A DNA stretch of 42,351 nt from Prevotella sp. (GTDB lineage: Bacteria; Bacteroidota; Bacteroidia; Bacteroidales; Bacteroidaceae), in NCBI GenBank assembly GCA_017615355.1, contig JAGAAJ010000144.1:1-42351 (forward strand), written 5' to 3'. Below, piece by piece: positions 1 through 42,351 of this stretch. Position 1 is the stretch's first letter. Each line of letters opens with the position of its first letter. The notes under the pieces were generated by a model, which ran no database searches, was not told the origin of the DNA, and saw nothing but the letters and a program-made list of their open reading frames with translations. The position numbers were made by a program, and so were the translations under genes.

Positions 1-315
1 ATCTTCACCCCCGCCGTGACCACCTGCCCCGCCAACGACGCCGAGCACTTCACCCTCACCCGCGCCACCCGCGCCGCCAACGGCACCTACACCGGCGGCA
101 ACCTCGTCAGCGTGCGCATGCTCTGCCGCGCCACCGGCGACGCCATGCAGAAGCGCATGACCGAGGACGCCGAGCTGGGCTACACCTCGCTCGCGCAGAA
201 GATCAAGAGCGGCGAGCTCGAGCTCTCGAACACCAAGGGCGAGTACATCAGCGGCCTCGGCAGCGGCTCCGGCAGCTCCAGCGGATGGGGCGATGAGCCG
301 GTGGTGAATCCGTAA
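1..315 (+). CDS. 3' end of an unidentified gene (truncated by window edge)
   Basis: Frame 1 is open from the first base to a TAA at 313-315, so this is the last 104 residues of a longer protein. No domain is recognised with confidence. The fragment has a conserved-looking core (LVSVRMLCRATGDAMQ, then a Leu/Lys/Glu-rich stretch) and ends in a Gly/Ser linker followed by an acidic tail. It is clearly more GC-rich than most of the window, with nearly all third positions G or C. The smalltalk-like micro-ORF downstream suggests an HU-like DNA-binding protein, because smalltalk ORFs usually follow those genes, but the visible residues do not show an HU fold. Function is left open. Confidence 0.5.
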   Translation: MFTPAVTTCPANDAEHFTLTRATRAANGTYTGGNLVSVRMLCRATGDAMQKRMTEDAELGYTSLAQKIKSGELELSNTKGEYISGLGSGSGSSSGWGDEPVVNP

Positions 316-318
316 ACA

Positions 319-380
319 CTCGCGCAGAGCATTTATTTAACTCGCGCAGAGCCGCAGAGTACGCGGAGTAGACGCAGAGG
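319..380 (+). repeat. Left arm of a dispersed gcagag-type inverted repeat
   Basis: The motif ctcgcgcagagc occurs at 319-330 and again at 341-352. The second copy runs on as a 40-nt arm (341-380) whose reverse complement matches 509-548 at about 33 of 40 positions; the outer 24 nt match at 23. The units are built from gcagag and gcggag words, like the gcagag/acggag intergenic repeats seen in many bacterial genomes. Confidence 0.75.
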
Positions 381-508
381 AATATTGATCTTTGAGAGTT
401 TAAAAGAGTTTTTCGGAGTTAGTGATTCTAGTCGCCTCAGCGAACTCAAAACACCCGCGAAAACTCATGATTACTCCGTGTACTCCCATAAGACCCGCGA
501 AAAATGAC

Positions 509-548
509 ACTCAGCGTTACCTCAGCGTACTCAGCGGCTCTGCGCGAG
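509..548 (+). repeat. Right arm of the gcagag-type inverted repeat
   Basis: Reverse complement of the 341-380 arm. Between the arms lie two copies of acccgcgaaaa (near 453-464 and 493-504) but no plausible gene. The whole 319-548 block separates the truncated upstream gene from the micro-ORF at 575. Confidence 0.75.
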
Positions 549-574
549 AAATGAATCTCTAATTCTTGACAATC

Positions 575-712
575 ATGAACATCTTTGACAACCTGAAACA
601 AAAGGCCTGGGCGCTGATCAAGCGCAAGGCGGTGGAGGTGCTGGTGGCGATGCTCACCGCAGCCATCACGGCACTCACGACTACGAGCTGCATGGGACAT
701 GGGCCGTTCTGA
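575..712 (+). CDS. Smalltalk-like micro-protein (45 aa)
   Basis: A 45-codon ORF from ATG 575 to TGA 710-712. It encodes an N-terminal amphipathic Lys-rich stretch (NLKQKAWALIKRKAVEV), then a hydrophobic Ala/Thr/Leu segment ending in TTTSCMGHGPF. The layout, a hydrophobic helix followed by a Thr-rich turn and a SCMG-type end, is that of the smalltalk proteins that Bacteroidales usually carry between an HU-like DNA-binding gene and an N-acetylmuramoyl-L-alanine amidase. Function is unknown for the family. No amidase follows here: the next features are tandem repeats and a terminator. The end resembles a lipobox, but the Cys lies too far toward the C-terminus for a normal lipoprotein. The assignment rests on size, composition and ending only. 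Confidence 0.6.
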   Translation: MNIFDNLKQKAWALIKRKAVEVLVAMLTAAITALTTTSCMGHGPF

Positions 713-719
713 GCCAAAT

Positions 720-775
720 GGAGCGTGCAAAAATGAAAATGGAGCCTGCAAAAAATTATTTGGGGCGTGTAAAAA
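720..775 (+). repeat. 21-nt period tandem repeat, about 2.7 units
   Basis: Units start at 720, 741 and 762 with ggagcgtgcaaaaa, ggagcctgcaaaaa and ggggcgtgtaaaaa. The spacing of exactly 21 nt is three times the 7-nt period of other arrays in this window. Confidence 0.75.
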
Positions 776-810
776 GAAGGATGCGCTGTGAGCACATCCT
801 TCTTAATTTT
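774..810 (+). terminator. Intrinsic terminator after the micro-ORF
   Basis: Ten-base-pair stem, aagaaggatg (774-783) with catccttctt (795-804), closed by an 11-nt loop and followed by aatttt. It fits the end of the plus-strand transcript from the left edge. The A-run on the other side could let it work on the minus strand too. Confidence 0.7.
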
Positions 811-876
811 GCTTAGAATACGTCCTTCTGATTAGAAGCGTTATTTTTTTGCTTAGAATACAATCTTCTGATTAGA
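807..876 (+). repeat. Two 30-nt direct repeats, 40-nt period, overlapping a stop codon
   Basis: The block ttttgcttagaatac...ttctgattaga occurs at 807-836 and 847-876 with only a few mismatches in its middle. The second copy contains the stop codon of the beta-barrel gene (872-874), so this looks like a local duplication of that gene's 3' end. Confidence 0.75.
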
Positions 877-3800
877 GCGTCCGGAAACCGCCTCCGAAAC
901 CGCCTCCTCCGAAGCCACCGCCGCCACGGTTGCCACCGCGATTGCCGCCACGATTGTTGCCGCCGCCGAAGCCCATGCCCATGCCCATGCCGCGCATGCC
1001 CTGACGGGACTCACGTGTGCCGAAGAGATTGAGGCGATAGATGACGCGCAGCATGGCGTAGCTGGTGATGGCGTTGTACTCGTTGTCGGTGCGGGCCATA
1101 GCGCTGATGGTGCGCGAGAAGGTGGACTGCTGGTGCAGGATGTCGTAGAACTGCAGCGAGACGGTGAGGGGCTTGCCCTGCAGGAATCCCTGCGACAGCT
1201 GTGCGTTCCAGATGAGCTCGTTGGTGTTCATCGAGGCGTCGCTGTAGCCGCGACGGCTGTTCATACCCATATCGGTGGAGAGCTGTGTGCCCCAAGGCAT
1301 CGAGATGGTGGTGTTGAAGCCGTAGGCGAAGCTCCAGGTGTCGAGGTTGGACTGCGGCTGCAGCTCGTTGCGTGTGTGGCTGTAGTTGACCGAACCGTTC
1401 AGCTCGAACTCCAGCCAGCTGTTGCGATAGGTGAAGCCCAGACGGCTGCCCAGGGTGTTGGTGTTGGTGGCGTTCTTCAGCGACTCGTTGTTCTTCGAGA
1501 TATAGCCTACGCGATGGTTGTAGTTGTCGTTGAGCGAGAGGTTGTAGCTGAAGTATCCCAGTGAGTCGATGGCCGAGCTCCACATGACGTTGCCGCCTGC
1601 ATTCCAGTTGCCGTTGATGTTCTCAGGACGTGTGGTGCGTCCGCCGGTAGTGGGGTCGTAGGTCACTTTGTTGGCAATGCTGTTCGCGGTCATCGAGAAG
1701 TTGGCATTGGCATTGATGAAGCGCTGGTAGGAGGGATAATAGTTGTTGAAGCGGAGGTTGAAGCGCTGTGTGAACGAGGGCTTCAGCTCGGCGTTACCCG
1801 TGGTCTTGTTCAGCGGGTCGGTATTGTCGTCGATGACGAGCAGCTGCTCCATCGAGGGCTGGCTGGTGTTGGCGCGATATTCGAAGCGCAGCTGGCCCTG
1901 CTGTGAGAAGCGGTAGCGGAAGTTGGCCGTGGGGCTCCAGTTGACGACGGAACGGCTGACAACGGTGTCGACGCCCAGATAATGCTGTGTGAACTCCGAT
2001 GTCTGCGGAACGATCTGCAGGCCGACGTTGAAGTCGTAGGTGTTGCGGATGAATCGCAGCATCACCTCACCTGTGTGGATAAAGTTCTCATAGGAGGAGT
2101 AGCGGCTCTGGTCCTTGCTGTAGTAGGGATCGACCTCGGTAGGTGTATAGCCGTTGCTGACGATGTTGAAGTACCTCTCCCACTGGCGGTAGCTGGGCGA
2201 CACGCCATTGAAGTCGAAGCCTCGGGTGGGGTCGGACAGCAAGGGGTCGGAGTAGTCGTAGGTGGCACGGTCGGTCTCGTTGTAGCGATACTGGTAGGTA
2301 TAGCTGAACTGCAGGAAGGTGGCATAGGCGATAGGCTCGCTATAGGTGGCCTTGGCGCTGTAGTCCCACGACTTGGTGGGCGAGAGGTTGTAGTGGTTGG
2401 ACTGGTATTTCGAGAGTCCTTCGACACCGTTGAACTTGGTAGTGCTCTTGAAGAGATTTGTCTGGTTGTTCGCCAGCTGGCGGTTCTCGTTGTTGCTGTA
2501 GTTACCCGTCAGCTGGATGGTGAAGTTGCGTCCCTTGCCGTTGAGCAGACGGTTCACCATCAGCGTGCCGCCCAGGTTCTTGTTCTCGCCATAGCTCAGC
2601 GACCTGTTGTCGCTACCGTTGACAAGGAGGTCGGCCAGTTCGCCGCCGTTCTTCATGATCTCCTGCATGACGGCAGCGTTCAGCTGATAGTCGATGACTT
2701 CGTAGGGGTCGCTGTTGAACATGACCGATGTGCTCCAGCTAGTTCCATCGTTGGTGGAATAGCTCCAGCTGGGACGGAAGTTGACGTTCCACAGCGTGTC
2801 GGGTGTCCACTCGATGTAACCCTGGGCGCTCCAGCTGTTTGAGCGCGAGAAGTTCTGGTTGACAGAGCTTTGGAACGAGTTGGTCTCTTCGCCCACGAAG
2901 TTCTGTGTAGTACGACGCGACCAGGTGTCGCCGTCGCGGTGGTTCCAGTTGACGCTGGCCTGAGCGGTGAGCTTGTCGGTCTTCTCATAGTTGTAGTTGA
3001 GCATACCCGACTTTGCAGCATTCAGTCCGTTGCCGCCCATGCCGCGTCCGCCGCCGAAGCCACGTCCGCCGCCTCCGCCGAAGCCCATATCATTGGTGTT
3101 GTTTGCGTTGGCCATACCCATCAGGCGGTGGTCGCCTCTCATATACATACCGAACAGGCGGCTGGAATAGCGGCCCTTGGTGCCGATGCCCATATCAGCA
3201 TTGGCCATCGTGCCGCGGTTCATTCCTGCACGCAGGCCAAAGTCGATGACGGTCTGCTCGTTGCCGTCGTCAATGCCGGTGATACGGCTCAGGTCGCTCT
3301 TCTCGTCGTAGGCACGGATGCGCTCCACGATGTTGGCAGGCAGGTTCTTCATGGCCGTCTTGGTGTCGCCAAACTCCTTGCCGTCGACCTTGATCTTCGA
3401 CACCGACTTACCGTTGATGGTGATGTTGCCGTTGTCGTCGACCTCAGCGCCGGGCAAGCGCTTCACCAGCTCCTCCACAACAGAGCCCTCGGGGGTCTTG
3501 AAAGCGTCGGCATTATATATGATGGTGTCGCCCTTCGAATACATGCGGGTCTGGTTCTTCACCACCACCACTTCTTTCAGGATGTTGCCGTCGGCAGCCA
3601 GGGTGATGATGCCGAGATTCTGCGGCTGTCCGCTCACGGTGACGGGCTTCACGAAGGTGGTGTAGCCCACGCTGGTGATACGCAGCAGAAAGCGTCCGTC
3701 GTTGGGCGCTGTGGCCTTGAAATTGCCGTCAAGGTCGGTGACAAAGTTCTGTATCAGGGTGCTGTCAGTCTTCAACAGCGATACGGTGGCCTGCATGATG

Positions 3801-3928
3801 CCTTCCTGCGTGTCTTTGTCGACTACGACACCGCTGATAGTTCGCTGCGCAGAAACTGAGAGGGCCGTCAGCAGCACAACGGCCGTCATAAGTAGAAATC
3901 GCTTCATTGGGGTTGATTTTTTATTCAT
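872..3928 (-). CDS. Outer-membrane beta-barrel protein, CarboxypepD_reg/TonB-receptor-like
   Basis: A 1018-residue secreted outer-membrane protein. Residues 1-27 form a signal peptide ending SVSAQ; a start at Met8 (MKRFLLMTAVV) is a possible alternative. Residues ~29-115 are a carboxypeptidase-regulatory-like beta-sandwich (TISGVVVDKDTQEGIMQATV). Residues ~120-240 resemble a plug with the EELVKRLPGAEVDDNGNI motif of the OMP_b-brl_3 family. The rest is a long barrel rich in aromatic, Asn and Ser strands (QLRFEYRANTSQPSMEQL). It lacks SusC signatures and no SusD partner is present. A Gly-rich stretch follows the plug (~280-300), and the protein ends in a 48-residue Gly/Arg/Met-rich tail (971-1018) rather than the usual terminal aromatic strand. 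The substrate cannot be told. The gene is divergent from aroB and shows no clear promoter box. Confidence 0.85.
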   Translation of the reverse strand: MNKKSTPMKRFLLMTAVVLLTALSVSAQRTISGVVVDKDTQEGIMQATVSLLKTDSTLIQNFVTDLDGNFKATAPNDGRFLLRITSVGYTTFVKPVTVSGQPQNLGIITLAADGNILKEVVVVKNQTRMYSKGDTIIYNADAFKTPEGSVVEELVKRLPGAEVDDNGNITINGKSVSKIKVDGKEFGDTKTAMKNLPANIVERIRAYDEKSDLSRITGIDDGNEQTVIDFGLRAGMNRGTMANADMGIGTKGRYSSRLFGMYMRGDHRLMGMANANNTNDMGFGGGGGRGFGGGRGMGGNGLNAAKSGMLNYNYEKTDKLTAQASVNWNHRDGDTWSRRTTQNFVGEETNSFQSSVNQNFSRSNSWSAQGYIEWTPDTLWNVNFRPSWSYSTNDGTSWSTSVMFNSDPYEVIDYQLNAAVMQEIMKNGGELADLLVNGSDNRSLSYGENKNLGGTLMVNRLLNGKGRNFTIQLTGNYSNNENRQLANNQTNLFKSTTKFNGVEGLSKYQSNHYNLSPTKSWDYSAKATYSEPIAYATFLQFSYTYQYRYNETDRATYDYSDPLLSDPTRGFDFNGVSPSYRQWERYFNIVSNGYTPTEVDPYYSKDQSRYSSYENFIHTGEVMLRFIRNTYDFNVGLQIVPQTSEFTQHYLGVDTVVSRSVVNWSPTANFRYRFSQQGQLRFEYRANTSQPSMEQLLVIDDNTDPLNKTTGNAELKPSFTQRFNLRFNNYYPSYQRFINANANFSMTANSIANKVTYDPTTGGRTTRPENINGNWNAGGNVMWSSAIDSLGYFSYNLSLNDNYNHRVGYISKNNESLKNATNTNTLGSRLGFTYRNSWLEFELNGSVNYSHTRNELQPQSNLDTWSFAYGFNTTISMPWGTQLSTDMGMNSRRGYSDASMNTNELIWNAQLSQGFLQGKPLTVSLQFYDILHQQSTFSRTISAMARTDNEYNAITSYAMLRVIYRLNLFGTRESRQGMRGMGMGMGFGGGNNRGGNRGGNRGGGGFGGGGFGGGFRTL

Positions 3929-3982
3929 TTCTGATAACTCTGACGCAATGCAGGAGAAAAAGTTTAAGAAATATCAAAAAAA

Positions 3983-4016
3983 ACTATGAACTATGAACTC
4001 TCAACTCTCAACTTTT
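3983..4016 (+). repeat. 7-nt tandem array in the aroB promoter
   Basis: Units actatga, actatga, actctca, actctca start at 3983, 3990, 3997 and 4004, followed by acttttt. The array covers the place where a -33 box would lie for the -7 box at 4020-4027. Confidence 0.85.
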
Positions 4017-4019
4017 TTG

Positions 4020-4027
4020 TACCTTTG
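4020..4027 (+). promoter_or_regulatory. -7 box of the aroB promoter
   Basis: tacctttg fits TAnnTTTG exactly and lies 13 nt before ATG 4041. No TTTG occurs 19-20 nt upstream; that region is the heptamer array. The box decides the start: the longer reading frame from 3993 would have to be translated from upstream of the promoter. Confidence 0.65.
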
Positions 4028-4040
4028 GCGGCGAAAAAAT

Positions 4041-5150
4041 ATGGAAGAGCAGAAAGTTATCCTATCAGAGAATCTGGAGCAGACAGTCACAGAGGCTGTC
4101 CAGTCAACGCCGCACGACCGGCTGTTTGTCATTTGCGACACCCATACCCATGAGCTGTGCCTGCCATTGGTGAGCGGCTTCGAGTGCATGAAGGGTGCTC
4201 ATGTCATTACCATCCTGCCAGGCGACGAGCACAAGACGCTGCAACAGGTGGAGCAGGTGTGGAGCGAGCTGCAAAAGAATGGCGCCACCCGTCACTCGTT
4301 GTGCGTAAACATCGGCGGCGGAATGGTGACCGACCTGGCGGGCTTTGCCCTCAGCACCTTTAAGCGCGGCATGAGCTTCATCAACATCCCCACCACGCTG
4401 CTGGCAATGGTCGACGCCAGCGTGGGCGGCAAGACGGGCTTCAACTACGGCGGTCTGAAGAACGAGATTGGCGTCTTCAGCAATGCCGATGCCGTCATCC
4501 TCGACGCCACGTTCCTCCGCACCTTAGACAGGGAAAACATCCTCTCGGGCTATGCGGAAATGCTGAAACATGGATTGATTTATAGAGGAGAGAGGAAAGA
4601 GGAAAGAGGAGAGAGGAAAGAGGAAAGAGGAGAGAAGAGAGAGACACTTTTGCAGGAATTACTTTCCTACGACGTGGAGCAGCCGGACTTGGTGCAGCTG
4701 GGACGCATGGTGGCCGAGAGCGTGCAGGTGAAGCAGCGCATCGTGCTGGAAGACCCACGCGAACAGGGCCTGCGCAAGGCATTGAACCTCGGCCACACCA
4801 TTGGCCACGCCTTCGAGGCAATGGCTTTGGCTAAAGAGAGTCCCATATTGCACGGCTATGCCGTAGCCTACGGTCTGATGTGCGAGCTGTATCTCAGCGT
4901 GATGAAGACGGGCTTCCCTGTCGACACGATGCGTCAGGTGAACAGCTTCATCCTTGAGCACTATGGCCGCATGACCATCACCTGCGACGACTACCCCACC
5001 CTGCTTCAGCTGATGACACACGACAAGAAGAACACGGGCAGCCAGATCAACTTCACCCTGCTGCACGGCGTAGGCGACCTAGCTCTCAACCAGACGGCCA
5101 CCAAAGAAGAGATTGAAGAGGCGCTCGACTTCTATCGCGAGGGACTATAG
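4041..5150 (+). CDS. aroB: 3-dehydroquinate synthase
   Basis: Converts DAHP to 3-dehydroquinate, the second shikimate-pathway step, in the cytosol, using NAD and a divalent metal. The 369-residue protein shows GGGMVTDLAGFALSTFKRG (~93-110), INIPTTLLAMVDASVGGKTG (~115-132), YAEMLKHG (~171), GHTIGHAFEA (251-260) and HGYAVAYGLMCEL (~271), which together carry the metal and substrate ligands. The start at 4041 is preferred because a -7 promoter box lies at 4020-4027. Residues ~182-201 are a highly charged Arg/Glu/Lys/Gly segment encoded by a heptamer array just after YAEMLKHGLIY; aroB homologues normally have no such segment there, so it looks like an insertion that kept the frame open. The gene ends before a strong terminator and appears monocistronic. 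Confidence 0.96.
   Translation: MEEQKVILSENLEQTVTEAVQSTPHDRLFVICDTHTHELCLPLVSGFECMKGAHVITILPGDEHKTLQQVEQVWSELQKNGATRHSLCVNIGGGMVTDLAGFALSTFKRGMSFINIPTTLLAMVDASVGGKTGFNYGGLKNEIGVFSNADAVILDATFLRTLDRENILSGYAEMLKHGLIYRGERKEERGERKEERGEKRETLLQELLSYDVEQPDLVQLGRMVAESVQVKQRIVLEDPREQGLRKALNLGHTIGHAFEAMALAKESPILHGYAVAYGLMCELYLSVMKTGFPVDTMRQVNSFILEHYGRMTITCDDYPTLLQLMTHDKKNTGSQINFTLLHGVGDLALNQTATKEEIEEALDFYREGL
4585..4640 (+). repeat. Intragenic 7-nt array in aroB, 8 units
   Basis: Eight consecutive purine heptamers (gaggaga or gaggaaa, the last gaagaga), starting at 4585 and stepping by 7 nt. Seven does not divide by three, so the array is read through all three frames, giving the 7-residue peptide period GERKEER. 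No frame of the unit contains a stop. Confidence 0.9.
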
Positions 5151-5178
5151 AGCCATAAACATTGAGCATACAAGAAAA

Positions 5179-5209
5179 AGCCGCAACGGATATCCGCTGC
5201 GGCTCTTTT
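5179..5209 (+). terminator. Intrinsic terminator after aroB, probably bidirectional
   Basis: Stem agccgca (5179-5185) with tgcggct (5198-5204), extended inward by the palindrome cggatatccg, then ctttta. The aagaaaaag on the other side gives a U-rich tail for minus-strand transcripts, so it may also end the pectin operon. Confidence 0.8.
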
Positions 5210-5222
5210 ATTAACCTTGAGC

Positions 5223-5273
5223 TAAAGCTCGAGCTCGCTCACGCTCGATAAAGCATGAGCAAGCTCAGCTTTA
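5223..5273. repeat. Imperfect inverted repeat at the end of the pectin operon
   Basis: Arm 5223-5245 (starting taaagctcgagctc) pairs with 5252-5273 (ending agctcagcttta) with one bulge and few mismatches. The words gagctcgctcacgctcg and gagcaagctc suggest a dispersed repeat more than a protein site. It lies between the terminator and the CE8 stop codon. Confidence 0.65.
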
Positions 5274-5276
5274 TTC

Positions 5277-8200
5277 TCACTTAATCACGACCTTGCGGCC
5301 ATTGATGATGTAGAGACCCTTCTGAGCCTTCTGCACACGCACACCCTGCATGTTGTAGACAGCATTGTCGGCAGGCTGGCTGTCAGTAGCCAGCTCGTCG
5401 ATGCCAGTAACAACGGTGACGGTGACAGGTTCGCCAAGACCACCGCACGGGTTAGCTGCACGGAGCGTCAGGACGTCGTCATCACCAACCTGAATGTCGA
5501 AGCTGAAGCCTTGCGTCAGACCGACAAACACGCCGTTCTTGAACAGGGCATAGGCCGAGGCATTGTTATAGGTGGGTGACCATGTCACAGTTCCATTCTC
5601 AAGTTTGGCATCGTTGGGAGCCTGCACCTGTGTAGCCAGTGTCTTGGGATCCCAGTCGGTGAACATCTTGTCATAGGCGAAGCCTGCAGCCTGGTCGGCA
5701 GTGAGGATGGTCTCAAACGATCCACCGAAGGAGTTAATGATGTTGCTAGAGGGCGTGATGTCGTTGCCAGCAGCGTCCTTCGTACCGTACTCGCCGAAGA
5801 GCTTCGGGTCTTTGTTGTTCATACCCTTCTGGGTCCAGCGTGAGGAGACGAGGGTCTGTGCAGCATTGTTGTCGAGCGTGGTGTTCAGGTAGACCGTGAT
5901 AGGCTCGTTCTGCCAGGTACGGCCAAAGTTCCAGTCGCCCTTGCCCTTAGCCAGATCAACCACGGTGCAGCCGTCGAAGACATAACCGAACTGCGTGGTA
6001 GTGGTGGGAGCCACGATGGTACGTCCGCCAGTGCCGTCGGTCTTGCGAGGCTCCAGTGAGATGGTGGTGTTCTGGAAGCGGATGTCGCCACCGCCGCAGA
6101 TGAAGTCCACAGTACCGTGGATGTCGCAGTCCTCCCAGTAAGCCTGCTGGCTGCTGTTCGAGCTGTAGTAGGTGTCCTGATAAGAGAGCATGCGCACATT
6201 CTTACCGATGGTACGGTTACCGGCATCCTGGATGACGGCAGCACGTCCGGCAGAACCGGCGTTGTAGTAGTCAAGGGCGTTCTGCAGCGTCAGATCCTGC
6301 AAGTAGAGGTTGGTGCCGCTGATATCAAGCAAGTCTGCCTTGCCCAGTCCCTCGATGCTCTTGTCAGGCTTAGTGACGATGATGGTGTTGTCCATCGACT
6401 GACCGATGAGAGAGATGTTATGACCCGTAATAGCAGTCTTGACGGTAGTGTCGAGGTCGTATGTGCCGTCGGGCAGGAAGATGAACGAGCGCTCAGCATC
6501 CTTTGCAGCATTGACACCGTTCACCACGTCGAGCACGTCGATGAGACTGCCAGCATCGCCAGCCTTCACGAAGTACCAGTTGCCCTCGCTCTCGAAGTTG
6601 ACCTCGGCAGTATTCACAATCTTCATGCCGTGGATGTACATCTCGCCACCACACTGCATCTCCAGCGTCAGCGTGCCAGGCTCGCCCTCGTAGTTGAAGA
6701 CAGCCGTACCGCCGTCGCCATCAGACTTGCCCTCAATGGTAGCCAGCGTCTCGCCGTCCTTCTTCACAGCGATGCCGGTGGCAGAGCCATACTGGCAGAG
6801 CGTCACAGTGACAGTGGCCTTCGGGCCAACGAGCAGGTCGACGGTGTTGCCGTTCTTGAAGGCCCATCCGTGCTGTGCATCGTGCCAGTAGAAGCCGTCG
6901 CCAGCAGGATTGAATGCCTCGTGATCCTCGGCATAGAAGAACTTGTTGGTGAGGTCGAAGGTGTACTTCTTGTGGGTGCTGGCCTCCTCAATCTCGGTCT
7001 GGATGGCATAGAGCTTGGTGTTGCCGGTAATGACGTCGGCGGTGGTGAACTTCTCGCCCAAGACAGACGTCTTGAACCAACCACGAGCCTTGTAGCCTTC
7101 CTTCGTGGCAGCCACTTCAGCAATGTCGCAGGCGAACTCGCCAATGGCGGCATCCTTCTCCACGGTCTGCGTCTTCAGCACGGTGGTGCCGTCGACACCT
7201 ACATACTCCAGCGTGCAGAACGGCTTGTAGATCACATTCAGCACATAGTCCATCTGCGTATCAGCAGCCGTCAGGGGGATGGTGACCTTACACTGGCTTT
7301 GAGTGCCTTCGTAGGTCAGCTCGCCTACTTCACCGCTGGCAGCAGTAACGTCGGTCAGAGGATTCTCGGCGCTCACCATCGTCTCGCTATTCTTCAGCTC
7401 GAGAGTAGCCTCATACAATTCGCCGAACACATCCTCAGCAGCATATTCAGTGCCGTTGACCTTGAACGAGGCCAGGATGGGCACTTCCTTCTCAGTACCA
7501 CTCAGCGTACCTTCGATGACAATGTCGGCAAGACCCATCTGCTTCCCATCCTGCAGGTGATAGAGGAAGAGCTTCAGACCACATGTGCCTTCACCAGGTG
7601 TAGCACCAGTGACGTCGTAGTTTTTCTCAGTGACCAAACTTGAATTGTTGCGTTCTGGCTTAACACCCTTGTCCAGTTCGACAGTCGTGCCGTCAGAGTT
7701 TTGCCAGTAAACATCAATCAAACCATTGTCGGTACCGAAGCGGTTGGCCTTGAACGACACCTTAGTCGGTGTGAAGGCGAAGCCAGGTTTCGGAGTGAAG
7801 AGGAAGCTCACGGCATCATCATCAGTCAGATTGTCGTTATGCTGTTCAACAGGGGCCAAACGGGTCTCTGTTGTACCCATGTAGGTTTGTTTGTCCAGAA
7901 TGCTCCAGTTGCTTCCGTGTGTCACCTTGCTGTTGAGGAAGTAGTCGGCGTTGGAGAATGTAGCCTTCTGGTCCTCAGTACCCTCGTCGAACGGGAAGGT
8001 CACTGTAGCGGGCTCGTTATCAAGCGTGATCTTCTCCTTGGGAGCATACTGAACGACGGAGAGCGAATAGTAATAGTTGTTGTCGTTGACAGAAGTCACA
8101 GCTACATAGCCAACCTCGGCATCGCTGCGCTTGGCGGTGTAGGTAGTCACAGGATTGCTTTGCGTGTTCGTAATAATCTCATCGCTGTTGCCAATAGAGT

Positions 8201-10172
8201 AATACGAATAGTCAGGATAGCCCTTCACGGTGACAAGGTCGCCGGCGTTCTTCACTGGAATCTTGAACACGGCGCCTGAGCGCACCTGGATGTTAGTGCC
8301 GCTGTTGTTGCGGAATGTAGCGCCGTTGGCCTCGACAATCATCTTCAGGCCGTTTTTCTCCATAGCCTCCACTTCTCCTGCTTCGCTACTGCCGCTGAGA
8401 GCCATCGTAGCATCCATCACGCCCTTGTCAGCATAGCTCCAAGTGCCGGTGATATCCTGTGAAACAGGCTCGTCAGGATCAATCGTGATGCTCTTCACAC
8501 CAATATAGGGAAGATAGCTGCCATAGCTGATAGTGAGCGTGGTTGCCTCACCCTTGTACTTCACAGAGACAATGCTGGTCTTGTCCTGATCCCAGCAAGT
8601 GTGCTTCTGCTCCATCGTGCCAGAGGCAACGACGGCACCAGTAGCATCCTTCACCACGATATCGCCTGAACCATAGTAGCAGTTGCCCAGGTCAATCTGT
8701 ACGGGGCCTTCCACCTTAACGACAGCCTCGGTGTTCACCCAACCGTGGTCGTTCCAGTATTTACCCTTTAAGGAAATATTGGCATTCTCTGCGCCATAGG
8801 CCACCTGCGTCTGGGTGCCATCCTCGGCCACAACCACACCAAACTGCTGAGGAGTCTGGTCAACACGCTGAGCCTCGGTGAGGATATTCACAAGGTCAAT
8901 GCCAAAGTCGCGCCATACCCATTCGCCAACAGGCTCGTCGGTGATAGCAGGCAGAATGATTGACAAGTTGTTCCAGTAGTTGTTGGAAACTTCTTCTATT
9001 ACGATTGTCTCAGCATCGTCGGCAGCCTCATAGGTTGCCGTGTTGCCATCAGCTGCGCCAGCTTCACCGCCAAAGGTAACGGATGAGGCATCGTTGTAGG
9101 TAGCAACAGCTATAGCGGCACCCTTGCAGGAAGGAACAGTCACCTTAGTGCCCTTGTTCACCTGATGCCAGCCACTACCATTGTGAGCGAACTTGCCGCC
9201 AGTAGCATCCACGTCAACCTTCACATCGATGGTCTTACCGTCAATGTTAGCCTGTGTAACCATGATGCCCTTGTTGCCCTCAAACTTGTGTTTCGGATTA
9301 TCGTTGTATCCGTTGAGCACATAGTTCAGAGTGACAGCAGCGGTACGGTCAGCCAGACTTACCTCGTTGTTAGTAAAGACAGCTGTCAGCGTCATGTCGG
9401 CCTCAGGCGTAATCTCAGCGCCTACTGCATAAGTCTTAGCGCCGTCGTTCCAGCCGGTCAGCGTGGCACCTTCCTTATAGAGCGTGTAGTTCTTCGGAGC
9501 CGTAATCTTATTGCCAGCCTCAACTTCAACAGCAGCAGGAGCAACACCAGTACCCTCACCTGCAGCGAAGGTAACATTGTAGACCGTTACCTCTTCAGGC
9601 AAATCGGCGGGGTCAATAGCCTCAACAGCAAAATAGGGGTTATAGTTGGCATTGCTAAAGTGCAGCGTAGTGGCTTCATTGGTGCGATAGTATGTCACAA
9701 CGACGTTGTCGTGATTGCTCGACCACTTGGCACCTATAGTATTGAGCTTGGCCACTTGCTCGCCAGCGGCATTGGTGACAACGATATCGTTGCCAAAGTC
9801 GTGAGTAGCGTACGTGATCTTCACGCAGCCCTCAACGGGAACGCTAGCTGTGAAGTTGCTCCAGCCGTAAGCCGTACCGTGCCAGTTACCCTTCAGCGTG
9901 GCGGCAGCGTTCTCAGCATTGTCGGTCTGACTGATAGTGCCGTCTTCAGCCACGGTGATGTACACATTGCTCCCCGTTGCCAAAGCCTGCAACTGCGTCA
10001 GGTCGGCCTTGATGTCGCGGAAGTGGTCAACATTGGCTACCACATCGCCCGACTCTAAATTAGCAGCATCAGTCTTGCCCCACCTATCAGCGGCCCAAGC
10101 ACTGTTGCCCCAGAATCCTCCAAGCATAACAAAGATGCTCAACAGGGAGAATCTTAGTAATTTGTACTTCAT
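5277..10172 (-). CDS. Giant modular pectinesterase (CE8)
   Basis: Removes methyl esters from homogalacturonan, acting outside the cell. Of 1631 residues, 1-27 are a signal peptide. The catalytic beta-helix is ~1195-1500: GQSMDNTII (1257), YQDTYYS with D1333, GTVDFICGGG with D1356 and FGRTW with R1418 correspond to the two catalytic Asp and the substrate Arg of pectin methylesterases. Upstream lie non-catalytic modules: a beta-sandwich repeated at ~28-190, ~417-567 and, more weakly, ~1068-1195; a second type at ~275-410 and ~572-712; and an InlB-like repeat at ~197-270. An FN3-like stretch (~1510-1590) follows the catalytic part, then the C-terminal signature YNMQGVRV...GLYIINGRKVVIK. It is the last gene of the pectin operon, 52 nt after the PL1 gene. 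At roughly five times a typical catalytic domain it is unusually large. Confidence 0.92.
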   Translation of the reverse strand: MKYKLLRFSLLSIFVMLGGFWGNSAWAADRWGKTDAANLESGDVVANVDHFRDIKADLTQLQALATGSNVYITVAEDGTISQTDNAENAAATLKGNWHGTAYGWSNFTASVPVEGCVKITYATHDFGNDIVVTNAAGEQVAKLNTIGAKWSSNHDNVVVTYYRTNEATTLHFSNANYNPYFAVEAIDPADLPEEVTVYNVTFAAGEGTGVAPAAVEVEAGNKITAPKNYTLYKEGATLTGWNDGAKTYAVGAEITPEADMTLTAVFTNNEVSLADRTAAVTLNYVLNGYNDNPKHKFEGNKGIMVTQANIDGKTIDVKVDVDATGGKFAHNGSGWHQVNKGTKVTVPSCKGAAIAVATYNDASSVTFGGEAGAADGNTATYEAADDAETIVIEEVSNNYWNNLSIILPAITDEPVGEWVWRDFGIDLVNILTEAQRVDQTPQQFGVVVAEDGTQTQVAYGAENANISLKGKYWNDHGWVNTEAVVKVEGPVQIDLGNCYYGSGDIVVKDATGAVVASGTMEQKHTCWDQDKTSIVSVKYKGEATTLTISYGSYLPYIGVKSITIDPDEPVSQDITGTWSYADKGVMDATMALSGSSEAGEVEAMEKNGLKMIVEANGATFRNNSGTNIQVRSGAVFKIPVKNAGDLVTVKGYPDYSYYSIGNSDEIITNTQSNPVTTYTAKRSDAEVGYVAVTSVNDNNYYYSLSVVQYAPKEKITLDNEPATVTFPFDEGTEDQKATFSNADYFLNSKVTHGSNWSILDKQTYMGTTETRLAPVEQHNDNLTDDDAVSFLFTPKPGFAFTPTKVSFKANRFGTDNGLIDVYWQNSDGTTVELDKGVKPERNNSSLVTEKNYDVTGATPGEGTCGLKLFLYHLQDGKQMGLADIVIEGTLSGTEKEVPILASFKVNGTEYAAEDVFGELYEATLELKNSETMVSAENPLTDVTAASGEVGELTYEGTQSQCKVTIPLTAADTQMDYVLNVIYKPFCTLEYVGVDGTTVLKTQTVEKDAAIGEFACDIAEVAATKEGYKARGWFKTSVLGEKFTTADVITGNTKLYAIQTEIEEASTHKKYTFDLTNKFFYAEDHEAFNPAGDGFYWHDAQHGWAFKNGNTVDLLVGPKATVTVTLCQYGSATGIAVKKDGETLATIEGKSDGDGGTAVFNYEGEPGTLTLEMQCGGEMYIHGMKIVNTAEVNFESEGNWYFVKAGDAGSLIDVLDVVNGVNAAKDAERSFIFLPDGTYDLDTTVKTAITGHNISLIGQSMDNTIIVTKPDKSIEGLGKADLLDISGTNLYLQDLTLQNALDYYNAGSAGRAAVIQDAGNRTIGKNVRMLSYQDTYYSSNSSQQAYWEDCDIHGTVDFICGGGDIRFQNTTISLEPRKTDGTGGRTIVAPTTTTQFGYVFDGCTVVDLAKGKGDWNFGRTWQNEPITVYLNTTLDNNAAQTLVSSRWTQKGMNNKDPKLFGEYGTKDAAGNDITPSSNIINSFGGSFETILTADQAAGFAYDKMFTDWDPKTLATQVQAPNDAKLENGTVTWSPTYNNASAYALFKNGVFVGLTQGFSFDIQVGDDDVLTLRAANPCGGLGEPVTVTVVTGIDELATDSQPADNAVYNMQGVRVQKAQKGLYIINGRKVVIK

Positions 10173-10224
10173 ACTGTTTGTTTTTGGTTAATAATATGGT
10201 TAATTAAATTTGTATCGTTGATTG

Positions 10225-11976
10225 TCATTTGGATAGGTATTTCCGTCCCTCACGGATGACGAGGCCACGGTAGTTGGCTGAGACACGCTGGCCCTGCATG
10301 TTGCAGCAAAAGGGAAAAGGGACAGATGACGAAGCCGACGGGAGTACGATAGCATCCTCTATAGGAGCGTTGACAGCCGGCACCAGTTCCCCCTGCTCAT
10401 TATAATAGGCGGGATAATAGTCACTCACAGCCTGTCCCTCAATAGCATCGCTGTTGCAGGCAAGCATGATGGGCTGCACGAGACTGTTGCAATACACCTC
10501 GATATTGGTATACATTTGTTGGCTGTCAATGGTATAGAGCTTGGAGTCGTCCTTCGCGGGATCAAGGCCATTAGCCTGTTCCCATGCGTCAGGCATACCG
10601 TCTTTGTCAGTATCGAAGTCAGCTGGACGGCTCCCAGTGCCGAAGTTGGCCTCGGTGTAGCCGTTGACGTCGCTCACCTTGTCAATGCGTCCCCACTGAT
10701 TGGTAACAGAGCCCTTGTAGGTGCAGGTACCGTTCAAGGTCTCTGTGGCATAACGCTCATCCACGTCATCACGGCAGAGTGAAGCACCTGCGTAGGCAGT
10801 AACCAGCTGATAAGCCTTAGCAGCAGTATGCGTGGTGATGTCACCCATGGGGCCTGCCTCGTCAAGCTTCATACAGATGTAGTCAGTGCCGTTCACAGTG
10901 AGATACTCCTCGTTGGCGCCATTGTAGTGATTGGGGTCTTTCGAGTATCGCTTGCCGTTACGCTCGATGGTGCCATCGTCATAGCGGAAGGTCTCCCAAC
11001 CGGCAGCTTTTCCATCAATAGTATTGCCATCAACGTAGTAACGGCTAGTCATGCCCCAGAAAGTCTGGTCGTTGCCAGCATTGCCATCAGCAGCCACAGT
11101 AACCTGTGTCAGACGGTCGATAGTAGCACCGGGACCGCTCTTGTAATAGTTACCCACCATATTGATCTTACCGCCACCTGGGCCACCATAACAGCCATTG
11201 GTGTTATAGATGACACAGTTGCGGAAGTCTACGTTTTCGGCCTGCAGGGTGTTCTCCCAGTTATACTCGCTGAAGAGCAGATTCTTTTTATAGTCCGCCC
11301 AGTTATAGCGGGCGCCGTTGAAACGAGGCGAGCGATTGGCCACGTGCAGGATGAGATTATGGTGGAAGGAGGCGAGCTTGCCACCCCAGATGCCACCATA
11401 ACCATGAGCACCTTTCCCATGACCTGCATTGCAGAGACTTTCGCCAATAGTGCACCACTGCATGGTGAAGTTATTATTGTCGTAGAACGAGGCCACCTCA
11501 TCAATGCTCCACGAGAGCGAGCAGTGGTCGAGCATCATCCCCGTATAGTGGCGTGCCGTGCTGGCATCAGCTCCGTCGTTGACGTCCTTCTCCTGTCCGC
11601 GGCGTATGCGGATGTAACGCATTACAATATTGTTGCCATTGGGATTGACGGAATAGTAGCGCAAGGTGATGCCTGGTGCCGGGGCTGTCTGTCCCATAAT
11701 GGTGGTGTTGGCACCAATATTCACATTACTCTTCAAGGCGATGACACCGCCCACGTCGAAGACGACGATTTTCTTAGTTGAGCCTTGAACGGCAGAACGG
11801 AACGAGCCAGTGCCTGAATCATTGAGATTGGTGACGTGGCGCACCACGCCCTCACGACCGCCAGTGACGTAACGTCCGTGGCCTTCAGCTCCAGGAAAGG
11901 CTGGGGTCTGCGCAGCTATACTGCCGAAGGATAAATAAAAAATGAGTGACAATAAACTCAATAGAAAGCGTTTCAT
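10225..11976 (-). CDS. Secreted pectate lyase, PL1-like
   Basis: Cleaves de-esterified homogalacturonan by beta-elimination, giving unsaturated oligogalacturonides, outside the cell with calcium. Of 583 residues, 1-22 are a signal peptide (SIAAQ). The mature protein starts FPGAEGHGRYVTGGREG, typical of Bacteroidota PL1 pectate lyases. The beta-helix carries a vWiDH-like motif (MMLDHCSLSWSIDE, 147-160), HHNLILHVANRSPRFNGAR (205-223, with the Arg-containing RxPxxR-type catalytic motif) and GGIWGGK. Residues ~453-466 (DFDTDKDGMPDAWE) form a thrombospondin-3-like calcium motif. The protein ends in the shared C-terminal signature NMQGQRV...GLVIREGRKYLSK. It is the middle gene of the operon: 33 nt after the GH28-GH105 fusion and 52 nt before the CE8 gene. 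The subfamily is inferred only. Confidence 0.9.
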   Translation of the reverse strand: MKRFLLSLLSLIFYLSFGSIAAQTPAFPGAEGHGRYVTGGREGVVRHVTNLNDSGTGSFRSAVQGSTKKIVVFDVGGVIALKSNVNIGANTTIMGQTAPAPGITLRYYSVNPNGNNIVMRYIRIRRGQEKDVNDGADASTARHYTGMMLDHCSLSWSIDEVASFYDNNNFTMQWCTIGESLCNAGHGKGAHGYGGIWGGKLASFHHNLILHVANRSPRFNGARYNWADYKKNLLFSEYNWENTLQAENVDFRNCVIYNTNGCYGGPGGGKINMVGNYYKSGPGATIDRLTQVTVAADGNAGNDQTFWGMTSRYYVDGNTIDGKAAGWETFRYDDGTIERNGKRYSKDPNHYNGANEEYLTVNGTDYICMKLDEAGPMGDITTHTAAKAYQLVTAYAGASLCRDDVDERYATETLNGTCTYKGSVTNQWGRIDKVSDVNGYTEANFGTGSRPADFDTDKDGMPDAWEQANGLDPAKDDSKLYTIDSQQMYTNIEVYCNSLVQPIMLACNSDAIEGQAVSDYYPAYYNEQGELVPAVNAPIEDAIVLPSASSSVPFPFCCNMQGQRVSANYRGLVIREGRKYLSK

Positions 11977-12009
11977 TTGTTTGGGTGATTTGTTAGATAG
12001 TTTGTTTTT

Positions 12010-15000
12010 TTATTGCATTCGTTGAAGGCCCTCCCATCGCACGTTCCATGTGCCATCCTGAGGAAAGCCTAGGTTATAGGGATTCGTGCAACCGTCCCAG
12101 CCAGCGCACATCATAGCCACAGCGGTGAGCAGAGCACCGTTGCCTGGGAGATAAATGCGCAAACGGTCGGAGGTTTGGAAGTTGTGTCCGTTCTTCAGAT
12201 AGGTATTTTTCTGCGTGTCGATGAGCAGAGCCTTGAGAGCCGTCTCCGGCTGATTCAGACGAGCGGCAGCCATCGCCGTCATACCGTAATCCCAACCCCA
12301 CGTGGTGGTCCAATTCCAGTTCTGCATCACCCAGTCGAGGGTCTTATTTGTTGCGATGCTATCGCAACTTACAGAACTGGCGGGCAGCACACCAAAGGGG
12401 CCGAGGACGGCAGGATGGTCGTTGCGGCATTTATCCTCAAAGGTCTCCGTCGAGACAACAGGAGCAGCACCAGCAGCTACGGCATCGAAAGGGTCAAAAC
12501 TCTTCAGGTTGTCAGTCTTGCCTATTGGCAGACCTGCAATATAAATACCATCCTTGTTCATTGGAAGGGGTGACATATTCTTGATGATGTTGTCCCACTC
12601 GGTGTTACGCGGTTTGCCCTGACGCTCGCGCCACTGATTGGCTACGCTGAGACCGTACTGCCAATAGGCCAGTTCAAAGGGATGGTTATACGAGAAGTCT
12701 TTCGACATCGATTCCTGCATAGCAGTCTCACCCTGTAGGAAATAGCGCTTTGCTTTATTGTCGTAGCTTACAAAGTCGGCCATAAAGGCGGCGGTCTCTT
12801 CAACCTGCTCACCGTATTTCTTGAGAGTGGCAGTTGTTGGGGTAGCACGATACAACTCCTCCGCCATATATATATAATGTGGCTGCTGCCAGATGAGGAA
12901 CGAGCCCGTGTTTGATGGCGCCTCTCCAGCCCACGGATCAGTCATCTTCATCCAACGCACACCCTTAAAGCCCTGTCGCTGGGCAATCTGTCGAGCTACG
13001 GGATAGGCTGTGGTGTTATACCAATCCATTACCGTGGCAACGGTCTGCGGACGTCCCCAAAGGGCGAAGTCAACCATGTGCCACCAAGTCATCTCCAAAT
13101 GAGGACGGCCGAACCACGAATTATACGTCAACCCAGTCTCCTGAGGCGGCAGGGCGTTGGCGCAGTTGATTTGCGTAAGGTATTGCGAGAGGATAACACG
13201 CCGTTCAAGCTCCTTGGCCCTTGGGTCGGTGCACTGGCTGAAGTCCACAATACCGCCAGCATTCCACCAACGGTTCCAAGCCTTGATGACTGTCTTCAGC
13301 TCCTGACTGAAGACAAGCTGACGACTATTGGCAATTGGCTGCTGACTGTATTCCGCCTCAAACTCAAGTAAATCGGCTGAGGTGGACAATTCGAAATAAT
13401 GACGGTCGCACTCCTCCAGCTTGGCTTCTCCCTGCCAGCTGAGAGCAAGGTAATAGCGGGTAGAATCGATAACATGCTCAATGAGAGTATGATTGGCATT
13501 GCTGGAAATGATGCGGGATGAGTGGCGTTCGGGCTTCGTCCAGTCAGCAGCATCATCAGCGTGCTTGCCAGTGGGGTACGGGAAGCGAATGGAGACGTTA
13601 ACACGGCCATCCTTCAGCAGTGGCGATTTGATACGGTAGACAACGGCATCTTTTTCCTGTAAAGCAGCGGTGATGACATCAACGGGCTGACCATCAGCCT
13701 TAAATGATGATTCGATGACGCCATCATAGAGTTTCAGTTCTTGGTGAATATCGGTCAACGCTGAGAGCTGAACGGGAAGAGAAAGCCCGATCACACCCAT
13801 GTTCAGCCGGTGTGGGTTCACACGAAAATACTCGGTGGCGGCGACATTGCGGGCGGCCCCCCCCTTCGAGGCTTTGTACTCAACTGCATAGACCTCAGGG
13901 TGGCCATGGCCCAAGTCCATCGCTTTATAGGAGTCCTCGGGCGTGAGGCCATCGGTGTTTTCGAACTTATGCCACGCCCAGTCGGACATGGCTGTCAGGG
14001 GAACACCACCCCTATATTCAAAAGGGAACGACTGCAGGCCAGTGACATCAACCGTTGTAGCGAAATGGCCATTGCCCACGGTGAGCGAGGCTAACGGGTC
14101 AACCTCGGTGATGACAGGATTATTACGGCTGACCACAGCCTTACGGTCGATGGGCTGCATAACGTTGTCGGTGTCATAACCCATCATCTCCATCTCAAGC
14201 GAGGCCCAGATAAACGGGCCAAGGCCCTTGGCGTCGTTGTCACGAATGGGTTCACTCAGGTAATAGGCATATCCGCCGTCGCGCCGTTTGTTTTCCTTCA
14301 CGCTGCCTTTCGGGTTCACCTGCTTCATGGCGGCGATGACCTCGTCGGTGGCGGCAGGACCAAGACCGGCCACGCTACAGCAGTTGGTGAGCGAGATGGT
14401 CTTGTCGTCGTTTACGCGGATGAAGTTGTTGATGATGCCGCGATAGGCCTTGATGCCTGCATCCCTGTACTTTGTGCCGACGTAGCCCTTGCGGTAGGCC
14501 TTCAGCAGCACGTAAGTAAACATGGCCGAACAGGTACTCTCCAGATAGTTGCCCTCTCGTCCCGGCGAGTCCATCACCTGATACCACACGCCGCTCTTCT
14601 TGTCTTGCCACTTAATGACAGCGTCGAGGTCTTTCTTCAGCAGATCGATGACCTCTACGCGACGAGCGTAGTACTCGGGCAGGGCGTCAAGAACCTCGAT
14701 GAGTGCCATCGTGTACCACCCCTGTGCCCTACCCCAGCAATGCTGCGAGAGGCCTGTGATACTGTCGCTCCAGAAAGCTTTGCGTGTCTCGTCATAAGCG
14801 TGGCGGTTGAGGCCTGTGGTGGAATCAAGGGTACGCTCATAGGTAGAGACAAGCTGATTGACGGCGTCCTCATAAATCTTAATGACATCCCCACGTTTCT
14901 GTTCTTTATTGGAAGCTACGACAGACGCTGTCAGGCACCGGAAGGGCAATCCCATGAAGATGCCGTCGAGCCACACCTGATAGGCGTAGATGGCCTTGTG

Positions 15001-16803
15001 CCAATATACCTTGTCTGCCTTGGTGCGCGGCTGGTCCTGCAACTGCTTCATCATGGTCTTCATGGCCTTCAGGTTCTTCTCCTCGGGCCACTGCTGATAC
15101 ATGCGGGTGACGAAATGGCCTGTACGAATGTTGTCGAGGTTGTAGTCGAGGATATTGTAGCCACGAATGTCGCCCCGGGCGTTGATCATTGTGTCAGTAT
15201 AGAGCTGACAGTAATTACGGATGTCCTCGCCACCATATTTAAGATAGGTGTCGAGCATACCCTCCAGCTCGATACCCATGACATAGCTCCACTTGGGCTT
15301 CGTCGAGAAATCAAGGAGGTACGAACTCGGCGTTCTTTTCATCTCCGAATAAGTCATCCATTCGGAGTAGTGCTTATAGGGCTTTTCATTGAGGACGAGA
15401 CCTCCATTGACATAGAGTTTGTCAAAGCGTACATCGCGTACCTTTCCGCTCTGGAAATTGCCCTGCTGCACACCGTTAAAACGGCAGTTGCGCACGTCGA
15501 TGTCATAGACGAAGGTATCGTCGTCAAGGCCGATGATCTGCACACCGTATTTTGACTTCTCGCAGGTGACGTTCTCCATCAGCACATTGCGCACGGTAGG
15601 GAAATTGCCGCGACAACATATCTCATTGTGGTCATAGTCGAGGTTGATCTTCAGCACACTCTCGCCGCACTGTCCCACCTTGATGTCCTTCACATAGATG
15701 TTCTCGATGATACCTCCTCGGCATGAGTTGGTCTTGATACGCAGCACACGGTCGAGGTTAGGCGAGTCCATCACACAGTCGTGGGCAAAGATATTCTTCG
15801 CGCCGCCGCTGATCTCACTGCCGATGACCACGCCACCATGTCCGTTCTTCATCTCACAGTTGCGAATGATGATGTTCTGCGAAGGCATAGCGTGTTCACG
15901 ACCATCACGGTTGCGTCCGCTCTTGATGGCGATGCAGTCGTCACCAGTATTGAAGAAACAGTCTTCGATGAGCACGCGGTCACAGCTTTCAGGATCGCAG
16001 CCGTCGCCGTTAGGACCTGCATTATTAATATGTACGCGACGCACAGTAACATCGGTCGAGCGTGCAGGATGAATGACCCAGAATGGCGAGTCTAGCAATG
16101 TAACATCTTCAATTAACACGCGCTGGCACTGGTAGAAGTTGACGAGCTGCGGCCTCAGGCCATCCTCAGGACCAAAGCTACGCTCCTTGGTGGGCATACC
16201 CTGTTCGTCGCGCATAGGTACGCCGTCCTCGCCACAGCGAAGCAGACGTGGACGAGCCTCCCTACTCTGCGAAATGCCCCCCTCTTTCCAACCGTAATGT
16301 GCTACGCCTACCCAAGGCCACCATGTCTCGTTGGAACCACCACCGTCGATGGTTCCCTTACCGGTGATGGCAATGTCAGTCTGACCATTGGCATAAATGC
16401 AAGGCGAGAGGTTGAAGCAATCGAGACCTTCCCATGTGGTCTCCACGATGGGATAGAGCTCCGGCTCAAAGGCGAAGAGTAGCGTGGCGCCCTCCTCAAT
16501 ATGCAAGTCGACATGACTCTTCAGGTGGATGGCACCTGTGAGAAAGCGTCCAGCAGGCACGACGACGCGGCCGCCGCCCTTCTTCGAACACATGTCGAGA
16601 GCTTTCTGTATAGCTTTCTGGTTGTCGGCTGCCGAGGCATCAGGCCTAGCGCCAAACTTCGTGATGAGATAGTCCTTGCCGCTGATCTGAGGTGTCTGAA
16701 TGCTCTGTTCTATCTGTTGGTATACAGCAGCATCCCACTCGTTGGCCTGTAGAGGAATATAGGCCAGCAAGGTTAGCAGCAGCAATGATAGGAATTTTTT
16801 CAT
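12010..16803 (-). CDS. Three-enzyme fusion: GH28 polygalacturonase, GH105 unsaturated uronyl hydrolase, six-hairpin domain
   Basis: A 1597-residue secreted protein (signal peptide 1-20). Residues ~40-470 are GH28: NGDG with D267, GDDC with D288/D289, H322 in GHGG and R355-I-K357 are the polygalacturonase catalytic set. Residues ~505-880 are a GH105 (alpha/alpha)6 barrel: HAYDE (D671 is the likely general acid/base), WGRAQGWYTMALIEVLD (690-706) and CCSVAGLGPA. GH105 removes the unsaturated uronyl unit that lyases leave. Residues ~890-1597 begin with LTVGNGHFATTVDVTGLQSFP and contain HLEMTWWHMVDFALWGRP, resembling six-hairpin glycosidases of the GH65/GH95 kind; the family is not assigned. It is the first gene of the pectin operon, after a good promoter. 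GH28-GH105 fusions occur, but adding a third glycosidase-like domain is notable. A C8 run lies in the third domain. Confidence 0.9.
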   Translation of the reverse strand: MKKFLSLLLLTLLAYIPLQANEWDAAVYQQIEQSIQTPQISGKDYLITKFGARPDASAADNQKAIQKALDMCSKKGGGRVVVPAGRFLTGAIHLKSHVDLHIEEGATLLFAFEPELYPIVETTWEGLDCFNLSPCIYANGQTDIAITGKGTIDGGGSNETWWPWVGVAHYGWKEGGISQSREARPRLLRCGEDGVPMRDEQGMPTKERSFGPEDGLRPQLVNFYQCQRVLIEDVTLLDSPFWVIHPARSTDVTVRRVHINNAGPNGDGCDPESCDRVLIEDCFFNTGDDCIAIKSGRNRDGREHAMPSQNIIIRNCEMKNGHGGVVIGSEISGGAKNIFAHDCVMDSPNLDRVLRIKTNSCRGGIIENIYVKDIKVGQCGESVLKINLDYDHNEICCRGNFPTVRNVLMENVTCEKSKYGVQIIGLDDDTFVYDIDVRNCRFNGVQQGNFQSGKVRDVRFDKLYVNGGLVLNEKPYKHYSEWMTYSEMKRTPSSYLLDFSTKPKWSYVMGIELEGMLDTYLKYGGEDIRNYCQLYTDTMINARGDIRGYNILDYNLDNIRTGHFVTRMYQQWPEEKNLKAMKTMMKQLQDQPRTKADKVYWHKAIYAYQVWLDGIFMGLPFRCLTASVVASNKEQKRGDVIKIYEDAVNQLVSTYERTLDSTTGLNRHAYDETRKAFWSDSITGLSQHCWGRAQGWYTMALIEVLDALPEYYARRVEVIDLLKKDLDAVIKWQDKKSGVWYQVMDSPGREGNYLESTCSAMFTYVLLKAYRKGYVGTKYRDAGIKAYRGIINNFIRVNDDKTISLTNCCSVAGLGPAATDEVIAAMKQVNPKGSVKENKRRDGGYAYYLSEPIRDNDAKGLGPFIWASLEMEMMGYDTDNVMQPIDRKAVVSRNNPVITEVDPLASLTVGNGHFATTVDVTGLQSFPFEYRGGVPLTAMSDWAWHKFENTDGLTPEDSYKAMDLGHGHPEVYAVEYKASKGGAARNVAATEYFRVNPHRLNMGVIGLSLPVQLSALTDIHQELKLYDGVIESSFKADGQPVDVITAALQEKDAVVYRIKSPLLKDGRVNVSIRFPYPTGKHADDAADWTKPERHSSRIISSNANHTLIEHVIDSTRYYLALSWQGEAKLEECDRHYFELSTSADLLEFEAEYSQQPIANSRQLVFSQELKTVIKAWNRWWNAGGIVDFSQCTDPRAKELERRVILSQYLTQINCANALPPQETGLTYNSWFGRPHLEMTWWHMVDFALWGRPQTVATVMDWYNTTAYPVARQIAQRQGFKGVRWMKMTDPWAGEAPSNTGSFLIWQQPHYIYMAEELYRATPTTATLKKYGEQVEETAAFMADFVSYDNKAKRYFLQGETAMQESMSKDFSYNHPFELAYWQYGLSVANQWRERQGKPRNTEWDNIIKNMSPLPMNKDGIYIAGLPIGKTDNLKSFDPFDAVAAGAAPVVSTETFEDKCRNDHPAVLGPFGVLPASSVSCDSIATNKTLDWVMQNWNWTTTWGWDYGMTAMAAARLNQPETALKALLIDTQKNTYLKNGHNFQTSDRLRIYLPGNGALLTAVAMMCAGWDGCTNPYNLGFPQDGTWNVRWEGLQRMQ
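13323..13350 (-). repeat. Possible degenerate 7-nt array in the fusion gene
   Basis: gactatt, ggcaatt, ggctgct, gactgta step by 7 nt and encode part of SQQPIANSRQL in the third domain. The units are much less alike than in the other arrays, so this may be chance. Confidence 0.35.
13857..13864. repeat. C8 homopolymer in the third domain of the fusion gene
   Basis: Eight consecutive C on the plus strand (G on the coding strand), encoding part of SKGGAARN. The frame is intact on both sides. Runs this long can slip. Confidence 0.85.
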
Positions 16804-16834
16804 GTAGTTGTTAGTGATTGTGGGTAATAGGTTG

Positions 16835-16865
16835 CAAAGTTACAAAAAACAATCCTAACAACAAA
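16835..16865 (-). promoter_or_regulatory. Promoter of the pectin operon
   Basis: Read on the minus strand: TTTG (16862-16865), exactly 19 nt, then TAACTTTG (16835-16842), a perfect match to the Bacteroidota TTTG-N19-TAnnTTTG consensus, about 31 nt before ATG 16803. This is the best promoter in the window. Confidence 0.8.
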
Positions 16866-16919
16866 ATTTATATGGGAGAAAAAACAGATGCCTTACGGAA
16901 ACGATTACGAAGAAAAATA

Positions 16920-17585
16920 TTATAGTTGGGTGAGTAAGCTACGCAATAAAGCAACGTCTTTCAGGGCTGGAGCTTTTTCAAAGCGAGAGTTGAGGTCGAT
17001 GCCGATGCATTGCGGATGATGGAACGCTTTTACACGTTCCGCATCGTCAGGACCAATGCCGCCGCTGAGCAGGAAGGGGACAGGGCCATGATAGGCATCA
17101 AGAAGCTGCCAGTCAAACTGTTGGCCACTACCACCAGGCACAGTAGCACGCGTGTCGAAAACGAAGGTATCAATGCAGTCGAAATATTGCTCGCAGGTCT
17201 TCAGGTCATCAGCACAACCCACGTTAATTGCTTTCCAAAACTGTATACCTGGACGAATGTCCGGGTCAAGGGTGGCACGCAGATTACGGATAACGGTGGG
17301 ACTCTCCTTGCCATGCATCTGCACCACGTCCAACTGGTAGTTCACCACCCGTGTGATAATGTTCTGCGGCATCTCGTCGACAAAAACGCCGGCTCGTTGT
17401 GGTGAGAGGTGAGAGGCAAGAGGTGAGAGGCTGGCACGGTCAGGGATGATGCCGGCATGTGTAGGCACCATCGTGACATTACGGGGCGAGCCTTTCCAGA
17501 AAATCATTCCGATATAATCGACACCGAGAGCCGCCACCTCGCGGATATTCTCACCGTCGCGCATACCGCAAACCTTTATCTTCAT
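16920..17585 (-). CDS. trpF: Phosphoribosylanthranilate isomerase
   Basis: Catalyses the Amadori rearrangement of phosphoribosylanthranilate to CdRP in tryptophan synthesis, in the cytosol. At 221 residues it is about the usual length. It starts MKIKVCGMRDGENI, with the catalytic Cys at residue 6; GVDYIGMIFWKGSPRNV, AGVFVDE, VVQMHGKE, VFDTRA (the probable catalytic Asp) and FLLSGGIGPDD are standard for the family. Residues ~47-64 (IPDRASLSPLASHLSPQR) are low-complexity and encoded by a heptamer array, sitting in the loop before AGVFVD where other TrpF proteins are shorter. No other trp gene is present. It lies 5 nt after a secreted esterase and is probably transcribed from the esterase promoter at 18465. 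Confidence 0.93.
   Translation of the reverse strand: MKIKVCGMRDGENIREVAALGVDYIGMIFWKGSPRNVTMVPTHAGIIPDRASLSPLASHLSPQRAGVFVDEMPQNIITRVVNYQLDVVQMHGKESPTVIRNLRATLDPDIRPGIQFWKAINVGCADDLKTCEQYFDCIDTFVFDTRATVPGGSGQQFDWQLLDAYHGPVPFLLSGGIGPDDAERVKAFHHPQCIGIDLNSRFEKAPALKDVALLRSLLTQL
17402..17429 (-). repeat. Intragenic 7-nt array in trpF, 4 units
   Basis: Plus-strand units gtgagag, gtgagag, gcaagag, gtgagag start at 17402, 17409, 17416 and 17423. They encode the LSPLASHLSP segment. The same gtgagag-type unit appears in menF at 29966-29986 and, as its complement, in menD. Confidence 0.88.
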
Positions 17586-17590
17586 GCCTG

Positions 17591-18430
17591 TTAGTTGTTT
17601 TTAGTTTGCTGTCTACTGGCCTGCACCTGTGAGAGATGCTGCAGCCAACGATCTACCTCAATCAGCATTTGGTCGTGGAAAGGCCACGATGAGCGGAAGC
17701 CGAAGCCGTGTCCGCCCGATGGATAGACAAATAGTGAGCAAAGATTGCCAGCCAGCTGCATGGCGCTGTAGTAAGCAATACAGTTAGTGACAGGCGGCAC
17801 CACTCGGTCGTCGTTAGCGGTAATAATGATGGCAGGTGGCGTCTCCTCACTCTTCACAGCATTTTGGTTCGACCACTCATTGACCAATAACGTGTCTTTC
17901 GCACCCTCCTCGCCAAGGAAATTCACACACGAACCTTTGTGTGTGATACGCTGATCCATGGAGATGACGGGATAGAAGAGAATACTGAAGTTGGGACGGC
18001 AGTCATCGGCACTATGCGTAGAGACACTGCTGGCCAAATGCCCCCCAGCCGAGAAGCCCATGATGCCAACATCCTGCGAATTAATGCCCCAAACCTGTGC
18101 AGAGTCGCGCACAATGCGGATGGCCTGCTGGGCATCGCCAAGGGGGATGGTACGGTCACCATGAGGCATCCTATAGGTGAGGACGAAAAAAGCGATTCCT
18201 CGTTCGTTGAACCATGGAGCCCAGTCGTAGCCTTCATGCTGCATGGCCAAGTGCGAATAACCGCCGCCTGGGCAATCTACAATGGCACGGCCAGAGGGTT
18301 GAGCAGGCAGATAGGCCTCTATCTTAGCCTGTCCGTCAGGGGTGATGTTCACGGTAAACTGCCGCGACGTCTGCGACCACAAGGGCAATGACAGCAACAT
18401 CACAAGTACCATTGATAAAATCTTTCTCAT
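17591..18430 (-). CDS. Secreted alpha/beta-hydrolase esterase (acetylxylan-esterase/BD-FAE-like)
   Basis: A 279-residue esterase with a signal peptide (1-19, LPLWSQ). The oxyanion region CPGGGYSHLA (53-62), nucleophile GFSAGGH (S127), acid D207 or D208 in ITANDDRVVPP and H241 in PSGGHGFGF give a complete Ser-Asp-His triad. Proteins of this kind from Prevotella remove acetyl or feruloyl groups from plant polysaccharides; the substrate here is inferred only from the pectin and glycosidase neighbours. It is divergent from the GH128-like gene (187 nt between starts), with a promoter at 18465-18495, and is followed 5 nt later by trpF. The basic C-terminal tail (SQVQASRQQTKNN) extends beyond the fold. 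Confidence 0.85.
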   Translation of the reverse strand: MRKILSMVLVMLLSLPLWSQTSRQFTVNITPDGQAKIEAYLPAQPSGRAIVDCPGGGYSHLAMQHEGYDWAPWFNERGIAFFVLTYRMPHGDRTIPLGDAQQAIRIVRDSAQVWGINSQDVGIMGFSAGGHLASSVSTHSADDCRPNFSILFYPVISMDQRITHKGSCVNFLGEEGAKDTLLVNEWSNQNAVKSEETPPAIIITANDDRVVPPVTNCIAYYSAMQLAGNLCSLFVYPSGGHGFGFRSSWPFHDQMLIEVDRWLQHLSQVQASRQQTKNN

Positions 18431-18464
18431 TGCTTTTCTGTTGTATGATTATTTTAGAATGCTG

Positions 18465-18495
18465 CAAAAGTACGAAAAAAAGGCTGAACAGCGAA
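18465..18495 (-). promoter_or_regulatory. Promoter of the esterase-trpF pair
   Basis: On the minus strand TACTTTTG (18465-18472) fits TAnnTTTG, and TTCG (18492-18495), a 3-of-4 match to TTTG, lies 19 nt upstream. The -33 to -7 stretch closely resembles that of the divergent promoter at 18544-18574. Confidence 0.65.
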
Positions 18496-18543
18496 GAATC
18501 AGGCTACTTTTTTGAAGGAACGCATCGTTTTTGGAAGAAATAT

Positions 18544-18574
18544 TTCGTCGCTTCGCATTTTTTTCGTATATTTG
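18544..18574 (+). promoter_or_regulatory. Promoter of the GH128-like gene
   Basis: TTCG (18544-18547), 19 nt, then TATATTTG (18567-18574), 43 nt before ATG 18618. It shares cttcgc and tttttttcgta with the facing promoter, forming an inverted pair across the divergent region. Confidence 0.65.
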
Positions 18575-18617
18575 CACGCTGATATGGCTAAGAACTAACA
18601 TCTGAAGAACCCCGAAT

Positions 18618-21600
18618 ATGAGAAACCTATTCAAGAGATTATTATTTGTGATCATGGCTGTGACGTTGTCGATGCAGCTATGGGCTGCAAACACCAAACA
18701 AACTGTAGAACAAGTAACCACGGCAGTGGACTTGGAAAACGACGTTGACTACATCGTCACCAGCTCCACGCCTTTCACCACCGATGGCATCGTCAATATC
18801 GTGAACACAGAGCATGCAGTCATCATTTTGCAGAACGTAAAGCCATCGAAGGCTATATCAATGCTGGCAACTCACGTGAAGATCAACGGTGCAAAGGCCG
18901 TGAACAACACCAATTGTCAGGTAAAGATTTACAACCGCGGCTGCATCATCCTGCCTTACGGCAACAGCTTCAACCCTCTCACCGTCTACTCAGAGAAGAA
19001 CTTTGAAGGCGAGTCGACCGACGACTTCGGACTGGAAAACGACGGTGGATTCATGAACACGCTGACTGACGACAAGCTGAACAACCGCATCCGCTCGTTC
19101 AAGCTGAAGCGCGGCTATATGGTGACGTTCTCCATCAAGGCGAAGGGCCGTGGCTACAGCCGTTGCTTCATTGCCGCCGATAAGGACATCGAGATGGCCT
19201 CGCTGCCCGCCATCCTCGACAGGAGCATCTCGTCCTACAGAATCTTCAAATGGCAGGACACCGGCAAGCAGGCCCTGGCCAACGATACACGCGCCAGCTC
19301 GGTCAGCGCGCTGAACGTCACGTCATGCTACAGCTTCGGACTGGGTGAGACCCGTCTGCCCGATGCTGAGTGCGTACCCCACCACATCTATGAGAACTGG
19401 CCCTCGCCGGCTGAGTGTGGCAGCAGGGACTATTCGGCTCACATGAAAACAAACAACGAACCGCGGAATTCGGCAGACGACCATCCGCAGGACCTGGATA
19501 CCATCCTGGCCAATTGGGAGAATCTGATGGCTACGGGCATGAGGCTCTGCTCGCCCTCATCGTGGGACGGCAGCGACTATACCAACGGCACGGGATTCCT
19601 GAAGTCATTCTTCGACGAGATAGATGCCAGGGGATGGCGATGCGACATCGTTGACTTACACTGCTACTGGCCGGAGAGCAACTTCGGCACCATTTCAAAC
19701 TGGACGAACAGCACTGGCCGTCCGGTGTGGATTTCGGAATGGGTGTGGGGCGCATCATGGAACAATAATGGTGCCTTTGCCAATGGCGTCACTGAGACCC
19801 AGAACAAAGAAGCCGTGCAGCGCATCTGCAATGTGCTGAACAACAATGCCAACGTGGAGCGCTATTACTACTGGAACAGCGAGCGCAACCCCTCAAAGCT
19901 CATTCGAGACGACGGCTCGCTTACTCCCGCCGGACAATACTATGCCACCATCAACAGTGGCTTGGGCTACAAGGGTAAGGAGTTTGTCCCGAAGGTACCG
20001 CCACAGGTAGCACCTACCGATTTGAGCATTGATTTTGACGGTGCTTTAGGCAAAGCCACACTCACTTGGCTGGAAAGCAACGGCGAGATGAACGAATACA
20101 TCTACGTACAGAAACGCGAAAACAGCTCGCAGGCATGGGTTACCGTATTGGATGTACCCCTGAAGGAAGATACAGGAAAGTACACAGTCAGCGACATAGA
20201 CGCACAGGTAGGATGGGAATTCCGCATTACTGAGAAGATGGCCAACGGCACCATCAAGTCTACAAACACCGTCATGGTTGTGAACAATGGTGTGCAAGCC
20301 GGCGACCCTGTCATCATCGGTGAAAAGACGATGTATCTTGGCGGCAACATCATTGTCAACGGTAGCTTCGACATGGGTTTCTACGGATGGACAAACGGAC
20401 AAGGCTCGGCGCTTGACCAGCCTTGGTTCCAGGTTCCTGCCATCGGAGGTGCTGACGGCAATGCGTACCTACAGTGCTATGGCAATGGTGGCACGAACAC
20501 CGTACAGGCCGTAAAGACCACCGTGAAAATTGAACCAAACTCAGATTACTATTTCATGGCTGACGCCTGCAATATGGGCGACAAGAGTATCGCCAGGGTT
20601 GGCCTCAGCAGCAACGGCACCTCCCTCAATGGCGGGACGGTGGCCTCGTTCAACAACACATCGGCGCTATGGCTTACTAGTTTCTACACGTTCAACAGTG
20701 GGGCAAACGAATATGCCATCATCCTGCTAAACACCCTCAACGCCCAGGCACGCTTCGACAATTTCCGTCTCTTCCAACTCTTTGACACCAAGGACGAGGC
20801 ACTGGCCGACGCCGCTGCCAAGGAAAGACTACGCGCACAGGCCTTCATGGACTATAACCCGATATTCAATAGTGAGCTTACCACACAGCTGGCCACGGTC
20901 AAAAGCGACAAGCAGGAGGACATAGCTTTTATGAAGGACCTCACCGACACAGCCATCAAGGCTGCCGTCACGCTTCCCTTGCTAAGAGCACGGGCTAATG
21001 AGATAAACGCTATTGTCAGTCAATATCCCATCATAGGGAGCGAGGAGCTAGCTGCTATAGCACAAGAAATTGCAAACAAGAACGACATCTCGCCGCAATG
21101 GGTGATGGATGAATACACCGCCCTGACAGACGCTATGGACGAATATATGTCACTGAACACGGCTGAGGGTAAGGTGCAGTCGCCAGATTTCAGCAGCACT
21201 AACGGATGGACGGTGAAAGCTGGCACATACCAGGGCGGCGACCAGCGCCTGGCCACACAAGACGGCGTGACTTGCTGGAATGCATGGTGGTCGCTCAATC
21301 CTGCAGGAAACGCCGACAAGACCATGGCCATTAAGCAGGATATCGCGGCGATTGACATGCCTGGCCTCTACTTCCTGGAATGTCGTGCCTCCACACAGCA
21401 CTACTGTCTGAGCGACCAGCACGCCTTCCTGACGAAGGACAGCGAGACACACGTCAGCCCTGTGCTGAGCAAGGACTATCTCGACCTGACTAACATCAGC
21501 GTGGATGACCGCTGGGAAACGCTCACCACCCCACCCTTCTACGTGGATAATGGTGAAAACCTGACCATTGGCTTTGAAAGCTCAAAGAACGGTGTCGTCG

Positions 21601-22316
21601 ACAACGCCTACCATAAGATAGGTGACACGAGTGCAAACGGCGACCACCGCGAGGGATGGTGGTGTGCCACAGACTTTGCTTTGCGTTTCATCCCCTACTA
21701 TCAGACGCAGGTCACAGCTGGGCAATGGCAAACGGGGTGTCTGCCCTATAATGTCGCAGCTTCACCGAAATTGAAATTCTATCAGATAGCTGGCATCCTA
21801 AGCGATTACTCTGCCTTGTGTCTGGAAGAAATAGAGGAGGTGGAGGCCGGAGAACCTTTCATCTACATGCCAGATGAGGATATGGCTCGTTTCCGCGAAT
21901 ACGGCGAGATGAAAGAAAAGGCCAATGGCAGAGGTACGGGCAACCTTCGCGGCTTCTATGCCACCACCGGCAATGTGCCCTCCAAGCATTACGCCCTCAT
22001 CAACGGTGTCTGGTGCAAGCCAGAAGGCCGCATGCCCGTCGGCAACTATCACGCTGTGTTACGCCCCTTCGACGACAAAAACAGCGATCCTTACACGATC
22101 CTCTCCTCATGGAACGGCCCAACCATTCCCATCACAGGCATTACAGACAGTGAGTTGGATGTGCTCACGGCTGACATCATCCCTCTATCCACCTTCAACC
22201 ATCAACCAGCCACCTTCTACACCACCAGTGGTGTGCCTGTCAAGCAGCAAGCATTGCGTCCTGGGGTCTACATCAAAGTGGAAAACGGTAAACCTACAAA
22301 GATTATCATCAGATGA
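18618..22316 (+). CDS. Large secreted GH128-like glycoside hydrolase
   Basis: 1232 residues with a signal peptide (1-23, LWAAN). Residues ~25-200 are a beta-rich domain of unknown role. Residues ~205-450 match the Asl1-like/GH128 (Glyco_hydro_cc) barrel: NNEPRNS with E281 as the acid/base candidate, WENLMATGMRLCSPSSW, DIVDLHCYW and VWISEWVWG with E374 as the nucleophile candidate. An FN3-like domain follows (~465-560), then a CBM-like sandwich (~575-770), a helical stretch (~785-900) and a second sandwich (~900-1060). The C-terminus is FYTTSGVPVK...GVYI...GKPTKIIIR. GH128 enzymes characterised so far act on beta-1,3-glucan; the substrate here is unknown. It overlaps the next gene by 4 nt (ATGA), indicating co-translation. 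Confidence 0.85.
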   Translation: MRNLFKRLLFVIMAVTLSMQLWAANTKQTVEQVTTAVDLENDVDYIVTSSTPFTTDGIVNIVNTEHAVIILQNVKPSKAISMLATHVKINGAKAVNNTNCQVKIYNRGCIILPYGNSFNPLTVYSEKNFEGESTDDFGLENDGGFMNTLTDDKLNNRIRSFKLKRGYMVTFSIKAKGRGYSRCFIAADKDIEMASLPAILDRSISSYRIFKWQDTGKQALANDTRASSVSALNVTSCYSFGLGETRLPDAECVPHHIYENWPSPAECGSRDYSAHMKTNNEPRNSADDHPQDLDTILANWENLMATGMRLCSPSSWDGSDYTNGTGFLKSFFDEIDARGWRCDIVDLHCYWPESNFGTISNWTNSTGRPVWISEWVWGASWNNNGAFANGVTETQNKEAVQRICNVLNNNANVERYYYWNSERNPSKLIRDDGSLTPAGQYYATINSGLGYKGKEFVPKVPPQVAPTDLSIDFDGALGKATLTWLESNGEMNEYIYVQKRENSSQAWVTVLDVPLKEDTGKYTVSDIDAQVGWEFRITEKMANGTIKSTNTVMVVNNGVQAGDPVIIGEKTMYLGGNIIVNGSFDMGFYGWTNGQGSALDQPWFQVPAIGGADGNAYLQCYGNGGTNTVQAVKTTVKIEPNSDYYFMADACNMGDKSIARVGLSSNGTSLNGGTVASFNNTSALWLTSFYTFNSGANEYAIILLNTLNAQARFDNFRLFQLFDTKDEALADAAAKERLRAQAFMDYNPIFNSELTTQLATVKSDKQEDIAFMKDLTDTAIKAAVTLPLLRARANEINAIVSQYPIIGSEELAAIAQEIANKNDISPQWVMDEYTALTDAMDEYMSLNTAEGKVQSPDFSSTNGWTVKAGTYQGGDQRLATQDGVTCWNAWWSLNPAGNADKTMAIKQDIAAIDMPGLYFLECRASTQHYCLSDQHAFLTKDSETHVSPVLSKDYLDLTNISVDDRWETLTTPPFYVDNGENLTIGFESSKNGVVDNAYHKIGDTSANGDHREGWWCATDFALRFIPYYQTQVTAGQWQTGCLPYNVAASPKLKFYQIAGILSDYSALCLEEIEEVEAGEPFIYMPDEDMARFREYGEMKEKANGRGTGNLRGFYATTGNVPSKHYALINGVWCKPEGRMPVGNYHAVLRPFDDKNSDPYTILSSWNGPTIPITGITDSELDVLTADIIPLSTFNHQPATFYTTSGVPVKQQALRPGVYIKVENGKPTKIIIR

Positions 22317-24961
22317 AACACTCTATCCTCCTCATAGTCAGCTACTTTATGCTGGCGTCTTGTCATGCTCAAGTGGTGACAAAAGCTGACGTCACTGTGC
22401 CCTTCGACATTAGTGAGACGGGCCATCGTTTCAATCCCACGTGGGGCCTGGATCAGGCATGGATCAGCGAGCAAAATCTGCGCAAAGGTGTCAATCACAT
22501 GGGCAAGGAGAATGTAGGCATCGGACGCTCGGCCTACCGTTTCACCAAGCCGTTGGTAAACGATTCAGCCCTGACCAGCGACATCATCAACGTGATGAAG
22601 CAACGTACCGGCATCTTCGACATCGTAAACAAGTCGCTGCCTATTGTCTTCACTGCTGACCAAGAGGCAGGCACCTGCGACTATTTTGTGGTGAATAAAA
22701 AGTGTAATGTGGAGCATTGGGCCGCAATGATCAACAGCCATGTGCACTGGATGCAGGAGAATACGAAGCATCCCATTGTGGGTATCTCGCCCTTCAACGA
22801 GCCTGATTACTGGAGCACCGAGGAGGGTGCTACTGTGGAGAGGCAAGTGCAGGTGGCAAAGCTGTTACGCGAGAATTATCCACGCATGGAAGGTGTCAAC
22901 ATCGTGGGCGGCAACACGCTGAACGATGACAAGGCTTTGGCATGGTACACTACTGGCAAGCAGTATTATGACTGGGGTAATACCCACCAGCTGGCGGGTT
23001 CTTTCGATAACTACGCCAACTTCTACCAGCAATTGGTAAAGGACGGCAAGGTAGGCTACAACGACGAGATGCACAACGTGACCGAGGCGATGACAGGCCT
23101 GGAATACGGCATGACCGTAGGTATCTGGTGGGGATTCGACAGCCGTGCCCGCGGAGAGTTCTGCGACATCAGCAGTCATGGTGAGCGGCTCGGCTACGGC
23201 GAGCATCGCGACAATTGGACCTCAGCCAGTGTCTACCGACATGACGACGGCCGTGTAAAGGCCTTTATCGGAACCAGCGAGCGACAGGCCAAGAACACGA
23301 GCTATCAGTTTGTGTCATTAGATCGCGACGTCTACTTCGACGGCAACGGCCCCACCCGACAATATCGCATGGTGATTCCTGGTGGCACAGGCTACCAGAA
23401 TGGACAAACCAATGCAGAACGTGTCATCGACATCACCTATGGCGACGACGTGCCACCCGTACCCATTACCGAAGGTGTATACAAGTTGGTGAACAGGACG
23501 ACGGGCAACGTCGCAGCTGTCAGTGGCAACAACATTGTGATGCAGAAATACACGGGTACTACCAAGCAACAATGGAACGTGAAGCCTGTCAGCACACGCA
23601 TTGGCGGCGACTTCAGTTTCTTTGACTTCACCTCTGTCGACAATGAAAAGACGAGGATGAACGTGCTGGACTTCTCCACCGAGACCGCTGCTAACATCAT
23701 TGCATACTCCCAGAATACAATACCAAGCAGCAACGAGCAGTGGTACCTACAATATGCAGGCAACGGCTACTACTACATACGCAATCGCGAAAGTGCACTC
23801 TATCTTGCCGCTTCGTCGAGCAGCACGGAAAACAACACCAATATCGACCAACGCACTCTGCCCAGCAAGGACTCCAGCAAACGACTCCTGCAATGGCGTC
23901 TGATGCCCGTCGACGTCACCTACGAGACGAAGGCACCTGCACAACCCACAGGATTTGATGCAATTGCACAATCGGCATCGGTATTCCTTACTTGGAACAT
24001 GGGCACAGAGCAAGACCTCGACGGCTACATGGTGTTGAGATGCGAGGAGGGAAGCGAAGAATGGAACACCATTGCACGTCGCATAGCACAGCCGACAGAA
24101 GGACTCAGCACGGCTGTCTATGTAGACAACACCGCATTGCCTGGCCACACGTACCTTTATAAGGTAAAGGCCATCGACATCGCCCAAAACCAGAGCACGC
24201 CCTCGGAAGTAGCCAGCGCTACTGTCCCAACCGACAGGACACTCGTAGGCCATTGGACGATGGTGGGCACTATCAACGATGTCACTGAGAATTGGCGCAA
24301 CGCTGCCTCCGCCATCAACACCAACTTCATTGCAGGCCATGAGGAAGGCACAAAGGCACTCAGTTTCGGCGGCAGCCAATGGCTGCAACTGCCCGTCAAC
24401 ACTCCTGCCAGCGAGGAACTGACCATAGCGATGTGGGTGAAGCCTTCGTCTACGGCAGGATGGCAGCGGCTGTTTGACTTCGGCTACGACACTGATCATT
24501 ACTTCTACCTCACCCCCACCAACGGCTCCGTCATGCGGTTGGCCATCAAGAACGGCGGCACGGAGGAACACCTCGATGCTCCGAAGCTGGGCACAGGACA
24601 GTGGAAGCACGTGGCCGTGACCATCAAAAAGGGGAAAGCCTGCATCTATGTGGACGGCGAGCTTAAGGCCAGCAGCACTGCTATCACCATCTGCCCGGCC
24701 GACTTGAAGCCCGTTATCAATTACATTGGGCGCAGCTTCTTCAACGACGATCCCAACTTCAGCGGTCTCATGCAGGACTTGCGCATCTACAACTACGTCC
24801 TGAGCGATGATGAGGTGAAAGACATCTTCAATGGCGCCACAGGTATTCAGGAGCTAGAGGCAGAACAAAAGCCCTCCACCGTCTACACGATGGAAGGCAT
24901 TCGTTTGCAGCAGCCTCGCCGTGGACTCAACATCATCAACGGCAAAGTTATTCTCAAATAA
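22313..24961 (+). CDS. Surface lipoprotein glycoside hydrolase (clan GH-A, GH30-like) with ricin, FN3 and LamG modules
   Basis: 882 residues with a lipobox (FMLASC, lipidated Cys17). The catalytic part (~20-375) shows GISPFNEPDYW, with E163 as a typical clan-A acid/base; YNDEMHNVTEAMTG (E252 or E258 as nucleophile candidate); and GIWWGFDSRARGEF. GH30 is the closest resemblance but the family is not certain. Residues ~386-535 are ricin-type beta-trefoil-like (YKLVNRTTGNVAAV, QQWNVKPV). Residues ~541-640 are FN3 (LTWNMGTEQDLDGYMVLR). Residues ~645-840 are a LamG/concanavalin fold (ELTIAMWVKPSS, GQWKHVAVTI, VDGELKASS). It ends with the shared signature VYTMEGIRLQQPRRGLNIINGKVILK-like tail. Its start overlaps the GH128-like gene by 4 nt, so the two probably act on the same polymer. 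It meets a convergent gene 8 nt after its stop, with no visible terminator. Confidence 0.82.
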   Translation: MKHSILLIVSYFMLASCHAQVVTKADVTVPFDISETGHRFNPTWGLDQAWISEQNLRKGVNHMGKENVGIGRSAYRFTKPLVNDSALTSDIINVMKQRTGIFDIVNKSLPIVFTADQEAGTCDYFVVNKKCNVEHWAAMINSHVHWMQENTKHPIVGISPFNEPDYWSTEEGATVERQVQVAKLLRENYPRMEGVNIVGGNTLNDDKALAWYTTGKQYYDWGNTHQLAGSFDNYANFYQQLVKDGKVGYNDEMHNVTEAMTGLEYGMTVGIWWGFDSRARGEFCDISSHGERLGYGEHRDNWTSASVYRHDDGRVKAFIGTSERQAKNTSYQFVSLDRDVYFDGNGPTRQYRMVIPGGTGYQNGQTNAERVIDITYGDDVPPVPITEGVYKLVNRTTGNVAAVSGNNIVMQKYTGTTKQQWNVKPVSTRIGGDFSFFDFTSVDNEKTRMNVLDFSTETAANIIAYSQNTIPSSNEQWYLQYAGNGYYYIRNRESALYLAASSSSTENNTNIDQRTLPSKDSSKRLLQWRLMPVDVTYETKAPAQPTGFDAIAQSASVFLTWNMGTEQDLDGYMVLRCEEGSEEWNTIARRIAQPTEGLSTAVYVDNTALPGHTYLYKVKAIDIAQNQSTPSEVASATVPTDRTLVGHWTMVGTINDVTENWRNAASAINTNFIAGHEEGTKALSFGGSQWLQLPVNTPASEELTIAMWVKPSSTAGWQRLFDFGYDTDHYFYLTPTNGSVMRLAIKNGGTEEHLDAPKLGTGQWKHVAVTIKKGKACIYVDGELKASSTAITICPADLKPVINYIGRSFFNDDPNFSGLMQDLRIYNYVLSDDEVKDIFNGATGIQELEAEQKPSTVYTMEGIRLQQPRRGLNIINGKVILK

Positions 24962-24969
24962 GAACAGCG

Positions 24970-25959
24970 CTAACGGACAATCCGCTTAATGGTCTTGTTG
25001 CCACGACGCTCAATGTAGATGCCACGTAGCTGCGGCTGGCTGATGCGTCGGCCATTTAGGTCGTAGAACGATGCGGCAGTTGCATCAGCCCATTGATCGG
25101 CGATGCCTGCATAAGACTGCATATCATTCTCGTCATAGTTGCGTTTTCCGCCAGTGATGACGATATCACCGTCGGCCTTCACGGTCTTGCCCTTATAGCT
25201 GCTGATGGTCAGCGTGCCGCCCGTCATGTAGAAGTTTCCCGTGTTCTCGTCTTCGTGGCCAGCAATGACACCCGTCACTGGGTCATTGGCCAGCTCCACC
25301 TGGATGCCGTCGTCGCTAGCAGTGTTGATGTTCACGGTACCACTCTCCATCAGGAAATACTCCTTGCAATGAATACCGTCCTTCACGGCACTGGTGATGT
25401 TCAGCGTGAGGTTCTTGATCTCGACGTATTCCTTACTATAGACGGCGTGGGCCGAGTTGCCCGTCACATTCAGCGTGCCCTTGCCCTTGAACTTGGTGTG
25501 ACCCTTGCAATGATAGCAGCCATTGAAATCATCGTTGGCGCCATCAGAAATGGTGTTCGTAGTACCTTTCTTGGCACTGACGGAACAGCGTTTGCCATTT
25601 TGCAGGTTGATGGCAGGACCTGAAGGATTGGTCAGCTCTATGCCGTTCAGCTCGACAGTACACTTGAAGGCTCCCTCAAGATAGAACTCTCCATCGGTGG
25701 ATGTGCCGGAGAGGACATAGATGATTTCGCCATCCTCATTGTCCGTAGTGGCATCGATGCCCAAAAAGCTCTCCGCCTGCACCAGCTTGACGTGCGACGA
25801 CGTACCGCTGGCTACAGTGACAAAGGACTTGATGTTGTCAGCCATTGTGACGGTAGCAGTATTGCCGTTGAACTTCACCTCTACAGTGTTAGGATCAATG
25901 GCACAGAAGGCACTGGCACAGAGAGTAAGGGCCAACAGAGTGAGTAGTTTTCTCTTCAT
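24970..25959 (-). CDS. Secreted Cthe_2159-like beta-helix carbohydrate-binding protein
   Basis: 329 residues from Met at 25957-25959. The frame could extend to 26013, but that would run through the terminator at 25984-26020, and the shorter form begins with a proper signal peptide (MKRKLLTLLALTLCASAFCA). The repetitive body (GEFYLEGAFKCTVELNGIEL, GPAINLQNGKRCSV, GIHCKEYFLMESGTVNI, SDDGIQVE) is typical of the Cthe_2159 family, right-handed beta-helices whose founding member binds cellulose and polygalacturonate with calcium. That role suits the neighbouring pectin operon. The C-terminus FYDLNGRRISQPQLRGIYI... matches the signature of the other secreted enzymes here. It may be transcribed by read-through of the upstream terminator, since only about 25 nt lie between that and the start. 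Confidence 0.8.
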   Translation of the reverse strand: MKRKLLTLLALTLCASAFCAIDPNTVEVKFNGNTATVTMADNIKSFVTVASGTSSHVKLVQAESFLGIDATTDNEDGEIIYVLSGTSTDGEFYLEGAFKCTVELNGIELTNPSGPAINLQNGKRCSVSAKKGTTNTISDGANDDFNGCYHCKGHTKFKGKGTLNVTGNSAHAVYSKEYVEIKNLTLNITSAVKDGIHCKEYFLMESGTVNINTASDDGIQVELANDPVTGVIAGHEDENTGNFYMTGGTLTISSYKGKTVKADGDIVITGGKRNYDENDMQSYAGIADQWADATAASFYDLNGRRISQPQLRGIYIERRGNKTIKRIVR

Positions 25960-25983
25960 AGACAATAGTTTTTGGTGGTTATG

Positions 25984-26020
25984 AAAAAAACGGGGCATAC
26001 GCCATGTGCGCATGTCCCGT
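25984..26020 (-). terminator. Intrinsic terminator after the twin lipoprotein genes
   Basis: The stem cggggcat (25991-25998) pairs with atgtcccg (26012-26019), extended by cgc/gcg past one mismatch. On the minus strand it is followed by T6 (plus-strand A run 25984-25990). It ends the 26866-26035 transcript and lies inside the over-long frame of the next gene. Confidence 0.75.
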
Positions 26021-26034
26021 TGATATTCAACAGA

Positions 26035-26478
26035 TTATTCATTTTCATTGGTTGCGGCCATATCGACGGGCATGACAAAGCCATAGACACTCTGCAGCAT
26101 GTCGATGTCGCTGAAGAACGTCACGAGGCCAGGCAACTCCGTCTTGGCTATTGCGTCGGAAGTATTCTGGACAAGGTTGTCGATTTGCTCCTGATGTGAC
26201 GACAGGTATTCCTGCAGCTCTATCAGGTACTCTCTTGCCTGAGTCGTATCGGTCACCTCCATCATCTTCTCAGGCACATTGGCCAGGATGGCATAAAACT
26301 GTGCACCGTTGCCGGCCTTGAGCAACGAGTCAAGGACTAAGACCATCGACTGCGTGTCGTCAGGAGCCTCACCTTGCGGTGCTGCCTCACCAGGTGTGGG
26401 CGTAGTACCCAGACATGACGAGCAGGCTGTGAGCAGCAGCGTGGAGGCGGCCACGAGTGCCAGAAAAAGTTTCTTCAT
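26035..26478 (-). CDS. Lipoprotein of unknown function, paralogue of the upstream lipoprotein
   Basis: 147 residues with a signal peptide and lipobox LLTAC (lipidated Cys19), then a Pro/Gly/Ala-rich linker and a helical domain. The stretch LDSLLKAGNGAQFYAIL followed by AREYLIELQEYLSSHQEQI aligns with LDENLKAGDGNKFVTML and AKEYLQAAQKFLVDNKDKV of the protein encoded just upstream, so the two arose by duplication and diverged. It lies 7 nt after that gene in one operon. No enzymatic motif is visible and the function is unknown. Confidence 0.8.
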   Translation of the reverse strand: MKKLFLALVAASTLLLTACSSCLGTTPTPGEAAPQGEAPDDTQSMVLVLDSLLKAGNGAQFYAILANVPEKMMEVTDTTQAREYLIELQEYLSSHQEQIDNLVQNTSDAIAKTELPGLVTFFSDIDMLQSVYGFVMPVDMAATNENE

Positions 26479-26485
26479 ATCCTAA

Positions 26486-26866
26486 TTAGAGGCCGGGAAT
26501 GTTCTCAAGCAGTTTGCCAACGTCCTGACTGCTCATATCGCTGACGAGGCTCTGAGCCTTCTTGGCAATCTCGCTGTCAGAAATCTTGCCAATCACCTCA
26601 GCCACCTTGTCCTTGTTGTCCACCAGGAACTTCTGAGCGGCCTGCAGGTACTCCTTAGCCTTGCCGGGATTGTCCTTGAGGAAGCTGATGGCCTTTGTCT
26701 TCACGTCGCCCAGCATCGTCACGAACTTGTTGCCGTCGCCAGCCTTCAGGTTCTCGTCCAACTGACCAACCATTTCCTTCGGGTCATCACTCAGGCTTGA
26801 GTTTCCACAGCTCGACATCAATGTCATGGCAACAATGGCCATAAGTGCAATCATTAACTTTTTCAT
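26486..26866 (-). CDS. Small lipoprotein of unknown function
   Basis: 126 residues: signal peptide, lipobox LMSSC (lipidated Cys20), then a highly charged helical domain (KEMVGQLDENLKAGDGNKF, KAKEYLQAAQKFLVDNKDKV, EVIGKISDSEIAKKAQSLV). It is the first gene of a two-gene operon with its paralogue at 26035, reading from the promoter at 26928-26959. The helices resemble many short periplasmic or outer-membrane-anchored lipoproteins of Bacteroidota with no assigned role. Confidence 0.82.
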   Translation of the reverse strand: MKKLMIALMAIVAMTLMSSCGNSSLSDDPKEMVGQLDENLKAGDGNKFVTMLGDVKTKAISFLKDNPGKAKEYLQAAQKFLVDNKDKVAEVIGKISDSEIAKKAQSLVSDMSSQDVGKLLENIPGL

Positions 26867-26927
26867 ACGCTTGTGTTTTTTGGTTTTTGATGATAAATTA
26901 AATGATAAAAAAGTCTTATTTCGCTGG

Positions 26928-26959
26928 CAAAATTAAGAAATAATGTTGACATCAGCAAA
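26928..26959 (-). promoter_or_regulatory. Promoter of the lipoprotein operon
   Basis: On the minus strand TTTG (26956-26959), 20 nt, then TAATTTTG (26928-26935), about 60 nt before ATG 26866. It is back to back with the promoter of the ROK genes. Confidence 0.7.
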
Positions 26960-26974
26960 AAAAACGAGAAATCT

Positions 26975-27006
26975 TTTGGCAAGAATGAAAAATATTGCTA
27001 CTTTTG
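26975..27006 (+). promoter_or_regulatory. Promoter of the ROK gene pair
   Basis: TTTG (26975-26978), 20 nt, then TACTTTTG (26999-27006). It fixes the ROK start at 27043, because the alternative ATG at 26995 lies inside the promoter. Confidence 0.7.
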
Positions 27007-27042
27007 CCATGCATTAGAAAGACTAACCGAATTAATAAAGCT

Positions 27043-28023
27043 ATGCTTCAACATACATCCAAAAGACGTGTCGTGGGTGTCAACATCGGATTAGATGCGA
27101 CATCCTACGCCATTGTTGACGTAAGGGGCAATGTCATCGCACAAGATGAGTTCCCCACTTTGGAACATCCGTACATCAGCGAATTCGTCACTTTCCTCTC
27201 CGAAAGGCTCGTCGAACTGATGGAACTAAACGGGGGCTACGACACCATCCGCTCCGTGGGTGTGGGTGTATTGAGCGGCAACTACGTCAAAGGCTGCATC
27301 GAGCACTCTCCCTGCCTGCCTTGGAAGGGTGAGGTACCCCTGGCTTCCATGCTGCGCGACCAGCTGGGCATGGCTGTGGCCGTTGGCAACAATGCACACG
27401 TAAGGGCGCTGGGCGAGCAGGTATTCGGCAAGGCTCACGGTATGAGCGACTTCGTCGTCATCACCTTAGGCCCGGGCATGGGCAGCTGCGTCTTCTCCAA
27501 CGGGCGGCCTCATCTGGGACACGAGGGCTTTGCAGGCGAGATTGGTCACATGTGCGTCAATCCCACTGGAAGACAGTGCGGATGTGGCGGACGCGGCTGT
27601 CTGGAGACTTACTGTGCAGAAGAGGGCATCATCCTCACCGCCCAGAAAATGATGAAGAAGAGCGACAAGCCTTCACTGATGCGCAATCACGACCAATTGG
27701 ATCTGCAGCTCATTGCCGATGCCTGCAAGCAGGGTGACGAGCTGGCTCTTGAGACCATGCGCCGCACAGGCGAGATGCTGGGAGTCGGCATCGCCAACTA
27801 TGCATCGGTTGTCAATCCCGAAGCCGTCATCTTCACAGGAAGCGTATCCCGTTCAGGCCCCTGGATTTTCGACACAGCCAAGCAGGTCTTCGAGGACAAC
27901 GTTTTCCACAATATGCGAAATAAAGTAAAATTCCTCATCTCCACACTCACCGACATGGAGCAGAACGTGTTGGGAGCCAGTGTTTTGGCATGGCAGGTGA
28001 AAGAATACTCATTGTTTAAATAA
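27043..28023 (+). CDS. ROK-family protein, probably a non-catalytic kinase homologue
   Basis: 326 residues; start chosen at 27043 because the promoter -7 box covers the longer ATG. The ROK fold is shown by the zinc motif GEIGH...CGCGGRGCLE (H169, C179, C181, C186). Several residues that ROK sugar kinases need are changed: N117 in GNNAH stands where its neighbour and other ROK kinases have Asp (catalytic base), N14 in VGVNIG replaces the phosphate-loop Asp, and SPCLPW replaces the sugar-contacting APN. All three are intact in the next gene. The DNA change at residue 117 is AAT against GAT. It may regulate or dimerise with the neighbour; no helix-turn-helix is visible at the N-terminus, so it is not a NagC/Mlc-type repressor. 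It is 12 nt upstream of its paralogue. Confidence 0.88.
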   Translation: MLQHTSKRRVVGVNIGLDATSYAIVDVRGNVIAQDEFPTLEHPYISEFVTFLSERLVELMELNGGYDTIRSVGVGVLSGNYVKGCIEHSPCLPWKGEVPLASMLRDQLGMAVAVGNNAHVRALGEQVFGKAHGMSDFVVITLGPGMGSCVFSNGRPHLGHEGFAGEIGHMCVNPTGRQCGCGGRGCLETYCAEEGIILTAQKMMKKSDKPSLMRNHDQLDLQLIADACKQGDELALETMRRTGEMLGVGIANYASVVNPEAVIFTGSVSRSGPWIFDTAKQVFEDNVFHNMRNKVKFLISTLTDMEQNVLGASVLAWQVKEYSLFK

Positions 28024-28035
28024 AGTAGGCTGACC

Positions 28036-29016
28036 ATGATAGAGGACATCGTAAAAAATCGGGTCATTGGCGTTGATATCAGCATCGACCGTACCAGCTA
28101 TGCCATCGTCGACGTGCGTGGCAACATCATTGCCCGCGACGGTCTCAACACACAAGACTATGCTACTGCCACCGACTACGTGAGTGCCTTGAGCGAGAAG
28201 ATAGTGATGCTGGCTGAGGAGAATGGCGGCTATGAGTATATTCGTTCGATGGGCATTAGCGCACCAAGTGCCAACTTCCGCACTGGCTGCATCGAGAATG
28301 CTCCCAACCTTCACTGGAAAGGCGTAGTACCCCTGGCAGCCATGCTGCGCGACCGTATGGGTATCGCCGTGGCATTAGGCAACGATGCGCACGTAACGGC
28401 ACTGGGCGAACACACCTACGGTGCAGCGCACGGCATGAACAACTTCATTGTGATGGCATTGGGACATGGCATCGGCAGCTGTATCTTCTCAAATGGCGAA
28501 GTACATTTAGGTGCCGATGGATTTGCGGGTGAGGTTGGCCATACCTGCGCCGTCCTTGGAGGACGCACATGCGGCTGTGGCAAGAAAGGCTGTATGGAGG
28601 CCTACTGCGGCGCCAAGGGCGTCGTGCTCACTGCTCAGGAGATCATGGCTGAGAGCGACAAGCCCTCACTCATGCGCAATGCCGAGCGTTTGACGCCGAA
28701 AATCATCCATGAATTCTGCGAGCAGGGCGACGAGCTGGCGGTGGAGGTATTCCGCCGCACAGGCAAGATGCTGGGTTTTATTCTGGCAGGTTATGCCTCC
28801 ATACTCGACCCTGAGGCTATCATTTTCACAGGCGGCCTCGCACGTGCAGGCAATTATCTGTTGCTCCCTGCCCACGAGGAATTCGAGGCACACGTGTTCC
28901 ACAACACCCGCGGCCATGTGAAGTTCCTCCCTTCAGCCCTCGAAGACCACGAGCGCGACGTCCTGGGCGCCAGTGCCTTGGCTTGGGGCATCAAGGAATA
29001 CTCGCTCTTCAAGTAA
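28036..29016 (+). CDS. ROK-family sugar kinase (glucokinase-like)
   Basis: 326 residues, exactly the length of the preceding paralogue and co-linear with it. It likely phosphorylates a hexose with ATP in the cytosol. VIGVDISIDRTSYAIVD is the phosphate-binding loop (D14, with a two-residue insertion compared with DIGGTK), GISAPSANFRTGCIENAPNL gives the sugar contacts, GNDAH holds the catalytic Asp (D117), and GEVGH...CGCGKKGCME is the zinc site. The sugar cannot be read from the sequence. It is the second gene of the ROK pair, and the 69-nt gap to menI holds a 19-nt tandem repeat and no clear promoter. Confidence 0.88.
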   Translation: MIEDIVKNRVIGVDISIDRTSYAIVDVRGNIIARDGLNTQDYATATDYVSALSEKIVMLAEENGGYEYIRSMGISAPSANFRTGCIENAPNLHWKGVVPLAAMLRDRMGIAVALGNDAHVTALGEHTYGAAHGMNNFIVMALGHGIGSCIFSNGEVHLGADGFAGEVGHTCAVLGGRTCGCGKKGCMEAYCGAKGVVLTAQEIMAESDKPSLMRNAERLTPKIIHEFCEQGDELAVEVFRRTGKMLGFILAGYASILDPEAIIFTGGLARAGNYLLLPAHEEFEAHVFHNTRGHVKFLPSALEDHERDVLGASALAWGIKEYSLFK

Positions 29017-29022
29017 TTCCCA

Positions 29023-29078
29023 GTTCTACTAGTTAAAACTAGTTCTACTAGTCAAAACTAGTTTTACTAGTCATTCTA
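29023..29078 (+). repeat. 19-nt tandem repeat, 3 units, in the menI leader
   Basis: Units start at 29023, 29042 and 29061 (gttctactagttaaaacta, gttctactagtcaaaacta, then an 18-nt variant). Each contains the palindrome actagt. The array ends 7 nt before the menI start. Confidence 0.92.
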
Positions 29079-29085
29079 GCTATCT

Positions 29086-29496
29086 ATGAACGTCGAAGGA
29101 ATCAATCAGATTATCAATGAGAGGCCCAACCTCAGCACCGCCCTCGGGATGGAGTTTATCTCCACGCCCGAGGGTGATACTTGTATGGCTCGCATGAAGG
29201 TGGACGAGCGCAATCGTCAGCCCTTCGGTTTCCTCAGCGGCGGAGCCTCCTTGGCTTTGGCCGAGAATGTAGCGGGAGTAGGTTCGTCGGCGCTCTGTCC
29301 CGGCTGTGCCTGCGTGGGCATTGAGGTGAGCGGCAGTCATGTGAAAGCTGTCTGCGAGGGCGACACCGTTACAGCCTACGCTCATCTGATTAGTCAGGGC
29401 TCCACGCTGCATGTGTGGCAGGTGGATATCCGCAACACTGCCGAGGAGCTGATTTCCAGCGTTCGTGTCACCAACTACATCATCCATCACAAATGA
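29086..29496 (+). CDS. menI: Hotdog thioesterase, probable 1,4-dihydroxy-2-naphthoyl-CoA hydrolase
   Basis: 136 residues, a single PaaI/4HBT-type hotdog domain. NRQPFGFLSGGASLALAE (43-60) is the active-site helix, with E60 as catalytic acid and SGG in place of the HGG of other members; GIEVSGSHVKAV and VWQVDIRN are the conserved strands. YdiI/MenI proteins hydrolyse DHNA-CoA in menaquinone synthesis. That role is inferred from the gene's position: its TGA overlaps the menF ATG by 4 nt, and menD follows. Alone, the sequence would only say acyl-CoA thioesterase. Confidence 0.82.
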   Translation: MNVEGINQIINERPNLSTALGMEFISTPEGDTCMARMKVDERNRQPFGFLSGGASLALAENVAGVGSSALCPGCACVGIEVSGSHVKAVCEGDTVTAYAHLISQGSTLHVWQVDIRNTAEELISSVRVTNYIIHHK

Positions 29497-30602
29497 ACAG
29501 CTTCGCCATCTTTCGTCTGCCGCATGCCGACAGCTGCACGATGATTGAAGGTGATGCCGTGGTTGTGCCTTCCCTTGCCGAGCTAGACGATCAGCAGGGT
29601 TTCCTCATAGCTCCCTTTATGGTCTCTGAGGAGGAGCCAATTGTACTCATTACCAATAACCATTGCACAATAGACAATCACCAATATCCGATAAACAACA
29701 ACCATTTTCCGGTCAACAATAGCCAACAACACTATCACGAAGACTTCTCCATCTTCCACAAGGCACTTACTGACGGACAATTCCGAAAGCTGGTGCTAGC
29801 ACGATGCGCTACCGTCGGCAACGACGGCAAGACCACGCCGATGGAGCTCTTCCAGAGAGCCTGCCAGCTCTATCCCCGCATGTTCGTGGCACTGGTCAGC
29901 ACACCGCAGAGTGGCATGTGGCTCACCGCCTCGCCTGAGATCCTATTGGAAAGTCTCCCACAGGCGGGAGAGGTAAGAGGGGAGCACCTTCCTGAAAGCC
30001 GTTGGCGCACCATTGCTTTGGCAGGCACGATGCGATTACGTTCCGACAAAGCCGACGACGAGGGACAGCACCTGCGCTGGTCGGCGAAGAACATCCAGGA
30101 GCAGCGCTATGTCGCCTCCTATCTTGCCGACGTGCTGCGCCGATTCTCCGATGACGTCTGCGAGGAGGGACCTCGCACCGTTCGTGCTGCCCATCTGGTG
30201 CATCTGCGCAGCGACTTCACCTTCTCCTTAGACAATAAAAGATGTACGCGCGTGGGAAAGCTCCTCGAAGCACTCCATCCCACCCCAGCCGTCTGCGGCC
30301 TGCCAAAGGACGAGGCACAGCGTTTCATCATCAGCCACGAACATTCCCCTCGCCACTACTACAGCGGCTTCATGGGGCCATTTAATATGAACGAAAACAA
30401 AAACGAAAATTTCACACCTCTCTCCTCACACCTCACGCATCTATTTGTCTCCCTCCGCTGTATGCACATCACCGACAGCGCCTACCATCTCTATGCCGGC
30501 GGCGGCCTTTTGTGCGAGAGCAACGAGCAGCAGGAGTGGCAGGAGACCGAAGCAAAGATGGACACCATGCGCCGCCTTTTAGTAACCCAATCATCCCAGT
30601 AG
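29493..30602 (+). CDS. menF: Isochorismate synthase
   Basis: Converts chorismate to isochorismate, the entry to menaquinone synthesis, in the cytosol with Mg. It is read as 369 residues from ATG 29493, which overlaps the menI stop. Family motifs: ARCATV, ALVSTPQSGMWLTASPEILL, TIALAGTMRL, WSAKNIQEQRYV (196-207), HPTPAVCGLP (262-271), SPRHYYSGFMGP (285-296) and YAGGGLLCESNEQQEWQETE (335-353), the last holding metal ligands. Three low-complexity segments interrupt the fold: ~54-80 (Asn/His/Gln-rich), ~156-169 and ~298-317, each coded by a heptamer array. The active-site motifs are untouched, so the enzyme is probably functional. Confidence 0.93.
   Translation: MNSFAIFRLPHADSCTMIEGDAVVVPSLAELDDQQGFLIAPFMVSEEEPIVLITNNHCTIDNHQYPINNNHFPVNNSQQHYHEDFSIFHKALTDGQFRKLVLARCATVGNDGKTTPMELFQRACQLYPRMFVALVSTPQSGMWLTASPEILLESLPQAGEVRGEHLPESRWRTIALAGTMRLRSDKADDEGQHLRWSAKNIQEQRYVASYLADVLRRFSDDVCEEGPRTVRAAHLVHLRSDFTFSLDNKRCTRVGKLLEALHPTPAVCGLPKDEAQRFIISHEHSPRHYYSGFMGPFNMNENKNENFTPLSSHLTHLFVSLRCMHITDSAYHLYAGGGLLCESNEQQEWQETEAKMDTMRRLLVTQSSQ
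29652..29728 (+). repeat. Intragenic 7-nt array in menF, 11 units
   Basis: Eleven units stepping by 7 nt from 29652 (accaata, accattg, cacaata, gacaatc, accaata, tccgata and so on). Position 3 is C in every unit except one, and positions 4-6 are mostly aat or aac. They encode the NNHCTIDNHQYPINNN stretch near residues 55-70 and beyond. Confidence 0.85.
29966..29986 (+). repeat. Short 7-nt array in menF, 3 units
   Basis: gggagag, gtaagag, gggagca from 29966. They are preceded by tctcccacaggcgggaga (29954-29971), a hairpin with 6-bp arms. They encode QAGEVRGEH between the SPEILL strand and the AGTM strand. Confidence 0.7.
30412..30439 (+). repeat. Intragenic 7-nt array in menF, 4 units
   Basis: tcacacc, tctctcc, tcacacc, tcacgca from 30412. 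They encode the FTPLSSHLTHL segment after FMGPFN. The unit is the complement of the gtgagag family found in trpF. Confidence 0.85.
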
Positions 30603-30612
30603 TCACAGTCCT

Positions 30613-32319
30613 ATGTTCTCCAATAAGCCCAGCGTCAATATCCTTACCAGCCTGCTCGTAGCTCACGGCGTGAAGCATGCTGTAGTGTGTCCTGGCAGCA
30701 GGAACGCGCCCATCGTGCACAACCTGAACGAGTGCCCCGACATCAAGTGCTATCCCATCACCGACGAGCGGTCGGCGGGCTTCTTCGCCCTCGGCATCGC
30801 TCAGGCCACCGACGAGCCCGTGGTGGTGTGCGTCACCAGTGGGACGGCGCTACTCAACCTAGCTCCTGCCGTAGCCGAGGCCCACTATCAGCACCAGTCG
30901 CTCATCATCGTCTCTGCCGACCGCCCTGCTGAATGGATTGACCAGCTCGACGGCCAGACACTCCAACAGCCAGGTGCCCTCGCTCCTTGGGTGAAGAAAA
31001 CGGTAACCCTGCCCGATCTCTCACCTCTCTCCCCTCTTTCCTCTCTTCTCTCTCCTCTTCCTTGGCATTGCAACCGTCTGGTGAACGAGGCACTTATCGA
31101 GGCTACTGACGACACCCACCCCTGCGTGCACATCAACGTGCCGCTGAACGAGCCGCTGTTTGACTTCACCATTGAGACGCTGCCTGAGGAGCGTGTCATC
31201 CGACGCTATGCACCAGCCACCGACTACAGCTGTCTGCCGCAGCAGCTCCTCGACGACCTACAGAATGCCAAGCGCCCACTCATCGTCTTCGGACAGCTGA
31301 GCCCTCACCGTTTCCACTATGAAGGCATCGACCATCTCTTCAGCCATATCATCGTGCTACATGAGGCCCTTGCGCCCTTCACCAGCGTCAGTCCTTTCGA
31401 TGATGTGCTCACTCCCTCCTCACTCCTCCCTCCACTCTCCTCTCTCCACTCTCCTCTATCCTCCCTCCTACCTGATTTCATCCTCTATGTAGGCGATGCC
31501 ATCGTGAGCAAACGGCTGAAGCATTTTTTGCGTGAGGCGAAGGATGCTCACACTTGGCGTATCAGCTTGACGGGCGAGGTGGAGGACACCTTCCAGAATC
31601 TGCGTGGCCTCGTGGTAGGCGATGCCGAGGCTATCCTGCAGGCGCTGAGCACAAAGCTGTCGAACATGAAGCCTGCCCACGCCGTCGCCAAGACCAAATA
31701 CCGCAGACGGTGGCTGCAATTGCTGAGCGATGCCCGCCAGCAGCTCGACAATACCCCTCTGACCTTCAGCGAGGAGGGTGCCGTACGTCTGTTGGAAGAA
31801 CAGCTTCTCCACCTTCCACCCTCCACCTTCCACCTTCACTACGCCAACAGCACCGCCATCCGCCTGGCCAACCGCTATGCGAAGGGCCATCCCGTGTGGT
31901 GCAATCGTGGCACCAACGGCATTGAGGGCTCGCTCAGCACGGCAGCAGGGTTTGCAGCAGCCGCCCTCTCACCTCACACCTCTCATCCCTTACCTCTAAT
32001 TTTCTGTGTCATCGGCGACCTCAGCTTCTTCTACGACCAGAATGCGCTGTGGAATACGCTCCTTCCGCGTCTGAACCTGCGCATCCTGCTGCTGAACAAC
32101 GGCCACGGAGCCATCTTCGACCACCTGCAAGGCCTCGGTCAGAGTGCTGCCCATCCTGCCCTCGTGGCCGGAGCTCACCACACCACCGCCAAGGGTATCT
32201 GCCAGCAATGTGGTGTCAGTCGCCAAGTGGCCACCGACATGGAGCAACTGCAAAAAGGAATCCTCTGGCTTGCCAATGCTAAAACCAGAGGACCCCGTCT
32301 TTTGGAGGTGATGTTGTAA
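30613..32319 (+). CDS. menD: SEPHCHC synthase (menaquinone synthesis, ThDP enzyme)
   Basis: Condenses 2-oxoglutarate-derived succinic semialdehyde with isochorismate using thiamine diphosphate. Of 568 residues, the N-terminal Pyr domain has VVCPGSRNAPI and DERSAGFFALG with E52 as the cofactor-activating Glu. The PP domain has VIGDLSFFYDQNALW and LLNNGHGAIFDHL (~467-504), matching the MenD GDLSFLHD...NNNGGGIF pattern. GTNGIEGSLSTAAG is also diagnostic. Four low-complexity Pro/Ser/Leu/His segments (~136-150, 267-287, 399-409, 451-462) are coded by heptamer arrays; none removes a motif. The gene is 10 nt after menF. menB, menC and menE are not in the window, and the next gene is convergent with only 3 nt between stops. 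Confidence 0.95.
   Translation: MFSNKPSVNILTSLLVAHGVKHAVVCPGSRNAPIVHNLNECPDIKCYPITDERSAGFFALGIAQATDEPVVVCVTSGTALLNLAPAVAEAHYQHQSLIIVSADRPAEWIDQLDGQTLQQPGALAPWVKKTVTLPDLSPLSPLSSLLSPLPWHCNRLVNEALIEATDDTHPCVHINVPLNEPLFDFTIETLPEERVIRRYAPATDYSCLPQQLLDDLQNAKRPLIVFGQLSPHRFHYEGIDHLFSHIIVLHEALAPFTSVSPFDDVLTPSSLLPPLSSLHSPLSSLLPDFILYVGDAIVSKRLKHFLREAKDAHTWRISLTGEVEDTFQNLRGLVVGDAEAILQALSTKLSNMKPAHAVAKTKYRRRWLQLLSDARQQLDNTPLTFSEEGAVRLLEEQLLHLPPSTFHLHYANSTAIRLANRYAKGHPVWCNRGTNGIEGSLSTAAGFAAAALSPHTSHPLPLIFCVIGDLSFFYDQNALWNTLLPRLNLRILLLNNGHGAIFDHLQGLGQSAAHPALVAGAHHTTAKGICQQCGVSRQVATDMEQLQKGILWLANAKTRGPRLLEVML
31018..31059 (+). repeat. Intragenic 7-nt array in menD, array 1 (6 units)
   Basis: ctctcac, ctctctc, ccctctt, tcctctc, ttctctc, tcctctt from 31018; encodes the LSPLSPLSSLLSPLP segment (residues ~136-150) just after the Pyr-domain VKKTVTLPD strand. 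Confidence 0.88.
31411..31473 (+). repeat. Intragenic 7-nt array in menD, array 2 (9 units)
   Basis: Nine units stepping by 7 from 31411 (actccct, cctcact, cctccct, ccactct, cctctct, ccactct, cctctat, cctccct, cctacct). The total of 63 nt is exactly 21 codons, so the array could be added or lost without a frameshift. It encodes a Ser/Leu/Pro segment at residues 267-287. Confidence 0.92.
31807..31834 (+). repeat. Intragenic 7-nt array in menD, array 3 (4 units)
   Basis: ctccacc, ttccacc, ctccacc, ttccacc, then ttcac; a clean 14-nt super-period. It encodes LPPSTFHLHY before the ANSTAIRLA helix. Confidence 0.88.
31966..32000 (+). repeat. Intragenic 7-nt array in menD, array 4 (5 units)
   Basis: ctctcac, ctcacac, ctctcat, cccttac, ctctaat from 31966; encodes ALSPHTSHPLPLI directly before the cofactor-binding strand FCVIGDLSF. 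Confidence 0.85.
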
Positions 32320-32322
32320 ATT

Positions 32323-33990
32323 CTACCTCTCGTACTTGAAGCTCGAGCCGCCCACGAACTCACGCATGATGCTGGTGGGTGGAATCTCCTTGTCGCTGAC
32401 GGGCAGGAAGAAATGCAGGAACTTCAGCAATCGATGGGCCTCACCATACTCAGGACAGTTTTTGGGAATGGCTGAGAGGATGATCTCGGCATGGGGACGC
32501 AGCACGGCAAACTCGATGTTCAATGCCGAGTTAAACATCACATCGGCCGTCTCCTGGAAGGGGAAAATCCACTTATCCTCGGCCTCACACACATTCTTCC
32601 ATTGGCTGATGGTTTCGCGAGCCGTGAAGGCGCCCTTGTTGTAGTCGCGGATGATACGGCGCAGCAGGCGGTTGTCGCGTACAGGAATCCAGTTGTGGTC
32701 ATCCAGCGAGATGCTGGTCAGGGCCGAGATATAAATCTTGAACTTCGCCTCGTCGGGGATATGGCTCGTCAGCAGCGGATTCAGGGCGTGGATGCCCTCC
32801 ATGATAAGCACGGCGTCACGCTGCAGCTTCAGCTTCTTGCCGTTATATTCTCGCTTGCCTGTGGTGAAGTTAAACTCCGGCACCTCCACCGTCTCGCCCT
32901 GCATCAGTCGTGAGAGGTGTTCCTGCAGCACCTTATAGTCGACAGCCTCGATATTGTCGAAGTCGTAGTCGCCGTTGGGCAGCTTCGGGGTGTCCACACG
33001 ATTGACGAAATAGTCGTCGGTAGAGAAGGCCATCGGCCTCAATCCGCAGGCAAGCAGCTGAATAGAGAGACGCTTGCAGAACGTGGTCTTGCCTGATGAC
33101 GAAGGGCCGGTAATGAGGACCAACTTAGGCTTTTTCTGCGCAATATCCTCCGCTATCTGCACGATTTTCTTCTCCTGCAGGGCCTCGCTCACCTGTATGA
33201 GCTCTGAGGCATAGCCGCGGAGGATGGCCTTGTTGACGTCGCCCGCATTGGAGAGGCGCATGATGATGTCCCAGCGTGTCTTCTCGGCAAACATCTCGAA
33301 GGTCTTGGGCATGTCGACATACTCAGCCACCCGCGACGGGTCATTCCAGTCGGGCACACGCAGCAGCATACCGTCCTGATAGCGCTGCAGGTCCCACACC
33401 TTCAGATAGCTGGCCGAGGGCACCAGCGGCCCATAGTAGTAGTCGGCGGTGTCGCCCAGCATGTAGTAGTCGCTGTAGATCTGTCCGCTCGTCTCCAGCA
33501 GCTTCACCTTGTCGGAAAAACCTCGTTCGGCAAAGACGCGGATAGCCTCCTCGGTAGTTGCCTCGTTGCGGCGGAAGGGCATGTCGAGGTCGACAATCTC
33601 CTGCATACGCACCTTGATGGCGGCAACGTCATCATCGGTGAGCGGCTCGCCAGTTTTCTTCTTGAAATTACAGTAATAACCCCTCGACAACGAGTGCTCG
33701 ATGAAGAGCTTCGACCCTGGGAAAACGTCCTGCGTGGCCTTGTAGAGCACGAAGCTGAGCGAGCGCACGTAGACGCGGTGTCCCGACCCTGCACGGGCAT
33801 CGAGAAACTCCACGTCGCGATTCTGGAAGAGCCTGAACTTCAGGCCCTGCGACACGTTGTTCACTTTGGCCGAGACGACAGGATAAGGCAGGTGGATGTC
33901 GTCGGCAAACTCTTGATAGACGTCGAGCAGCGAGCTCCCTTCAGGAAAGCTCTTCGTCACGTTATTGTTCTTGCAGCGAATCTGTAGCAT
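32323..33990 (-). CDS. TGS-domain nucleoside kinase (uridine-kinase-like)
   Basis: 555 residues. Residues 1-65 are a TGS-like ubiquitin fold (MLQIRCKNNNVTKSFPEGSS). Residues ~70-240 resemble the threonyl/alanyl-tRNA synthetase additional domain (FIEHSLSRGYYC). Residues ~280-555 are a P-loop kinase of the phosphoribulokinase/uridine kinase family, with GPSSSGKTTFCKR (295-307), FSTDDYFVNRVDTP and LIMEGIHALNP. This fused architecture is common in Bacteroidota and clostridia. It presumably phosphorylates uridine or cytidine, but the substrate is unproven. It is the last gene of a minus-strand run, 48 nt after the acyl-CoA synthetase gene; that gap is filled by a heptamer array. It meets menD with 3 nt between the stops and no terminator. 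Confidence 0.9.
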   Translation of the reverse strand: MLQIRCKNNNVTKSFPEGSSLLDVYQEFADDIHLPYPVVSAKVNNVSQGLKFRLFQNRDVEFLDARAGSGHRVYVRSLSFVLYKATQDVFPGSKLFIEHSLSRGYYCNFKKKTGEPLTDDDVAAIKVRMQEIVDLDMPFRRNEATTEEAIRVFAERGFSDKVKLLETSGQIYSDYYMLGDTADYYYGPLVPSASYLKVWDLQRYQDGMLLRVPDWNDPSRVAEYVDMPKTFEMFAEKTRWDIIMRLSNAGDVNKAILRGYASELIQVSEALQEKKIVQIAEDIAQKKPKLVLITGPSSSGKTTFCKRLSIQLLACGLRPMAFSTDDYFVNRVDTPKLPNGDYDFDNIEAVDYKVLQEHLSRLMQGETVEVPEFNFTTGKREYNGKKLKLQRDAVLIMEGIHALNPLLTSHIPDEAKFKIYISALTSISLDDHNWIPVRDNRLLRRIIRDYNKGAFTARETISQWKNVCEAEDKWIFPFQETADVMFNSALNIEFAVLRPHAEIILSAIPKNCPEYGEAHRLLKFLHFFLPVSDKEIPPTSIMREFVGGSSFKYER

Positions 33991-33996
33991 TTTTTA

Positions 33997-34031
33997 GTTG
34001 ATGGTTGATGGTTGAAGGTTAATGGTTGAAG
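33997..34031 (-). repeat. Intergenic 7-nt array, 5 units
   Basis: gttgatg, gttgatg, gttgaag, gttaatg, gttgaag from 33997. It occupies most of the 48-nt gap between the acyl-CoA synthetase stop and the kinase start. Confidence 0.9.
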
Positions 34032-34038
34032 GCTATGT

Positions 34039-36213
34039 TTATTGTTTTTCCACCAGAATGCGGGCATCGACGGCGATGACGTCCTGCTCGTCGGCCAGCA
34101 GCGGATTGATGTCCATCTCCTTGATCTCTGTGGCAAAGCGCAGCAGGGTCGAGAGCCTTACGATAATCTCGGCATATTTGCGTTCGTTGATGCCCTTCTG
34201 GCCGCGGGTGCCCTTCAGGATCTTATAGCCGCGCAGCGAGCGAATCATCGAATAGGCCTCCTCGTAGCTCAGCGGCGCAAGACCTGACGACACATCCTTC
34301 AGCACCTCGACGAAGATGCCGCCAAGACCACAGAGCACCACGTGACCGAACCTCGGCTCATACTTCGCGCCGATGAACAGCTCTGTGCCGCGAATCATCT
34401 TCTGCACCATCACAGCCGTAGCGTCCTGTATCTGCATCATGCGGTCGAACTCAGCGCTCAGCACCTCCTTCGAGCGGATGTTCAGTGCCACGCCGCCCAC
34501 GTCGCTCTTGTGCACAGGCCCCACGACCTTCGCCACCACCGGGAAGCCTGTCTTCTCGGCAAAGGCCAGCACCTCCTCCTTCTTGTCGCTGACGAACTCA
34601 GGCACCGTCGGGATGCCGGCAGCAGAGAGCAGTTCGTGCACGATTCGTGGTGCGAGGTAAAACGAAATCGGAGGTACGGGGGTACGGGGGGCAGCCTCTT
34701 TCGAGGCTGTGGGTACGAGATTACCTTCTGCGCTTGAACTATTCTCGTACCCCCGTACCTTCGTACCTTCGTACCCACGAAAACATTCGTCGATTATACG
34801 ACGGATAAGGGGCACATCCACCCCGTTCACCACCACGTTCTGCTCGGCAGGGGCGGGTGTCTTCATAATCTGGGTGAGGGCGGTGGCCAGCGTCACCTCG
34901 TCGCTGAAGTTCACATGGCCGCGTTTCAGGAACTCCTGCACCTCGGGCCCTGCCGTACTGACGCTGGGCAGGATGGGGAAGATGGGCTTGCTGCACTCGC
35001 GAATCTTCTTGTCGAGCACGTCATACACCTCGAAAATCTTCACCAGTCCTGGTGTGCCGAAGATCACCATGATGGCGTCGATGTCGTCGGCCTTCTCGCA
35101 GTAGTCGATGGCGATGCCCAGGTGCTCTGCCCCACCCGTTGCCAGGATGTCGATGGGGTTGGCCACGCTGCTGCCAGGCAGGAGCTTCGTCTTCAGCTCA
35201 TTGGCCACCTCGGCCGGGAATGGCGGCACCGACATGCCACCCTTCGACAGCGCATCGGTGAGCATCACGCCAGGGCCTCCGGCGTGGGTGACGATGGCAA
35301 AGCGATGCAGAGGGGTCGTGGCCTTCAGCGTGAAGATACACCCCACCGTCGTCAACTCCTCCCTGCCATAGCAACGCACGATACCTGCCTTGCGGAAGAG
35401 GGCCTCGACGGCGCTGTCACTCGATGCGATGGCACCCGTATGACTTGAGGCGGCACGACTGCCTGCTGCCGATGCACCAGCCTTGATGGCGGCGATGCGA
35501 CAGCCCTTGCGGATGAGACTCGTGGCATGGAAGAGCAGCTTGTCGGGGTCGGCGATGTTCTCGATATAGAGCAGCTTTACCAATGAGTCACGCTCCGGGT
35601 CGAAGTGCTCATCCATGTATTCCAGCACACTCTCGATGCCTATCTGCTTGCCGTTGCCCACACTCCACACCGAGTTGAACTGCAGGCCCTTCGTCACGGC
35701 ACTCTCCAGGATGAAGACAGCCGTAGCACCCGAGCCGCTGATGAAATCGACGCCACGGGGATTGAGCTGCGGGATGGGTTTGGTGAACACCGAGTGATGC
35801 CAGCGTGTGAGCAGGCCGATGCAGTTGGGACCTATCAGCGCACAGCCGTACTGCTCGCAGGTGTCGAGGATGCGCTGCTCCAGCTGGGCACCCTCGGGTG
35901 TCTCCTCGCTGAAGCCTGCCGAAATAATAATGAACGCACGAACATCCTTCTCCTTTGCCAGCAGCTCCACATAGTCGGGACAGAAGCGGGCCGCCACCAC
36001 GAGGATGGCCAGGTCGGTGGGCGGCAGCTCACGGGCATCGTGGAAGGCCTTGATGCCCTGCACCTCGTCTTCCTTGGGATTCACCACACGCAGCACGCCG
36101 CTATAGCCGCCGCTCATCAGGTTGCGTACCACGGCGCCGCCTGGTTTATGCACATTGTTGGAGCCGCCTATCACGACGATGCTCTCAGGTTCCAGTAGTT
36201 GTCGGTTTATCAT
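34039..36213 (-). CDS. ADP-forming acyl-CoA synthetase (acetate-CoA ligase-like)
   Basis: Makes ATP from an acyl-CoA, ADP and phosphate, or the reverse, in the cytosol. 724 residues with both subunits fused: a CoA-binding domain (~8-130, ESIVVIGGSNNVHKPGG), succinyl-CoA-ligase-like domains (~150-460) with the phospho-His in SHTGAIASSDSAVEALFRK (H258), and a C-terminal ATP-grasp domain (~515-724; FPVVAKVVGPVHKSDVGGV, VLCGLGGIFVEVLKD, EIKEMDINPLL). Residues ~480-517, in the linker before the ATP-grasp part, come from an octamer/palindrome insertion. The acyl substrate is unknown. It is the middle gene of a minus-strand run behind the SGNH esterase, with a 46-nt gap. Confidence 0.9.
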   Translation of the reverse strand: MINRQLLEPESIVVIGGSNNVHKPGGAVVRNLMSGGYSGVLRVVNPKEDEVQGIKAFHDARELPPTDLAILVVAARFCPDYVELLAKEKDVRAFIIISAGFSEETPEGAQLEQRILDTCEQYGCALIGPNCIGLLTRWHHSVFTKPIPQLNPRGVDFISGSGATAVFILESAVTKGLQFNSVWSVGNGKQIGIESVLEYMDEHFDPERDSLVKLLYIENIADPDKLLFHATSLIRKGCRIAAIKAGASAAGSRAASSHTGAIASSDSAVEALFRKAGIVRCYGREELTTVGCIFTLKATTPLHRFAIVTHAGGPGVMLTDALSKGGMSVPPFPAEVANELKTKLLPGSSVANPIDILATGGAEHLGIAIDYCEKADDIDAIMVIFGTPGLVKIFEVYDVLDKKIRECSKPIFPILPSVSTAGPEVQEFLKRGHVNFSDEVTLATALTQIMKTPAPAEQNVVVNGVDVPLIRRIIDECFRGYEGTKVRGYENSSSAEGNLVPTASKEAAPRTPVPPISFYLAPRIVHELLSAAGIPTVPEFVSDKKEEVLAFAEKTGFPVVAKVVGPVHKSDVGGVALNIRSKEVLSAEFDRMMQIQDATAVMVQKMIRGTELFIGAKYEPRFGHVVLCGLGGIFVEVLKDVSSGLAPLSYEEAYSMIRSLRGYKILKGTRGQKGINERKYAEIIVRLSTLLRFATEIKEMDINPLLADEQDVIAVDARILVEKQ
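34663..34776 (-). repeat. Structured repeat insertion in the acyl-CoA synthetase gene
   Basis: ggtacggg occurs twice in tandem (34673-34688). Four tcgtaccn octamers fill 34745-34776. The 14-nt arms 34673-34686 and 34746-34759 are perfect inverted repeats. Between them lies a second hairpin, agcctc-tttc-gaggct (about 34692-34708). The whole element reads through in frame. Confidence 0.85.
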
Positions 36214-36221
36214 TTTTTAGA

Positions 36222-36255
36222 GGTAGTTAGGGGTAGTTATGGGTAGTTAGGGGTA
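36222..36255 (-). repeat. 10-nt tandem repeat between esterase and acyl-CoA synthetase genes
   Basis: ggtagttag, gggtagttat, gggtagttag, gggta: period 10 nt, about 3.4 units. It fills nearly the whole 46-nt gap. Confidence 0.85.
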
Positions 36256-36259
36256 AACA

Positions 36260-37717
36260 CTACCAGTTGTCCGTGCGGAAGGGGAAGAGCGGCAGTCCTG
36301 CGCCATTCTTCACATTGCCTATCTGGAAGTTCTTGAAGCAGTAGCGCACGGCCACCGGCTTCTCAACCTCCGGCGAGCTGACGATGATGGCCTCATCCCA
36401 ATAGCCGCCGCCCGGCTGCCAGAAATGCACGGCCTGGGCAGGATGGAACACACGGTCGTCGCCGGCCACCTCGAAGCCCTCGATGTCCTCGAAGCGGCTC
36501 ATGGCACCATACTCGTCCTGCAGATGGATATACACCTTGCCGTCCTTGATCATCATGTCCTTGAACGACGAGCCCTTGTACCACACCTGCTCGAAGCCAT
36601 AGTCGCGGTTCAGGGCCGTGTATGCCAGGCGCTCGCCCACCTGCCGCTTCTGTGCAGGGTGAATCTGCGTCGTCTCGTAGGGATACACCAGGTCGTTGGT
36701 GCTCACCAGCGAGCTGTTGGGGATGATCTGCTGAGCACGATACTGCTGCTCACGCAGACGGGCACCGTTGTCGGCGTTCACGTTGTCGTAGTGGAAGGGA
36801 GCAATCTCCACGAAGTAGAAGGGAATCTCGCCCAGGCCGAACTGTCCGCGCCACTGCTCCACCAGCAGCTTCAGACGCTCGGAATACTGGTTGCCGGGAT
36901 CGCCCACGTTGGAGCAGCCCTGATAGAAGAGGATGCCCTTCACCGTGTAGTTCAGTATCGGGTTAAACGTGCCGTTGCCCCATAGCAGCGCACGCTGGTA
37001 GTCGTACTCCGGCTTGAAGTTCACGATGCCCATCGTGTCCGTCGGCTCCTGGGTGTATTTCTGCAGGTTCTCCTTCGTCAGCCAGCTCTCCACACGCGAT
37101 CCGCCCTTGTTCGCCTCGATGATGCCCACAGGCATGTTGAGCGTCTTGCTCAGCAGACGTGCGAAGAAATAGCCCGTAGCCGAGAACTCGCCCACCGTCT
37201 GCGGTGCACACACCTGCCACTGGCATTGGGCGTCCTCCTGCGGCTCCATGCGCATGATGCTGGGAATCTTCAGCGAGCGCACGCCCGGATGGTTCACGGC
37301 GTCGAGGATCACCTCGTTGTGGTCTTCCACAGGACAGTTGCCGAAGCCCTTCACCGGCATCTCCATGTTCGACTGACCTGCGCACACCCACACCTCGCCT
37401 ACGAGCACGTTGCTCACCGTCAGCGCCTCGCCGTCGTCGAAGGTGATTGTCTGCGGCTCGAAGCTCGCCTTCGGTGTCTTCACCCTCACCAGCCATCGGC
37501 CGTCCTTGTCCGTGGTGGCCGTCACCTTCTCCTGGCTCCACGAGGTCGTCACCGTCACCTTCTGCTTCGGCCTATCCCATCCCCAGAGCCTCACCTCCGT
37601 CTGCTGCTGAATCACCATGTTGTCGCCAATCATGTGCGGCAGCCGCACCTTCGCCTCAGCCGTCATGGCCAGAGCGGCGAGTGTCATCACGAATATCAGT
37701 CTTCTCATCGTTGTCAT
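36260..37717 (-). CDS. Secreted SGNH acetylesterase (sialate O-acetylesterase-like)
   Basis: Removes O-acetyl groups from sugars such as sialic acid or plant polysaccharides, in the periplasm or outside. 485 residues with a signal peptide (1-22, AMTAEAK); the start may instead be Met4 (37708). A beta-sandwich (~24-105, VRLPHMIGDNMVIQQQTEV) precedes the catalytic part: block I VWVCAGQSNMEMPV with S116, ANKGGSRVESWL, YQGCSNVGD, and the late IHPAQKRQVGERLA holding the catalytic His. The layout matches the sialate O-acetylesterase family. It is the first gene of a minus-strand run with the acyl-CoA synthetase and nucleoside kinase, with a -7 box at 37744. Near pectin genes an acetylated plant polymer is as likely a substrate as sialic acid. 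Confidence 0.88.
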   Translation of the reverse strand: MTTMRRLIFVMTLAALAMTAEAKVRLPHMIGDNMVIQQQTEVRLWGWDRPKQKVTVTTSWSQEKVTATTDKDGRWLVRVKTPKASFEPQTITFDDGEALTVSNVLVGEVWVCAGQSNMEMPVKGFGNCPVEDHNEVILDAVNHPGVRSLKIPSIMRMEPQEDAQCQWQVCAPQTVGEFSATGYFFARLLSKTLNMPVGIIEANKGGSRVESWLTKENLQKYTQEPTDTMGIVNFKPEYDYQRALLWGNGTFNPILNYTVKGILFYQGCSNVGDPGNQYSERLKLLVEQWRGQFGLGEIPFYFVEIAPFHYDNVNADNGARLREQQYRAQQIIPNSSLVSTNDLVYPYETTQIHPAQKRQVGERLAYTALNRDYGFEQVWYKGSSFKDMMIKDGKVYIHLQDEYGAMSRFEDIEGFEVAGDDRVFHPAQAVHFWQPGGGYWDEAIIVSSPEVEKPVAVRYCFKNFQIGNVKNGAGLPLFPFRTDNW

Positions 37718-37743
37718 TGTTACTCATTTTAGGTTTGATGCTG

Positions 37744-37751
37744 CAAAGATA
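37744..37751 (-). promoter_or_regulatory. -7 box upstream of the SGNH acetylesterase
   Basis: TATCTTTG on the minus strand, 27 nt before ATG 37717. No convincing -33 box at 19-20 nt. Confidence 0.5.
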
Positions 37752-37856
37752 CGATTATTTTTTCAATTCATATCATCTATCAACTAAAAAATTCTTCACC
37801 ACCCATCCTCCTTCGTGATAGTGACGACATGAACAAGCACCCCCGACTGACAACAT

Positions 37857-37895
37857 CACACAAAAAAGCCCCGAATTTCGGGGCTTTTTTGTGTG
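37857..37895. terminator. Strong symmetric intrinsic terminator
   Basis: A perfect 39-nt palindrome around one central base: cacac, A6, gccccgaa, t, ttcggggc, T6, gtgtg. It works in either direction. No annotated gene ends just before it on either strand, which points to an unannotated transcript. Confidence 0.85.
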
Positions 37896-37913
37896 TTATG
37901 TACTTTCTGCCAT

Positions 37914-37950
37914 ATAAAAATCTCGCACGACCTTCACAGGGGGTGCGAGA
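37914..37950 (-). terminator. Second hairpin with U-tract upstream of the symmetric terminator
   Basis: tctcgcac (37921-37928) pairs with gtgcgaga (37943-37950) around a 14-nt loop, followed on the minus strand by a T-rich stretch. Possible attenuator. Confidence 0.45.
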
Positions 37951-38060
37951 CAACATGTTTTAAAAGGTTAATTTTCATAATACTTTACAGCATAGTATCA
38001 CTACTGGCTGGAAAGAGGAATAAATTCCAATGATTTTATATGAATAAAATAATTTGTCTG

Positions 38061-38068
38061 CAAAGATA
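38061..38068 (-). promoter_or_regulatory. -7 box for the candidate small RNA
   Basis: TATCTTTG on the minus strand, in a very AT-rich region. No good -33 box at 19-20 nt. Confidence 0.4.
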
Positions 38069-38163
38069 GCAATTTTATCTTTTATAAAAGACAAAAACAA
38101 TAAAAAAAATTTCTTATCTACTATATTTGAGATAAAGTCGGCTGTTATATCAAAGAAAAACTG

Positions 38164-38171
38164 TATCTTTG
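38164..38171 (+). promoter_or_regulatory. -7 box of the VanW gene
   Basis: TATCTTTG, 62 nt before ATG 38234. A second candidate, TATATTTG, lies at 38122-38129. Both support the start at 38234, because the longer frame from 38054 would cross them and its N-terminal codons are AT-rich, unlike the rest. Confidence 0.55.
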
Positions 38172-38233
38172 TCGCTGAAAACCAACATGCGGATATCCGC
38201 ACAGAAGCAGATTATACCATCAGAAAAAAGGAC

Positions 38234-39079
38234 ATGAATCGGAAACTGTTTTGTGAAATTTCGCCATTCACCTATCGTCTGTCGATGGAGAAGGGAATCC
38301 TGAAACGCCATCTTCAGGACCTGCTGCATAAGACTCGTTTCGCCTCGAAGCGGTCTGAGACATCCTTGCCCGTGACCGTCTATCGCCACAATTCCCTTAT
38401 TCGTCGCCGACTGGGCAATGTCAACATGCAGTTACAGGAGAACAAAGCGACAAACCTGGCTCTGGCCGTAAGACATATCGACGGGTTGCTGATTCATCCC
38501 GGCGAGACCTTCTCAGTATGGAAACTCATCGGGCGAACCACCAAGCGAAAGGGATACAAAGAGGGACTGACCATCGCTAAGGGGCAGCCCTCACAGGGCA
38601 TCGGTGGAGGAATGTGCCAGCTGTCGAACCTGATTCACTGGCTAGTATTGCACAGCGAACTGACCATTACGGAGCATCATCACCACGACGGCCTGGATCT
38701 GTTTCCCGACTTCGGCCGTCAGATTCCCTTCGGAACGGGCACCAGCATATCGTACAACTATATCGATTATCGTTTCAGGAATGATACCGCCAACACCTAT
38801 CAGCTTCGGCTTTGGGTGGACGACGAGTATCTTTGGGGCGAGCTGCGTGCTGCAGAACAACAGCCACACACCTTCCACATTCATGCCGAGAACGAATTCT
38901 TCTCACGTGAGAATGGAGTGGTGTATCGCAACGGTGAGGTTTTTCGTGATACCATCGATCGTGAAACCGGCCGTTGTCTCACGAGCCAACTCATCCGCAC
39001 CAACCATGCCAGGGTGATGTATGAATGTCCGCCGGACTGTCAGATCATTACTATCCCAGCAGATTCTTCAGCTTGCTGA
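38234..39079 (+). CDS. VanW family protein
   Basis: 281 residues from ATG 38234 (MNRKLFCEISPFTY), with no signal peptide. The VanW domain spans ~75-230: GNVNMQLQENKATNLALAV, IHPGETFSVWKLIGRTT, KRKGYKEGLTIAKGQ, GIGGGMCQLSNLIHWLVLHS (the conserved GGGxCQ motif) and ITEHHHHDGLDLFPDF. VanW is an accessory gene of some vancomycin-resistance clusters with no proven biochemical role; it occurs widely outside them. No van ligase, dehydrogenase or dipeptidase is nearby, so a resistance role is not supported. Its last 29 nt overlap the convergent LytTR gene. Confidence 0.85.
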   Translation: MNRKLFCEISPFTYRLSMEKGILKRHLQDLLHKTRFASKRSETSLPVTVYRHNSLIRRRLGNVNMQLQENKATNLALAVRHIDGLLIHPGETFSVWKLIGRTTKRKGYKEGLTIAKGQPSQGIGGGMCQLSNLIHWLVLHSELTITEHHHHDGLDLFPDFGRQIPFGTGTSISYNYIDYRFRNDTANTYQLRLWVDDEYLWGELRAAEQQPHTFHIHAENEFFSRENGVVYRNGEVFRDTIDRETGRCLTSQLIRTNHARVMYECPPDCQIITIPADSSAC

Positions 39080-39983
39080 CATTGCTGCGAGAAACAGGGA
39101 TGGCATCATGACTGTGACGCATGATGAGCTGCATGGCACGGGAATTGGAGGAAATTTGGTCTACCTGGCCGAGATTGACCATGAAGGCTCGATGGCAGCG
39201 CACAATCATGGGATAAGACTGTAGCGTGTCTTCCATCTGTTTCATCGTGGCACGAAGCATGTTGGTCTTCACCTCGCCATCGTGCAGTTGGCATACCTTG
39301 ACATAGTTGCCAACGGCCTCAATATATAACAGGTCTGAAATCTTGAGGCTGACATGCTCGTTGGTGGCTCCTGTAAGGGTAACCCCCTCTAAATCTCCCC
39401 GAGGGGAGACTTTTGGGACGCCCTCCTCTCCTCCCATCGGGGAGTCTGGGAAGGGGTGACTTGGGTCGGTGGAGGCTTCTTTTTGAAATTTCTTCAGCTG
39501 CTCGTTCAGAAGACGGGTCTCCTCGAGTTCTGCGGCCAGATAATGGCTGCGGAACTTGAATCGCCAGTAGAGACCGATGGCGAAGGAGAGGAAGGCGATG
39601 ATCACCAACGTCTCGATATAATTGGTCAGGGAAAACACGTTGGAGGGGATTTGCAATCCCCGACTGGAGCTCATCGCGAAATGGCGATAGAGGCAGATGA
39701 GGAGCGACACCAACGGGGTGTTGATGCATTGGAAGCGGAGATTGCGGCTGATGATATAGCTGACGCCACGATCGTAGGAGCGGGGCATGCGGACCACATA
39801 TTTCAGAATGACTTCCGTCAGAAAACAACTGAACAGGCCCAAGGCAAAGATACCCAGCAAATGAATATAGGCCTGCCATTGCCACACTTCGAGTCCGAAA
39901 GGCTTGAAGATGGCCAACGCCAGTACGATGAAGGCGCAGCTGACAATACGGATGCTGATGGTTTGTTTGTGACCTTGGTTCAT
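39051..39983 (-). CDS. Membrane-anchored LytTR DNA-binding regulator
   Basis: 310 residues from ATG 39983. A longer frame to 40019 exists, but the -7 box at 39992-39999 lies within it, which leaves a nearly leaderless message. Residues ~10-145 hold about four hydrophobic segments (SCAFIVLALAIFKPFG, LLGIFALGLFSCFLTEVIL, LVSLLICLY, LVIIAFLSFAIGLYW). A coiled-coil-like linker follows (HYLAAELEETRLLNEQLKKF). Residues ~205-310 are a LytTR domain (LKISDLLYIEAVGNYVKV, MLRATMKQMEDTL, IVRCHRAFMVNL, IPVSRS), which binds direct repeats on DNA. There is no receiver domain. Residues ~172-201 are a Pro/Gly/Ser segment from an inserted repeat. It is divergent from the beta-barrel gene at 40205, a plausible target. 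Confidence 0.9.
   Translation of the reverse strand: MNQGHKQTISIRIVSCAFIVLALAIFKPFGLEVWQWQAYIHLLGIFALGLFSCFLTEVILKYVVRMPRSYDRGVSYIISRNLRFQCINTPLVSLLICLYRHFAMSSSRGLQIPSNVFSLTNYIETLVIIAFLSFAIGLYWRFKFRSHYLAAELEETRLLNEQLKKFQKEASTDPSHPFPDSPMGGEEGVPKVSPRGDLEGVTLTGATNEHVSLKISDLLYIEAVGNYVKVCQLHDGEVKTNMLRATMKQMEDTLQSYPMIVRCHRAFMVNLGQVDQISSNSRAMQLIMRHSHDAIPVSRSNVSKLKNLLG
39381..39470 (-). repeat. G/C-rich palindromic repeat inserted in the LytTR gene
   Basis: The plus strand reads ccccctctaaatctccccgaggggagactttt-like, then a second half with cccatcggggagtctggg. The core ctccccgaggggag is a perfect hairpin. This kind of element is common between genes in Bacteroidota; here it lies in frame, in the linker between the coiled coil and the LytTR domain (~residues 172-201). 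Confidence 0.75.
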
Positions 39984-39991
39984 ACAGCCGA

Positions 39992-39999
39992 CAAAAGTA
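39992..39999 (-). promoter_or_regulatory. -7 box of the LytTR gene
   Basis: TACTTTTG on the minus strand, only 8 nt before ATG 39983, so the transcript would be leaderless or nearly so. The expected -33 position lies in the aattcat array. Confidence 0.6.
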
Positions 40000-40012
40000 C
40001 GAAAAAATTCGT

Positions 40013-40037
40013 AATTCATAATTCATAATTCATAATT
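40013..40037 (-). repeat. Intergenic 7-nt array, 3.5 units
   Basis: aattcat at 40013, 40020 and 40027, then aatt. It covers the -33 region of the LytTR promoter, as the actatga array does for aroB. Confidence 0.9.
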
Positions 40038-40063
40038 ATTTAACGCCGCTCATCACTTTTCGG

Positions 40064-40097
40064 CCATTTCATCACACATTTATGCCCATTTATCACA
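40064..40097 (+). promoter_or_regulatory. Candidate LytTR operator: two direct repeats
   Basis: ccatttcatcaca (40064-40076) and ccatttatcaca (40086-40097) repeat with 22-nt spacing, two helical turns, as LytTR regulators usually need. They lie about 50-80 nt upstream of the beta-barrel gene's -7 box, between it and the LytTR gene. Sequence-only inference. Confidence 0.4.
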
Positions 40098-40122
40098 AAC
40101 ATACGCAGAATATCCCAAATAC

Positions 40123-40153
40123 TTGTAGACTTTTGTAGTTATTTATACTTTTG
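40123..40153 (+). promoter_or_regulatory. Promoter of the second outer-membrane beta-barrel gene
   Basis: TTG (40123-40125, preceded by C), 20 nt, then TACTTTTG (40146-40153), about 51 nt before ATG 40205. Confidence 0.65.
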
Positions 40154-40204
40154 CAGCGTCGAAAGAATTGACAAATTGAACAAATAATACAAAACAGGTA
40201 AAAA

Positions 40205-42351
40205 ATGAAAAAGATTGTATTTTGGATGACAGCCCTGATAGTTGCCTTAATGATGTCGATGACAGCTCATGCCAACCGATGGAGCAGCGAGAACAGAGCG
40301 ATGCTTGCATCAGCTATGTCGAGTCGCGACAGAGGTCGAGTAGTGCTCAAGACACAAGATTGGGGCGGACGAGTGATTGACGAGAAAGGCGAGCCGATGC
40401 CCTTTGTAAATGTGGTACTGTTGTCGCTGCCCGATTCTGCCTTCGTACAGGGTGCGACGACTGACGACCAGGGCGTATTTAAGATTGTGACTGATGTGAA
40501 CGACGGTCTCTTCAAGGTGACCAGCGTGGGTTATCAGACCATCTATATGAAGGCCGGTCAGGACCTGACCATCCAGATGAAGGAAGACACCCAGCTGCTG
40601 AATGAAGTGGTGGTGAAAGGTCAGCTGCCAAAGACTCACGTGAAGGGTGATGCCATGCGAACCACCGTTGCAGGAACTGTTCTGGAAAAAGCCGGTACGG
40701 TGAGCGACGCATTGGGAAAGATTCCTTCGCTCGAAGCCGAACGCGATGGTGCCATCAAGGTGCTGGGTCGCGGCGATGCCGAGGTGTATATCAACGGTCG
40801 CAAGGTGCAGGATGTCAGCGAGCTCTCACGTCTGCGCTCCGATCAGATTCAGCACGTCGACGTGGTGCATAATCCTGGTGCCCGCTATGCTGCATCGACC
40901 AAGGCCGTGGTACGTATCACGCTGAAGAAGGCACAGGGTGAGGGCATCTCGTTCCAGGACAACCTGGGCGGCATCTACCAGTACGGTCACACGCTGACCA
41001 ACAACCTCGACGTGAACTACCGTACGGGAGGACTCGATGTCACCGCCTCGCTGTGGGCCGGCCGCTACGGTCATGCAAAGAGTCTGCAGGAAAACGACCT
41101 TACCTATTACGTCGGCCCCGACTTCTACCTCGGTCGCAGTAATCAGGAAACTACGCATGTGTGGAAGGGATGGTCGCCACAGCTGCAGCTGAATTATATG
41201 GTGGACGAAAACCACAGCTTTGGTGCTTTCTACAAGTATGACCGTCATCCCGGTGGCGATGCCGACAGCTATTTCTATACCGACAACTATGTCAATGGTG
41301 TCTATACTGAGCGCTCAGAGAGCCACATCACTGGCGATGACAACTTCCGCAAGCACATCTTTAACGCTTACTACAACGGAAGAGTGGGACAGTTGGGCAT
41401 CGACTGGAACGTGGACGGACTTTTCGACAAGACCACAGACAACAACAGCACAGACGAAGTGACCACAGATGCAGAGAAGAACAGCAGCAACCACGGCATC
41501 AAAAGTCAGACCAATAGCAGCAACAACTTCTGGGCCACGAAGCTCATATTCAGCTATCCCGTGTGGAAGGGCAACCTCAGCGTAGGCGGCGAGTACAGCT
41601 ACAACCACCGCACCGATGCCTACTCCTTCCTTTCCACAGAGACACTGCCCGTAAAGGCTACCGACACGGAGATCAACGAAAAGTCGGCCGCTGCCTTCGC
41701 GGAGTACGGGCGTCCCTTCGGCAAGCTCTATGCCCAAGTGGGCTTGCGCTATGAACATCTGCAGAACGACTACTATAACTTCGGCAAGAAGGAGGATGAG
41801 GTATGCCGCAACTATGGCGACTGGTTCCCCACCGCATCGCTCTCCATGCCCGTGGGCAAGGTGCAGCTCTCGCTCTCCTATCGCAAGGACATCGAGCGAC
41901 CGGGCTATTCGAACCTCACCAGTTCGACGGTCTACATCAACCGCTACACCTACCAGAGCGGCAACCCCTATCTGCGGCCTACCTATACACACAATGTCGT
42001 GCTCAACACCGCCTACAAGTGGGCGGGCATGGTGGTGACCTACTCGCGCACCAAGGACAATGTGACGATGGCCACGGAGCCCTTCCCCGGCTCTGACGAT
42101 CCTTTCGTCAGCCTCGTCCGCACCATCAACGGCAGCGACGGCTACGACCAGCTGAGCCTCAATCCCTATGCCAGCCCAACTGTGAACTTTGAACTGTGCA
42201 CTATGAACTGCTCATGGCATCCTACATGGTTCGTCTATGCCCAATGGCAGAACTATAAGGCACCGAGTGCCGACGGTAGTGAGATCACCCTCAACCATCC
42301 GTATGCAAACATAGGATGGGACAACACGGTAGAATTGCCCCAAGGCTGGCG
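40205..42351 (+). CDS. Outer-membrane beta-barrel protein (truncated by window end)
   Basis: Open from ATG 40205 to the window edge (715 codons, no stop). Signal peptide 1-23 (MMSMTAHAN); after a short Arg/Ser linker, a carboxypeptidase-regulatory-like domain (~53-130, GGRVIDEKGEPMPFVNVVLL). A plug-like region follows (~140-250: VSDALGKIPSLEAERDGAI, AEVYINGRKV, IQHVDVVHNPGARYAAS), then barrel strands (SLSYRKDIERPGYSNL, SGNPYLRPTYTHNVVLNTAY) of the OMP_b-brl_3 family. The pattern NPGARYAA...KAVVRITLKK is typical of this family and differs from SusC, and no SusD is near. Its divergent LytTR neighbour may control it. A heptamer array lies near the end. Confidence 0.9.
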   Translation, partial: MKKIVFWMTALIVALMMSMTAHANRWSSENRAMLASAMSSRDRGRVVLKTQDWGGRVIDEKGEPMPFVNVVLLSLPDSAFVQGATTDDQGVFKIVTDVNDGLFKVTSVGYQTIYMKAGQDLTIQMKEDTQLLNEVVVKGQLPKTHVKGDAMRTTVAGTVLEKAGTVSDALGKIPSLEAERDGAIKVLGRGDAEVYINGRKVQDVSELSRLRSDQIQHVDVVHNPGARYAASTKAVVRITLKKAQGEGISFQDNLGGIYQYGHTLTNNLDVNYRTGGLDVTASLWAGRYGHAKSLQENDLTYYVGPDFYLGRSNQETTHVWKGWSPQLQLNYMVDENHSFGAFYKYDRHPGGDADSYFYTDNYVNGVYTERSESHITGDDNFRKHIFNAYYNGRVGQLGIDWNVDGLFDKTTDNNSTDEVTTDAEKNSSNHGIKSQTNSSNNFWATKLIFSYPVWKGNLSVGGEYSYNHRTDAYSFLSTETLPVKATDTEINEKSAAAFAEYGRPFGKLYAQVGLRYEHLQNDYYNFGKKEDEVCRNYGDWFPTASLSMPVGKVQLSLSYRKDIERPGYSNLTSSTVYINRYTYQSGNPYLRPTYTHNVVLNTAYKWAGMVVTYSRTKDNVTMATEPFPGSDDPFVSLVRTINGSDGYDQLSLNPYASPTVNFELCTMNCSWHPTWFVYAQWQNYKAPSADGSEITLNHPYANIGWDNTVELPQGW
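42179..42213 (+). repeat. Intragenic 7-nt array in the second beta-barrel gene, 5 units
   Basis: actgtga, actttga, actgtgc, actatga, actgctc from 42179; the unit matches the actatga family upstream of aroB. It encodes TVNFELCTMNCS within the barrel, so it was either tolerated as a strand or loop, or is a partly adapted copy. Confidence 0.75.

Follow-up and report, generated by a model that had tools for sequence, protein, structure and literature searches.

Heptamer tandem arrays in coding frames of conserved enzymes and across the genomes of a Prevotella lineage

The window analysed here, a stretch of 42,351 nt from a Prevotella genome (G000, 147 contigs), holds nine clear arrays of tandem 7-nt units, six in coding sequence and three between genes or at gene starts, and the excess of period 7 extends to the rest of the genome and to relatives. 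The explanation that we favour, to which we give about an even chance of being right, is that this lineage has been invaded by heptamer arrays, occurring as hairpin arms and as solo copies, which grow by slippage and are weeded by selection.

Period-7 arrays in the window

Arrays in the window scan were period-7 segments scoring at least 10 (match +1, mismatch -2). Among the six clear coding arrays, one lies in aroB, one in trpF, three in menD and one in an outer-membrane ORF (Table 1); the scored segments that start at 4584, 33997 and 42178 end at 4642, 34027 and 42209. The neighbouring periods 5, 6, 8 and 9 yielded 0, 2, 2 and 2 segments, and the multiples 14 and 21 yielded seven and four. 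Chance periodicity was rejected, as simulated windows (100 order-5 Markov windows, mean 0.07 arrays and at most one in any of them), neighbouring periods and an Escherichia coli control (no period-7 array in 100 kb) were all far lower. The proposal of an earlier note on this DNA that heptamer arrays occupy coding frames is thus upheld, with nine arrays against at most one per simulated window. Its count of ten coding arrays stands for the six clear ones and for three that are degenerate but significant by letter shuffling (unadjusted lag-7 p of 0.0026 and 0.0004 for the first and last menF arrays and 0.0002 for menD loop 4); the tenth, a `three-unit' stretch of menF near 29969, scores only 5, is not periodic on its own and belongs to the 33-nt insertion of that gene. 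An exact 7-nt period was too strong a description, since most arrays contain imperfect units. No Rfam family reached its gathering score in the window.

Table 1. Genes and repeat features of the window
Feature	Position	Strand	Remarks
Heptamer array AACTATG/AACTCTC	3982..4013	+	Precedes aroB; also in sister G200, none seen in G201
aroB, 3-dehydroquinate synthase	4041..5150	+	Start 4041 inferred; TIGR01357; PDB matches
In-frame heptamer array AGAGGAR	4584..4643	+	AroB loop after EMLKHGLI
trpF, phosphoribosylanthranilate isomerase	16920..17585	-	PF00697; PDB matches
In-frame heptamer array, TrpF	17401..17430	-	G200 version 21 nt longer, palindrome within (by eye)
menF, isochorismate synthase	29494..30602	+	PF00425; start inferred from ATG at 29494
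Degenerate heptamer array, menF	29655..29735	+	Cleaner array at same spot in G200
33-nt in-frame insertion, menF	29955..29987	+	Short palindrome and two heptamers (by eye)
Weak heptamer array, menF loop	30412..30436	+	Segment 30405-30445 used in shuffling; different arrays at same loop in L047/L050 and P. communis L089
menD, SEPHCHC synthase	30613..32319	+	TIGR00173, 315.9 bits (cut-off 244.2)
Heptamer array, MenD loop 1	31018..31058	+	
Heptamer array, MenD loop 2	31412..31473	+	
Heptamer array, MenD loop 3	31808..31837	+	
Weak heptamer array, MenD loop 4	31966..32002	+	
Intergenic heptamer array GTTGATG	33997..34029	+	G200 copy 7 nt longer
Heptamer array AATTCAT	40006..40037	+	Overlaps first bases of LytTR-type ORF 39051-40019
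Outer-membrane beta-barrel-type ORF	40205-42349		PF14905; 715 aa, open-ended, runs past window edge
Heptamer array AACTGTG	42178..42210	+	Inside the outer-membrane ORF

Spread and unit sequences across genomes

Over 433,551 bases of the window genome, 50 period-7 arrays scored at least 12; periods 6, 8 and 9 had 10, 9 and 8, and one order-3 Markov copy gave none for periods 6-9; a larger scan found 73 period-7 arrays in 729,287 bases. The genome-wide statistics by which the earlier note proposed to judge its claim therefore place period 7 far above neighbouring periods and E. coli. The excess recurs in other Prevotella, a finished P. communis genome included: strain E15-14 carries three arrays in 21 kb, one of them in a chorismate-binding enzyme beside menD, in the loop that also bears an array in menF. 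On the other hand, the single-contig Prevotella genome G117 is array-poor (five in 400 kb), which counts against the invasion view. By our own ORF-based gene calls in three genomes, coding genes contain 82 of 179 arrays, while 51 lie at gene edges and 46 between genes; uvrA, mfd, leuA, menD and aroB are among the genes that bear them.

A single genome contains many distinct units, and 86 of the 179 units have at least six of seven positions of one class, purine or pyrimidine, compared with 14.5% of random heptamers. The units are lineage-specific: 3.4-8.8% are shared within one genome and 0.6% between either G000 or its sister G200 and G207, at equal GC. The two sisters share 6.8% and the within-genome level is no higher, which counts against the invasion view in that it gives no support for copying after the sisters' split.

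Arrays within enzyme genes

In a profile search with a longer form of the aroB ORF (3993-5147), TIGR01357 matched with 313.7 bits (cut-off 305). The AroB loop segment was placed by alignment and found at all 68 loci (a motif regex had missed 7 of 29 genus loci). It spans 49 residues in the window; at 34 other genus loci the median is 31 and the range 29-51, two of these loci being long (45 and 51), and 29 loci from the wider class and phylum have 27-33. The array segment is thus absent from most orthologues, including the distant ones in which, according to the earlier note, its presence would have told against an insertion. MenF scores 208.4 bits against TIGR00543, under the cut-off of 224.75, and its 33-nt insertion has no counterpart in the sisters G200 and G201. 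The menD and menF loops recur in relatives with arrays of other units. All 13 menD arrays outside the window clade, which are partly non-independent, lie at most 20 residues from the four window loops, where 3.8 would be expected from an even spread. One pair of loci (L047/L050) is 94.5% identical at menD and only 66-83% identical in the larger matches (at least 200 bases) of one 20-kb piece; it was rejected as a genome-wide close pair and used for the menD locus alone.

Comparison of sister species

At 39 unique orthologous sites, an array (score of at least 9) was present in one species only at 23, in both with different units at 12 and in both with the same unit at four. The counterpart of 17 of the 23 one-species sites retains a weak trace (score 5-8), which was counted against invasion, and that of the other six scores below 5. 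Length differences between G000 and G200 could be classed for 47 of 55 entries, some sites being entered from both sides. Non-zero differences in coding sequence were multiples of 3 in 19 of 20 cases and of 7 in two of 20; between genes they were multiples of 3 in none of five and of 7 in four. Coding arrays lacked stops in 74 of 82 cases on the sense strand and in 40 of 82 on the antisense strand, sense stop-freedom being partly by construction because gene calls require an open frame, and intergenic arrays lacked them in 23 and 18 of 46 on the two strands. The idea that coding arrays grow by 21 nt at a time was rejected, as lag 21 did not outperform lag 7 or lag 14. The median longest perfect run is 17.5 nt in coding arrays and 19 nt in those between genes. 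Away from arrays, a 122-kb sister alignment, a small sample, has no 7-nt indel peak and a single exact tandem duplication that is at least four bases long.

The sites are not specific to heptamers, as sister species have palindromes unrelated to the arrays in some of these loops (aroB, menF and uvrA). The uvrA sites include inverted doublets of about 90-130 nt, some of them heptamer-armed. Unrelated repeats at the same gene spots in sister species point to an ongoing invasion.

Hairpin elements and candidate enzymes

Some arrays are the inverted arms that flank a core whose ends are conserved. Nearby array pairs are inverted in 26 of 74 cases, paired arrays being a minority of all. An end motif, chosen post hoc after the cores had been viewed, occurs at 20 of 90 core ends against 2%, and at both ends in just two of 45 cores, which was counted against the element view. 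Core words are mostly AT-rich, with ATTACC in six cores against 0.9 expected. As a check on that motif, a core-pattern search returned 31 matches against four in the control, with a pattern drawn from locus L046 among others and one match (L330) at the same place as L046. Inverted arms flank the core at 12 of 15 places, hand-picked from 29 distinct ones chiefly for core-like ends; at two of them the right arm is shorter than two units, and one is the already known L046. In two genomes, G101 and G056, they lie in a MITE-like element of roughly 160 nt which, as read by eye, has inverted repeats at its termini, heptamer arms and probable TTA/TAA duplications (at L329-L332 and L334, with a related form at L333). 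The window arrays themselves are solo and non-palindromic: for none of the nine is there an inverted partner up to 300 nt away (the best match is 9-11 of 14 letters), which again speaks against the element view, and no MITE-type termini were found around them in a test confined to the inverted partner.

A match to the transposase family PF01797 (Y1_Tnp) is absent from G000, which is 90% complete, and occurs once each in G200 and G207; PF00078 (RVT_1) is likewise absent from the 90%-complete G000. Among 23 genomes, most of them sorted as array-rich or array-poor from a single locus no longer than 22 kb, Y1_Tnp is present in 7/11 rich and 5/12 poor genomes and RVT_1 in 5/11 and 4/12. Both a RAYT and a reverse transcriptase were rejected as drivers.

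Discussion

Several known repeat systems invite comparison. The STRR of Calothrix are heptameric short tandem repeats, Rickettsia palindromic elements are short repeats that sit in frame inside coding genes and are tolerated there, and REPINs are inverted REP doublets mobilised by RAYT. The Prevotella arrays resemble STRR in the genome-wide excess of tandem 7-nt units over neighbouring periods and Rickettsia elements in their tolerated in-frame insertion into conserved coding genes; unlike the latter, the arrays of the window are non-palindromic tandem heptamers, and it is in the sisters that palindromes are found in some of these loops. We know of no comparable scale of repeat entry into housekeeping proteins other than that of the Rickettsia palindromes. 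The uvrA doublets recall REPINs, but their arms can be heptamer arrays and the RAYT of a REPIN system finds no match in the 90%-complete G000. The G101/G056 element is MITE-like, whereas such termini were not seen around the window arrays. According to PMC4679880 and PMC4692102, heptameric repeats of cyanobacteria, Beggiatoaceae, Xanthomonas and some Bacteroidetes share with those of Prevotella the 7-nt unit, many arrays per genome and a unit number and sequence that, at a given place, vary from one close relative to another; they differ in being described as mainly intergenic, with one or a few unit families, whereas the Prevotella arrays are often coding, in loops of core enzymes, with many lineage-specific units. 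PMC4679880 already describes heptamer direct repeats in five Bacteroidetes, with a few cases in ORFs. The earlier suggestion of a phenomenon undescribed in Bacteroidales is therefore limited to its scale, its placement in the middle of core enzymes and its exchange for other repeats, which look new in the literature searched.

Under the favoured invasion, the arms of MITE- or REPIN-like hairpin elements would be one form in which arrays spread through a genome, solo arrays may be copied off other arrays of the same genome, and 7-nt replication slippage together with conversion would enlarge and homogenize them. Selection would then weed them, leaving in genes the in-frame, stop-avoiding copies in permissive loops. 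The enzymes concerned are very probably still functional, and we infer that no benefit of the arrays is necessary to explain their persistence. More tentatively, and with the balance tilted against it, the arrays may be the stems of a previously unrecognized class of small hairpin elements, with core ends GATTACC...TATTC conserved and a stem unit that is rewritten jointly in the two arms; such rewriting would leave the element a hairpin despite a stem that changes between lineages. Solo arrays in genes would be arms or relics, and conserved protein loops would be landing places at which these elements and unrelated REP-type doublets take each other's place from one sister species to the next.

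Slippage alone, by which 7-nt polymerase slips would expand chance purine-rich seeds locally and harmless products would be kept, with no copying between loci, is a serious rival, if also rather unlikely. It agrees with the skewed units, the one-unit size of four of the five non-zero intergenic length differences, the weak traces at most one-species sites and the hypothesis, reported in PMC4692102, that 7 nt corresponds to the DNA segment held by the polymerase. It sits poorly with lineage-specific units at equal GC, with the lack of excess 7-nt indels in the small sample outside arrays, and with the six counterparts scoring below 5 and the menF insertion without a counterpart (seed absence judged by eye). 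Since 7 is not a multiple of 3, a single-unit change would shift the frame, so that selected contingency loci toggling enzymes by gain or loss of units come to mind; the occurrence of arrays in uvrA, mfd, leuA, aroB and other housekeeping genes, their impurity, the frame kept between sisters and the presence of other repeats in some of the same loops make phase variation improbable. A fixed period with lineage-specific units would also suit an enzyme writing heptamers in the manner of telomerase, such as a reverse transcriptase that copies a short RNA template, but the many different units of one genome and a PF00078 not found in the 90%-complete G000 and unlinked to array density in the 23 genomes render this, if anything, more improbable still. 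Least credible is an artefact of assembling or binning metagenomes: repeats are hard for short reads and the window genome is fragmented, yet separately assembled sisters have arrays at many of the same loops, and the finished E15-14 genome carries three, one of them at the menF loop.

The invasion of the lineage, if correct, describes bacteria whose conserved housekeeping proteins repeatedly take up short repeats, apparently without being destroyed. The arrays point out loops in which essential enzymes can accept foreign peptides, and the gene and protein models of these bacteria contain many repeat-derived segments. The heptamer-armed MITE-like element provides a concrete candidate vehicle for the arrays, and array-rich Prevotella offer a tractable system in which to ask why long bacterial microsatellites favour period seven.

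Results

Arrays in the window and across genomes

At a score of at least 10 (match +1, mismatch −2), the window holds nine segments of period 7, six in reading frames and three intergenic or at gene starts, against at most one in each of 100 windows simulated with an order-5 Markov model; beyond the nine, three degenerate coding arrays are still significant. Of the ten exact in-frame arrays counted in the earlier note, six are clear, three are degenerate and one of the menF sites, near 29969, shows no periodicity by itself. AroB and MenD pass their NCBIfam cut-offs; MenF, a chorismate-binding enzyme, has a TIGR00543 score slightly under the cut-off, and TrpF was assigned through Pfam. The nearest named records to the window MenD, from uncultured Prevotellaceae, are 88% and 81% identical to it.

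In 433,551 bases of the window's genome (G000; 3.25 Mb, 147 contigs, 90% complete), 50 arrays with a score of at least 12 were found at period 7 against 10, 9 and 8 at periods 6, 8 and 9, and one order-3 Markov copy of the sample held none at periods 6–9, so that the periodicity put forward in the earlier note stands well above these controls. Counts were 73 arrays in an enlarged G000 sample of 729,287 bases, 64 in 460,954 bases of the sister species G200, 45 in 400,000 bases of the more distant G207 and just five in 400,000 bases of the single-contig genome G117; other genera of the family gave eight in 343,700 bases (one piece having been picked for its repeats), class and phylum pieces around aroB two in 115,121 bases, and two 50-kb stretches of Escherichia coli MG1655 none. 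Array density is therefore lineage-dependent, being high in certain Prevotella lineages and low in others. The commonest G000 unit, as an 18-base exact pattern, is present in six of 151 family genomes, G000 included. Further repeats noted in the window and in pieces of related genomes are listed in the table.

Positions of further repeat features in the window and in pieces fetched from related genomes
Sequence	Position	Feature	Remark
Window	1–700	Dispersed multi-copy segment	Pieces match many G000 contigs, ~68–100% identity
Window	~330–385, ~505–551	9-nt-period arms, inverted (by eye)	Architecture resembles heptamer-armed hairpins
Window	5215–5260	42-nt insertion 3' of aroB, palindromic by eye	Missing in G200
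Window	near 29969	menF site	
Window	36217–36255	Intergenic 10-nt tandem array (TTAGGGGTAG)	Heptamer array of unrelated unit in G200
L012	15114–15185	GC-rich REP-like palindrome, CTCCCCTCCC-N4-GGGAGGGGYNRGGGGTGGG type	13 matches in scanned pieces (by eye), these three places included; some inverted pairs, some inside genes
L149	8372	Same type	
L153	4844	Same type	
L047 (G207)	1069	9-nt array, ACTTATAGG/ACTCATAGG type, second tandem family of G207	L050 carries heptamers here
L047 (G207)	9133	Same family	
L165, L172, L173 (G207)		Same family	
L292 (G566, other genus in family)	9217–9327	Nine exact matches to the commonest G000 heptamer array	Transfer or convergence

Arrays within genes

By our own ORF-based calls, 82 of the 179 arrays in three rich genomes lie within genes; of the rest, 51 are at the edge of a gene and 46 are intergenic. 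Units of coding arrays are stop-free in sense in 74/82 and in antisense in 40/82, the sense figure being partly so by construction because a coding call requires an open frame; the sense and antisense counts are 19 and 24 of 51 at gene edges, and 23 and 18 of 46 in intergenic arrays. In the UvrA of G000, the lone unit that would place TGA in frame reads TGT (by eye). Outside the window, 24 array-bearing ORFs were listed in G000, of which 20 were scanned with Pfam and 19 matched at 1e-10; hosts include UvrA, Mfd (TRCF), LeuA, glutamine synthetase III, PrmA, a SpoU methylase and a P-type ATPase. Compared with solved structures, the UvrA arrays are at insertions, those of Mfd lie in a stretch separating aligned blocks and that of glutamine synthetase coincides with a segment of comparable length that has diverged.

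The same loops are occupied repeatedly. The AroB loop carries heptamers in the window, two inverted GC-rich palindromes in G200 and one palindrome in the sister species G201, the segments measuring 49, 65 and 34 residues. Alignment with relatives, as the earlier note had proposed, places the window segment near the upper end of 34 genus loci (median 31, range 29–51; L124 and L142 are also long) and above 29 class or phylum loci (27–33). At uvrA site A, where the flanks of G000 and G200 agree at 94% and 92%, an inverted heptamer pair (G000), an inverted palindrome pair (G200), another palindrome type (G201) and a further pair (G203) were assigned by eye, and three more species have 68–107 nt with no repeat recognised by eye. 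Site B is without a repeat in G000, but both G200 and G201 have inverted pairs of heptamer arrays there. At site C, G000 carries heptamers and G200 palindromes, and the corresponding stretch in G201, G202 and G206 measures 29–35 nt (types again by eye).

Among 46 menD genes (46 of 80 loci plus the window, minus one frameshifted copy), 14 carry arrays, and 20 of the 21 arrays lie within 20 residues of the four window loops. Outside the window clade this holds for 13/13, against 3.8 expected under even placement, these being partly from close relatives and not all independent; the units are unlike in most species. A motif search located menF in 61 of the 81 sequences, and eight of these have an array scoring at least 9 in one common loop, where the window's own scores 7. 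The eight include the finished P. communis genome, with an array of unrelated unit in an ORF matching PF00425; one further sequence has a palindrome (by eye).

Orthologous sites and hairpins

G200 is colinear with the window across 37 kb at 86% identity. Comparing orthologous positions where G000 or G200 bears an array gave 39 unique sites: an array (score at least 9) is present in one species only at 23, in both with different units at 12 and in both with an identical unit at four; six counterparts of the 23 score below 5, and the remainder retain a weak trace (5–8). Among 47 of 55 entries that could be classed, certain sites being counted from both sides, lengths that differ between the two species do so by multiples of 3 in 19/20 and of 7 in 2/20 coding cases, of 7 in 4/5 and of 3 in 0/5 intergenic cases, and of 3 in three and of 7 in two of six at gene edges.

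Of 74 array pairs 8–250 nt apart, a few arrays being counted in several pairs, 26 have matching units in inverted and 13 in direct orientation, the other 35 being unrelated, against 4–11% for each orientation in far pairs. In the inverted arrangement a core is flanked by heptamer arms. The motif A[AT]TA[CG], picked after the fact, stands at the core/arm border in 20 of 90 ends (45 distinct cores) against 1.6–2.3% in controls, and at both ends in just two of the 45. A search of 299 genus genomes with GATTACCTTGC...TATTC gave 31 matches (29 places) against four with the reversed pattern. Fifteen places, picked mainly for core-like ends, were fetched: ten have period-7 arms on both sides with units matching inverted within one base (one of them, L330, being the L046 place that supplied the motif), L333 and L334 have a left array and a right arm of less than two units, matched by eye, and three are without heptamer arms. 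In L339 an entirely different unit borders the same core ends. In G101 (three 160-nt copies, one at the L046 place) and G056, arms and core are enclosed, by eye, in an element that has terminal inverted repeats and what look like TTA/TAA duplications. An inverted partner was found for none of the nine window arrays, and we therefore only infer a hairpin origin for these.

Discussion

Repeats of TAACTGA have been described in Beggiatoaceae, cyanobacteria and five Bacteroidetes, mostly intergenic with some in ORFs close to protein ends (PMC4679880), and bacterial satellites derived from heptamers are also on record (PMC6749651). Among the papers listed by our searches of open-licence PMC, we recognised none, from titles and abstract openings, that describes such arrays within genes of Prevotella.

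Arrays could be seeded locally and constantly, or could spread from existing ones. Purine/pyrimidine skew (at least six of seven bases of one class) is found in 86/179 units against 14.5% of random heptamers. Among pairs more than 10 kb apart, 5.2% share units within G000, 8.8% within G200 and 3.4% within G207, against 0.6% between G000 or G200 and G207, which have equal GC; the sisters G000 and G200 share 6.8%, and the five arrays of G117 share none in nine pairs and 0.4–2.2% with other genomes. For G000, G207 and G117 together, the within-genome share (0.049) exceeds all 2000 label permutations (maximum 0.037), near pairs being retained. Off arrays, a 122 kb alignment contains seven 7-nt, eight 8-nt and six 9-nt indels and one exact tandem duplication of at least 4 bases. 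Judged from these sequence comparisons, lineage-specific sharing and the lack of a 7-nt indel excess speak against arrays being seeded constantly on the spot and favour their spread from those already present, but do not prove copying.

As drivers, a Y1 transposase and an RVT_1 reverse transcriptase were considered and set aside: neither was found in the 90% complete G000, and their presence does not track array density across the 23 genomes compared, which our own sampling divided into 11 array-rich and 12 array-poor ones. A polymerase contact length of 7 nt, an idea reported in PMC4692102, may set the period. The best-supported account is that hairpin elements and solo arrays would spread inside genomes, grow through slippage and become homogenised, with a strong filter probably acting on those in coding sequence.
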